Assembly (NCBI RefSeq): GCF_029227915.1 | Contig: NC_079881.1 | Coordinates: forward strand, 6,634,001-6,698,000 | Reading direction: 5' to 3' | DNA: 64,000 bases | Source of the DNA: Hydractinia symbiolongicarpus | Lineage: Eukaryota > Cnidaria > Hydrozoa > Anthoathecata > Hydractiniidae | In this document: positions 1 to 64,000 of the stretch, piece by piece | Layout: every line of letters begins with the position of its first letter | Numbering within the stretch: position 1 is the stretch's first letter | Notes under the pieces: model-generated | The model's database searches: none | What the model was told of the DNA's origin: nothing | Seen by the model: the letters and a program-made list of their open reading frames with translations, nothing else | Made by a program: the position numbers and the translations under genes

Positions 1-559
1 TTTTTTTTATCAGTGGATTGCACTGAAATCCTGTATGTAATAAAAGTGCTTTTCAAATTTCACCTGTGTGCAATTTTAAAGTAAATGTTAATCCATAGCA
101 TTCTTCTTGCAAGAATCATATCATCTTGCGCAGGAATCATCTCATCCCACCTGGTTACTGTGAATTAACATCATACTTTAATCAGAAAAAAGAAAGCGAG
201 AACTCAAAAAAGATTATTATTAACAAATTCAATTTTAGAAAAAAATTGTGCAATTAAATGTTTGTGAATTAATAATGTAAAAATTCAAATAATGTAATTT
301 TTAACAATTGACTGTCCTAAAAAGAATGCTTTTAAAGAACTTAAAGCTTGTTAACAACTTTTTTGAAAATTTGTTTTTTTTTGTATTTTTTGTTTCATTT
401 TGATATAACAAAACAACTCCTACAATAAAATAAAATTTAAAAAAAATTTTATTCTAACAATTTTAAACGGAAAATAATGTGCATGTAAAGATGCAAAATC
501 CTGCCAGACAGGCAACATTTCTCAATTTCAAAAATGACAAAAACTTACTGCTAGCTGGA
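1..559. other. AT-rich 3' flank of the Helitron
   Basis: This stretch lies downstream of the minus-strand Helitron ORF and should hold the 3' end of the element. It is strongly AT-rich and contains no convincing ORF. A 12-bp palindrome, TTCTTGCAAGAA, sits at 104-115 and could be part of a terminal hairpin, but the expected CTRR end next to it is not present, so I do not assign the terminus. Confidence 0.4.
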
Positions 560-3500
560 CTAAAGTACTTGCTGATAAACAACATTTTTTGTGTAGGATT
601 TATTTAAAACATATCCTTGTTTGTCTGTTCTTAACACTTTAACTTTAATATCGTTGAATGAACGCGCCCTTGAAAAAGCCACGTAAAGTTGACCATGAGA
701 AAAGCAAGGTCTTCGGAGAAAAATCCCAACTTTTTCAAAGGTTTGTCCTTGTGCTTTATTAATTGTCATTGCATATGACAATCGCAACGGAAACTGACGC
801 CTTCGGAGCTGAAAAGGTAAGCCAGTGTCAGAAGGCGTTAATTGAACCTTTGGAATGAGAACTCTGTGACCTTGCGCTATACCAGTTAATATTTCTGCAT
901 CAATTGTGTTTATCCTTAAGTGGCGCACAACTAACCTTGTGCCATTACACAATCCTGATTTTAAGTCAAGATTTCTTAACAGCATTACTACCGCGCCAAC
1001 CTTTAGTTTAAGAGAATGTGGTGGCATACCTGACGGAGTAAGAGAATTTAAAAACTCTAAAGGATACAAATTTTGTTCTTCAACATCATCTGCTACAACA
1101 GAGTCAGCGCTATTGTATGTTATTACATCCCCTGGGATCTTTTCAAGAACTTCATCATTTATCTGCAACGTATCTTCATTTGTCGCAGATAATATAACTC
1201 TCGACGAATAGTCTTCAATAATAATGCCATCAAACATGATATCGATGAGATTTTCACTGTTTTTTAATACACAAGTAGGAGGTATTTCTATGCAGTCCCT
1301 AAAAGGATCAGCTGGTTTTGTGGGAAGTTGGTCACTTCCAAGCTGCAAAAGCCAATCTGCAAATTCCTGCTCTTGTAGTCCGGCTCGCATATTTAACCGT
1401 AGTTGAAAAGAAGTTATTAATGGCCATATATATGAGCTCTTTAAACATACATCAATCACTTCTGCAGGTCTTGCTTTTTTGACTACAGGTAAAATTTGTC
1501 TAAAATCTCCGCCTAAAAGAACAACTTTTCCTCCAAAAGGGAGATTGACGTTGGTAATATCTCTAAGCATAGTGTCAATAGCCTGTAAAGCATACTTTGG
1601 AATCATGCTACACTCGTCAAATACAATAAGATCTTTTTCCCTTAAAGATAAAGCTTGATGACTTGTAGGAGACAAATTACACGTACTTGTATCCACTATA
1701 GGAACGGGTAGCCTAAATAAAGAGTGTACAGTGACACCCTTATTCAAAAGAGTTGCAGCTATTCCAGTCCAAGCACAGGTTGCTACTTTTATCTCCCTAC
1801 TTTGCAAATATTTTATAATGTAGTTGTAAGTATATGTTTTTCCTGTGCCACCAGGACCATCTAGATAAAATAAGCGGGAGTTCTGTGGATTACCATTACA
1901 AACATTTGTTACAGCGCCAATAATGGTATCTGCTGCATTCACCTGATCACGATTTAATGTAGGTCGAATTTGGGCTACGTCTTGAGCTATCAAACCCAAA
2001 TCCGGATCTGGGTCTGCTGGAAGTTCTTCTACTTCTGGTAAGCCAAAATCAGCAAGACTTTTACCTGATTGTCTGATAGTTGTTGCTATATTGCTTAGAG
2101 CAGCAAGTTCTGCATTAACTTCTTCCATAGTACGACTGAAATCTTCAATCATACCCATGCGGTTATCCAGCCACAGCTGTAGTGGATTGTTTAAATCACA
2201 ATGGGTAAGTAAGAAACAAAAGGTTTGCCTTAATTGCCTTGGAGAACCGACAGCAGTCACTTCTTCCAACGTCCTCTCCCACTCATCATCACCTTCAAGA
2301 AGACCTCTTGCAAGGCAAGCCTCGCGAAAAGTTGGGTACAAGTGGTCATTGAACGTTCTTAAAAATTCAAAAGAAGTTGCACCAGGAACATGAAGCAATA
2401 GCACTCTAAGGTAAAATCTTTCACCTTCCTTAGGGTTTGAAGAATACATTCTGCTGATAATTTTACCACCCCCTCTTCTTCTCACCTTCCATTTATTTTG
2501 TGATTTATCAAACACAAAATGGTACGGAATGTCAGTGTATAAGTACATATTTGCATTTGCATTTTGCTGATTAAGTAGAAACCAAGCAGTGAGATGAGAA
2601 AGGCGATTTTCAGCTCTCTCAACTGCAGCTGCTTCATCACCTTCACGAAAGTAAACCCTTTCATAATTTGGCAAATGAAGAGCTAGTCTGAATATAACAT
2701 GTGATTGGTCATGCAAATTGTAAGCAAAAAGACGCCAACATGCCTCTGGAGAAGATACGTACCTTGCATCAAGAAAAGTTGTTACTTCATCATGATCTAA
2801 CCTTTCGTTTATCTGAATATTCGCACAGTCAAAACCTTTATATATATACTTATAAAGATATTTTACAGCTTTAACCGTCATACAGGCCTCAATATTTATA
2901 TGAGCATTGTATTTTTTTGACAAATAAGGGTTATAAGGAACAATCCATCTGTTATCAATATCTGAATTTCTGATAGTAATAGTCCTTCCATTATCACGAC
3001 GCCTATATTTTGGATAACCATTACGATTTGAAACTGTGGAATTTGAGAAATCTTTAGGGAATTCTTTGGAGCATTTCCCATCTACCATGCAAACAGAAAC
3101 AGGATTTAAATGTCCGCATGGACCATGAATCATGCAACTTTTTATTGTTTTATATAATTGCGGATCATCTATTTCAAGAGGAATTTCCGCTGATATTATG
3201 GTATCAATATCATCAGCATGGCGGAGCTTGTCTTCGTGAGTCAAATGTATAAGCATATGGACATGTGGAAGTCCCCTTTTTTGAAATTCTATTACATGAA
3301 CATAAGCTATGGTTTTACCTAGTACTCCTCGCGTGTGTATATCTGCAAGAAGTTCTCTCAATTTTAAATTAAAGACCCTTGCTATAAGGTCTGGCCGATC
3401 GCATGGACTTTGACCGGGAAAGAGATTGTCTTTAACCTCTGGCCAATTTGGATTACATGTGAAAGTTAAGAATAAATCAGGCTTTCCATATTTTGCAACA

Positions 3501-5077
3501 ATGGCCATTGCGTCCATGTAATTTTGACGCATTGCTCTTGGGCTACCTTGAAATGAAGATGGAAGAATTATAATACGTCCTGGATTGAGCTGTCTTTCGT
3601 CAGCTCTGATACTCAAATGATCTACCAAGCCCTGGTAAGACTCAGCTCTTAGTTGCGCTTGATTTCTGCGTATAAAATCTAAACGTTGACCTTCAACCTT
3701 AGTATATGCATCAACAATGTACTGCTGCAATAATTTTTTGCCGTAATGAATAGAACTGAAGCTATTCCTTACTGCAAGTCGATACACATAGAACTGTAAC
3801 ATTGTTACTGTTTGACGTCTTGCTGTGCGGTGTTCTTCAACGTGGAGAATGTTATTATACCATCCTGGATCTCCCCTTGGAAAAAAAACGGGATACATCA
3901 TTGGGTCAACATTTGCCGACATCGTAGAGAGATTAGTTAATGGTCGATCCTTTGGATATATTACAATATCTCGTGTGGTCGGTGGTGCACCATCTTCGCC
4001 AACAAATACCACAGCTACTTCATCTTGAGTTGGAGTGTTATATCGCCTCCTATCTCCACCAGCGAGCATTCGCATCGTTACTTGAGAAGCTGGGCGATTT
4101 TCACGCACTGCTCGTTGATTTTCCTCCATTTCAACTGCAAACATATTTTTGAACGCTGCACTGAAAGGAGATTCTCTTTCCATTACAGTATGAAGCATGT
4201 GCATTACCTCTTCTAAACACTCGGCATTTGCTGGATTATTCAAACGAATGTTAAGTGCTTCTGTTGAATCTATTATATACAACTGGTTGAAGGAGGGTGT
4301 AACATTTTCAGGAGGATGCAAACAGCCAGACCGATGAAAAAGCTGTCCACTTATCCTAAAGCAAGGGGGCCCATGTCCTTGTGGAGGTCTTATATTTGCT
4401 CCTAGAGAGGCAAAAGCAAAAGATGAATTATATTTTCGTATATTTGTTTGAAAATTTTTACATAATTGCTCCCTTCCCGTAAGCAAGTGAGTCAGCTCTT
4501 CAGGGTATTCATTTAATTCAGGAAGGGCTACTTTACCGGATTGACAACATTTAAAATTTCCTTCATTTTGAAATTTTTTACTGGAACAATATGGACATGT
4601 GTCAGACATAGGACCAAGTGTGTGTACAGAAGTTTGAGAAACAACACCAAAATCCCTTGCAATATTATGAAAAACTCTACGTGCGTTTTCTCTGACATGC
4701 CTCCTTTTTTCAGCATTACGTGCAAGTCTCTCTTCTCGTACTCCTACTTGCTCTACTCTCCTCGCAGCAGCTACCTGCTGTGCATTGCGCCTCCTTCTAA
4801 CTTCCGCTTCAGCAGGAGTTTCAAATGCCCTGTGTGCTAACATGCGAGAAGTATTGGTGGACCGTCGACTTCTCACTTCAACATGCGGTAAGGTGGATAT
4901 TCTGGAGGAAGAACTAACATTACCTAGTGGATCATTTTCAAACTCTTCTGCTATATTATTTGGTGCATTATTACTATCTATATTATTATTAGAATGGTTG
5001 GTATTATTAGCAGGCCGCTGCAAAACAAATCTGCCTAATGAGTTTAAAACTACTCTAAACCCATTGCTACCAGCCAT
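560..5077 (-). CDS. Helitron Rep/helicase (RepHel) transposase, apparently intact
   Basis: An uninterrupted 1505-aa ORF encodes the rolling-circle transposase of an autonomous Helitron. The N-terminal ~150 residues are basic and low-complexity, followed by a CPYC zinc-binding cluster near residue 160. The Rep/HUH domain shows motif 1 FLTFTCNPNWPEV (about 530-545), the HxH motif in FQKRGLPHVHMLIHL (about 595-610) and the tyrosine motif YLYKYIYKG (about 735-745), which has more than one candidate catalytic Tyr. The C-terminal PIF1-family helicase has Walker A GPGGTGKT (about 1072), Walker B VFDECSM (about 1150), LGGDFRQILPV and the late motif AMTINKAQGQTF (about 1435). Length fits complete animal RepHel proteins. 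In this family, HUH nicking plus helicase unwinding mobilises DNA by rolling-circle replication. The ATG at 5077 gives the longest ORF and there is no sign of truncation. The lack of stops suggests recent insertion or selection. The ends of the element were not found. Confidence 0.95.
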   Translation of the reverse strand: MAGSNGFRVVLNSLGRFVLQRPANNTNHSNNNIDSNNAPNNIAEEFENDPLGNVSSSSRISTLPHVEVRSRRSTNTSRMLAHRAFETPAEAEVRRRRNAQQVAAARRVEQVGVREERLARNAEKRRHVRENARRVFHNIARDFGVVSQTSVHTLGPMSDTCPYCSSKKFQNEGNFKCCQSGKVALPELNEYPEELTHLLTGREQLCKNFQTNIRKYNSSFAFASLGANIRPPQGHGPPCFRISGQLFHRSGCLHPPENVTPSFNQLYIIDSTEALNIRLNNPANAECLEEVMHMLHTVMERESPFSAAFKNMFAVEMEENQRAVRENRPASQVTMRMLAGGDRRRYNTPTQDEVAVVFVGEDGAPPTTRDIVIYPKDRPLTNLSTMSANVDPMMYPVFFPRGDPGWYNNILHVEEHRTARRQTVTMLQFYVYRLAVRNSFSSIHYGKKLLQQYIVDAYTKVEGQRLDFIRRNQAQLRAESYQGLVDHLSIRADERQLNPGRIIILPSSFQGSPRAMRQNYMDAMAIVAKYGKPDLFLTFTCNPNWPEVKDNLFPGQSPCDRPDLIARVFNLKLRELLADIHTRGVLGKTIAYVHVIEFQKRGLPHVHMLIHLTHEDKLRHADDIDTIISAEIPLEIDDPQLYKTIKSCMIHGPCGHLNPVSVCMVDGKCSKEFPKDFSNSTVSNRNGYPKYRRRDNGRTITIRNSDIDNRWIVPYNPYLSKKYNAHINIEACMTVKAVKYLYKYIYKGFDCANIQINERLDHDEVTTFLDARYVSSPEACWRLFAYNLHDQSHVIFRLALHLPNYERVYFREGDEAAAVERAENRLSHLTAWFLLNQQNANANMYLYTDIPYHFVFDKSQNKWKVRRRGGGKIISRMYSSNPKEGERFYLRVLLLHVPGATSFEFLRTFNDHLYPTFREACLARGLLEGDDEWERTLEEVTAVGSPRQLRQTFCFLLTHCDLNNPLQLWLDNRMGMIEDFSRTMEEVNAELAALSNIATTIRQSGKSLADFGLPEVEELPADPDPDLGLIAQDVAQIRPTLNRDQVNAADTIIGAVTNVCNGNPQNSRLFYLDGPGGTGKTYTYNYIIKYLQSREIKVATCAWTGIAATLLNKGVTVHSLFRLPVPIVDTSTCNLSPTSHQALSLREKDLIVFDECSMIPKYALQAIDTMLRDITNVNLPFGGKVVLLGGDFRQILPVVKKARPAEVIDVCLKSSYIWPLITSFQLRLNMRAGLQEQEFADWLLQLGSDQLPTKPADPFRDCIEIPPTCVLKNSENLIDIMFDGIIIEDYSSRVILSATNEDTLQINDEVLEKIPGDVITYNSADSVVADDVEEQNLYPLEFLNSLTPSGMPPHSLKLKVGAVVMLLRNLDLKSGLCNGTRLVVRHLRINTIDAEILTGIAQGHRVLIPKVQLTPSDTGLPFQLRRRQFPLRLSYAMTINKAQGQTFEKVGIFLRRPCFSHGQLYVAFSRARSFNDIKVKVLRTDKQGYVLNKSYTKNVVYQQVL

Positions 5078-5306
5078 TACTTACGTACACACAAGATTAA
5101 GTTGTCCTAAAATAAAAAAGATGTATCTGTTACATCTCCAAAAAATGAGTATAATAGACTATATAATAGAGAATTATAGCCGGAAACTTCAGCATATTAT
5201 GTAATTACAATAACTATGTATACACATGTTCTTATAAGGCACAAATCATTACTCGATATGTAGCTAGCTAATTCAATCACCTTTTTTTACAATTTTTACA
5301 ATTCAG
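5078..5306. other. Upstream flank of the Helitron ORF
   Basis: AT-rich DNA 5' of the minus-strand RepHel gene, expected to contain the Helitron promoter and 5' terminus. No ORF and no certain TC-start terminus can be identified by eye. Confidence 0.4.
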
Positions 5307-5582
5307 AATAAAACAGGATTTTATAAATTAGATGCATAAAATGTGGCTACAGACTAAATTTGGAGAAAAGCTATGAAGCAAAAATAAGGTCGTTTATCAA
5401 TATCGTGGTTCACACGTTAAACAAAAAGCATGTAGGTTCAAAACAATAAAACAGGATTTTATAAATTAGATGCATAAAATGTGGCTACAGACTAAATTTG
5501 GAGAAAAGCTATGAAGCAAAAATAAGGTCGTTTATCAATATCGTGGTTCACACGTTAAACAAAAAGCATGTAGGTTCAAAAC
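5307..5582. repeat. Perfect tandem duplication, 138 bp x 2
   Basis: Two head-to-tail copies, 5307-5444 and 5445-5582, appear identical by direct reading. Each begins AATAAAACAGG and ends GTAGGTTCAAAAC. No coding potential is seen. The identity implies a very recent duplication or a replication/assembly slip. It lies just upstream of the Helitron RepHel gene and may be within the element's 5' region. Confidence 0.9.
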
Positions 5583-6234
5583 AAATGCTTACGTAATTTT
5601 TGGAGTTTGGTTTTCTTACAAACATACCTAACCTAGGTAAGGTGTAGCCTTATATGCAATTATATGAAATTAGTTTAATTAGTTATATATCATTCATAAT
5701 ATAATAAGTTAAAATACAATACGACGGTATTCAGCGATGAAGGGGTCAGCCTGATCATTACAGCAACAGGAGACACACAATAAAACAATATATATATAGA
5801 TTTTTGATCCGTGACGAGCGTTCAAAATTTAAAAATGGCAGCATGCTGTAAACAAAGAGGAAACAAAACAGTCACAATAAAATCAATTTCAGAGCTTTAT
5901 TCTATTTTCAATCACATGTAAAACAGGGATGCATAACATTATTAATGCAAGATGCAGAAGCTGCATCAACTATCTCTCTATTAAAAAGGTGCAACTAAAA
6001 TACATTCACAATAGTGAAACTCCCAGCTCTGTTGTTTAATTCATACTTGAGATAACCAAAAAATGTAAGCTATTTTATCTGTGACCATAAGTCATGCTAG
6101 CTTGTGAAGCCTATTAAATTACTCTTGTCAGTTGCTAAAAGAACATTTTGGACAAAATAAAAATTTGAGACGTCTAGATGTAGTCACTAAGTTTGCACAA
6201 ATTTAAAGCCGCTTAATGAGGAGACCAACTATAT
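5583..6234. other. Gene-poor spacer
   Basis: AT-rich sequence between the Helitron flank and the first recognisable Polinton-like coding remnant. I see no ORF, RNA gene or repeat in it beyond short AT runs. Confidence 0.4.
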
Positions 6235-8162
6235 ATTAGGAAACAATTTCAAAAATGATGACGAGGAGTGTTTCAAGTGGAGCGTCATAGTATACCTACA
6301 CCATACGGAGATTGAAAAAGATGCACAAAGAATCACTAAGATGAGACACTACGTGGACCTACAATTGGAAGGGTAGTTAAAATTACGATGCCAAGCGAGG
6401 CTGAAAAATGGTTATTCTACAGGGAAGCCAGATGCAATTCAAGGTATCCCTTGCCATATATGCCGACTCCGAGAGTCTGTTAATCCCGGTAGAAGATGGA
6501 AGGGGTACCCAGACGAAAAAGCTGAGTAGGCATGTACCGTCTGACAGGTGTACATATAGCACGTTCGCCTATGGGGATGTACTAGAGCCCCTAACCGTAT
6601 ACAGGGGTAAGGACTGTGTGGCAAAGTTCGTGAACCACTTTGAGGATGAGGTGAGGCGGCTACATTATACCTACCCACAGCAACCCATGCTGCCTCTAAC
6701 AGAGGTGTTAAAAAGGGAACATGATGGGGCCACAGAATTTTATATCTGCCTAAAGCCGTTTGACGACTGCGAGAATAACCGCAAGGTTCCAAACCATGGT
6801 CACTATACGGGGCTGTATAGAGGTGCGGCCCATAATAGCTGTAACCTCAAATATAAGATAGCTAGCCATATACCTGTAATATCGCACAATCTCTCCTGAT
6901 ACGACGCACTCCTGTTTATAAGGGAACTGGGCGAGAGGTACGACACGCAGGACTTTGGGTGCATCGCTGAAAATACCGAAAAATACATCAGTTTTAATGT
7001 TAAAATCAAGGTACCACTTGCAGACATGGGGTACGCTGATGGGGAGGCCTACAAGAAGATCGAGATTAGGTTCATCGATAGCGGTAGATTCATGTCATCC
7101 TCTTTAAACAAGTTGGCAAGCAACCTCATTGAAACAAACGCTGCATGCATGAAATGTCATCAGTGTGCAGATACCTGTCTGGAATTCCAGAGCATAGACG
7201 CTGTGTATGTGGCAAAATTCTGGCGTAAAAATTGTGAATCGAATACCATGAAGCAATTAAACGAACAGAAACTAAAGGCAAACGTACCATCCATGGCCAA
7301 ATTCATCGACAAGGACGACGTATTCAGGCTGATGCTGAGAAAGGACGTGTACCCCTACGAGTAAATGGATGATTGGCAGCGATTCGAAGAGTCGGTGCTA
7401 CCGCCTAGGAAGGCATTCTACAGTAAGCTGAATATGAAGAGGATCAGCGACAATAAATATGCCTATGCAAAAAAGATATGGAATTGTATCACCCCAGAGG
7501 GTGATGTAGTCACCATGGGAGACTACCACAACGTGTACCTCAGCACAGACGTCCTGCTACTATCCGACGTGTTTCAATTTGATATTTTAAAATTGGTGAT
7601 GTATGAGTTTCATTACGAACATATGCAACCCAAATACGGTAGCAAATTGCAACTCTGTTACATGGACACAGACAGCTTCATTTATCACATTCGAACAGAG
7701 AACTTTTACAGGGATATTGCACAAGACGTTGAGTCATGCTTCGATACGAGTGCCTATAATCCAGATGATAACAGGCCTCTTCCTCTAGGGAAGAACAAGA
7801 AGGTCGTCGGTTTGATGAAGGATAAGATAAATTGGAAGGTTATGACCGAGTTTATAACACTTAAGGCCAAGTTATATGCTTACAACAGCCTCACAAAAGA
7901 GGGCGGTGATCACAAAGCGAAAGGCGTGTAGAGATGCGCGACCAAAATGTCCATCACCTTCGACGACAATCGCCTCTGCTTGGAGGAGGGCGTTGACGTA
8001 TACAAAAGCCAAGTGTTGATTCAAAATAAGGGGCATGAAATCTACACCCAGGAGGTATCGAAGCTAGCACTAAACAGGGCAGATGACAAAAGGCTTGTGC
8101 AACCTGATCAAATTACAACGCTTGCCCGTGACCATCACCGCTTGATGTCTACGCATGAATAA
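6235..8162 (+). pseudogene. Protein-primed family-B DNA polymerase (Polinton pPolB) relic
   Basis: Replicative polymerase of a Polinton-like element, clearly broken. An N-terminal scrap (about 6235-6376, ending in TAG at 6374-6376) with an NDDEECFKW-like segment is in a different frame from the main body, and an ATG at 6388 opens a few codons in a third arrangement, so there is a frame break between 6376 and 6440. The main frame runs from 6408 and is cut by in-frame stops at 6897-6899, 7362-7364 and 7929-7931 before its end at 8162. Visible motifs are the exonuclease I region with YADSES (about 6459), the exonuclease III-like segment YLSTDVLLLSDVF (about 7539-7577) and the polymerase C motif YMDTDSF (about 7660-7680). 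The palm motifs expected between the last two are missing, indicating an internal deletion near 7580-7600. It cannot make an active polymerase. Family assignment is strong; boundaries are approximate. Confidence 0.88.
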
Positions 8163-8747
8163 ATGGAGGTGTGTTTGTATATTGCTATACTTCTACCGTA
8201 TGCTCTGATTGCGTTTTGCTTTTTTCGTTATAAACGACTTCTAATAAAGATGTCTGATATTGCGAGAGTATTCGACAATGCCTCTGCAGAATATAAAAAG
8301 ATAGAGAAACCCATCAATAAACGTCAAGCTTTGAAAGAAGCCCTACGCAAAGGCAAGGATAATCTCCTACCCAAAAAATGCACAGAAGAGTTTGTTGATA
8401 AGGCCCCAGAAGTGGCCATCGAGAAGGTACATACCGAGTTTGTGCAGAGGGAACTCCAAGAGAAGGGGGAGACGACGGGGAAGGGGGAGAAGGCACTGTC
8501 CACTCACGTGATCTATGCTAGTATGATTGGGAATTTTGTGGACATTGACTCTGTTGAGGGTCTGAGGCAAGATATTGAAGAAGACCCTATTATCTGAGAT
8601 AGTATGACAGACCTCAGGATTCTTGTGTGCTGTACGACCGGTAGATGTTTGGCACCCCTCCTGGTAGCAGGGCACACGGCGCGGCATATGGGCAAGAAAA
8701 AGGAGGAGAAAGCGGAGACCAAGGAAGAGCCTTGGACGGTGCTATAA
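8163..8747 (+). pseudogene. Unknown Polinton-fragment ORF with one in-frame stop
   Basis: The ORF opens with an ATG that directly abuts the polymerase stop. About 30 residues are hydrophobic, consistent with a membrane segment. A second in-frame ATG at 8250 starts a charged, Lys/Glu-rich region that may be the true beginning. A TGA at 8595-8597 interrupts the frame; reading then continues in the same frame to TAA at 8745-8747, ending in a Lys/Glu-rich tail. It could be one gene broken by a point mutation or two adjacent small genes, the second starting at ATG 8604. I do not recognise the protein. The position directly behind PolB and the matching base composition tie it to the Polinton-like fragment. 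Confidence 0.5.
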
Positions 8748-8752
8748 TGTAA

Positions 8753-8863
8753 ATGAGTGAGGAAGAGAAACAAGAAGAGAGAGTCATCACAAAACCAGTA
8801 AAACATCCGGGGCGTGTGGCCCAAAGACACAAGCTGGCTGGACTGATAAAAAAAAAGAAGTAA
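8753..8863 (+). CDS. 36-aa basic microprotein of the Polinton-like fragment
   Basis: A short intact ORF lies between two other small ORFs, 5 bp after one stop and 3 bp before the next ATG. It begins with an acidic, Glu-rich stretch and ends in a run of four lysines, with KHPGRVAQRHKLAGLIKKKK as its basic half. Such Pro-Gly-Arg-Val plus Leu/Lys-rich tails look like a nucleic-acid or virion-associated small protein, but that is a guess from composition. The function is unknown. The tight spacing on both sides is the main support for it being a real gene of the element. Confidence 0.5.
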   Translation: MSEEEKQEERVITKPVKHPGRVAQRHKLAGLIKKKK

Positions 8864-8866
8864 GAA

Positions 8867-9091
8867 ATGAAACAACAAGAGGGTACTTTAAAGCCTACAG
8901 TCAAAGCCTCTTTCGGGGCCAGTTCCGTACAGTCAGTCTACATGTACAATGTAGGATCCTTAGCCGTGCTTGCCGTAGGAGTTAGGGTATGGTGGTATAA
9001 GTTTGGAGGCAAAACTGAATCTCAAAAGCCCACCCCAGAGCCCCGAAAGGACAAACATCAGGCACATCTTGAAATGTTCAAAAGGCTGTAA
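8867..9091 (+). CDS. 74-aa single-pass membrane-like protein of the Polinton-like fragment
   Basis: An intact ORF starts 3 bp after the preceding stop. Residues ~23-43 (SVYMYNVGSLAVLAVGVRVWW) form a probable transmembrane segment rich in Val/Leu/Ala, followed by a polar, Lys/Pro/Glu-rich tail. There is no recognisable domain. Small membrane proteins are common in large DNA viruses and Polintons, but I cannot match this to a named family. Being unbroken next to a dead polymerase gene is either chance, given its short length, or slower decay. Confidence 0.5.
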   Translation: MKQQEGTLKPTVKASFGASSVQSVYMYNVGSLAVLAVGVRVWWYKFGGKTESQKPTPEPRKDKHQAHLEMFKRL

Positions 9092-9097
9092 TAATGA

Positions 9098-9364
9098 ATG
9101 ACAAGCAAGGCAAACATGGACAGAAACATTAGCCCGAAGGAAACCATGGTTATAGACTCCTTATGGGAATCAGTCAGGCTAATGTCCTATACAATGCTTA
9201 AAGCTATGGGTGCAAAAAAGGCTCTGGGAGTTTCTAGAGTCTGGGAAAAGATGGACTTGGAGGACGGCTCCAAGCTCGTCGGCTATATGACGGCAGCGAT
9301 CTTGTTTGACGAATACGCAATCAAACAGGGATGGTATAAGAAATCCTTGATACCTCCAAAATAG
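9098..9364 (+). CDS. 88-aa protein of unknown function, Polinton-like fragment
   Basis: An intact ORF begins 6 bp after the previous stop; an alternative out-of-frame ATG sits at 9094, and an in-frame ATG (Met-7) could be the true start. The product looks soluble, mixed alpha-helical and without cysteine clusters or obvious signal. No family is recognised. It follows the packed small-ORF arrangement of the fragment, and its codon and base composition match those neighbours rather than the AT-rich host DNA. Confidence 0.5.
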   Translation: MTSKANMDRNISPKETMVIDSLWESVRLMSYTMLKAMGAKKALGVSRVWEKMDLEDGSKLVGYMTAAILFDEYAIKQGWYKKSLIPPK

Positions 9365-9419
9365 ACGGCCTAGTGGGACTTCTATATCTCTTGGAGAGAT
9401 ATAGAAATATGGAGGAGAT

Positions 9420-9766
9420 ATGGAGACATGTTCAAAATGCTCAAGATCTCTCTCTTGAACAATTTCAAGATCAAGCGTAACGGTCGAATATTAAGACAAT
9501 GTATCAACTGTCGCACTGCTAACAAAGCCTCAAAGGAACGCGCAAATTGTCCCCATCAAAGGAATTGTCATAAGACTCTACATGAAAACAAGAAGGTCAT
9601 AGCTATCTGTAGGGCTCATATTGAAGCTCAGTTTTCCGAAGGGGTGGAATGGGAACACTACGAATTTGTTCATATTCATCACAAGGTCCCGTTTAAATAT
9701 ATCGAAACTGGCAGGTATCCGACGCTTGCAGATGTTGCTCAGGAATTGCACGAACATTTAAGGTAA
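9420..9766 (+). pseudogene. Cysteine-rich (zinc-ribbon-like) protein, probably frameshifted
   Basis: The long reading frame (ATG 9428 to TAA 9766, 112 codons) has CINC near residue 24 and further Cys/His (CPHQRNCH, an isolated CRAH and a HIHH), consistent with metal binding. In a second frame, an ATG at 9420 opens a few codons with another CxxC (CSKC) before a stop near 9456. Two CxxC pairs in neighbouring frames suggest one gene whose start has been separated from its body by an indel; this is inference. A third mini-ORF (9409-9480) overlaps both. The protein resembles small Cys-rich proteins of large DNA viruses, but no function is assigned. Confidence 0.45.
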
Positions 9767-9785
9767 ATACATAAATGGAGGCCAA

Positions 9786-9992
9786 ATGCTAATCAAAGTG
9801 CAAACACGTTGCATAGATTGCCTGGACAAAGCGAAGGGGAAGCAGCGTACCAAATGCAAGGACATCAAAGACGTTGACTACGAGGTAGACCCTCGTACCA
9901 TTGATAAGAGGATTCGAGGGTTTCAACAGGATGATAACTACATGCTTCTTTACAACCTGCTCACATACAACATTATAGGGCATATTTTTTAG
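9786..9992 (+). CDS. 68-aa Cys-containing ORF at the edge of the fragment
   Basis: This short ORF carries a CIDC motif near its start in a context (Arg-Cys-x-x-Cys-Leu-Asp) similar to the CINC segment of the preceding gene, then Lys/Asp-rich sequence and a hydrophobic end. The last residues run into AT-rich DNA unlike the rest, so the C-terminus may be artificial. It is probably the truncated remainder of another Polinton-like small gene. No family is recognised. Confidence 0.35.
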   Translation: MLIKVQTRCIDCLDKAKGKQRTKCKDIKDVDYEVDPRTIDKRIRGFQQDDNYMLLYNLLTYNIIGHIF

Positions 9993-10044
9993 TTTTTATG
10001 TACAGTATAATTCATATGAAAAATTTGAAATTCTATCTAAAAAA

Positions 10045-10227
10045 TTGCGGCATTTATGGTTTATGACAAATTTCTGCGAGACATTTATCGCAAAAACTGA
10101 CTTTTTTATTTGCGACATTTATGGTTAAGTTTGCGACATTTATGGTTGATTTGCGATACATATGGTCGATGTTGCGACATTTGTGGTTGATTGCAACATT
10201 TTATGGCTGATTGCGACATTTATGGGT
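10045..10227 (+). repeat. Minisatellite of ~20-bp units (TTGCGACATTTATGGTTGA)
   Basis: About eight imperfect copies of a 19-21 bp unit with core GCGACATTTATGG can be lined up, at about 10045, 10075, 10112, 10131, 10150, 10170, 10189 and 10209. The 5' copies are the most diverged and the central ones are nearly regular. The array starts about 50 bp after the last ORF of the Polinton-like fragment and may be part of it or mark its edge. Confidence 0.85.
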
Positions 10228-10800
10228 GTAACAACAACTAGCATATTTTTTCCCGCCGTTCTTATTCGTCGAGAATTTTTAGGATTAATTGAATTGTTTC
10301 TTCTCTGAGCCAATCAAAAGATGAAGGAGTTCCAAACATTTGATATGAATATTATTCGACAGAGTAATTTGGCTCCGGGTGGATAATAAACACCCTGCAG
10401 AAAATGTAGTATTAAACAAGCGCACCTAGTCTCTAACGCCCTAAATGTTCCTTAATCTGTTTGGGTAAATAAGAAAAAGTTTTTTCTTTTTTAATTTTGG
10501 AAATATAACGGGTGTTTTATATAAATAAAAAAAGAAACGTGTGTACCGTATTGGCTTGAATAAGCGCCCTTTCCGAATACACGCCCGTCTCTAATAAGCG
10601 CTCCCCTTTTCTAGAAAATATTTTTATAACCACCCGTCTATACAATCGCGTGGACAAGTAGATGTTTTAAAGTGTTGCGATTAGTTCATGAATTACTGAG
10701 TCTTGTTAACTTCCAGAATAAATTTATGTTACCTGATAACACCTGCGCAAGATAATGAAACAAACAAAAGTTTTTGGACAGATCTTGCATATGCATTAAT
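10228..10800. other. Gene-poor spacer
   Basis: No ORF or RNA gene is seen. The phrase AATAAGCGC recurs in altered forms around 10555-10605 (GAATAAGCGCCC, TAATAAGCGCTC), which may be a scrap of an interspersed repeat; I cannot name it. Confidence 0.4.
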
Positions 10801-11100
10801 TTACCGAGTGATAGCCTTATGGTAGTGCGTTTGCTTCCAGTGCAAGAGGTTTTGGGTTTAAATCCCGGCCGAGTCATGCCAGAGACTATAAAAGTGTGAA
10901 TCTATCCTTTTTGTTTAGCGCTCAACATGAGAATTGATATCCTAGGCGGTTGTCTAGTTGGGCGATTGCTGGGCTTGAACGGCTTTCGTGGCTCAAATAG
11001 GAGCTTTAAATGCAATAAGAACCCCTTTCGCAGGACCCTTGTTGATAACAGTACCAATAGGAACTTAAGAGGCTATCCTGGTAAATAATTTCAATAATAA
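10801..11100 (+). mobile_element. tRNA-headed SINE, copy 1
   Basis: About 300 bp. The head is a tRNA-like segment with A-box-like TAGCCTTATGGTAG and B-box-like GGTTTAAATCC. It is followed by a shared body (TGCCAGAGACTATAAAAGTG and onward) and ends with GGCTATCCTGGTAAATAAT plus an AT-rich tail. A second copy at 28.9-29.25 kb aligns along the full length, which is the evidence that this is a dispersed element. The tail of AAT-type repeats is better preserved in the second copy. Confidence 0.85.
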
Positions 11101-12031
11101 AGTGTGATGCTATGAATACTTCAGCTAAATAGAAACTATATGTTGCTGTGGCGAAAATTCTAATTCGGTAGCAGTTTGCACAGATGGAGTATATCTCAAG
11201 CCTTACAGATGCATTTTTAGTTTTGCAATACGAAATAAGTTCTTGTGAATTTCTTGTGACTTTTCTGTGTCTATGATTAGTCAATCATTATTTTGTTCAA
11301 AAGAAGACTTTGTTTATTTACCACTTGAAATTTAAATAAATATCGGGACACACAGAATGTGAATTTTAAGTTTCAGAATATGTTATCAACAATTACAGAA
11401 GCAGATACAGTCATTGCCACAAAGTCGCGAAATGTATTAGACACCATGCTGCCTGTTATACCTTTTTCACAAAAAAATAAACAGGATACCTCAATTTTTT
11501 CTCTTTCTTTTTTATCGCCGAATGTAAAAATTAACTGTAAACATGAAAAAGAGGGACGGGGAAGACATGTTAATGCCTTTGCAGTTTAAATTACTCGGAT
11601 AACATTTTGCACCTCACGATAAATAGTTTCAAAGAATGCCCCCTCAATCCGCTTTTAATATTCACCATTAAGGTAGCAGTCACCCTTTTAAAATTGCGAC
11701 AAACATTTTTATACATAATTAGTTGCAAGAGTTATTTCCAACCTATAAATCCATGTTTTTTGTTGTTATAATACTCTTATTACGATATTATAGCTATAAC
11801 ACCAGTACACTTCACCAAAAATATTTAATTTCAATAATAGGCCTTTTTACTGGTAGTGCTACCATTTTTAAATTTATGACTTCGCAAAGTAGTATGGGAA
11901 AATCAGGGTATCTCAAACCAAAACAAACCTTGAACGAAGGTAGTCGCTTTTAATGTGTTCTGTGGTTTTTATTGAAGAATAATTACCGTTATGGAAATTA
12001 ATGATCTTTGTGCTGTAGGAGCAAGTAACAA
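11101..12031. other. Gene-poor stretch
   Basis: AT-rich DNA with only short ORFs that lack conserved features. No repeat unit or RNA gene is recognised here. Confidence 0.35.
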
Positions 12032-12088
12032 GGCTCGTAAACTCAAAACCTTATAATTACAAGCCGGATGCGCTACCACTACACACCA
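12032..12088 (-). pseudogene. Degenerate tRNA-like segment
   Basis: Read on the minus strand, the sequence has an A-box-like TAGTGGTAGCGCA, a central TTGTAAT and a weak B-box-like GAGTTTACGAGCC in the right order and spacing for a tRNA. The anticodon stem does not pair, and the TPsiC arm is poor. It may be a tRNA pseudogene or the head of an old SINE. Confidence 0.3.
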
Positions 12089-12139
12089 TCTCCGCTGTGT
12101 GTGGAAAAGAAAATAGATTTTTTATCAAATAACCTTTTT

Positions 12140-12830
12140 AAGTGTCTCCAACCTTCCTCTCCAGATTCCTCTTGACGATACTATTGATATATGCGTTTCT
12201 CGGCTATTTGCGGACACTGATGTGGTTAATGGTATACGTAGAGGTGATTTTATGTGCTTTACTCACGCAGGCTACAAAAGAATCTCTGTTTATGTTTAAT
12301 GGTGAATAATACAAGCAAATTGATGGCGTTGGAATAATATACCCTCTTGGGCCAACTTAACTAACGTATTGTTATGTTACAACGAACGTACCTGGTTTAA
12401 AGACTGCCCATCTGCCTATAGACCACCAACATAGCGATGTTACCTCGTCCGGTTTCGATGTCCCTTAGAAAGAGGTTCTTATTGTCTTTCCTCATTTAAG
12501 GTCCTGTTTTTGCTGCAGGCGAAGACACGCCTTAGAAAATTGTTCTATAAACGTCTACCGTTTTGTTCATTACAGATAGTTTTCAAATCTTCTTTGAGAT
12601 TGTCTACCATGTTTCCCTATAAGGATAAACTTTCAAGGTCTTTGCTTTCGAGCGTCGTTTAATTCTCGTGCAGTGGCTGCAACGCCACTCGTGTCGGTAA
12701 AAATATACGGCACTTGATAATAAGGTCCTGCGAACATTCAGGTGTATCACATCTTACTTGTTGGAGAGTTGCCACTCGACATCCTTTAATCTCCTACGTT
12801 TCTTTGTGTTGCCGTATGTAAATTAGATAT
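12140..12830 (+). mobile_element. Decayed Penelope-like element (reverse transcriptase plus GIY-YIG start)
   Basis: Fragments in shifting frames match the order of Penelope-like proteins: IPLDDTIDICVSRLF near 12165-12210; a TKESLFMFNGE segment followed, after a stop, by a DGVG...PLGPT segment near 12265-12358 (reverse transcriptase core); a WFKDCPSAYRP piece near 12390-12420; MFPYKDKLSRSLLSSVV near 12610-12660; and CSGCNATRVGK near 12672-12705, the cysteine-containing lead into the GIY-YIG endonuclease. Several stops and frame changes separate them, so the element is long dead. The recognition rests on my memory of family motifs; a translated search with the nucleotide segment would settle it. 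Confidence 0.75.
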
Positions 12831-13010
12831 TTTTACTGAAAGTGTTTTTCACCTGGTAGCCTGAGAATTTTCCTTCTTTTCTGAATTGCCATTGAGTCGG
12901 GCTGTTGTGCAGGGAAACGAAAAGCAAAACAGGTAGCTACTGAATGTGTTTTTTAACACATATACCCTCCATCGTGTTTTGTATTATAATTATTCTTTAG
13001 TTTCTAACTA
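12831..13010. other. Spacer before the possible acidic exon
   Basis: A pyrimidine-rich run ending TTCTTTAG at about 12993-13000 could act as a 3' splice acceptor for the downstream open frame. Nothing else is seen. Confidence 0.25.
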
Positions 13011-13294
13011 AAGTGGGACAGTGTATTACAGTAGAAGAAACTAAAACTGGTGGCAGTAAACGAGGAGGAAAAGGTGGAGGAGGCCGTCGTAAAAAACATC
13101 ATGGTGTACATTTGTTACAAACATATAACTCCGACGATGGACATCATCATTCTGATCATGACAATGAAGAAGAGGAAGACGAAGGGGATGAGGGGGATAT
13201 GGAGATGGTGGCGGTGGAGACGATGGTTGTGGTGGTTGTGGTGGCGGAAGTTGTGGTGGCGATTGATGGTAAAAAAGCAAAAACTTTCTAAATA
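13011..13294 (+). CDS. Possible terminal exon of an acidic / glycine-rich protein
   Basis: An open frame without its own ATG (it opens at a GTG) encodes a Gly/Lys-rich start, a HHHSDHDNEEEEDEGDEGD acidic stretch, then a Val-rich end. In another frame the same DNA after about 13197 reads as a Gly/Cys-rich repeat (GYGDGGGGDDGCGGCGGGSC) ending at a TGA near 13266. Either frame could be the real tail of a spliced gene, or the whole may be simple-sequence DNA. A splice acceptor candidate lies just upstream and an AATAAA is present at about 13291-13296. No family is recognised. Confidence 0.3.
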
Positions 13295-16200
13295 AATGTT
13301 TTTAATGAATTATTTTTTTTTTTGAATTATTCGCTTTTTTAAAATCACTATTTTTTTTCACAATCCGTTATTTTTATCGCGACTGCTGTATCAGTTGGAA
13401 AATTCGACGTGAAAATTCGCCGAACGATATTTGAAAATAGAAAACTCAGATTTTTTTCGCATGCACCTAAACAGCTATTTATATGCTAGCATTCATTAAA
13501 GGTATCGCCATTAGTTGTTATATTAACAAAAACACAACATTATTTCTCACACTTTTACCTTCGATATTTTCTTTAAAAGATTAATTGATTACAAATATAA
13601 TTATAAACATTGAATTGAGATTAAATTTGATGTATTTTGCACATCGCTTTTTTAACTGAAAAAATGTAAACATCTTTTCTAATAGTCAAAATAATAATTG
13701 CATCTTAGGTATTACAAGGATACATGTTTTTGTTATCTTTTATCATCAACAACATTTGTAGTGTCAGAAGGCTTGATTAAAAACATTTTATGTTTCATTT
13801 AGCTAAACAAACACTTATTTTACCTTGGCTTCTTTCTCTTATGAAAAGTCTATCTTTCATTAAACAAAAGCAGATCTTTTGCTCGCATTTTGAAATCCAC
13901 GTAGCTGACAATGAATTAAAAGGCTAAATTTCAATGCAAAATATAATGTTTTTGTGTTTAGAGAAAAATATGCTACCCTAAAAATTTGGAGTAATATCTC
14001 ATAACTAATCTCATATCAACTTTGTATATTTTATTTACTGGTGAAGACTCCAGTAACATTATAATAAATTGTCATCAATAAACACAAATTCTCTATTTTT
14101 TGACAAACTCTATTTTTAACTGATTTTTTTGAACAAATTTCTAAACTCTACACGATGTGGTAAGTGTCGGTCCAGTCTTCTGGATGCAAAAAAGCGAGAC
14201 TGCCACTGCTCCACCTAACCGTTTCCGACAAAAATCACTTGTATAACTTGAAAGCAAACTGTACTTCGTCCTATCAACGAAATAAACCGCTTTAAAAAAT
14301 TTACTGTAAGCTGGCTAAATTTTTATGAAAGCCGCAGGCTCCTGTGTCTTGCGCCAGATAAAATGTAATAAACTGTCACAACAAAGTGAGAGTATTATAT
14401 GCTTGGTTCATTAGTTTACTTGTAACAGGAATAAAAAAAGTTGAATTATCAAATCCTTACTTACAACAACAAAGATTACTCCAAGCATTGTTTTTATAGT
14501 CTCGAAGTGGAGATAAGTCCTTAAAAATTCTCACAAGTTTTGACTAAACATCGTATACTTAAATAAAATGTGCGTTGGGAAGTACAAACTTTGTAGAATA
14601 TATTAACTTGACTTGGCAGAGCTTTGTTCGAGCATCATACCAATGTTTAGACGCTCAGGAATGCGTCAGAGCAAGTCTCTAATCTAAGTCAATCTAAAAA
14701 CACATAATAATTTCTCAAAGCAAGTGAAATTAAAGAAGACAGAGCTCATCAAAAATGATCACGTGTCACTATTTCGATTTCCCGGTGGCAAGTAGAATTA
14801 TGCTGGGTGTCTTGGCTAGGTATAATGTAGAAAAGTCGTGAAAAATATATCGCATACATTAGGAACGAAACATTACGCAAAGAAAAACTTTCGGATTTCT
14901 TTTGTATGTGAAACGTTTTTTTCGTCCGGGAATTTAGGCTTTTCTAATTGTCACAGACGTAGTTACTTTCAATAATGAATTTCATTCAATCTAAATATTT
15001 TATGTTTCTCCTCAACTATGACAAAAATGATACCAAAGGTATTTCCAAGCCTTCTCTCGCCAGAGAGGAACTGAATTTACCAATGTAAAAAGCGCTTCTA
15101 ATTTTTGGCGTTTTCAAAGCACAAACAACCGCCGCTTTTCAGGAGGCCTTTAAAAGTAAAAATTGCGTGATCATTTATGTAATTGCAAACATGACTAACT
15201 ATTTCCAGCCTTTAGATTCAACTATTAATGGCTCAGCGAATTAATTGCTGATGCAATAATTTGAGTTGTGGTACGCACTCCAAATAACAGGCCAACTTGA
15301 CAAATGAAAGAATATTTACGACGTTCATATACCGCTCAAGTTGTCAATTTTGAAACCTATCCGCGCTAATTGGGTTGTCGGGCTATACGATCATTTACGG
15401 AACAATACAGCACATTTTGCAATGGTTTCGACAAAGCTGGCATTTCTGAGGCTATATCTATAGAGTTGGATCCTAAAGTTCTCTGTTAAACCTTAATTGA
15501 ATACATGTACTATAAAAATGTTTCTAGCCTTCTTTTTGTGTCATTTTCCATAATCAGTACTTTTAGAATTTGGGTAAAATTTGGTAAAAAGACTTGCCCA
15601 TACATGTTTTTGAATTTATAAAACTTGTTTAAAACATTTCCACGGAAAAAAAAAATTGTGTCCAAAATATTTTCCGCCGAAACATATTTCGCTGAGAATG
15701 TTTGTTCTTATAGTATTCCAAGTTCCTTTTCCTGACCATAGATATAACCCTAACATATTTTAAAAAGTCCTATAAATAAACTGAAGTTCAAATCTTGCCA
15801 ATACAGTTTGTCAGAATTAAAACCTTACTGCTCTTACAACTATTGTTCTTGTGATGGATTAATTTTCAGTAAAATTTGCGATGATTTTCCTGGTACGTGA
15901 TGTTTTCTACAAAATAAAAACATTCGTTTTTGTAAAATATTAATAAACAATAATAAAACAGTAAATCTGAAGAAAGATTAATAGATAAACATAAATAAAA
16001 TTATTTTTCATTAATTTCAAATTGAGTAGATAATACATTTGACTTCATTTAAAACTTTCGCTATAAAAGTTTCTTCGTAATGTCAATATACAGCTGTTCT
16101 GTTATTATAAAACATAGGAGTTAGTCATCTACACTAATGGAAAACAAACAATTTTACTATGGTCGAAGCAATACGCAATTTTTACTTATATCATCGTTTA

Positions 16201-16316
16201 AATAACTTATCCTGCTGATTTGTCAATGTCAAAGTTTGAAAGCTGTTGGAGCGAGTGAAAACAGTCAACACAGTAAGACAGAAATTAATGAATTGATTCG
16301 AGGCAAAAAGTTAAAA
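13295..16316. other. Three-kilobase gene-poor region
   Basis: AT-rich sequence with no ORF of convincing length, no recognised transposon domain and no tRNA-like structure. It precedes the GPCR gene and may contain its promoter or a non-coding 5' exon, but I see no definite signal. Confidence 0.4.
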
Positions 16317-17309
16317 ATGTGCAATACTTCACAAAATGCATTTAATCACACACTAGAGATAGATGAGACATGTTACTTCTCTTTTAAAGCTGCTTTTCAT
16401 ATACCAGCATTAACACTCGCTATATTGGTTATATCCATCAATTTGGCTGTAATTCTATTATTCAAAAGGTCAAGAAATTTGAGAAAGCTTCCTTCCAATG
16501 TCATTTTCTTAAGTTTTGCCATCAACGATCTGCTATCTGGATTCACCATTATATTCCATATTCTTCCTTACTTGCATTTTAAAATCATTGGATGCACAAT
16601 ACAAAATGTCACAAAACAAGATAAATTCTTAAATTTTATGGCCGTTTCACTTCTCATGTCAATGTTTACCATTTTATCAGCCGTTGGACATTTTATAATG
16701 CTATCTACAGATCGAATTTTAGCTTTGTTTTATGCATTAAGGTATTTTACCATTGTCACAAGAAAACGAACTATATTAGCTGTTGTTCTTGTATGGATGT
16801 CTTCAACATTTCTGGTACTTTTAGATTTGATATGGTGGAATGAGACAGACAAATTACCGCACAACAAAGTTTATACCTGTATTTTGTTGATTGCATTTGT
16901 TTTATTTCCTTTCATAGTTTTATCTATACAGTATGTATCAGTTATTACGTTGGTCAATAACCTATCGAAACATACACCTTCACGACAAACAGCAGGATTT
17001 TGCCAAGCAAGAAAAGCATTGATAACATACTCGCTAATGTTTTCATGCTTTGTTATGCTGTCTACACCGTTCTTTATTATGCGTGTAATTATTGTGTTTC
17101 ACAGTACTCTTTTTAACAGCATTTCTGTTACTGTTTTCGAGGCGATATACATTTTGCGATATGTTACGTCGTTTATAAACCCAGTGTTGTACACATTACG
17201 CAAACGCGACTTTCGTAAAGCACTCGAAGAGACTATAGTGAATTCGGTACCGTTTTTGACACGCTCGAAAAAAAAAGAAGATATTATGTTGCTTGATATT
17301 AAAGCTTAA
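16317..17309 (+). CDS. Class A (rhodopsin-like) G-protein-coupled receptor, single exon
   Basis: From the first ATG the protein is 330 aa with seven hydrophobic segments at about 28-49, 60-82, 104-128, 152-174, 186-212, 235-260 and 272-294. Class A landmarks are visible: Asn in TM1 (N42), the Asp of TM2 in AINDLL (D71), TDRI at 131-134 in place of the canonical E/DRY at the end of TM3, and NPVLY (288-292) in TM7 followed by a basic helix 8 (LRKRDFRKAL). The short N-terminus has N-glycosylation sequons (NTS, NHT). The tail is short and Lys-rich. The frame is open 81 bases further 5' but without ATG, so I chose the methionine at 16317. Ligand is unknown; single-exon orphan receptors of this size are common in cnidarians. 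Downstream is an AATAAA 72 bp after the stop. Confidence 0.92.
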   Translation: MCNTSQNAFNHTLEIDETCYFSFKAAFHIPALTLAILVISINLAVILLFKRSRNLRKLPSNVIFLSFAINDLLSGFTIIFHILPYLHFKIIGCTIQNVTKQDKFLNFMAVSLLMSMFTILSAVGHFIMLSTDRILALFYALRYFTIVTRKRTILAVVLVWMSSTFLVLLDLIWWNETDKLPHNKVYTCILLIAFVLFPFIVLSIQYVSVITLVNNLSKHTPSRQTAGFCQARKALITYSLMFSCFVMLSTPFFIMRVIIVFHSTLFNSISVTVFEAIYILRYVTSFINPVLYTLRKRDFRKALEETIVNSVPFLTRSKKKEDIMLLDIKA

Positions 17310-17380
17310 AAAAGTTATAAGGCAATTAAATTTTTTACTATTTCAGTAATAACAGACTATCCAGTCTACAAGTAACGGTT

Positions 17381-17386
17381 AATAAA
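17381..17386 (+). promoter_or_regulatory. Candidate polyadenylation signal for the GPCR gene
   Basis: AATAAA lies about 72 bp after the GPCR stop codon. It is the first canonical hexamer in that direction. Confidence 0.5.
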
Positions 17387-18522
17387 AAACCTGACCAGTA
17401 TATATTTAAGATAAAGGAGACAAAGGCAATTGTCGAATGGGTGGGTGTGACGAAACTGCAGCCGTATACATGTTACAGACTTGCAAAAAGAGCCCTATCA
17501 ACTCTTTCATGATCACTTAAAACATGATCTTTGTGCTTGCTAATGCTTTTGTTACCCCTAGAGTTCTATGAAATCCCCATAATCGATAAAATAAACTTAA
17601 AATTGGAATTTAAAACATTACAAGACCAACAACGCAATTTTATAGAATAATATACTTCGAGTTCTAGTAACTCATCATCAGATTCATTCTTTATAAAACA
17701 AATAAATAAAAGTTTAAAAACAGTTTTAATAAAAAATAGTTAAAATTAAAATTTTCCCGAATAAATCATTACGCCACAATGTTTTTACCTTTCAAGATAA
17801 AACATTATACCTTTTTTTATAAAAAAAAATCTTGTATAAAGTTGTTACACATAACAAACTTGATTTCCTAATGTTTTTTTGGAAAATCCGTCATTTGAGC
17901 GATGATATGAAATAAATATATGTGTGTTACATGTTAGATATATTTTTCTCCTCTGTGGTGTGAGTATAGGAACTGATTTGGTTTCTGGTTAAATTTAAAA
18001 CAGACTACTTTGGAGATGTTTCATCTTCTAATTACGTAACAGATAAAGACCTGCTAACAAAATGTTTTTGTTTCTCTTTTGACATTTTAGCAACATGTTA
18101 AGTTTAATTTCATTTGTAAAACCCTGTCAGAAGTTATGATGATTTATAGGTCTCGAGAATGCACAGGATAGGTCAAACTATGACGTTGCTGTGTATAAAA
18201 TTCAACCCGGGATATATTTCTCTGTCTTTATTGTCCATTTTTTATAGCATGTTTTAACTTAAACAGCTGCCTTTCGCACGTTTAACCTGAATTATTCATA
18301 TTTCTAAATCGTCATTTGGACGCCGTAACTTCATGCCATCCGTATGAAAATATTGTTTGTAAATACCAAATTTATAGCGGATGTTCTAATTAACCCTAAT
18401 TTCCTTGCTGAGTTATTATTATGAATATATGTTTTTCTATTTAATTTTTTCTTTTTTTTTTCTTATTTGTGGTCTCAAAGTTATTGAAGACCTTCAATAA
18501 ATAATGTATGTGTAATTATACA
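17387..18522. other. Intergenic region between GPCR and channel genes
   Basis: AT-rich, with T-rich and A-rich runs but no ORF of note. No transposon domain or RNA gene is recognised. Confidence 0.4.
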
Positions 18523-18530
18523 TATATAAA
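18523..18530 (+). promoter_or_regulatory. Candidate TATA box upstream of the channel gene
   Basis: TATATAAA lies about 110 bp before the channel ATG, at a plausible core-promoter distance if the 5' UTR is short. In AT-rich DNA such matches are frequent, so this is weak. Confidence 0.25.
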
Positions 18531-18640
18531 AAATGGAATATTATTGCTTTTATGACTCTATTAGGGACCTAGTTTAAGTTTTTATAGCAGAAAGGCTTCA
18601 AGGATAACAAAGTGGGGTATTTAGTCATCATAACACAGAA

Positions 18641-19846
18641 ATGGCTAAAAAGTTTGACAGCCTAACAATTCATGGATTGCCAAGAGCATTTCAAGGAACG
18701 GCGATGGAACGTTTATTTTGGATTATTATCGTATGTGTAATGACGACACTCACGTCTATTTTTCTTTATCAGATCTGTCTTAACTACACAAAGCGTGAGG
18801 TTACAAGAGATGTCCTGCAGGTATCTCATTCAGAAATGCAATTTCCAGTTCTTACCATATGCAATAATCCTGTATCGCCAATGAAAAAACACACCAATTT
18901 TCGTTTTACAACTGGATTTAAACAATTCCTAAATAATTCCAGACTACTCTGCATTGTGAATGGTGTACCATGTAACCATTATGTTACCTCGGAAACACAT
19001 CCAGAATGCATCATTTTAAATGCCAATCAGGCTTTATATCAGGCATTTCCACATCATGCAAATGCAATGGTTTTGCATTTGTTTATCAACAACAGCGACT
19101 ACGAGGAGTCAACCTATCGTTCATATGTCTCTACACACAGTTCAGGAGTTAGCGTTTCCGTTGCCAACCAACCTATGATAATTGGCAGTGATATAGGTGT
19201 AGATTTAGCCACTGGTTTCCGGACCGTTCTTACATTGAAGAAAGAGGAAATCAAACGGTTGCCATATCCATTTCCATCAAATTGTAGAAAGGAGAAACAC
19301 AGTGATTTTGAGTGGGCTCAGACAGTGAATGGTTGTTATTTTTCATGCATCCTCAAAAGTCTCGTAGAACAGTGCAATTTTATACCAGCTTGGGCTGATT
19401 TTCTGGCACATAATTTAACTTTAAAAGGACCACTAAATGACTCGTGTGCATATTTTATACATAAGTCAAAAAAAGATAGACAAAGCTGCGACTGTCCTCC
19501 AATGTGCGAAGAAGTAGTATATCCCATCGCAGCAACTGCCATGTTACCGTGGCCTGAAAGTAATCAGAAGGTTTTGTTTCGAAAGTTACTATCCGATACA
19601 TTTCCAGATGAAATTGTTGACGATAACTTCGTTAAGAATCACATTGCAAGATTGGATGTCCTGTTTGAGACTTTTGAGACAACACATATCATCGAGAGAG
19701 AAAAATATCCTTTTGAAAATTTAGCTTCTGATATTGGCGGTGTTACCGGTGTTTATCTTGGCGCATCTTTAATTTCCTTGTGCGAGTTGGTGTTAATTCC
19801 AATCTACGCTTTCTGTGGAAAAAAAAGTGAAAAGCAAGAAATATGA
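18641..19846 (+). CDS. DEG/ENaC-family sodium channel subunit, single exon
   Basis: The 401-aa protein has the architecture of degenerin/epithelial sodium channels: a short cytosolic N-terminus with the His-Gly gating dipeptide at 11-12 (TIHGLP), TM1 at about 25-46, the post-TM1 signature FPVLTICN at 68-75, a cysteine-bearing extracellular region including CDCPPMCEE, and a second membrane segment at about 368-391 containing the G-x-S selectivity-filter triplet (GAS, 374-376). The C-terminus is short and Lys-rich. Members form trimeric amiloride-sensitive cation channels at the plasma membrane; in hydrozoans several are opened by neuropeptides, but gating here is unknown. It is shorter than the usual 450-550 aa, with the loss in the extracellular loop (finger/thumb), so it may be an atypical or partly decayed member. 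The ATG follows a clean upstream region and the frame has no gap. Confidence 0.93.
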   Translation: MAKKFDSLTIHGLPRAFQGTAMERLFWIIIVCVMTTLTSIFLYQICLNYTKREVTRDVLQVSHSEMQFPVLTICNNPVSPMKKHTNFRFTTGFKQFLNNSRLLCIVNGVPCNHYVTSETHPECIILNANQALYQAFPHHANAMVLHLFINNSDYEESTYRSYVSTHSSGVSVSVANQPMIIGSDIGVDLATGFRTVLTLKKEEIKRLPYPFPSNCRKEKHSDFEWAQTVNGCYFSCILKSLVEQCNFIPAWADFLAHNLTLKGPLNDSCAYFIHKSKKDRQSCDCPPMCEEVVYPIAATAMLPWPESNQKVLFRKLLSDTFPDEIVDDNFVKNHIARLDVLFETFETTHIIEREKYPFENLASDIGGVTGVYLGASLISLCELVLIPIYAFCGKKSEKQEI

Positions 19847-19882
19847 ATGTATTGCAAACAAGTACGAACAAACAATGTAAAC

Positions 19883-19888
19883 AATAAA
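19883..19888 (+). promoter_or_regulatory. Candidate polyadenylation signal for the channel gene
   Basis: AATAAA lies 37 bp after the channel stop codon, consistent with a short 3' UTR. Confidence 0.5.
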
Positions 19889-21389
19889 TATTACGAAGAT
19901 AACATTTTAGGTATGATTCTTATTCCCCTGGAAGTATCTCATTGCCCATCCACCCTTTTAAGTTTGAATCATAACCACATTCACATTTCTTGCGCGCGTT
20001 AAACGTTGTTAATCCATTGTCACTTTCTTGTAGATTTGTTTGTTACCAAGCATAAAACGACGAAATAAAATAAACTCTAAGATGATGTACAGATGTATTT
20101 TGATTGTTGTAAAACACGAGTCTGCTATTTTAATTTTCTTTGGTGAACCAGAACTTACGTTTTTGTCACATCGCTCCGTTGAACATACTTAATGAGATGC
20201 TGTAGAAAAAATAGTATTTTGTACGAAGTAATATATAAAATAAATAATGGATTCCTGCAAGTGTTTCCTTGTTTTATTCGTTTGGTTAATTAACAGGTAG
20301 ATCTGATGAAAATAAATAAAATATAATTAAAATAAAAAATTTGTCCAACAGAGATGCAAAGCGATAGCATTTCGAAAACGAGATTTAGAAACTGCAGTTA
20401 GTGCTGACAGTCACCATTTGAGTCATGATTTTAAATTGTCCTGCGTCACCAATGTAATGCATGGTTTGTTTTTTAGTAATAATATTATTTTTATAACACT
20501 ACACTCAGACTTTAGCGTAAAATTAGATCAAGAAGGTTTACCGATTATTCTACATAACGTTTCCTTTTCTCGCCCACGATAAGTAAAAAGTAATATTCAT
20601 ATTCAAACGAGTGGGTAAAGTAAAAAATTACAGACCTGAAGGTCAGTGAATAAGCAAATAGATTTCGGAGAACTTTAAGAAAGAAAAGCATAAGTTGAAA
20701 CAAAAATGAAAGGGATGTTAGGTCTTGACCCAAAAAATACTTTAGAAATAAGAACATCCAGCTCAGGTCAGATACTTAAAGGTTTCCCGCCTTAAAAGTC
20801 GTAGAACAACAATTATGTATCATAATCCAGTTATTAAACGGAATGCACTATTTAATTCATTTATATTATTAAAGATAAACAATTTCACAGAGCTCCAAAC
20901 CGACAAAAACTGCCAAAACTTGTGGGCGTAATTGAGAATAATTTAAAGAAAACTATTAACGCCTAGGGGCGTAAGTGAGTAGTAACAGCAAAGCATATAC
21001 ATTTATAACATCTATACCGTGTACACAATGAATAAAAGCACATATTTTGAGGAAGTGTGAAGAATATGAGACAGTTGTGCGTTGTGCACCACTCACTTAG
21101 GAAATTCTTAACAATTTCTTCGTCTTTTTATTTCGAAATTATGTAAACTCCAGCAACCAGAAGATTCCATGATATTTTTCGTAATGTTATACAATATGCC
21201 ATTAAGCGAAATAAAAATAAAAAAAGAACAATAACCAGCGTTCACTATTTACATAGACGATACGTATCAGATCACCAGTTTCGTTAGTTTTACAAAAACC
21301 ACTAATCAAGCACCGCAGAGTCATTATAATTTTTTAAAGAGATGATCTTTCCGTAATTTGAGAGAACTAAATAAGAAAATTGTCTTTCT
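19889..21389. other. Gene-poor region
   Basis: AT-rich DNA with no convincing ORF, RNA gene or recognisable repeat family. It separates the channel gene from a transposase remnant. Confidence 0.4.
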
Positions 21390-21607
21390 AAAGATGAACA
21401 TGGATTGATCATAATGGATACAAATAAAAGTCGAGACAACGACACGCTATTAGAACTGTGTCACAAAAATACCTGTGAAATTGTAATTGTACCTCATGAT
21501 CTCACAGACAAATTCCAACATCTCGACAAAGCTGAAAAGGCATTAACACAGAAGAAATAAAACGATTGGTTTTCAAATGAAATGTCAGATCAATCTAAAA
21601 TGGCGTA
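21390..21607 (+). pseudogene. DDE transposase fragment (DDE_1/pogo-like)
   Basis: A short frame reads GLIIMDTNKSRDNDTLLELC, then a CEIVIVPHDLTDKFQHLD segment, then, after an in-frame TAA, NDWFSNEMSDQSK. This order matches the central part of DDE_1-type transposases: the second catalytic Asp in the LIIMDT strand, the PxxxTDKFQxLD segment, and the following Trp-Phe helix. The rest of the transposase is absent on both sides, so it is an old remnant. Family is judged from motif order only. Confidence 0.65.
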
Positions 21608-22532
21608 TTTATAGACTCTTGAACTTCCTTTTGATGTTTTGTAAACAAAAAGTCTATTATTTAGAAAATAGAATTGGTTTTTGGTTCAAATTGTTGTTTT
21701 GGACTAAACTTTCGTCGGATGTTAATCTTCGTTGGAAAAAAAATTTTCGTTACTTTTGTTCCACTTTTTAGGGCAAGCGTCCTAATTTCGATAACTAACA
21801 ACATTCTTGAGTATTTAAACCAATAGTTAACTTTTTCTCATTTTTTATTCTAATCAACAAAATAATGTCATGTTATGCCAGCTTCGTTTTCAGGATCTGT
21901 TTCCATACAAACAAAGATCGTATTATCAACTTTGCAAACTTTCATGTCAGTCCAAGTTTTACTTGTCCATGCAGTGCGAATATTCTCACAGAAATATCCC
22001 TGCTAAGCAATGGTTTAATATAATACTCTTCTTCTCAGATGGAAAAAAAAATTATTCTTATTTATATAACAAGCACGGAGAAAAACCAAATAAAAATAAT
22101 GTTTGATCATTTGATCTTTTATAATGATGCATTAACGAAAATAAAATTATTTATGTCATCATGCACTCCTTTTTCATATCCGGAAACTATCAAACTTGTG
22201 CTATACTAAACAAATAAAATCACCACGAGGGAGACCAAAATAATTATGTTTGTCATAAATGTTATTCTTTAAAACCAATACAATAGAACATCAAGTTTTC
22301 TTAGAACTCGTTACATATGATTGACAACCAATTTCGACCAAAAGACATTTTAACTTTGCGTAACATGCTTAATTTACAGAAGTTTGGAAACTAATGGGTT
22401 TTTAACAAATAACCTTTCTGGTAAGTGTGTGTACGTGAGTAAGTAATGTATATTTCTGTGAATGAGCTGATGTGTTGATCATGAATAGTCTTCAAGTGTA
22501 CATCGTACAATAAATACATGTGACCTTCCAAT
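21608..22532. other. Upstream region of the KH-domain gene
   Basis: AT-rich spacer expected to hold the promoter and 5' UTR of the KH gene. Short ORFs here have no conserved features. Confidence 0.4.
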
Positions 22533-24860
22533 ATGTGTGAATACGAAAAAGAAGAGGTTGACTGGCTTGATCCTTCTTTACATTTCTTGTTTGTTTCAAC
22601 AGAAATATCGAAATCTATAGAAAATGAATCTGGTGCGAAAGTTTTTTTTGAGAATAAACAGCTTTTTGTTGAGGGGTACACTGAGTCGAGAGAAAAAGCC
22701 AAAGATATTATTCTTGAGAAAGTTTATGGACGCAATGCAGTTTTAGAAGAAAGTGAAGTTAATAACGGAGCAGCAAATCAAATAAATGCAGCAGGAGGAG
22801 ATGACCACGGTTGTTGGGATGTTATTGAATTTGTGGATTCGAAATATTTTGCCGAAATAATTGGCAGAAACGGCGACCATATTAGAAAGTTAGAGAAAAA
22901 GTTTGGCTTGAAAATAAAAAAAGATAAACGGAAGAATAAAATTATTATGAAAGGTGGTCAGGATTCGAAAAATAAAGCGATTGTTTGGTTTCAAGACTTT
23001 ATTGCCAGCAAAGAAGTCAATCAACCCAATCCTGATGGAGAAGCAAGAAAGTGTTCTCATGAGGACGATGAGTCGTGGGAAACTGTAGATTTTCTAGAAC
23101 CAAAATATTTCGGAGAAATAATTGGCAAAAATGGTTATCACATAAAAAGATTGGAAAAAAGATTCGGTTTGCAGATGAAAAAAGATGAACAAGAAAATAA
23201 AATTGTTATGAAAGGTATCGAGGAGTCAAAAAATGAAGCGTTGATTTGGTTTCAAGACTTTGTTGCGAGAAAAGAGTCTGAGGAGAATGCAAGTACAAAT
23301 ACTATTGATGAGGATGAATTGTGGGAGTCTGTAGATTTTTTGCATCCAAAGTATTTTGGTAAAGTAATAGGAAAAGGTGGGCAACATATCAAAGAGCTAC
23401 AAAAAAAGTTTAACGTTAAAATGAGGAAAGATGAGCTGAAAAATAAGATCGTTATGAAAGGTGATAAGAAGGCTAAAGAAGAAGCCATGCAGTACTTTCG
23501 TGATTTTGTTTCTGTTGCGGAATCTAATAAAACACCGGACACTTCTGTAAAGAAAAAGATACTAAAAGAAGGAATAGAGGAGTTAAACATTAGCAAAACT
23601 GATGCTGAAAATGAAGAAGTTATCGATTTTGTGAGTCAGAAATATTTTGGGTCAATTATTGGTCAAAATGGTGCTAACATTAGAAGGTTACAGCGCGAAT
23701 ATGGAGTTTCTTTGAGAATTGATAAATCTGTTAACAAGCTAATGTTAAAAGGAGGGGAGGTAAACAAGACAAAACTGAAAGATTATTTAAAAAAATACGT
23801 GTCGAAATCAAGCGAATACACGAAAATTAGTCAGCTGAGAGAAGTCTTTTTTGTTGGAATGCAAGAAAACGATGAAGTCAAATTACGTGCAGCGGAGGGT
23901 TGTGATAATGCCCGCCATACGGAGATATATAGTTTTAAGAGCACTCTACCTTTAGATAAATGTTATGAAAACATTCCAAAACTAAGAGAAAGTCTTCTGA
24001 ATGCTGTATGTATTGCCAAGATAAATATGGAGGACGATAGAAATGCCCTTTGTGACGTCCTGATGCACTGGGGTGACATGCACTATATGACAGAACCTGG
24101 CTGCTATGCAATAAGGGATATCACAGAAAATCCTAATGCTACCTATGAGCGTATTACTGCACAGTCATTGTCCTTTGACAAGATTGAAACCCAACCTATC
24201 GTTGACCGTTTTGTTCGATACGATCTGGCAATCAAAGTGCTACACTCTGATGTAGAAATGCGGTATGAGATGTTCCTAAAAGAAATTAGTGCAGGGAAAG
24301 ACGAAAGCCAAGGTCTCGAATTTGTGAATTGCGAGGAAGCAGGTTTTTCTTCCAACATGTTTTCAACTATAAGATGTGGACCTGGATATTTCTGGAATCC
24401 TGCTGAAAGGGTGTGCAGTTATGATATTGTTGATCCAAACACAAATCGCACAACCAGAATTTTGATTAAAACTATCAAAAGCAGTAGAGACAATGATGAA
24501 TTTTTAGAAAAGCACTTAGAAGCCTTAAAGCCATTCTTCGAGGAAATACACATGACAGAGGGAAACACTAACCTTTTCCTAACAAGTTTACCCTCCAATT
24601 ATATGCTCACATATTTACGACGCGCGGAGAGAAACACGTATGGGTTTGCAAGTGGAAACAAACTGCTTTCTTCAACGGAAGACGTGTACGTAAATCTTGA
24701 TAAACCTCACACTCCAACACAAGTAAAAGATATATTTTTCCGAAACGATATTATAGAAGGTTTGTTAAACACACCAGATTGGACTGTTGAAGAACTAGTC
24801 GATGCTTTGGAAAAATTGTTGAAATTCAGTGACATTATGATGAAGTATTTATTTTTATAA
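22533..24860 (+). CDS. Multi-KH-domain RNA-binding protein with an unrecognised C-terminal region, single exon
   Basis: The 775-aa protein carries four tandem KH domains with clear GxxG loops: GRNG (111-114), GKNG (198-201), GKGG (280-283) and GQNG (377-380). Each follows the pattern KYF-x2-IIG-x-NG-x-HI-x-LEKKFG and ends in a KxxxKIxMKG strand. A weaker KH-like unit without GxxG occupies about residues 10-65. The repeats are similar enough to suggest recent internal duplication; the linkers are acidic. KH domains bind single-stranded RNA or DNA, and tandem arrays are seen in vigilin-type proteins, but this one is much shorter. Residues ~425-775 form an apparently folded, mixed alpha/beta region with several Trp/Tyr and no domain I recognise; it is not low-complexity. 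The start ATG is the first in the frame. No AATAAA is evident before the inverted repeat 80 bp downstream. Confidence 0.88.
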   Translation: MCEYEKEEVDWLDPSLHFLFVSTEISKSIENESGAKVFFENKQLFVEGYTESREKAKDIILEKVYGRNAVLEESEVNNGAANQINAAGGDDHGCWDVIEFVDSKYFAEIIGRNGDHIRKLEKKFGLKIKKDKRKNKIIMKGGQDSKNKAIVWFQDFIASKEVNQPNPDGEARKCSHEDDESWETVDFLEPKYFGEIIGKNGYHIKRLEKRFGLQMKKDEQENKIVMKGIEESKNEALIWFQDFVARKESEENASTNTIDEDELWESVDFLHPKYFGKVIGKGGQHIKELQKKFNVKMRKDELKNKIVMKGDKKAKEEAMQYFRDFVSVAESNKTPDTSVKKKILKEGIEELNISKTDAENEEVIDFVSQKYFGSIIGQNGANIRRLQREYGVSLRIDKSVNKLMLKGGEVNKTKLKDYLKKYVSKSSEYTKISQLREVFFVGMQENDEVKLRAAEGCDNARHTEIYSFKSTLPLDKCYENIPKLRESLLNAVCIAKINMEDDRNALCDVLMHWGDMHYMTEPGCYAIRDITENPNATYERITAQSLSFDKIETQPIVDRFVRYDLAIKVLHSDVEMRYEMFLKEISAGKDESQGLEFVNCEEAGFSSNMFSTIRCGPGYFWNPAERVCSYDIVDPNTNRTTRILIKTIKSSRDNDEFLEKHLEALKPFFEEIHMTEGNTNLFLTSLPSNYMLTYLRRAERNTYGFASGNKLLSSTEDVYVNLDKPHTPTQVKDIFFRNDIIEGLLNTPDWTVEELVDALEKLLKFSDIMMKYLFL

Positions 24861-24941
24861 AAAACAAACATAACCCAATCCACATACACTATAGTATTGA
24901 TGAAATAGCAACAGCTTTTTATTGTTACATAGACCTGTTCT

Positions 24942-25225
24942 TTTTTATTATTAAGAAGGCTTGATATGCTATTTTTGCATCAAGAGTACTGAGAATGTTG
25001 AGCTTGTTCGTGTATAAAACATTTTTTTAATGTATGAAGTTTTCATATAAAAAACTTTAAATTTTGTAAGATTTCCAAGAAGTAAGCTTATAACATTTTT
25101 AAACTCGTTGTACCAAAAATGACTTTTATAAAACCTGTAACAATTGAAGACTTTAAATGGACTGTTTAAAGAACACTAATTACACATGACATTTGTTAAG
25201 TTAATTCTAATCTTGTTGTGTTTTG
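24942..25225 (+). repeat. Left arm of the long inverted repeat
   Basis: This arm is the reverse complement of 26098-26382 with scattered mismatches and a small indel region near 25030-25060. It ends inward with CTTGTTGTGTTTTG. Confidence 0.88.
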
Positions 25226-26097
25226 TCCTCACTTTATCTTTTGAGTCAAGCATTATTTAAAGTTGTTTTTAACATTGATATAATATCTTTCTTAAATAAT
25301 CCTAAAAACTAGACTTCTTAGGAGAAGCAATAAGGCGTTTAAGAATTTTTAAAGTTTAGGACGAAACTGTTCAATCAAGGGGCGGTTTTAAATAAATGAG
25401 AAATTTAATAGAAGCATGGCGTTATTATTGTAGGAACTTAAGTTGCCATTTTTGTATACAATTTGTGTTTCTTTTATTAGTTGTTTTTTCTTCTATTTAT
25501 TCTATTTACTAATATCTTCTCTATTCATTGCAGCTTATTTCAATCTCCTAATCGAGGGCGGAATTACGATAAATTTTATTCTGTCTTGGGTTTTCAAATA
25601 TATTAGACTTTTTAAATTAAATCCCACTTGTTACGTTGCAGTAGGTTATAAAAGAAAAACAAACAGTGGCAATAAATGTTAGCTTATGTCAGCATTTTTC
25701 TGTGACGTCAGCGAAAGATTGAATCCGAATCCGCCCCTCTACCCGAACGAAATAGAACGCAATGCATAATAGCAAAGTTGTTTTAATTTGAGTTCAATTT
25801 CAGAATACTAGGCTGAGATTCACGATAAAAACATTAGGTTTAATCCTTAAAAAAATAGAGAATGAAGAATAATAACTAGCCTGGCTGAAATTTTAATATT
25901 GTTATAAATAGGTCTGTCCTTTGGAAAAGGCTGCGCTTTACTACGGAGTAATTTTAAAATCTAAGTACCGGCGAAACCGTAAACCATTTTCCCTTAAAGT
26001 TCGTGCAAAAATAAGTACATCATTTTAGTCTTAGGTGTTGATATGTTTGGATTTATTGCGTTAAAAACTGTGATAAAAGCGCATCTTATCCAGAAAA

Positions 26098-26382
26098 CAA
26101 AACACAACAAGATTAGAATTAACTTAACAAATGTCATGTGTAATTAGTGTTCTTTAAACAGTCCATTTAAAGTCTTCAATTGTTACAGGTTTTATAAAAG
26201 TCATTTTTGGTACAACGAGTTTAAAAATGTTATAAGCTTACTTCTTGGAAATCTTACAAAATTTAAAGTTTATTATATAAAAACGTCATACTTTAAAAAA
26301 ATGTTTTATACACGAACAAGCTCAACATCCTCAGTACTCTTGATGCAAAAATAGCATATCAAGCCTTCTTACTAATAAAAAA
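26098..26382 (-). repeat. Right arm of the long inverted repeat
   Basis: Starts CAAAACACAACAAG and ends GCCTTCTTACTAATAAAAA, mirroring the left arm. An AT dinucleotide run follows directly outside it. Confidence 0.88.
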
Positions 26383-27779
26383 TATATATATATATCACAG
26401 TTTCCATGGTCAGTTATTTGTGCGCTGAGTTAGACTAGCTCAATTTTTAAAAGCAAGAGGAAAATGCAGGTTGAAAATGTGGCAGTACATGAAACGAAAA
26501 GAGCAAAGTTTTCTGCGCCTTGCTACTTTTTTTTAACATAACCACAGGCATAATAAAAGCATAGTTAATACAGAATGGTTATTAGAGAACGTGCATGACC
26601 AGAATAGCCATATTAAAGAAAGTAAAAAAAATTAAAAAAATGCTACTATATTTTTGTAGATATAGATTTGTGTTTTTGGTCACACGGTTACTTGAAACTC
26701 CTATTACGCACTGATTTAATAAGCTAGCTAACCATTAGCCATTAGTACCGGGCTTTTTTGGCTCAGTAAAGGCGGGGGGTGGAGGAGGGGGGGGGGTAGT
26801 GGTGCATTATGTCCTCGCCTGATTTTTAAAGAACGCTAAACTTGGCCGGTAGGATGTTTCATCTTATTGCAACTCATCTATAGCGTCATCACTTTGAACA
26901 TGACATCATAGGTGGATCGTGGAACTTGAAAACTACAAGTTTTGAATAGATATCTCTGAAATTAGTATATTTTACCAAAATTTGTTTAAAATTATATTTA
27001 ATAATGTTAGTATGAATAACTAAAATAAAAAATGTATTCAAAATGATTAATATTAGCCCGTGATGATTTAAGTTATTTTTCTTGTCCTTAGTGATTGTAA
27101 ACCTTTCCATCGCCAATAGCTCGACTTTAGTAGCTCCTTTAATGTCTTTAGTAAGCCAAAAAATGACATCGTTTAGTAATTGAAAGTAAAGTTTACTGGT
27201 TTCTATTTTCCGTAAAAAGAAATATATGTTTGTGTGTTTTCATTTGCGAGTTTCGTGTATTTAGGAATAAAAATCCCGAAGCCAACTCGTCAAAAGAGCC
27301 AAATATTTCACATTATTTGTTAATGCCCTAGATGTTCAAGATTGTTGATGTACGAACGAAAAATTTAAAAAACCTGTGTATTATCCATTATGTTGCTAGC
27401 CAAAGCATTTGTGAATATTGTCTGTCTTTTTAAGTTATCGCGCTCTGTTTTTAAAGTTTTTCAATATTTCAATATTTTAGTTTTCTAATACAGTCTTTAT
27501 TGTAGTACGATTAGAGTTTTTTACAAATTTTTTTTGAACTGAATACTTTTTTACAAGAACATGACAATTTCACCCTGATTGGTGTACCTATCGCTTTAAA
27601 GCTGAAATACCAGCCTAATATTCTTATTATGATATTTTTAAAAAATAAACATTCAGGATCTCGCAGATTAACCCATAGTCATTCTACTAGCTAACCTGTT
27701 AGTGTGTCAAGAAATATAAAAAACAAGGACATCTGAGATGATTTGTTGAAATTATAAGACAGCTTTGCGAAACAAATTT
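26383..27779. other. Gene-poor region with a G-rich tract
   Basis: No convincing ORF. A purine-rich run at about 26771-26802 contains G-tracts of six and ten bases separated by GG pairs and could form a G-quadruplex on the plus strand. The rest is AT-rich DNA without recognised repeats. Confidence 0.4.
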
Positions 27780-28944
27780 TCATTTCATAGGAGAATATCA
27801 TTTTACACTATTATTTAAGACAAATTGCAATATGTAATTGGGCCAATCAAAAAGTTAAACCTGGGACCTCTCGCGCCTAAACCGAAAACCATTGCATTAG
27901 ACTAACAGGCCATGAAGAAAAATCAGGTGCGCGGAAGTTACAATTTTTTCAGCGAATTCTACGGAATATATAAGACGTCTCCACAACAAGAAGTTTGAAG
28001 TTAATTTGGTCAATTATCAAGTAAGCCCTGAAAATCGAATTGATAGAAGAAAATTGCCAAGAATACATTTTAAAAAATGTCAGTTCATATGCCGTTTATT
28101 CGTTATTGAAGGTTATGACACTTTGCACACATGTGGGATATGAAAATTGGGCATGTCCAGGAGTAAAACCAGGACCTGTCATTCCTTTGTCAAGACATAT
28201 CCAACAACGAGAATGTGGAAGCCGATTTCTTGAAATATCAAGATAGCTTTGAGAACCTAATTCATGGAATAACTCAATCAGATATTGTCAGTTCACACGA
28301 TATTACCTCTTAACAGCACAATGCTGTGATTTGTACGAACGAGTAATAAGTCATTACGCCTGCCTAAGAATTGAACCTGAGAAGTCCAGAGTCTGAAGCG
28401 AGAATCATACCACCAGACCAACGGACCAGGATGACCCTCAAAAGTGCAAGTATAACATTATATGCAGATAGTCTACTCAATATCTGGACGAAAGACGGTA
28501 AAAATAACTTAATTCTGTGTAAAATCATATACAAAAGAGGCAGTCTCAAGTTGATTTGTTAAATTTTCAACTAATCGCGAATCGAATTGATAAATAAAAT
28601 CCGTCAAGAATTCATTTCAACAATTGCCATTTTATAGGCCGTTTATTCCCTACAGTTAGTTATAGCACTTGCCAGTAATGGAGTGAACCTGGAGTGTGCC
28701 GCATCCTAAGCAAGAATTACACCACTAGACCAAAAAATTTCTTGAAATTTCAAATAATCTTGTGAATATAATTCACAATAGAACTCAGCCAAGAATACCT
28801 TTCAAAAATTTTCAGGTGAAAAGTCATTACCCCTTTACAGTAGAATGTGGTGTTTTGAAAATATTTGTGACAGGCAATTGAGACTGTCCGGGAGTTGAAC
28901 ACGGGACCTCTCGCACCCGAACTGAGAATCATACCGACTGATTT

Positions 28945-29250
28945 TTACCGACTGATAGCCTTGTGGTAGAGCGTTCGCTTTCAGTGCGGGAGGTCTTGGG
29001 TTCAAACCCTGGCCGAGTCATGCCAGAGACTATAAAAGTGTGAATCTATCCTTTCTGCTTAGCGTTCAGCATGAGAATAGGATTGATATCTTAGGCGGTT
29101 GTCTAGTGAAGCGATTGCTGTGCTTCCACGACTTTCGTAGCTCAAATGGGAGCTTTAAATGCGCTAGGACCCCCTTTGCAGGACCCTCGTTGATAGCAGT
29201 ACCAATAGGAACTGAAGAGGCTATCCTGGGTAAATAATAATAATAATAAT
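28945..29250 (+). mobile_element. tRNA-headed SINE, copy 2, inserted inside a tRNA-Pro unit
   Basis: Aligns with the SINE at 10.8 kb from TTACCGACTGATAGCC through GGCTATCCTGGGTAAATAAT and ends with an (AAT)n tail. On its left the tRNA-Pro copy is interrupted after GAGAATCATACC; on its right the same tRNA resumes with ACCACTAGACC. The shared ATACC is a candidate 5-bp target duplication, though partly ambiguous with the AAT tail. A short duplicate of ACCGACTGAT lies at the 5' edge. The B box GGTTCAAACCC is intact in this copy. Confidence 0.9.
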
Positions 29251-29536
29251 ACCACTAGACCAACAGGCCATAGTGACCGTCAAAACTATGTACGCAACAG
29301 TTTGTACATGGCCTTTGGCGAAATATTAATAACAAAGACGACAAAAATCTTCTTCCTTCTTCAAAACATCCCCAACATGAATGATAAAAAAATATTTCTT
29401 GAAATGTCAAGTCAACCTTGCAAATCCAATTCAAGGAAGAACTCAACCAAAGATATTTCTCAGCAATTGAGAGTTGATTAGTTGTTACAATCTATAGTAG
29501 AATGTAGTGTTTTGCGCAAATTTGCGATAGGAAATT

Positions 29537-29608
29537 GGGCCTGTCTGGGAGTTGAATCCGGGACCTCTCGCACCCGAAGCGAGAATCATACCACTAGACC
29601 AACAGGCC
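29537..29608 (-). pseudogene. tRNA-Pro(CGG)-like copy, nearly intact
   Basis: 72 nt. Acceptor stem GGCCTGT/ACAGGCC pairs fully, the anticodon loop TTCGGGT gives CGG, and the anticodon stem pairs. Two mismatches in the TPsiC stem (including an A before TTC) weaken the B box, so I call it a likely pseudogene. Confidence 0.6.
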
Positions 29609-29849
29609 ATGATATAATTGAAACATGCTAGTACGCCATTATAAGCAGAGCGTTGTAATGAATATCTTTATGAAAGAGGTTATAAATAGCTTGGTTTTGT
29701 GACAAAGTATATGGACAAAACGAAGTTTAAAGTTGATTTGTTAAATTCTCAAGCAAGTTCCGCGAATGGTATTGATACAACAAATCCGTCATGACTTTAT
29801 TTCTGCAATTTTCATTATATCACTTACCACTAATGTGCGATTTGTAATT

Positions 29850-29921
29850 GGGCCTGTCCGGGAGTTGAACCTGGGACCTCTCGCACCCGAAACGAGAATC
29901 ATACCACTAGACCAAAAGGCC
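29850..29921 (-). pseudogene. tRNA-Pro(CGG)-like copy, nearly intact
   Basis: 72 nt with anticodon CGG. There are mismatches in the acceptor stem (position 6), anticodon stem and TPsiC stem. The B box is close to consensus (GGTTCAACTCC). Confidence 0.55.
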
Positions 29922-30157
29922 ATGATATCATTGAAACATGCCAGTACGCCATTATAAGCAGAGCGTTGTAATGAATATCTTTATGAAAGAGGTTATAAAT
30001 AGCTTGGTTATGTGACAAAGCATGTAAACAAAACGGAGTGTAAAGTTAATTTGTTAAATTCTCAAGCAACTTCCGCAGATGGTAGTGATACAACAACTCC
30101 GCCAAGACTTCATTTCTGCAATTATCATTGTAGCACTTACCACACATGAGGAACTGT

Positions 30158-31150
30158 TGTTGTTGTTGTTGTTAATTTATTTATTGTCGGTTAAAATATG
30201 TACAAACAATACAATAGCTCTAATTAAAGTGCTAATCCAAACCGACATATAGACAGAAATATAAATACTATAAAAATAAAGTAAGTGAAATCAAAAGAAA
30301 AACAAATAACATATTTATGTTATTGTGAACAGACATCACAAGAACAATGCTGGCCATTAAAAATATTCAAAGATTCTGCTGTTTTCATATGATTGGGTAA
30401 TTTATTCCATATATTTGGACCTAGGGAAGTTAAACTTTTAGTTCCGAAACTTCTGGTATTTTTTCTTGGAACCTTGAGATTATTGACATTTTGTGATCTG
30501 ACAGATCTTTCACTTTGTTGGAAATCAAAAATGTCATGAATGTATGAAGAGTTAAGGCTATGCAAAGATTTGTAAATTTCTGTACATAGCGTTTTAAGCC
30601 TGTAAACACTCATGAAATTCCTTCCTGATTTTAAAAGCAGTTCCTCGTATGTACTATCGGAGTCGTCAAATAAAAAACGCAAAGCCCTTTTTTGTATTCT
30701 TTCAACTTTTAACAAAGATTTAGTAGATGAAAAATGCCACACTAATGGACAATAGTTAAAGTTGGAAAGTACAAAACTTTGAACAAGAGCAACCTTTGCT
30801 TTGTAAGTCAGAAACGTATCTAGCCTAACTAATGCATTCAATTGTGCCGATAGACTTTTTGATAAGTTCAGAAATGTGAAGATCAAAGTTTAATCTGTTG
30901 TCAATAGTCACACCCAATAACTTTACACTATTTTCTGTTTTGATAGTTTTATCGCCATTGTTAAATCTATGTCACAATTATTATTTTTGTTCCGTGTGAT
31001 TATAATGGATTGAAACTTTCCAGGATTAGCTATCATTTTGTTATATTTCAGCCACTCTAAAGCTGTGTTTGATTCACTTTGTAACAGTTTTATTAAGTTT
31101 GTAATCGAGTTAGAGTAAGCGGAAAGGGAATTGTCATCAGCATAATTGAG
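30158..31150 (-). mobile_element. 5'-truncated LINE (CR1/Jockey-like), reverse transcriptase C-terminal part
   Basis: On the minus strand two frames encode the end of a non-LTR reverse transcriptase: NYADDNSLSAYSNS (catalytic YADD near 31120-31150), then, in a second frame, YKAKVALVQSFVLSNFNYCP with VERIQKRALRFLFDD, a signature of the post-RT region in CR1/Jockey-type LINEs, and a final segment with GPNIWNKLPNHMK. A frame break lies between about 30886 and 30923. The 3' end has a (CAA)n tail on the minus strand (TTG repeats near 30148-30172 on plus). The left flank ends in CTTACCACACATG and the right resumes in GGTTATTGGGCC, both satellite sequence, so the fragment inserted into the tRNA-Pro array. 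Confidence 0.88.
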
Positions 31151-31163
31151 AAAACTGGTTATT

Positions 31164-31235
31164 GGGCCTGTCCGGAAGTTAAACCCGGGACCTCTCGCAC
31201 CCGAAGCGAGAATCATACCACTAGACCAACAGGCC
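31164..31235 (-). pseudogene. tRNA-Pro(CGG)-like copy with damaged B box
   Basis: 72 nt. Acceptor and anticodon stems pair and the anticodon is CGG, but the TPsiC loop reads TTTAACT instead of TTCAACT, which removes the invariant C56 and damages the internal promoter. Confidence 0.6.
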
Positions 31236-32575
31236 GGGATGTGATTTAAACCTGGGAGTATGTCATTATATGCAAAGAGGTGTACCCAATATCTGCAGAA
31301 AGAGGTTACAAACAGCTTCGTTGTGGACAAAGCATATACACAAAACGGAGTGTAACGTTGATTTGTGAAATTGTAAAGTAACATTTGCGAAACGAATTGA
31401 TTAAACAACGCCGTCAAGAATGCATTTCTAAAGTTCTCATTTTAATGGCCTATATTTTATACAGTATGTTATAACACTTACCACTAATGTGCAATTTGTA
31501 TTTGGGCCTGTCCGAGAATTGAACCCTGGACCTCTCGCACCTAAAGCGAGAAACGTACCACTAGACGAACAGGCCATGATATCCTTGAAACATGCGATTG
31601 TTTAATTATATGCAGAGCGTTGTACTGAATATCTGTACAAGGGAGGTTACAAATGGCTTGGTTATGTGACAAAACATATAGAAAAATCGGAGTGAAAAGT
31701 TAATTTGTTAAATTGTCAAGCAAGATCCACGAATGAAATTGATATAACAACTCCGACAAGACTTGATTTCTGCAATTTTCATTAAATCACTTACCACTGA
31801 TGTGCCATTTGTAATTAGGCCTGTCCGGAAGTTGAACCCAGAACCTCTCGCACCCTACGCAAAAATCATACCACTAGACCAACAGGCCATGTTATCTTTG
31901 AAACATGCAAGTGTGTCATTATATACAGAGAGGTGTACTGAATATCTGCAGAAAAGAGGTTACAAACAGCTTCGTTCGGGACAAAGCATATAGAAAAAAG
32001 GGAATGCAAATTTGATTTGTGAAATTGAAAAGTATCATTTAGGAAAGGATTTGATCAAACAACTCCGTCAAGAATTCTTTTCAAAATTTCTTATTTTAAT
32101 GATCCTGCATTCTTTACAGTATCTTATAACACTTACCACTAACGCGATTTGTAACTGGGCCTGTCCGGGAGGTGTACCCAGTACCTCTCTCACGCGAAGC
32201 AAGACTCATACTACTAGACCAACAGGCCATGATGTCCTTGAAACATGACAGTGTGCAATTATATGCAGGGGATTGTACTAAATATCTCTACGAAGGTTGT
32301 TACAAGTAGCTTGGTTATGTGACAAAGCATGTACACAAAACGGAGTGTAAAGTTAATTTGCTGAACTCTCAAGCATCTTCCGCAGATGGTAGTTATACAA
32401 TAACTCCGCCAAGACTTCATTTCTGTAATTATCATTATAGCACTTACCACACATGCTCAACTGGTTATTGTTCCTCAAGCAAGTTCCGCGAATGGAATTG
32501 ATACAATAAATCCGTCATGTCTTTATTTCTGCAATTTTCAGTATACCACACACTACTAATCTGCGATTTGTAATT

Positions 32576-32647
32576 GGGCCCGTCCGGGAGTTGAACCCGG
32601 GACCTCTCGCACCCGAAGCGAGGATCATACCGCTAGACCAACGGGCC
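32576..32647 (-). tRNA. tRNA-Pro (anticodon CGG), structurally complete
   Basis: 72 nt without intron or encoded CCA. Acceptor stem GGCCCGT/ACGGGCC pairs fully with discriminator C; the D arm carries the A box TGGTCTAGCGG; anticodon stem CTCGC/GCGAG encloses TTCGGGT (anticodon CGG, proline codon CCG); TPsiC stem CCGGG/CCCGG encloses TTCAACT with B box GGTTCAACTCC. It closely resembles animal tRNA-Pro genes. No run of four T follows on the transcribed strand close to the 3' end, which is atypical for a Pol III gene. Confidence 0.75.
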
Positions 32648-33814
32648 ATAGGAATCGTTAAAAATATTTACGCCACAGCTTATACAAGGTTTTTAGCAAA
32701 ATATTGATAGCATAGGCGAAAGAAAATTGTTCCTTCTTCAAAACTTCATAACAAAAATGTTGAATATTATTACTTGAAATGTCAAGTCAATTTTACGACA
32801 GCATATCACGAAAGATATCAGGCAAAAATATTTTTCAGCAATTGTCACTTGATTGGTTAGTACCCTTTGCAGTAGAGTGTGGTGTTATGCACAAGTTTGC
32901 GATAGGCAATTCGGACTGTCCAGCAGTTCCATTAAAAACCTCTCTGGCCATGATATCCTTGAAACATGCGATTGTGCAATTATATGCAGAGCGTTGTACT
33001 GAACATCTGTACAAAAGAGGTCACTAATAGCTTGGTTATGTGACAAAGTATATAGACAAAACGAAGTGTAAAGTTGATTTGTTAAATTCTCAACGAATTT
33101 TCGCGAATGGAATTGATACAACCAATGGGTCAAGACTTTATTTCTGCAACTTTCATTATATCACTTACCACTAATGTGCAATTTGTATTTGGGCCTGTCC
33201 GGAGTTGAACCCGCGACCTCCCACACCCTAAGCAAGAATCATACCACTAGACCAACAGGCCATGATATGTTTGAGACATGCAAGTGTACCATTATATGCA
33301 GTGGGGTGTGCCAGATATCTGTACAACGGAGGTTACAAATGGGTTAGTTATGTGACAAAGCATATAGACAAAACGGAGTGAAAAGTTAATTTGTTAATTT
33401 TTCAAGCAAGGTCCGCAAATAGAAATGATACAACAACTCCGTCAAAACTTTATTTCTGCAATTTTCATTATAGCACTTACCAAAATTAGCAATTGGTTAT
33501 TGGGCCGGTCCGGGAGATAAACCCAGAACCTCTCGCACCCTAACCAAGAATCATACCACTAGACCAACAGGCCATGATATCATCGAAATATGCCAGTACG
33601 TCATTATAAGCAAAGCGTTGTACTGAATATCTTTATGAAAGAGGTTATAAATAGATTGGTTATGTGACAAAGCATGTAGACAAAACGAAGTGTAAAGTTG
33701 ATTTGTTAAATTCTCAAGCAAGTTCCGCGAATAGAATTGATTGAACAAATCCGTCAAGTCTTTTTTTCTGCAATTTTCATTATATCACTTACCACTAATG
33801 TGCGATTTGTGATT

Positions 33815-33886
33815 GAGCCTGTCCGGGAGTTGAACCCGGGACCTCTCGCACCCGAAGCGAGAATCATACCACCAGACCAACGGGCC
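33815..33886 (-). pseudogene. tRNA-Pro(CGG)-like copy, nearly intact
   Basis: 72 nt. Anticodon and TPsiC arms are intact with anticodon CGG; the acceptor stem has one mismatch and one G-T pair. It may still fold, so this is a borderline call. Confidence 0.55.
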
Positions 33887-35047
33887 TTAGGCATCGATAG
33901 AAATATTTACGCCACAGCTTATACATTGTTTTAGGCAAAATATCGATGGCATAGACGAAAAAAGTTGTTCCTTCTTCAAAACGTCATATCAAAAATGTTG
34001 AATAATATTTCTTGAAAAGTCAAGTCAACATTACGAAAGCATATCACAAAAGATATCTGGGGAAAGTATTTTTCAGCAATTGTCACTTGATTGGTTATTG
34101 CCCTTTACGATAGAATGTGGTGTTTTGCACACTTTCGCGATAGGCAAGGGAGCCTGTCCGGCATTTGAAACTGGGATGTCTCACACCCAAAGCAAGAATC
34201 ATAACACTAGACCAACAGGCCATGATATGCTTAAGGCATGCGAGTGTGTCATTATATACAGAGAGGTGTACTGAATATCTGCAGAAAAGAAGTTAAGAAC
34301 AGCTTCGTTTAGGACAAAGCATATAGAAAAAAAGGGAATGTAAATTTGATTTGTGAAATTGTAAATTATCATTTAGGAAAGGCTTTGATCAAACAACTCC
34401 GTCAAGAGTTCTTTTCAAAATTTCTTATTTTAATGATCCTGTATTCTTTACAGTATGTTATAACACTTACCACTAACGTGCGATTTGTAACTGGGCCTGT
34501 GCGGGAGGTGTATCCAGAACCTCTCGCACGCGAAGCAAGACTTATACCACTAGACCAACGGGCCATGATGTCCTTGAAACATGAGAGTGTGCAATTATAT
34601 GCAGGGGATTGTACTAAATATCTCTACGAAGGATGTTACAAGTAGCTTGGTTATGTGACAAAGCATGTACACAAAACGGAGTGTAAAGTTAATTTGCTGA
34701 ACTCTCAAGCATCTTTCGCGAATGGTAGTTATACAATAACTCCGCCAAGACTTCATTTCTGTAATTATCATTATAGCACTTACCACACATGCTCAACTGG
34801 TTATTGGGCCTGTCCGGGAGATGAACCCGGCATATCTCCCGCCCGAAACGAGAATCATACCACTAGACCAACAGGCCAGGATATCATTGAAATATGCCAG
34901 TACGTCATTATAAGCACAGCGTTGTACTGAATATCTTTATGAAAGAGGTTATAAATAGATTGATTATGTGACAATGTATATAGACAAAAAGAAGTGTAAA
35001 GTTGATTTGTTAAATTCTCAAGCAAGTTCTGCGAATGGAATTGATAC

Positions 35048-38000
35048 ATCCGCGTTCAAGATGGCGTATCTTGGTCTGTTCATTTGCTTTTGACGACTAT
35101 ATTTTGTTGCATTGTTTGGAAAAGGAGTCATTGTAGCACAGATGTTTACAATAATGTAGGAATATCACTAACACAAGATTATGTTAAAACGATGTGGAAT
35201 TTACAGTACACAAGTAAACATAAAAAGTTACGAACAAACGATCGCTTTTTGGTGATCATTCTTTTACTTTCTGGAGATATCGAAACTCAACCTGGACCCG
35301 AAGGAAGATTGCCAGAGCTATGGAAATTACTTGGTCAGAGAGGTCTAAAAGTTTTCCACCAAAATGTAAGAGGATTACTTGTAAATATAGATGGAGTAAA
35401 AACTTTGTTATGCGATTTTAAAGGGATTGATATTCTTACATTATCAGAAACACACATAAACACTGATACATTCAACGAAAATTGTGAACTTTACCGTCTG
35501 CCGGGGTACACATTTATAAATCGTAACAGAAAGAAGGGTACTTGTGGTGGCGTCGGAATGTATATTTCTGAAAGAGCAAAGTGGGTACGTAGAGAAGACC
35601 TAGAAAACGAGAAAGTTGAATGTATTTGGATTGAAATTTTTTTGAAAATTGGAAAGAGTTTTCTTGTAGGATCGTTATACAGACCCCCGGTTGGATCCAA
35701 ATATCTACCATCAAACTTTAGCTCGCTATTAAACGATATGCTTGATATAGTAATTAGTGAATTAAAAGAAGTTACAATCCTTGGAGACGGAAATGTTAAT
35801 TATCTTAAGAAAGATAATAATAAAGAAGTTAAAGACGTTTTTGTTCATTTTGGTTTTGAACAAATTGTTAAAAAAGCAACAAAAATTACCAACGACTCTA
35901 GAACGTTAATTGACACCATTTTTACAACGCATCGAACAAACATTCCATCTTATGACGTCATACCAACTAGCATAGGAGATCATGATATGGTTGGCTACGT
36001 ACGTAAAATAAACTCTGAGAAATTCAAACCTAAGAATATAAAATGCAGAAACTATTTAAATTATGACCACGTTAAAATGTGCGAAGAGTTGCGTAATAAA
36101 AACTGGGAGCCTTTATATCTATGTACAAATGTAAACACTGCATGGTCGTTTTTTAAAGACAAGGTTACAAACATTTTCAACAAACATGCACCAGTAATTG
36201 ATAAACGTGTAAAAGGTCGTTTATGCCCTTGGATGACAACTGATATCCGTGTATTAATGACTGACAGGGACAAAGCACTACGTTACGCTCGGAAAACCAA
36301 TAAAGCCTGTGACTGGACCGCATATAAAAAACTGCGAAACAAGTGCACAAATGCTGTGAACATGGCTAAGTTTAATTCCAACAAAAAGCTTTTAGAAGAA
36401 AATTCAGATAAACCAAGAAAGTTTTGGCAGACAATAAAAAACATCATGCCTTGCAAATCCAAAGGAACGTCCTGTAGATCACATTTTCTTGAAGACGGTT
36501 GTGTTAAAGCTGACACTCTTGTTCAAAAATCTAACCTACTAAGCAATTTCTTTTCAAATGTTGCAATGACTTTAAAAAAGAAATCCATTTTCATGAAAGA
36601 TTTCATTTGGCGCCAACCAAACAAAGTCGAACCAATAACGACACAAAGGTTTGATTTTAAATATGTTTCCAAGTCTTTTGTAGAAAAGGAATTGAAGAAC
36701 TTAAAACGCCACAAGGCAACTGGTATTGATAACCTTCCACCAGCTTTGATGAAAGATAGTGCTAATGAAATATCACAACCGCTATGTTTCATAATAAACT
36801 TGTCACTGAGTACAGCAGATGTACCTACAGAATGGAAACACGCTACTGTTACACCAATACACAAGTCGGGACCATCTACCAAAGTTGACAACTATCGTCC
36901 AATTTCGATTCTACCAATTGCCTCAAAAATCCTTGAACGAGCTGTACATACACAATTGATGGAACACCTGGAGAAAAATAATTTGCTTTCTGAGCAACAG
37001 TTCGGATATCGACGTAAGAGATCAACTGATATTGCAGCTACAGTATTCCTCGACAGCATTCGTACTGAAATTGATCGTGGAAATTTAGTTGGAGCAACCT
37101 TTATAGATTTGTCTAAAGCCTTCGACACAGTGGGCCACAGTATTGTGCTATCAAAGCTACCATCTTTTGGCATTCACGACAATGAGTTAAAATGGTTCAC
37201 CGACTACCTTTTCAATCGGAAACAACAAGTCGTTTATAAAAATTCGAAATCCAACGTTTCAAATATAACATGCGGTGTTCCACAAGGCTCCATTTTAGCA
37301 CCCTTGTTGTTTTTGATTTACTTCAACGATTTTAAATCAGCTCTATGTAAGAGTAAAACAGTGAAATTTGCTGATGACACCGTGTTGTATGTTGCACACA
37401 AGTCCGTACAGGATATTGAAAATGCTTTGAATGATGAACTTAAAAATATATCGACATATCTCGCAAATAACGATCTAGTTATAAATTTGAAAAAGGGTAA
37501 AACAGAGGTGATGTTATTTGGTAGTGGGAAAAAATTGTCATCTATACCACACAAACCGAATATTAAATTTGGTACAGTTGATATTAACGTAACAAAGCGC
37601 TACAAGTATCTTGGTTCTACAATTGATCCAACTCTAACTCTATCAGATAGCTTCAACAAAAGATATAAAAAAGCTTCTTCTCGTTTACGTCTGTTACAAA
37701 ATCTGAGAAAGAACATGGACAATAAAACTGCCACATCAATTTACAACACTATGATTATACCACTGGTAGTTTTCAACAGTATCATAAATTTGAACTTCTC
37801 AAGAACCGAAATAAATAAATTCAATTCTCTGGACAGCCGTGCAAAACAGATAACCAAAAACGCAAACATCAAATCAACTTACACTGTTATTTTGCGACAT
37901 GCTTGTAAAACGGTTAAGAAATGCATTGCTGGTGAAACATGTAGTAACATGAAAGAATACTTTGAAGTAAATTCTCACTCCAAATGCACGAGAAACTAAA

Positions 38001-38636
38001 ATTGTTTGCTGAAGATTCCAAAAATCAAATTGGAAGTAACACGAGGCAGTTTTCGTTATATGGGAGCGAAAATATATAACAGTTTGCCACTAGATATACG
38101 AAAAGCGACAACTGTGAATGATTTTAATCAAAAGATCAAAGATTTCGTATTTTAGATTATTATTTACCTAATATTTTTACGGTGGTTCTTGATTTCTTTT
38201 TATCAACAGCTCTCTATTTTTGGTCTCGTATTAGTTTTCAACATTTTATTTTTTCTCACATTCGTTTCAATCTATCTAACTATTTATTTTGAAGAACATA
38301 TTATGTTATATAACATGTGCGCAGACTTATCATTTATAGTTTTCTACTTTTGATATATATTTAGTAAATTTACCCTTCTCTCTCACATTTGTTTGGATTA
38401 TAGTCTGTTTGGGTATGTTTGTTATCTTCTCTGTCTATTATATAAATATATTTCTTTTGAATAGTTTTCTACTTTTTACCATATCTATAGTAATTTTACA
38501 GCATATTTTATATACAAATTATTTTTTTAAATCATTATTTTTATATTTTAAACAGGACACATATTTAGAGCAGTTTTTTAAAACTGAATTGTACACATCC
38601 TGTATAAATATTTTGATAAATAAAAAAAAAAAAAAA
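35048..38636 (+). mobile_element. Near-full-length CR1-like LINE inserted in the satellite
   Basis: About 3.6 kb from a 5' end near ATCCGCGTTCAAGATGG to a terminal run of 15 A. It carries one long ORF with endonuclease and reverse transcriptase. The left flank (ATTGATAC) and right flank (ACAATAAATCCGTCATG) together rebuild the uninterrupted satellite sequence seen at about 32496-32516, which fixes the insertion site; the target duplication is short (ACA or similar) or ambiguous. A 650-bp AT-rich 3' UTR separates the ORF and the tail. Confidence 0.92.
35192..37999 (+). CDS. LINE ORF: 2A-like motif, AP endonuclease and reverse transcriptase
   Basis: From the first in-frame ATG the ORF has 935 codons. 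Residues 29-36 read DIETQPGP after a Leu/Ile-rich stretch, a 2A-like motif with Gln where Asn is usual. The apurinic-type endonuclease follows (HQNVRGL, LSETHI, GSLYRPP, GDGNVNYL, GDHDMV), then the reverse transcriptase with RPISILPIASKILER, FIDLSKAFDTV, GVPQGSILAPLLFLIYFND and the catalytic FADD at 37367-37378. The TAA at 37997-37999 is probably premature: the same frame continues to TAG at 38153-38155 with a conserved-looking KLEVTRGSFRYMGAKIYNSL end segment typical of LINE C-termini. Domain order matches CR1/L2-type elements. The rest of the ORF is unbroken, so the copy is young. An open extension 5' to 35084 lacks ATG. Confidence 0.93.
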   Translation: MWNLQYTSKHKKLRTNDRFLVIILLLSGDIETQPGPEGRLPELWKLLGQRGLKVFHQNVRGLLVNIDGVKTLLCDFKGIDILTLSETHINTDTFNENCELYRLPGYTFINRNRKKGTCGGVGMYISERAKWVRREDLENEKVECIWIEIFLKIGKSFLVGSLYRPPVGSKYLPSNFSSLLNDMLDIVISELKEVTILGDGNVNYLKKDNNKEVKDVFVHFGFEQIVKKATKITNDSRTLIDTIFTTHRTNIPSYDVIPTSIGDHDMVGYVRKINSEKFKPKNIKCRNYLNYDHVKMCEELRNKNWEPLYLCTNVNTAWSFFKDKVTNIFNKHAPVIDKRVKGRLCPWMTTDIRVLMTDRDKALRYARKTNKACDWTAYKKLRNKCTNAVNMAKFNSNKKLLEENSDKPRKFWQTIKNIMPCKSKGTSCRSHFLEDGCVKADTLVQKSNLLSNFFSNVAMTLKKKSIFMKDFIWRQPNKVEPITTQRFDFKYVSKSFVEKELKNLKRHKATGIDNLPPALMKDSANEISQPLCFIINLSLSTADVPTEWKHATVTPIHKSGPSTKVDNYRPISILPIASKILERAVHTQLMEHLEKNNLLSEQQFGYRRKRSTDIAATVFLDSIRTEIDRGNLVGATFIDLSKAFDTVGHSIVLSKLPSFGIHDNELKWFTDYLFNRKQQVVYKNSKSNVSNITCGVPQGSILAPLLFLIYFNDFKSALCKSKTVKFADDTVLYVAHKSVQDIENALNDELKNISTYLANNDLVINLKKGKTEVMLFGSGKKLSSIPHKPNIKFGTVDINVTKRYKYLGSTIDPTLTLSDSFNKRYKKASSRLRLLQNLRKNMDNKTATSIYNTMIIPLVVFNSIINLNFSRTEINKFNSLDSRAKQITKNANIKSTYTVILRHACKTVKKCIAGETCSNMKEYFEVNSHSKCTRN

Positions 38637-39945
38637 CAATAAATCCGTCATGTCTTTATTTCTGCAATTTTCAGTATACCACACACCACCAATGTGCGAT
38701 TTGTAATTGGGCCCGTCCGGGAGTTGAACCCGGGACCTCTCGCACCCGAAGCGAGAATCATACCGCTAGACCAACAGGCCATAGGAATCGTTAAAAATAT
38801 TTACGCCACAGCTTATACATGGTTTTAGGAAAAATATTGATAGCATAGGCGAAAAAAAATTGTTCCTTCTTCAAAACTTCATAACAAGAATGTTGAATAT
38901 TATTACTTGAAATGTCAAGTCAGCATTACAAAAGCATATCACGAAAGATATCAGGCAAAAGTATTATTCAGCAATTGTCACTTGATTGGTTAGTACCCTT
39001 TGCAGTAGAGTGTGGTGTTATGCACAAGTTTGCGATAGGCAATTCGGACTGTCCAGCAGGTCCACCAAAAACCTCTCCGGCCATGATATCCTTGTAACAT
39101 GCGATTGTGCAATTATATGCAGAGCGTTGTACTGAACATCTGTACAAAAGAGGTCACTAATAGCTTGGTTATGTGATAAAGTATATAGACAAAACAAAGT
39201 GTAAAGTTGATTTGTTAAATTCTCAACGAATTTCCGCGAATGGAATTGATACAACAAATCCGTCAAGACTTTATTTCTGCAACTTTCAATATATCACTTA
39301 CCACTAATGTGCAATTTGTAATTGGGCCTGTCCGGGAGTTGAACCCGCGACATCCAACACCCTAAGCAAGAATCACACCATTAGACCAACAGGCCATGAT
39401 ATGTTTGAAACATGCAAGTGTACCATTATATGCAGTGGCGTGTGCCGGATATCTGTACAACGGAGGTTACAAACGCGTTAGTTATGTGACAAAGCATATA
39501 GACAAAACGGAGTGAAAAGTTAATTTGTTTAGACAAAACGGAGTGTAAAGTTGATTTGTGAAATTGTAAAGCAACATTTTCGAAATGAATCCATAAAACA
39601 ACTCTGTCAAGAATTTATTTCGAGAATCGTCATTCCAGAGATAGTAAAGGCTTCACCGAAGCTTATGACACTTACCAATTATGTGTGATTTGTAGTTGGG
39701 CCTGTCCGGGAGTTAAACCCGAGACCTTTCGCACCCTAAGCGAGAATCATGCCACTAGACCAACAGGACATCGAAATCGTCTAAAACATTTACGCAACAG
39801 CTTGTTCATATTTTTACGTGAAATACCCATCACATAGAACACAAAAAATGTTGTTTTTTCTTCAAAACATTCATAACATGAATGTTGGATATTATTTCTT
39901 GAATTGTCAAGTCAAAATACAAATCCAAGCTCAACCATAATATTT
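38637..39945 (-). repeat. Monomeric satellite resumes after the LINE
   Basis: Sequence directly after the poly-A continues the unit interrupted at 35047 and contains tRNA-Pro-like copies at 38709, about 39325 and about 39701. Several stretches (38640-39180) are close duplicates of 32500-33040, including the spacer, showing that the segment had been duplicated within the array before or after the LINE inserted. Confidence 0.85.
38709..38780 (-). tRNA. tRNA-Pro (anticodon CGG), structurally complete
   Basis: 72 nt. Acceptor stem GGCCTGT/ACGGGCC pairs with one T-G wobble; anticodon arm CTCGC-TTCGGGT-GCGAG is perfect; TPsiC arm CCGGG-TTCAACT-CCCGG is perfect; A and B boxes are as in the copy at 32576. 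Discriminator is C. It is a duplicate of the 32576 unit, separated from it by later insertions. No T-run terminator is seen close to the 3' end. Confidence 0.72.
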
Positions 39946-41376
39946 TTCAGCAATTGTCAGTTGATTGGTTATTACACTTTACAGTAGAATATAGTCTTAG
40001 GGAAAAATTTGCGATAAGCAATTGGGTCTTGAGGGAGTTTAACCTGCAACATCTCACACCAGAAGCGAGAGTCATACTAATACACCAACAGGCCAGGATA
40101 TCATTAAAACCTCTGATTATATCATTATATGCAGAGAGGATTACTGAATATCTGTAGGTAAGAGGTTACAAATAGCTTCCTCGTGGGCAATGCATATAGA
40201 CAAATCGGAGTGTAAAGTTGATTTATAAAATGGTAAAGTAACATTTTTGAATCAAATCCGTAAAACAACTCTGTCAACAAGTCATTGTGAGAATCGTCAT
40301 TCCAGAGATAGTAAATGATTCACCGAAGCTTATGACACTTACCAATTATGTGTGATTTGTAGTTGGGCCTGTCCGGGAGTTGAACCCGGGCCCTCTCACC
40401 CCCTAAACCAGAAACATGCCACTAGACCATCAGGCCATAGGAATCGTCTAAAATATTTAGCCAACAACTTGTTCACGGTCTTGCGTGAAATATCCACCTA
40501 ACAACACAAAAATTGTTGTTTTTTCTTCAAGACAATCATAACATGAATGTTGGATATTATTTCTTGAATTGTCAAGTCAACCGTACAATCCAAGCCACGA
40601 AAAAGCCCAACCATAATATTTTTCAGCAATTGTCAGTTGATTGGTTACTACCCTTAACAGTAGAATATAGTCTTATGCCCAAATTTGCGATAAGCAATTG
40701 GACCTGTGCGGGAGTTTAACCCGCGACCTCTCGCACCCTAAGCGAGAATCATGCCACTAGACCATGAGGCCATAGGAATCGTCTAAAATATTTAGGCAAC
40801 AACTTCTTCATGGTCTTACGTGAAATATCCATCACACAACACAAAAAATGTTGTTTTTTCTTCAAAACAATCATAACATGAATGTTGGATATTATTTCTT
40901 GAATTGTCAAGTCAACCATACAATCCAAGCCACAAAATAGCTCAACCATAATATTTTTCAGCAATTGTCAGTTGATTGATTACTACTCTTTACAGTAGAT
41001 TATAGTCTTATGCACAAATTTGCGATAAGCAATTGGGCCTGTGTGGGAGTTTAACCTGCGGCATCTCGCACCACAAGCGAGAATAATATTAATAGACCAA
41101 CAGGCCAGGATATCATTGAAACCTGCGATTGTGTCATTATATGCAGAGAGGATTACTGAATATTTGTAGCAAGGGGGTTACAAATCGCTGCCTCGTGGGC
41201 AATGCATATAGACAAATCGGAGTGTAAAAATGATTTGTAAAATGGTAAAGTAACATTTTTGAATCAAATCCGTAAATCAACTCTGTCAAGAAGTCATTGT
41301 GAGAATCGTCATTCCAGAGATAGTATATGCTTCACTGAAGCTTATGACACTTACCAATTATGTGTGATTTGCAGTT

Positions 41377-41448
41377 GGGCCTGTCCGGGAGTTGAACTCG
41401 GGACCTCTCGCACCCTAAGCGAGAATCATGCTACTAGACCAACAGGCC
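41377..41448 (-). pseudogene. A-type tRNA-Pro(AGG) copy, one TPsiC-stem mismatch
   Basis: 72 nt. Acceptor stem and anticodon arm (TTAGGGT, AGG) pair fully; the TPsiC stem has one A-C mismatch and the D loop reads TAGTAGCATGA. Confidence 0.55.
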
Positions 41449-42055
41449 ATAGGAATTGTCTAAAATATTTAGGGAACAACTTGTTCATGGTCTTACGTGA
41501 AATATCCATCATACCGAACACAAGAAATATTGTTTTTTCGACAAAACATTCATAACATGAATGTTGAACATTATTTCTTGAATTTTCAAGTCAACCATAC
41601 AATCCAAGCCACGAAAAAGCTTAACCATAATATTTTTCAGCAATTGTCAGTTGATTGGTTACTACGCTTTACAGTAGAATATAGTTTTATGCACAAATTT
41701 ACGATAAGCAATTGGACCTGTGTGGGAGTTTAACCTGCGGCATCTCAAACCAGAAGGGAGAATCATACTATTGGACCAACAGGCCAGGATATCATTGAAC
41801 CCTGCGATTGTGTCATTATATGCAGAGAGGATTACTAAATATTTTTAGAAAAGGTGTTACAAATAGCTTCTTCGTGGGCAATGCATGTAGACAAATCGGA
41901 GTGTAAAGTTGATTTGTAAAATTTTAAAGTAACATTTTCGAAACGAATCCGTAAAACAACTCTGTCAAGAATTCATTTCGAGAATTGTCATTCCAGAGAT
42001 AGTAAATGCTTCACCAAAGATTATGACACTTACCAATTATGCATTGTTTTTAGTT

Positions 42056-42127
42056 GGGCTTGTCCGGGAGTTGAACCCGGGACCTCTCGCACCCTAAGCG
42101 AGAATCACGCCACTAGACCATCAGGCC
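42056..42127 (-). pseudogene. A-type tRNA-Pro(AGG) copy, acceptor mismatches
   Basis: Anticodon arm and TPsiC arm are intact with anticodon AGG, but the acceptor stem has two mismatches (positions 4 and 7). Confidence 0.5.
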
Positions 42128-43398
42128 ATAGGAAACGTCTAAAATATTTTGCCAACAACTTCTTCATGGTCTTACGTTAAATATCCATCACACAACACAA
42201 AAAATGTTGTTTTTTCTTCAAAACAATCATAACATGAATGTTGGATATTATTTCTTGAATTGTCAAGTCAACCATACAATCCAAGCCACGAAAAAGCTCA
42301 ACCATAATATTTTTCAGCAATTGTCAGTTGATTGTTTACTACCCGTTACAGTAGAATATATTCTTATGCACAAATTTGCGATAAGCAATTGGGCCTGTGC
42401 GGGAGTTTAACCTGCGACATCTCGCAAGAGAAGCGAGAATCATACAAATAGACCAACAGGCCAGGATATCATTGAAACTTCCGATTGTGTCATTATATGC
42501 AGAGAGGATTACTGAATATTTGTAGGAAAGGGGTTACAAATAGCTTCCTCGTGGGCAATGCATATAGACAAATCGGAGTGTAAAGTTGATTTGTAAAATG
42601 GTAAAGTAACATTTTTGAATCAAATCCGTAAAACAACTCTGTCAACATATCATTGTGAGAATCGTCATTCCAGAGATAGTAAATGCTTCACCGAAGCTTA
42701 TGACACTTAACAATTATGTGTGATTTGTAGTTGGGCCTGTCCGGGAGTTGAACCCGGGACCTCTCGCACCCTAGGTCAGAAACATGCCACTAGACCAACA
42801 GCCCATAGGAGTCGTCTAAAATATTTAGGGAACAACTTATTCATGGTCTTACGTGAAATATCCATCACACAGAACACAAAAAATGTTGTTTTTTCTTCAA
42901 AACAATTATAAAATGAATGTTTGATATTATTTCTTGAATTGTCAAGTCAAAATACAAATCCAAGCTCAACCAAAATATTTTTCAGCATTTGTCAGTTGAT
43001 TGATTATTACACTTTACAGTAGAATATAGTCTTAGGCAAAAATTTTCGGTAAGCAATTGGGTCTTCCGGGAGTTTAATTTGCAACATCTCGCACCAGAAG
43101 CGAGAGTCATACTAATAGACCAACAGTCCAGGATATCATTGAAACCTCTGATTATATCATTTTATGCAGAGAGGATTACTGAATATCTGTAGAAAAGGGG
43201 TTACAAATGGCTTCCTCGTGGGCAATGCATATAGACAAATCGGAATGTAAAGTTGATTTGTAAAATTGTAAAGTAACATTTTCGAAACGAATCCGTAAAC
43301 AACTCTGTCAAGAATTCATTTCGAGAATCGTCATTCCAGATATATTAAATGCTTCACCGAAGCTTATGACACTTACCAATTATGCATGGTTTTTAGTT

Positions 43399-43470
43399 GG
43401 GCCTGTCCGGGAGTTGAACCCGCGACCTCTCGCACCCTAAGCGAGAATCATGCCACTAGACCATCAGGCC
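43399..43470 (-). pseudogene. A-type tRNA-Pro(AGG) copy
   Basis: Anticodon arm intact with AGG; one mismatch in the TPsiC stem (CGCGG variant) and one at acceptor position 7. Confidence 0.5.
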
Positions 43471-46012
43471 ATAGGAATCGTCTAAAATATTTAGGCAACA
43501 ACTTGTCCATAGTCTTACGTGAAATATCCATCACACAACAAAAAAATGTTGTTTTTTCTTCAAAACAATCATAACATGAATGTTGGGTATTATATCTTGA
43601 ATTGTCAAGTCAACCATACAATCCAAGCCGCGAAAAAGCTCAACCATAATATTTTTCAGCAATTGTCAGTTGATTGGTTACTACCCGTTACAGTAGAATA
43701 TATTCTTATGCACAAATTTGCGATAAGCAATTGGGCCTGTGCGGAAGTTTAACATGCGACATCTCGCACCAGAAGCGAGAATCATACTAATAGACCAACA
43801 GGCCAGGATATCATTGAAACTTCCGATTGTGTCATTTTATGCAGAGAGGATTACTGAATATTTGTAGGAAAGGGGTTACAAATAGCTTCCTCGTGGGCAA
43901 TGCATATAGACAAATCAGAGTGTAAAGTTGATTTGTAAAATTGTAAAGTAACATTTTTGAATCAAATCCGTAAAACAACTCTGTCAACAAGTCATTGTGA
44001 GAATCGTCATTCCACAGATAGTAAATGCTTCACCGAAGCTTATGACACTTAACAATTATGTGTTATTTGTAGTTGGGCCTGTCCGGGAGTTGAACCCGGG
44101 ACCTCTCGCACCCTAAGCCAGAAACATGCCACTAGACCATCAGGCCATAGGAATCGTCTAAAATATTTAGCCAACAACTTGTTCACGGTCTTACGTGAAA
44201 TATCCACCTAACAACACAAAAAATGTTGTTTTTTCTTCAAGACAATCATAACATGAATGTTGGATATTATTTCTTGAATTGTCAAGTCAACCGTACAATC
44301 CAAGCCACGAAAAGCCCAACCATAATATTTTTCAGCAATTGTCAGTTGATTGGTTACTACCCTTAACAGTAGAATATAGTCTTATGCACAAATTTGCGAT
44401 AAGCAATTGGACCTGTGCGGGAGTTTAACCCGCGACCTCTCGCACCCTAAGCGAGAATCATGCCACTAGACCATCAGGCCATAGGAATCGTCTAAAATAT
44501 TTAGGCAACAACTTCTTCATGGTCTTACGTGAAATATCCATCACACAACACAAAAAATGTTGTTTTTTCTTCAAAACAATCATAACATGAATGTTGGATT
44601 TTATTTCTTGAATTGTCAAGTCAACCATACAATCCAAGCCACAAAAAAGCTCAACCATAATATTTTTCAGCAATTGTCAGTTGATTGGTTACTACTCTTT
44701 ACAGTAGATTATAGTCTTATGCACAAATTTGCGATAAGCAATTGGGCCTGTGTGGGAATTTAACCTGCGGCATCTCGCACCACAAGCGAGAATTATACTA
44801 ATAGACCAACAGGCCAGGATATCATTGAAACCTGCGATTGTGTCATTATATGCAGAGAGGATTACTGAATATTTGTTGGAAGGGGGTTACAAATCGCTTC
44901 CTCGTGGGCAATGCATATAGACAAATCGGAGTGTAAAGTTGATTTGTAAAATGGTAAAGTAACATTTTTGAATCAAATCCGTAAATCAACTCTGTCAAGA
45001 AGTCATTGTGAGAATCGTCATTCCAGAGATAGTAAATGCTTCACTGAAGCTTATGACACTTACCAATTATGTGTGATTTGTAGTTGGGCCTGTCCGGGAA
45101 TTGAACCCTGGACCTCTCGCACCCTAAGCGAGAATCATGCCACTTAGCCAACAGGACATACGAATCGTTTAAAATATTTAGGCAACAACTTGTTCATGGT
45201 CTTACGTGAATTAGTCATCACACAAATCCGTAAATCAACTCTGTCAAGAAGTCATTGTGAGAATCGTCATTCCAGAGATAGTATATGCTTCACTGAAGCT
45301 TATGACACTTACCAATTATGTGTGATTTGCAGTTGGGCCTGTCCGGGAGTTGAACTCTGGACCTCTCGTACCCTAAGCGAGAATCATGTTACTAGACCAA
45401 CAGGCCATAGAAATTGTCTAAATTATTTAGGGAACAACTTGTTCATGGTATTACGTGAAATATCCATCATACCGAACACAAGTAATATTGTTTTTTCGAC
45501 AAAACATTCATAACATGAATGTTGAACATTATTTATTGAATTTTCAAGTCAACCATACAATCCAAGCCACGAAAATGCTTAACCATAATATTTTTCAGCA
45601 ATTGTCAGTTGATTGGTTACTACGCTTTACAGTAGAATATAGTCTTATGCACAAATTTGCGATAAGCAATTGGGCCTGTGTGGGAGTTTAACCTGCGGCA
45701 TCTCGCACCAGAAGGGAGAATCATACTAATGGACCAACAGGCCAGGATATCATTGAAACCTGCGATTGTGTCATTATATGCAGAGAGGATTACTAAATAT
45801 TTGTAGAAAAGGGGTTACAAATAGCTTCTTCGTGGGAATGCATGTAGACAAATCGGAGTGTAAAGTTGATTTGTAAAATTTTAAAGTAACATTTTCGAAA
45901 CGAATCCGTAAAACAACTCTGTCAAGAATTCATTTCGAGAAACGTCATTCCAGAGATAGTAAATGCTTCACCAAAGATTATGACACTTACCAATTATGCA
46001 TTGTTTTTAGTA

Positions 46013-46084
46013 GGGCCTGTCCGGGAGTTGAACCCGCGACCTCTCGCACCCTAAGCGAGAATCATGCCACTAGACCATCAGGCC
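46013..46084 (-). pseudogene. A-type tRNA-Pro(AGG) copy
   Basis: Same variant as the copy at 43399: AGG anticodon, TPsiC-stem mismatch and acceptor position 7 mismatch. Confidence 0.5.
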
Positions 46085-47355
46085 ATAGGTATCGTCTAAA
46101 ATATTTAGGCAACAACTTGTTCATGGTCTAACGTGAAATATCCATCACACAACACAAAAATGTTGTTTTTTCTTCAAAACAATCATAACATGAATGTTGG
46201 TTATTATATCTTGAATTGTCAAGTCAACCATACAATCCAAGCCGCGAAAAAGCTCAACCATAATATTTTTCAGCAATTGTCAGTTGATTGGTTACTACCC
46301 GTTACAGTAGAATATATTCTTATGCACAAATTTGCGATAAGCAATTGGGCCTGTGCGGAAGTTTAACCTGCGACATCTCGCACCAGAAGCGAGAATCATA
46401 CTAATAGACCAAGAGGCCAGGATATCATTGAAACTTCCGATTGTGTCATTATATGCAGAGAGGATTACTGAATATTTGTAGGAAAGGGGTTACAAATAGC
46501 TTCCTCGTGGGCAATGCATATAGACAAATCGGAGTGTAAAGTTGATTTGTAAAATTGTAAAGTAACATTTTTGAATCAAATCCGTAAAACAACTCTGTCA
46601 ACAAGTCATTGTGAGAATCGTCATTCCAGAGATAGTAAATGCTTCACCGAAGCTTATGACACTTAACAATTATGTGTGATTTGTAGTTGGGCCTGTCCGG
46701 GAGTTGAACCCGGGACCTCTCGCACCCTAAGCCAGAAACATGCCACTAGACCAACAGCCTATAGGAGTCGTATAAAACATTTAGGGAACAACTTATTCAT
46801 GGTCTTACGTGAAATATCCTTCACACAGAACACAAAAAATGTTGTTTTTTCTTCAAAACATTCATAACATGAATGTTGGATATTATTTCTTGAATTGTCA
46901 AGTCAAAATACAAATCCAAGCTCAACCAAAATATTTTTCAGCAATTGTCAGTTGATTGATTATTACACTTTACAGTAGAATATAATCTTAGGCAAAAATT
47001 TTCGGTAAGCAATTGGGTCTTCCGGGAGTTTAATTTGCAACATCTCGCACCAGAAGCGAGAGTCATACTAATATACCAACAGTCCAGGATATCATTGAAA
47101 CCTCTGATTATATCATTTTATGCAGAGAGGATTACTGAATATCTGTAGAAAAGGGGTTACAAATGGCTTCCTCGTGGGCAATGCATATAGACAAATGGGA
47201 ATGTAAAGTTGATTTGTAAAATTGTAAAGTAACATTTTCGAAACGAATCCGTAAAACAACTCTGTCAAGAATTCATTTCGAGAATCGTCATTCCAGATAT
47301 ATTAAATGCTTCACCGAAGCTTATGACACTTACCAATTATGCATGGTTTTTAGTT

Positions 47356-47427
47356 GGGCCTGTCCGGGAGTTGAACCCGCGACCTCTCGCACCCTAGGCG
47401 AGAATCATGCCACTAGACCATCAGGCC
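47356..47427 (-). pseudogene. A-type tRNA-Pro copy with altered anticodon loop
   Basis: Matches the 43399 variant but the plus strand reads CCCTAGGCGAG, changing the loop base before the anticodon; TPsiC and acceptor mismatches are also present. Confidence 0.5.
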
Positions 47428-48704
47428 ATAGGAATCGTTTAAAATATTTAGGCAACAACTTGTCCATGGTCTTACGTGAAATATCCATCACACAACACAA
47501 AAATGTTGTTTTTTCTTCAAAACAATCATAACATGAATGTTGGTTATTATATCTTGAATTGTCAAGTCAACCATACAATCCAAGCCGCGAAAAAGCTCAA
47601 CCATAATATTTTTCAGCAATTGTCAGTTGATTGGTTACTACCCGTTACAGTAGAATATATTCTTATGCACAAATTTGCGATAAGCAATTGGGCCTGTGCG
47701 GAAGTTTAACCTGCGACAACTCGCGCCAGAACCAGAAGCGAGAGTCATACTAATATACCAACAGTCCAGGATATCATTGAAACCTCTGATTATATCATTT
47801 TATGCAGAGAGGATTACTGAATATCTGTAGAAAAGGGGTTACAAATAGCTTCCTCGTGGGCAAGGCATATACACAAATCGGAATGTAAAGTTGATTTGTA
47901 AAATTGTAAAGTAACATTTTCGAAACGAATCCGTAAAACAACTCTGTCAAGAATTCATTTCGAGAATCGTCATTCCAGAGATAGTAAATGCTTCACTAAA
48001 GCTTATGACACTTACCAATTATGTGTGATTTGTAGTTGGGCCTGTCCGGGAGTTGAACCCGGGACCTCTCGCACCCTAAGCCAGAAACATGCCACTAGAC
48101 CAACAGCCCATAGGAGTCCTCTAAAATATTTAGGGAACAACTTATTCATGGTCTTACGTGAAATATCCATCACACAGAACACAAAAAATGTTGTTTTTTC
48201 TTCAAAACATTCATCACATGAATGTTGGATATTATTTCTTGAATTTTCAAGTCAAAATACAAATCCAAGCTCAACCAAAATATTTTTCAGCAATTGTCAG
48301 TTGATTGATTATTACACCTTACAGTAGAATATAGTCTTAGGCAAAAATTTTCGGTAAGCAATTGGGTCTTGCGGGAGTTTAACTTGCAACATCTCGCACC
48401 AGAAGCGAGAGTCATACTAATAGACCAACAGTCCATTATATCATTGAAACCTCTGATTATATCATTTTATACAGAGAGGATTACTGAATATCTGTAGAAA
48501 AGGGGTTACAAATGGCTTCCTCGTGGGCAATGCATATAGACAAATCGGAATGTAAAGTTGATTTGTAAAATTGTAAAGTAACATTTTCGAAACGAATCCG
48601 TAAAACAACTCTGTCAAGAATTCATTTCGAGAATCGTCATTCCAGAGATAGTAAATGCTTCACCGAAGCTTTTGACACTTACCAATTATGCATTGTTTTT
48701 AGTT

Positions 48705-48776
48705 GGGCCTGTCCGGGAGTTGAACCCGGGACCTCTCGCACCCTAAGCAAGAATCATGCCACTAGACCATCAGGCC
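48705..48776 (-). pseudogene. A-type tRNA-Pro(AGG) copy, anticodon-stem mismatch
   Basis: TPsiC arm is perfect, but the plus strand reads CTAAGCAAG, giving a weakened anticodon stem; the acceptor has one mismatch at position 7. Confidence 0.5.
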
Positions 48777-50047
48777 ATAGGAATCGTCTAAAATATTTAG
48801 GCCACAACTTCTTCATGGTCTTACGTGAAATATCCATCACACAACACAAAAAATGTTGTTTTTTCTTCAAAACAATCATAACATGAATGTTGGATATTAT
48901 TTCTTGAATTGTCAAGTCAACCATACAATCCAAGCCACGAAAAAGCTCAACCATAATATTTTTCAGCAATTGTCAGTTGATTAGTTACTACCCGTTACAG
49001 TAGAATATATTCTTATGCACAAATTTGCGATAAGCAATTGGGCTGTGCGGAAATTTAACCTGCGACATCTCGCACCAGAAGCGAGAATCATACTAATAGA
49101 CCAACAGGCCAGGATATCATTGAAACTTCCGATTGTGTCATTATATGCAGAGAGGATTACTGAATATTTGTAGGAAAGGGGTTACAAATAGCTTCCTCGT
49201 GGGCAATGCATATAGACAAATCGGAGTGTAAAGTTGATTTGTAAAATTGTAAAGTAACATTTTTGAATCAAATCCGTAAAACAACTCTGTCAACAAGTGA
49301 TTGTGAGAATCGTCATTCCAGAGATAGTAAATGCTTCACCGAAGCTTATGACACTTAACAATTATGTGTGATTTGTAGTTGGGCCTGTGCGGGAGTTGAA
49401 CCCGGGACCTCTCGCACCCTAAGCCAGAAACATGCCACTAGACCAACAGCCCATAGGAGTCGTCTAAAATATTTAGGGAACAACTTATTCATGGTCTTAC
49501 GTGAAATATCCATCACACAGAACACAAAAAATGTTGTTTTTTCTTCAAAACATTCATAACATGAATGTTGGATATTATTTCTTGAATTGTCAAGTTAAAA
49601 TACAAATCCAAGCTCAACCAAAATATTTTTCAGCAATTGTCAGTTGATTGATTATTACACTTTACAGTAGAATATAGTCTTAGGCAAAAATTTTCGGTAA
49701 GCAATTGGATCTTCCGGGAGTTTAACTTGCAACATCTCGCACCAGAAGCGAGAGTCATACTAATATACCAACAGTCCAGGATATCATTGAAACCTCTGAT
49801 TACATCATTTTATGCAGAGAGGATTACTGAATATCTGTAGAAAAGGGGTTACAAATGGCTTCCTCGTGGGCAATGCATATAGACAAATCGGAGTGTAAAG
49901 TTGATTTGTAAAATGGTAAAATAACTTTTTTGAATCAAATCTGTAAAACAACTCTGTCAAGAAGTCATTGTGAGAATCGTCATTCCAGAGATAGTAAATG
50001 CTTCACTGAAGCTTATGACACTTACCGATTATGTGTGATTTGTAGTT

Positions 50048-50119
50048 GGGCCTGTCCGGGAGTTGAACCCGGGTCCTGTCGCACCCTAAGCGAGAATCAT
50101 GCCACTAGACCAACAGGCC
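50048..50119 (-). pseudogene. A-type tRNA-Pro(AGG) copy, anticodon-stem end mismatch
   Basis: Acceptor and TPsiC arms pair fully and the anticodon is AGG; a G for C change breaks the outer pair of the anticodon stem. It might still fold. Confidence 0.5.
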
Positions 50120-52294
50120 ATAGGAATCGTTTAAAATATTTAGGCAACAACTTGTTCATGGTCTTACGTGAAATATCCATCACACAACACAAAAAATGTT
50201 GTTTTTTCTTCAAAACAGACATAACATGATTGTTGGATATTATTTCTTGAATTGTCAAGTCAACCATACAATCCAAGGCACGAAAAGGCTCAACCATAAT
50301 ATTTTTCAGCAATTGTCAGTTGATTGGTTATTACACTTTACAGTAGAATATAGTCTTAGGGAAAAATTTGCGATAAGCAATTGGGTCTTGCGGGAGTTTA
50401 ATCTGCAACATCTCACACAAGAAGCGAGAGTCATACTAATACACCAACAGGCCAGGATATCATTAAAACCTCTGATTATATCATTATATGCAGAGAGGAA
50501 AACTGAATATCTGTAGGTAAGAGGTTACAAATAGCTTCCTCGTGGGCAAAGCATATAGACAAATCGGAGTGTAAAGTTGATTTGTAAAATGGTAAAGTAA
50601 CATTTTTGAATCAAATCCGTAAAACAACTCTGTCAACAAGTCGTTGTGAGAATCGTAATTCCAGAGATAGTAAATGCTTCACCGAAGCTTATGACACTTA
50701 CCAATTATGTGTGATTTGTAGTTGGGCCTGTCCGGGAGTTGAACCCGGGACCTCTCGCACCCTAAGCCAGATTCATGCCACTAGACCAACAGGCTATAGG
50801 AATCGTTTAAAATATTTAGGGAACAACTTATTCATGGTCTTACGTGAAATATCCATCACACAGAACACAAAAAATGTTGTTTTTTCTTCAAAACATTCAT
50901 AACATGAATGTTGGATATTATTTCTTGAATTGTCAAGTCAAAATACAAATCCAAGCTCAACCAAAATATTTTTCAATAATTGTCAGTTGATTCGTTAATA
51001 CACTATACAGTGGAATATAGTCTTAGGCAAAAATTTTCGATAAGCAATTGGGTCTTGCGGGAGTTTAACCTGCAACATCTCGCACCAGAAGCGAGAGTCA
51101 TACTAATAGAACAACAGGCCAGGATATCATTGAAACCTCTGATTATATCATTATATGCAGAGAGGATTACTGAATATCTGTAGGTAAGAGGTTACAAATA
51201 GCTTCCTCGTGGGCAATGCATATAGACAAATCGGAGTGTAAAGTTGATTTGTAGAATTGTAAAGTAACATTTTCAAAACGAATCCATAAAACAACTCTGT
51301 CCAGAATTCATTTCGAGAATCGTCATTCCAGAGATAGTAAATGCTTCACCAAAGCTTATGACACTTACCAATTATGTATGATTTTTAGTTGGGCCTGTCC
51401 GGGAGTTGAAGCCGGGACCTTTCGCACCCTAAGCCAGAATCATGCCACTAGACCAACAGGCTATAGGAATCGTTTAAAATATTTAGGGAACAACTTATTC
51501 ATGGTCTTACGTGAAATATCCATCACACAACACAAAAAATGTTGTTTTTTCTTCAAAACATTTATAACATGAATGTTGGATATTATTTCTTGAATTGTCA
51601 AGTCAAAATACAAATCCAAGCTCAAACAAAATTTTTTTCAGCAATTGTCAGTTGATTGATTATTACACTTTACAGTAGAATATAGTCTTAGGCAAAAATT
51701 TTCGGTAAGCAATTGGGTCTTCCGGGAGTTTAACTTGCAACATCTCGCACCAGAAGCGAGAGTCATACTAATATACCAACAGTCCAGGATATCATTGAAA
51801 CCTCTGATTATATCATTTTATGCAGATTGTGTCAAGTCAACCATATAATCCAAGCCACGAAAAAGCTCAACCATAATATTTTTCAGCAATTGTCAGTTGA
51901 TTAGTTATTACCCGTTACAGTAGAATATATTCTTATGCACAGATAAGCAATTGGGCCTGTGCGGAAGTGTAACCTGCGAGATCTCGCACCAGAAGCGAGA
52001 ATCATACTAATAGACCAACAGGCCAGGATATCATTGAAACTTCCGATTGTGTCATTATATGCAGAGAGGATTACTGAATATTTGTAGGAAAGGGGTTACA
52101 AATAGCTTCCTCGTGGGCAATGCATATAGACAAATCGGAGTGTAAAGTTGATTTGTAAAATTGTAAAGTAACATTTTTGAATCAAATCCGTAAAACAACT
52201 CTGTCAACAAGTCATTGTGAGAATCGTCATTCCAGAGATAGTAAATGCTTCACTGAAGCTTATGACACTTACCAATTATGTGTGATTTGTAGTT

Positions 52295-52366
52295 GGGCCT
52301 GTCCGGGAGTTGAACCCGGGACCTCTCGCACCCTAAGCGAGAATCATGCCACTAGACCAACAGGCC
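52295..52366 (-). tRNA. tRNA-Pro (anticodon AGG), structurally complete, within the satellite
   Basis: 72 nt, all stems intact: acceptor GGCCTGT/ACAGGCC, anticodon stem CTCGC/GCGAG around TTAGGGT (AGG, read as IGG after deamination; proline codons CCU/CCC/CCA), TPsiC stem CCGGG/CCCGG around TTCAACT. A box TGGTCTAGTGG and B box GGTTCAACTCC fit Pol III consensus. Discriminator is C and CCA is not encoded. No TTTT terminator is seen on the transcribed strand for about 130 bp beyond the 3' end. It is the only perfect A-type copy I found in the dimeric part. Confidence 0.72.
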
Positions 52367-55300
52367 ATAGGAATCGTTTAAAATACTTAGGCAACAACTT
52401 GTTCATGGTCTTACGTGAAATATCCATCACACAACACAAAAAATGTTGTTTTTTCTTCAAAACAGACATAACATGAATGTTGGATATTATTTCTTGAATT
52501 GTCAAGTCAACCATACAATCCAAGGCACGAAAAAGCTCAACCATAATATTTTTCAGCAATTGTCAGTTGATTGGTTATTACACTTTACAGTAGAATATAG
52601 TCTTAGGGAAAAATTTGCGATAAGCAATTGGGTCTTGCGGGAGTTTAACCTGCAACATCTCACACCAGAAGCGAGAGTCATACTAATACACCAACAGGCC
52701 AGGATATCATTAAAACCTCTGATTATATCATTATATGCAGAGAGGAAAACTGAATATCTGTAGGTAAGAGGTTACAAATAGCTTCCTCGTGGGCAATGCA
52801 TATAGACAAATCGGAGTGTAAAGTTGATTTGTAAAATGGTAAAGTAACATTTTTGAATCAAATGCGTAAAACAACTCTGTCAACAAGTCGTTGTGAGAAT
52901 CGTCATTCCAGAGATAGTAAATGCTTCACCGAAGCTTATGACACTTACCAATTATGTGTGATTTGTAGTTGGGCCTGACCGGGAGTTGAACCCGGGACCT
53001 CTCGCACCCTAAGCCAGAAACATGCCACTAGACCAATAGCCCATAGGAGTCGTCTAAAATATTTAGGGAACAACTTATTCATGGTCTTACGTGTAATATC
53101 CATCACACAGAACACAAAAAATGTTGTTTTTTCTTCAAAACATTCATAACATGAATGTTGGATATTATTTCTTGAATTGTCAAGTCAAAATACAAATCCA
53201 AGCTCAACCAAAATATTTTTCAATAATTGTCAGTTGATTGGTGAATACACTTTACAGTGGAATATAGTCTTAGGCAAAAATTTTCGATAAGCAATTGGGT
53301 CTTGCGGGAGTTTAACCTGCAACATCTCGCACCAGAAGCGAGAGTCATACTAACAGACCAACAGGCCAGGATATCATTGAAACCTCTGATTATATCATTA
53401 TATGCAGAGAGGATTACTGAATATCTGTAGGTAAGAGGTTACAAATAGCTTCCTCGTGGGCAATGCATATAGACAAATCGGAGTGTAAAGTTGATTTGTA
53501 GAATTGTAAAGTAACATTTTCAAAACGAATCCATAAAACAACTCTGTCCAGAATTCATTTCCAGAATCGTCATTCCAGAGATAGTAAATGCTTTACCAAA
53601 GCTTATGACACTTACCAATTATGTATGATTTTTAGTTGGGCCTGTCCGGGAGTTGAAGCCGGGACCTTTCGCACCCTAAGCCAGAATCATGCCACTAGAC
53701 CAACAGGCTATAGGAATCGTTTAAAATATTTAGGCAACAACTTGTTCATGGTCTTACGTGAAATATCCATCACACAACTCAAAAAATGTTGTTTTTTCTT
53801 CAAAACGAACATAACATAAATGTTGGTTATTATTTCTTGAATTGTCAAGTCAACCATGCAACCCAAGGCACGAAAAAGCTCAACCATAATATTTTTCAGC
53901 AATTGTCAGTTGATTAGTTACTACCCGTTACAGTAGAATATAGTCTTATGCACAAATTTGCGATAAGCAATTGCGCCTGTGCGGGAGTTTAACCTGCAAC
54001 ATCTCGCACCAGAAGCGAGAGTCATACTAATAGACCAACAGGCCAGGATATCATTGAAACCTCTGATTATATCATTATATGCAGAGAGGATTACTGAATA
54101 TCTGTAGGTAAGAGGTTACAAATAGCTTCCTCGTGGGCAATGCATATAGACAAATCGGAGTGTAAAGTTGATTTGTAGAATTGTAAAGTAACATTTTCAA
54201 AACGAATCCATAAAACAACTCTGCCCAGAATTCATTTCGAGAATCGTCATTCCAGAGATAGTAAATGCTTCACCAAAGCTTATGACACTTACCAATTATG
54301 TATGATTTTTAGTTGGGCCTGTCCGGGAGTTGAAGCCGGGACCTTTCGCACCCTAAGCCAGAATCATGTCACTAGTCCAACAGGCTATAGGAATCGTTTA
54401 AAATATTTTGGCAACAACTTGTTCATGGTCTTACGTGAAATATCCATCACACAACTCAAAAAATGTTGTTTTTTCTTCAAAACGAACATAACATAAATGT
54501 TGGTTATTATTTCTTGAATTGTCAAGTCAACCATGCAACCCAAGGCACGAAAAAGCTCAACCATAATATTTTTCAGCAATTGTCAGTTGATTAGTTACTA
54601 CCCGTTACAGTAGAATATAGTCTTATGCACAAATTTGCGATAAGCAATTGCGCCTGTGCGGGAGTTTAACTTGCGACATCTCGCACCAGAAGCGAGAATC
54701 ATACTAATAGACCAACAGGCCAGGATATCATTGAAACCTCTGATTGTGTCATTATATACAGAGACGATTACTGAATATTTGTAGGAAAGGGTTTACAAAT
54801 AGCTTCCTCGTGGGCAATGCATTTAGACAAATCGGAGTGTGAAGATGATTTGTAAAATTGTAAAGTAACATGTTTGAAACAAATCCGTAAAACAACTCTG
54901 TCAAGAAGTCATTTTGAGAATCGTCATTCCGGAGATAGTAAATGCTTCACCGAAGCTTATGACACATACCAATTATGTGTGATTTGTAGTTGGGCTTCTC
55001 CGGGAGTTGAACCCTGGACCTCTCACCCCCTAAACCAGAAACATGCCACTAGACCAACAGCCCATAGGAATCGTCTAAAATATTTAGGGAAGAACTCATT
55101 CATGGTCTTACGTGAAATATCCATCACACAGAACACAAAAAATGTTGTTTTTTCTTCAAAACATTCATAACATGAATGTTGGATATTATTTCTTGAATTG
55201 TCAAGTCAAAATACAAATCCAAGCTCAACCAAAATATTTTTCAGCAATTGTCAGTTGATTGATTATTACACTTTACAGTAGAATATAGTCTTAGGCAAAA

Positions 55301-55658
55301 ATTTTCGGTAAGCCATTGGGTCTTCCGGGAGTTTAACTTGCAACATCTCGCACCAGAAGCGAGGGTCATACTAATATACCAACAGTCCAGGATATCATTG
55401 AAACCTCTGATTATATCATTTTATGCAGAGAGGATTACTGAATATCTGTAGAAAAGGGGTTACAAATGGCTTCCTCGTGGGCAATGCATATAGACAAATC
55501 GGAATGTAAAGTTGATTTGTAAAATTGTAAAGTAACATTTTCGAAACAAATCCGTAAAACAACTCTGTCAAGAATTCATTTCGAGAATCGTCATTCCAGA
55601 GATAGTAAATGCTTCACCGAAGCTTATTACACTTACCAATTATGCATTGTTTTTAGTT

Positions 55659-55730
55659 GGGCCTGTCCGGGAGTTGAACCCGGGACCTCTCGCACCCTAA
55701 GCGAGAATCATGCCACTAGACCATCAGGCC
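55659..55730 (-). pseudogene. A-type tRNA-Pro(AGG), single acceptor mismatch
   Basis: All stems pair except position 7:66 (A-A). A and B boxes are intact. It could be functional; identical copies follow at 56867 and 58888. Confidence 0.55.
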
Positions 55731-56866
55731 ATAGGAATCGTTTAAAATATTTAGCCAACAACTTGTTCACGGTCTTACGTGAAATATCCATCACACAACT
55801 CAAAAAATGTTGTTTTTTCTTCAAAACGAACATAACATAAATGTTGGTTATTATTTCTTGAATTGTCAAGTCAACCATGCAACCCAAGGCACGAAAAAGC
55901 TCAACCATAATATTTTTCAGCAATTGTCAGTTGATTAGTTACTACCCGTTACAGTAGAATATAGTCTTATGCACAAATTTGCGATAAGCAATTGCGCCTG
56001 TGCGGGAGTTTAACCTGCAACATCTCGCACCAGAAGCGAGAGTCATACTAATAGACCAACAGGCCAGGATATCATTGAAACCTCTGATTATATCATTATA
56101 TGCAGAGAGGATTACTGAATATCTGTAGGTAAGAGGTTACAAATAGCTTCCTCGTGGGCAATGCATATAGACAAATCGGAGTGTAAAGTTGATTTGTAGA
56201 ATTGTAAAGTAACATTTTCAAAACGAATCCATAAAACAACTCTGTCCAGAATTCATTTCGAGAATCGTCATTCCAGAGATAGTAAATGCTTCACCAAAGC
56301 TTATGACACTTACCAATTATGTATGATTTTTAGTTGGGCCTGTCCGGGAGTTGAAGCCGGGACCTTTCGCACCCTAAGCCAGAATCATGTCACTAGACCA
56401 TCAGGCTATAGGAATCGTTTAAAATATTTTGGCAACAACTTGTTCATGGTCTTACGTGAAATATCCATCACACAACTCAAAAAATGTTGTTTTTTCTTCA
56501 AAACGAACATAACATAAATGTTGGTTATTATTTCTTGAATTGTCAAGTCAACCATGCAACCCAGAAGCGAGGGTCATACTAATATACCAACAGTCCAGGA
56601 TATCATTGAAACCTCTGATTATATCATTTTATGCAGAGAGGATTACTGAATATCTGTAGAAAAGGGGTTACAAATGGCTTCCTCGTGGGCAATGCATATA
56701 GACAAATCGGAATGTAAAGTTGATTTGTAAAATTGTAAAGTAACATTTTCGAAACAAATCCGTAAAACAACTCTGTCAAGAATTCATTTCGAGAATCGTC
56801 ATTCCAGAGATAGTAAATGCTTCACCGAAGCTTATTACACTTACCAATTATGCATTGTTTTTAGTT

Positions 56867-56938
56867 GGGCCTGTCCGGGAGTTGAACCCGGGACCTCTCG
56901 CACCCTAAGCGAGAATCATGCCACTAGACCATCAGGCC
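56867..56938 (-). pseudogene. A-type tRNA-Pro(AGG), single acceptor mismatch
   Basis: Identical to the copy at 55659, 1208 bp away, as part of the recent duplication. Confidence 0.55.
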
Positions 56939-58887
56939 ATAGGAATCGTTTAAAATATTTAGCCAACAACTTGTTCACGGTCTTACGTGAAATATCCATC
57001 ACACAACTCAAAAAATGTTGTTTTTTCTTCAAAACGAACATAACATAAATGTTGGTTATTATTTCTTGAATTGTCAAGTCAACCATGCAACCCAAGGTAC
57101 GAAAAAGCTCAACCATAATATTTTTCAGCAATTGTCAGTTGATTAGTTACTACCCGTTACAGTAGAATATAGTCTTATGCACAAATTTGCGATAAGCAAT
57201 TGCGCCTGTGCGGGAGTTTAACCTGCAACATCTCGCACCAGAAGCGAGAGTCATACTAATAGACCAACAGGCCAGGATATCATTGAAACCTCTGATTATA
57301 TCATTATATGCAGAGAGGATTACTGAATATCTGTAGGTAAGAGGTTACAAATAGCTTCCTCGTGGGCAATGCATATAGACAAATCGGAGTGTAAAGTTGA
57401 TTTGTAGAATTGTAAAGTAACATTTTCAAAACGAATCCATAAAACAACTCTGTCCAGAATTCATTTCGAGAATCGTCATTCCAGAGATAGTAAATGCTTC
57501 ACCAAAGCTTATGACACTTACCAATTATGTATGATTTTTAGTTGGGCCTGTCCGGGAGTTGAAGCCGGGACCTTTCGCACCATAAGCCAGAATCATGTCA
57601 CTAGTCCAACAGGCTATAGGAATCGTTTAAAATATTTTGGCAACAACTTGTTCATGGTCTTACGTGAAATATCCATCACACAACTCAAAAAATGTTGTTT
57701 TTTCTTCAAAACGAACATAACATAAATGTTGGTTATTATTTCTTGAATTGTCAAGTCAACCATGCAACCCAAGGCACGAAAAAGCTCAACCATAATATTT
57801 TTCAGCAATTGTCAGTTGATTAGTTACTACCCGTTACAGTAGAATATAGTCTTATGCACAAATTTGCGATAAGCAATTGCGCCTGTGCGGGAGTTTAACT
57901 TGCGACATCTCGCACCAGAAGCGAGAATCATACTAATAGACCAACAGGCCAGGATATCATTGAAACCTCTGATTGTGTCATTATATACAGAGACGATTAC
58001 TGAATATTTGTAGGAAAGGGTTTACAAATAGCTTCCTCGTGGGCAATGCATTTAGACAAATCGGAGTGTGAAGATGATTTGTAAAATTGTAAAGTAACAT
58101 TTTTGAAACAAATCCGTAAAACAACTCTGTCAAGAAGTCATTTTGAGAATCGTCATTCCGGAGATAGTAAATGCTTCACCGAAGCTTATGACACATACCA
58201 ATTATGTGTGATTTGTAGTTGGGCTTCTCCGGGAGTTGAACCCTGGACCTCTCACCCCCTAAACCAGAAACATGCCACTAGACCAACAGCCCATAGGAAT
58301 CGTCTAAAATATTTAGGGAAGAACTCATTCATGGTCTTACGTGAAATATCCATCACACAGAACACAAAAAATGTTGTTTTTTCTTCAAAACATTCATAAC
58401 ATGAATGTTGGATATTATTTCTTGAATTGTCAAGTCAAAATACAAATCCAAGCTCAACCAAAATATTTTTCAGCAATTGTCAGTTGATTGATTATTACAC
58501 TTTACAGTAGAATATAGTCTTAGGCAAAAATTTTCGGTAAGCCATTGGGTCTTCCGGGAGTTTAACTTGCAACATCTCGCACCAGAAGCGAGGGTCATAC
58601 TAATATACCAACAGTCCAGGATATCATTGAAACCTCTGATTATATCATTTTATGCAGAGAGGATTACTGAATATCTGTAGAAAAGGGGTTACAAATGGCT
58701 TCCTCGTGGGCAATGCATATAGACAAATCGGAATGTAAAGTTGATTTGTAAAATTGTAAAGTAACATTTTCGAAACAAATCCGTAAAACAACTCTGTCAA
58801 GAATTCATTTCGAGAATCGTCATTCCAGAGATAGTAAATGCTTCACCGAAGCTTATTACACTTACCAATTATGCATTGTTTTTAGTT

Positions 58888-58959
58888 GGGCCTGTCCGGG
58901 AGTTGAACCCGGGACCTCTCGCACCCTAAGCGAGAATCATGCCACTAGACCATCAGGCC
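58888..58959 (-). pseudogene. A-type tRNA-Pro(AGG), single acceptor mismatch
   Basis: Identical to the copy at 55659, 3229 bp away, as part of a longer duplication. Confidence 0.55.
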
Positions 58960-61921
58960 ATAGGAATCGTTTAAAATATTTAGCCAACAACTTGTTCACG
59001 GTCTTACGTGAAATATCCACCTAACAACACAAAAAATGTTGTTTTTTCTTCAAGACAATCATAACATGAATGTTGGATATTATTTCTTGAATTTTCAAGT
59101 CAACCGTACAATCCAAGCCACGAAAAAGCCCAACCATAATATTTTTCAGCAATTGTCAGTTGATTGGTTACTACCCTTAACAGTAGAATATAGTCTTATG
59201 CATAAATTTGCGATAAGCAATTGGACCTGTGCGGGAGTTTAACCCGCGACCTCTCGCACGCTAAGCGAGAATCATGCCACTAGACCATCAGGCCATAGGA
59301 ATCGTCTAAAATATTTAGGCAACAACTTCTTCATGGTCTTACGTGAAATATCCATCACACAACACAAAAAATGTTGTTTTTTCTTCAAAACAATCATAAC
59401 ATGAATGTTGGATATTATTTCTTTAATTGTCATGTCAACCATACAATCCAAGCCACAAAAAAGCTCAACCATAATATTTTTCAGCAATTGTCAGTTGATT
59501 GGTTACTACTCTTTACAGTAGATTATAGTCTTATGCACAAATTTGCGATAAGCAATTGGGCCTGTGTGGGAGTTTAACCTGAGGCATCTCGCACCACAAG
59601 CGAGAATCATACTAATAGACCAACAGGCCAGGATATCATTGAAACCTGCGATTGTGTCATTATATGCAGAGAGGATTACTGAATATTTGTAGGAAGGGGG
59701 TTACAAATCGCTTCCTCGTGGGCAATGCATATAGACAAATTGGAGTGTAAAGTTGATTTGTAAAATGGTAAAGTAACATTTTTGAATCAAATCCGCAAAA
59801 CAACTCTGTCAACAAGTCATTGTGAGAATCGTCATTCCAGAGATAGTAAATGCTTCACCGAAGCTTATGACACTTACCATATATGTGTGATTTGTAGTTG
59901 GGCCTGTCCGGGAGTTGAACCCGGGACCTCTCGCACCCTAAGCCAGAAACATGCCACTAGACCAATAGCCCATAGGAGTCGTCTAAAATATTTAGGGAAC
60001 AACTTATTTATGGTCTTACGTGAAATATCCATCACACAGAACACAAAAGATGTTGTTTTTTCTTCAAAACAATCATAACATGATTGTTGGATATTATTTC
60101 TTGAATTGTCAAGTCAAAATAAAAATCCAAACTCAACCAAATTTTTTTCAATAATTGTCAGTTGATTGGTTAATACACTATACAGTGGAATATAGTCTTA
60201 GGCAAAAATTTTCGATAAGCAATTGGGTCTTGCGGAAGTTTAACCTGCAACATCTCGCACCAGAAGCGAGAGTCATACTAATAGACCAACAGGCCAGGAT
60301 ATCATTGAAACCTCTGATTATATCATTATATGCAGAGAGGATTACTGAATATCTGTAGGTAAGAGGTTACAAATAGCTTCCTCGTGGGCAATGCATATAG
60401 ACAAATCGGAGTGTAAAGTTGATTTGTAGAATTGTAAAGTAACATTTTCAAAACGAATCCATAAAACAACTCTGTCCAGAATTCATTTCGAGAATCGTCA
60501 TTCCAGAGATAGTAAATGCTTCACCAAAGCTTATGACACTTACCAATTATGTATGATTTTTAGTTGGGCCTGTCTGGGAGTTGAAGCCGGGACCTTTCGC
60601 ACCCTAAGCCAGAATCATGCCACTAGACTAACAGGCTATAGGAATCGTTTAAAATATTTAGGCAACAACTTGTTCATGGTCTTACGTGAAATATCCATCA
60701 CACAACTCAAAAAATGTTGTTTTTTCTTCAAAACGAATATAACATAAATGTTGGTTATTATTTCTTGAATTGTCAAGTCAACCATGCAACCCAAGGCACG
60801 AAAAAGCTCAACCATCATATTTTTCAGCAATTGTCAGTTGATTAGTTACTACCCGTTACAGTAGAATATAGTCTTATGCACAAATTTGCGATAAGCAATT
60901 GCGCCTGTGCGGGAGTTTAACCTGCGACATCTCGCACCAGAAGCGAGAATCATACTAATAGACCAACAGGCCAGGATATCATTGAAACCTCTGATTGTGT
61001 CATTATATACAGAGACGATTACTGAATATTTGTAGGAAAGGGTTTACAAATAGCTTCCTCGTGGGCAATGCATTTAGACAAATCGGAGTGTGAAGATGAT
61101 TTGTAAAATTGTAAAGTAACATTTTCGAAACAAATCCGTAAAACAACTCTGTCAAGAAGTCATTTTGAGAATCGTCATTCCGGAGATAGTAAATGCTTCA
61201 CCGAAGCTTATGACACTTACCAATTATGTGTGATTTGTAGTTGGGCTTCTCCGGGAGTTGAACCCTGGACCTCTCACCCCCTAAACCAGAAACATGCCAC
61301 TAGACCAACAGCCCATAGGAATTGTCTAAAATATTTAGGGAACAACTTGTTCATGGTCTTACGTGAAATATCCATCATACCGAACACAAGAAATATTGTT
61401 TTTTCGACAAAACATTCATAACATGAATGTTGAACATTATTTCTTGAATTTTCAAGTCAACCATGCAATCCAAGCCACGAAAAAGCTCAACCATGATATT
61501 TTTCAGCAATTGTCAGTTGATTGGTTACTACGCTTTACAGTAGAATATAGTCTTATGCACAAATTTGCGATAAGCAATTGGGCCTGTGTGGGAGTTTAAC
61601 CTGCGGCATCTCGCACCAGAAGGGAGAATCATACTAATAGACCAACAGGCCAGGATATCATTGAAACCTGCGATTGTGTCATAATATGCAGAGAGGATTA
61701 CTAAATATTTGTAGAAAAGGGGTTACAAATAGCTTCTTCGTGGGCAAGGCATGTAGACAAATCGGAGTGTAAAGTTGATTTGTAAAATTTTAAAGTAACA
61801 TTTTCGAAACGAATCCGTAAAACAACTCTGTCAAGAATTCATTTCGAGAATCGTCATTCCAGAGATAGTAAATGCTTCACCAAAGATTATGACACTTACC
61901 AATTATGCATTGTTTTTAGTT

Positions 61922-61993
61922 GGGCTTGTCCGGGAGTTGAATCCGGGACCTCTCGCACCCTAAGCGAGAATCATGCCACTAGACCAACAGGCC
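61922..61993 (-). pseudogene. A-type tRNA-Pro(AGG) copy
   Basis: Anticodon arm intact with AGG; one TPsiC-stem mismatch (A before TTC) and one acceptor mismatch at position 4. Confidence 0.5.
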
Positions 61994-62258
61994 ATAGGAA
62001 TCGTCTAAAATATTTAGGAAACAATTTGTTCATGGTCTAACGTGAAATATCCATCACACCGAACACAAAAAATATTGTTTTTTCGACAAAACATTCATAA
62101 CATAAATGTTGGACATTATTTCTTGAATTGTCAAGTCAACCATACAATCCAAGCCACGAAAAAGCTCAACCATAATATTTTTCAGCAATTGTCAGTTGAT
62201 TGGTTACTACCCGTTACAGTAGAATATAGTCTCATGCACAAATTTGCGATAAGCAATT

Positions 62259-62330
62259 GGGCCTGTGCGGGAGTTTAACCTGCGACATCTCGCACCAGAA
62301 GCGAGAATCATACTAATAGACCAAGAGGCC
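62259..62330 (-). pseudogene. Representative B-type tRNA relic of the dimer
   Basis: Read on the minus strand the D arm (TTGGTCTATTAGTATGA) and anticodon stem (CTCGC/GCGAG) survive, but the loop is TTCTGGT, placing CTG at 34-36, and the TPsiC loop is TTAAACT, so the invariant TTC and the B box are lost. The same changes recur in B-type units throughout 40-64 kb, so they were fixed before the dimer was amplified. Confidence 0.65.
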
Positions 62331-64000
62331 AGGATTTCATTGAAACCTCCGATTGTGTCATTATATGCAGAGAGGATTACTGAATATCTGTAGGTAAGAG
62401 GTTACAAACAGATTCATCGTGGGAAATGCATATAGACAAATCGGAGTGTAACGTTGATTTGTGAAATTGTAAAGTATCATTTTCCAAACGAATCCATAAA
62501 ACAACTCTGTCAACAAGTCATTGTGAGAATCGTCATTCCAGAGATAGTAAATGCTTCACCGAAGCTTATGACACTTACCAATTATGTGTGATTTGTAGTT
62601 GGGCCTGTCCGGGAGTTGAACCCGGGACCTCTCGCACCCTAAGCCAGAAACATGCCACTAGACCAATAGCCCATAGGAGTTGTCTAAAATATTTAGGGAA
62701 CAACTTATCTATGATCTTACGTGAAATATCCATCACACAGAACACAAAAGATGTTGTTTTTTCTTCAAAACATTCATAACATGAATGTTGGATATTATTT
62801 CTTGAATTGTCAAGTCAAAATACAAATCCAAACTCAACCAAATTATTTTTCAATAATTGTCAGTTGATTGGTTAATACACTATACAGTGGAATATAGTCT
62901 TAGGCAAAAATTTTCGATAAGCAATTGGGTCTTGCGGAAGTTTAACCTGCAACATCTCGCACCAGAAGCGAGAGTCATACTAATAGACCAACAGGCCAGG
63001 ATATCATTGAAACCTCTGATTATATCATTATATGCAGAGAGGATTACTGAATATCTGTAGGTAAGAGGTTACAAATAGCTTCCTCGTGGGCAATGCATAT
63101 AGACAAATCGGAGTGTAAAGTTGATTTGTAGAATTGTAAAGTAACATTTTCAAAACGAATCCATAAAACAACTCTGTCCAGAATTCATTTCGAGAATCGT
63201 CATTCCAGAGATAGTAAATGCTTCACCAAAGCTTATGACACTTACCAATTATGTATGATTTTTAGTTGGGCCTGTCCGGGAGTTGAAGCCGGGACCTTTC
63301 GCACCCTAAGCCAGAATCATGCCACTAGACCAACAGGCTATAGGAATCGTTTAAAATATTTAGGAAACAACTTGTTCATGGTCTTACGTGAAATATCCAT
63401 CACACAACTCAAAAAATGTTGTTTTTTCTTCAAAACGAATATAACATAAATGTTGGTTATTATTTCTTGAATTGTCAAGTCAACCATGCAACCCAAGGCA
63501 CGAAAAAGCTCAACCATCATATTTTTCAGCAATTGTCAGTTGATTAGTTACTACCCGTTACAGTAGAATATAGTCTTATGCACAAATTTGCGATAAGCAA
63601 TTGCGCCTGTGCGGGAGTTTAACCTGCGACATCTCGCACCAGAAGCGAGAATCATACTAATAGACCAACAGGCCAGGATATCATTGAAACCTCTGATTGT
63701 GTCATTATATACAGAGACGATTACTGAATATTTGTAGGAAAGGGTTTACAAATAGCTTCCTCGTGGGCAATGCATTTAGACAAATCGGAGTGTGAAGATG
63801 ATTTGTAAAATTGTAAAGTAACATTTTCGAAACAAATCCGTAAAACAACTCTGTCAAGAAGTCATTTTGAGAATCGTCATTCCGGAGATAGTAAATGCTT
63901 CACCGAAGCTTATGACACTTACCAATTATGTGTGATTTGTAGTTGGGCTTCTCCGGGAGTTGAACCCTGGACCTCTCACCCCCTAAACCAGAAACATGCC

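Follow-up and report, generated by a model that had tools for sequence, protein, structure and literature searches.

The right-hand part of a 64,000-nucleotide stretch of the Hydractinia symbiolongicarpus genome (the window: contig NC_079881.1, positions 6,634,001 to 6,698,000) is a tandem array of tRNA-Pro-derived segments, most likely a tRNA-Pro gene cluster that was amplified into satellite-like DNA and is now mostly dead. We base this reading on the anatomy of the array, on its duplications at several scales, on the absence of visible constraint on the tRNA in its recent part, and on a deep split among its better-kept copies along which the tRNA has diverged less than its spacer. Apparently, this one locus displays several stages in the passage from tRNA cluster to satellite-like DNA: a decayed edge, older monomers, a dimeric amplification, and a 1.2-kb duplication that is still 99.67% identical.

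Extent and composition of the array

Searching with a 75-mer tRNA query, we found 93 tRNA-like segments of at least 10 bits between 27,838 and 63,999, all with the gene orientation on the minus strand; the same query scored at most 4.9 bits in 20 dinucleotide shuffles of the window. ARAGORN, run with its bacterial setting, called 53 tRNAs in the window and none in dinucleotide shuffles; the calls comprise 43 Pro (36 AGG, 6 CGG, and 1 TGG), 7 Gln(CTG), and one each of Leu, Arg, and Ala. With fast filters, at least 32 sites pass the threshold of Rfam RF00005, and this count is a lower bound because a permissive scan of 27001-42000 finds 14 sites at the same threshold where the fast scan finds 9. 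The first-pass annotation had described a tRNA-Pro-like repeat on the minus strand over the right half of the window, and these data bear it out. It was also right that the segments are many and mostly decayed, but the count is 93 rather than about 70.

Neighboring segments lie close together: 90 of the 92 start-to-start steps are shorter than 1000 bp, within the spacing that has been used to define tDNA clusters (neighbors less than 1000 nt apart; PMC2888827), and the other two, of 1314 and 3903 bp, each contain a LINE or LINE-like insertion. Of the traits that characterize satellite DNA (long tandem arrays, genome-wide abundance, heterochromatic location), the locus displays the first: its units are strung head to tail over a long distance and have turned over repeatedly. 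Left of 27,600, models of the unit (tRNA plus spacer) match only one 43-bp stretch, at 10831-10873 on the minus strand (array tRNA/type-B model, E 9e-4). Just left of the array, at 27640-27710, a further decayed tRNA-like remnant is possibly visible by eye, at a place where the searches gave no match. Viral and prokaryote contigs searched with the tRNA core yielded no match, nor did viral contigs searched with a spacer 25-mer.

The remainder of the window, left of the array, contains other features. A 1506-aa open frame at 563-5080 (minus strand) matches Helitron_like_N (1.2e-61) and PIF1 helicase (1.4e-53), and a 138-bp unit is present at 5307-5584 in two tandem copies with 100% matches. Open pieces at 6405-9766 (plus strand) resemble a protein-primed DNA polymerase with a YMDTDS motif and presumably belong to a Maverick/Polinton-type element; the three pieces scanned there have no Pfam match. 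Open frames for a rhodopsin-type receptor (7tm_1) and a DEG/ENaC channel (ASC) lie at 16206-19846 (plus strand) and fit an animal genome; at 22524-24860 (plus strand) an open frame of 778 aa contains four KH_1 stretches.

Table 1 Features of the array. Identities refer to a 72-mer reference that is the right-hand type-A sequence and thus favor type A.
Feature	Position	Strand	Details
Whole tRNA-Pro-derived tandem array	27838..64000	-	93 tRNA-like segments; right end beyond the window
Most decayed edge, five tRNA-like segments	27838..28951	-	58-75% identity to the 72-mer reference
SINE-like insertion (separate tRNA-like head, (AAT)n tail)	28938..29245	+	Identified by eye
Older irregular monomers, 15 tRNA-like segments	29535..39395	-	82-94% identity to the 72-mer reference
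LINE-like insertion	30143..31160	-	Translation inspected by eye
LINE (reverse transcriptase, A-rich tail) interrupting a monomer	35046..38633	+	Pfam RVT_1 4.7e-34; junctions
Dimeric higher-order array	39696..64000	-	35 type-A, 34 type-B, and 3 hybrid monomers, 1 cut off at the window end (73 segments)
Hybrid monomer, tRNA B-like on the left and A-like on the right	40698..40771	-	Further hybrids at 44407 and 59221
Copy in which both boxes and every tested stem pair are kept	52295..52366	-	Pro(AGG); the only such copy in the right part
1208-bp tandem duplication, 99.67% identical	55353..57771	.	Near-identical block of 1211 bp

A dimeric right part and an older left part

In the right part the repeat unit measures about 677 bp and is dimeric, with a better-kept Pro(AGG) monomer (type A) alternating with a decayed monomer (type B). 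Most steps alternate between 341-342 and 334-335 bp, with an additional sub-type of 324-326 bp, which refines the spacing of about 335 bp given in the first-pass annotation. Type A is readable as a tRNA-Pro, with an AGG anticodon in 34 of 35 copies. In type B, CTG stands at the anticodon position in 29 of 34 copies, and C56 (T-loop/B box) is replaced by A in all 34; over the whole array, 42 of the 93 copies have another base in place of C56 (37 have A, 5 have T).

Over 74 positions, the type-A and type-B consensus sequences agree at about four in five. We detected no relation between the right-part consensus spacers of the two types (local score 25; shuffles, mean 19 and maximum 32), and therefore the tRNA is the only sequence detectably common to both halves of the dimer. 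Two spacers thus take the place of the single shared one that had been described. In the three hybrid monomers the switch from B-like to A-like sequence falls inside the tRNA, and features common to all three suggest that they go back to one event that was copied later.

The left part is less regular. Its spacers are mostly B-type, with a few A-type units, and 10 of its 19 steps measure 311-343 bp. The array is interrupted here by a SINE-like insertion and by LINE or LINE-like pieces. The SINE-like insertion sits inside a tRNA-Pro copy in the opposite orientation, cutting the fifth edge segment, and it gives a sub-threshold Rfam tRNA match (23.7 bits, 28950-29020, plus strand). Around the LINE-like insertion, homology to the array ends at about 30143 and restarts at about 31161; the two open pieces of this insertion have no Pfam match. 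Edge repeats that are older and bear insertions, with more regular repeats inside, are the pattern expected under unequal exchange, and the contrast between left and right would fit maintenance of the array by this process.

Few copies retain the features of a functional tRNA gene

In a functional tRNA family, most members have an intact cloverleaf with A and B boxes, and a T4 terminator lies near the 3' end. We scored 20 stem pairs together with the two boxes on the sequence alone, using generic box patterns. Three of the 93 copies are intact by this test, those whose segments start at 32574 and 38707 in the left part (32576-32647 and 38709-38780, both CGG) and at 52293 in the right part (AGG). 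Both boxes are kept in 28 of 93 copies when aligned copies are compared, or in 30 of 93 in a free pattern scan. Among the 35 type-A copies, an acceptor pair is broken in 31 and an anticodon-stem pair in 23.

Terminators are likewise poorly placed. A T4 lies within 20 nt of the 3' end in none of the 39 A-class copies (35 type A, 3 hybrids, and the one cut off), which are related by descent and hence not 39 independent trials, in 14 of 34 type-B copies, and in 4 of 20 left copies; random array positions have one within 20 nt in 21% of cases. For the three intact copies (32574, 38707, and 52293), the nearest T4 is 235, 72, and 99 nt away. In the 14 type-B copies a run of four or more T lies about 15-16 nt downstream (e.g. 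43057, 47013, and 48362), at a position where no A-class copy has one. Because intact copies are few and T4 is distant, most of the array is expected to yield no tRNA; most copies would be silent, and a few, at most, could still be transcribed.

These data bear directly on whether the array still functions as a multigene tRNA-Pro cluster and source of tRNA, with the pseudogenes as by-products, a reading that we consider unlikely. The three intact copies (two CGG, one AGG) speak for it, as does the low tRNA divergence on the deep type-A split described below, but 90 of the 93 copies fail at least one test, broken variants recur (position 7-66, for example, is unpaired in 12 of 35 type-A copies), no A-class copy has a close terminator, and the recent part shows no constraint on the tRNA. 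The proposal in the first-pass annotation that the array is a source of tRNA finds weak support in these data. Nevertheless, these three, together with the copies that keep both boxes, would leave room for some function.

Probable past constraint on the tRNA, not visible in the recent copies

To gauge recent constraint, we compared tRNA with spacer in 28 full dimers of the right part, the set that remains when six intervals outside 640-700 bp are removed from 34 successive A-to-A intervals. Mean pairwise divergence in type A is 0.084-0.087 for the tRNA and 0.086-0.088 for the spacer; in type B, it is 0.084-0.086 for the tRNA and 0.074 for the spacer. Variable sites number 32 of 72 in tRNA-A, 94 of 260 in spacer-A, 27 of 72 in tRNA-B, and 87 of 267 in spacer-B, so that a lower density in tRNAs than in spacers was not found among the 28 dimers (Fisher p 0.22 for A and 0.14 pooled). 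Among close pairs the tRNA differs more than the spacer, with ratios up to 4 (A) and 9 (B) below a spacer distance of 0.02, as is partly expected of pairs picked for low spacer distance.

The same comparison weighs on a second alternative, in which selection would preserve the array for its internal Pol III promoter boxes (as TFIIIC sites, or as a chromatin or replication boundary) although it no longer makes tRNA, and in which B-box-dead units alternate with mostly B-box-live ones. We think such a selected structural array quite improbable: both boxes do persist in 28-30 of the 93 copies, but the tRNA of recent dimers, boxes included, is no more conserved than the spacer when whole tRNAs are compared, and C56 of the B box is absent from nearly half of the array (42 of 93).

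The older copies give a different picture. Between the right-hand type-A consensus and the old copies 32574, 33813, and 38707, we counted 7, 6, and 5 differences in 74 tRNA positions and 55, 60, and 52 in 228 spacer positions (p 0.007, 0.0006, and 0.002); since the copies have common ancestry, these p-values overstate independence, and the comparison is in effect of one branch. Along this deep split the type-A tRNA has diverged about a third as much as its spacer. When pairs are binned by spacer distance, the ratio of tRNA to spacer divergence in type A is 0.46 (spacer distance 0.25-0.3) and 0.41 (0.3-0.4); in type B, it is 0.87 and 0.76 for the same bins. Comparing old type-B copies with the right-hand consensus (7 of 12 tested), we found a lower tRNA figure in all seven, with one p below 0.05 and one of 0.054. 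Pairwise identities computed with loose gap costs were discarded, as shuffled spacers reached about 0.7.

We read the lower tRNA divergence as the trace of past constraint, clear for type A, weak or lost earlier for type B, and gone in recent copies. The type-A tRNA was probably constrained once, and type B may have been under some past constraint as well. Within the acceptor stem, one paired T-A is changed to C-G in 32574 and to T-G in 38707, which hints at past constraint, but three other copies carry an unpaired C-A there. Exchange with tRNA genes elsewhere could mimic the same signal.

Origin and turnover of the array

Duplications at lags of 3958, 3229, 2699, and 1208 bp, with identities of 95.3-99.7%, show turnover at several scales. 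At the joint of the 1208-bp duplication, where 3 bp are shared, spacer is fused to an interior point midway along a tRNA. We make no claim that the tRNA is a recombination hotspot; when every 72-bp window of the dimer is ranked by reshuffling relative to its flanks, those over the two tRNAs come at 0.70-0.90, which is suggestive but unexceptional.

The preferred history that would account for these observations begins with a nuclear tRNA-Pro gene cluster. It would have been amplified head-to-tail, initially as monomers, as in the left part, and next in units of two genes, about 677 bp long, as in the right part, with unequal exchange as the putative agent alongside tandem duplication. Member B of the pair would have died early, while member A would have remained under tRNA constraint for a time; recent A copies would now drift like spacer, leaving satellite-like DNA with a decaying old edge. 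Among the possibilities raised in the first-pass annotation, the data favor the amplification of a tRNA gene into a satellite.

A tRNA-headed retroposon turned tandem would offer another route to such a satellite, and we regard it as very unlikely. Its attraction is a unit of about 335 bp composed of a tRNA-like part and unrelated sequence, for which precedents exist (PMC10702118). A SINE origin sits poorly, however, with the same tRNA being followed by two spacers without detectable relation, with the full tRNA-Pro cloverleaf kept in the best copies, and with a 27.6-kb left flank that gave just the one weak 43-bp match to the unit models.

That the array is an artefact of assembly, as near-identical blocks such as the one of 1211 bp at 99.67% might suggest, is hardly credible given that we found no exact repeats of 1000 bp or more, that dimers differ from one another by about 7-9% on average, and that separate insertions mark the older part. 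We also rejected a retrozyme, since Rfam finds no hammerhead in the whole window at the gathering threshold or in 27001-42000 on a permissive scan; retrozyme tandem repeats of about 300 bp are known in a coral (PMC7229834).

Comparison with known systems

Large tDNA clusters as such are known in a cnidarian; the remark on cnidarians in the first-pass annotation concerned a tRNA-Pro unit organized like a satellite. Nematostella vectensis has more than 17,000 tDNAs, of which 89% are clustered, and local duplication is the prime suspect for the growth of tDNA clusters generally (PMC2888827). As in Nematostella, zebrafish, and other clusters in that survey, many tDNAs here lie less than 1 kb apart when pseudogenes are included in the count along with genes; in Nematostella and teleosts some clusters have fifty or more members, with most pairs in parallel orientation as here (PMC2888827). 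In contrast, Nematostella pairs are mostly heterogeneous (PMC2888827), whereas the copies here go back to tRNA-Pro and form a dimeric unit of which one member is dead.

Tandem tRNAs of one isotype recall the Pro, Tyr-Ser, and Cys clusters of Arabidopsis (PMC11700998, PMC10701932). Chromosome 1 of that plant carries 25 or 27 tandem tRNA-Pro genes, and its tDNA clusters are largely methylated and repressed (PMC11700998); its tRNA-Cys cluster repeats a unit of about 0.42 kb and has a tRNA-Cys pseudogene at its edge (PMC10701932). The Arabidopsis clusters differ in having fewer copies than the present array, and a high-confidence filter retains all four annotated Cys genes (PMC11700998, PMC10701932).

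Tandem repeats holding a tRNA-like part are found in amphibians as newt PolIII/TAN, Xenopus OAX, and Rana/polIII, with lengths of about 360 nt in the newt and 250 nt in Rana (PMC10702118). Their likeness is to other tRNAs or weaker (64% over 64 nt in Rana), and, unlike here, the available part of that source describes no dimer (PMC10702118); for the newt family, retroposition of tRNA-Glu is given as the origin in a title cited there (via PMC10702118). The human tRNA VNTR at 1q23.3 likewise places tRNA genes in a long tandem repeat, one that varies in copy number, but its unit is 7.3 kb and tRNA genes make up less than 6% of it (PMC4041453), compared to about 22% for tRNA-like segments in the right part of our array. 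In Schistosoma japonicum, about 650 of 951 tRNA pseudogenes derive from tRNA-Pro-CGG; a tandem arrangement like the one here is not stated in the part of the source available (PMC2770079). Satellites derived from 5S rDNA also have a Pol III gene as their source, but it is 5S rRNA rather than tRNA, judging by titles cited in PMC12692304.

The literature searched yielded no description of a tRNA-Pro satellite with a dimeric unit; the search did not use 'dimer' itself as a query, and most subscription papers lay outside its coverage. The locus also warns that dead copies still called by gene finders may inflate tRNA counts in genomes of this sort, with 53 ARAGORN calls here versus 3 copies fully intact by the test used. 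Set beside these systems, the array is a clear, dissected case of a kind already known, not a new kind.
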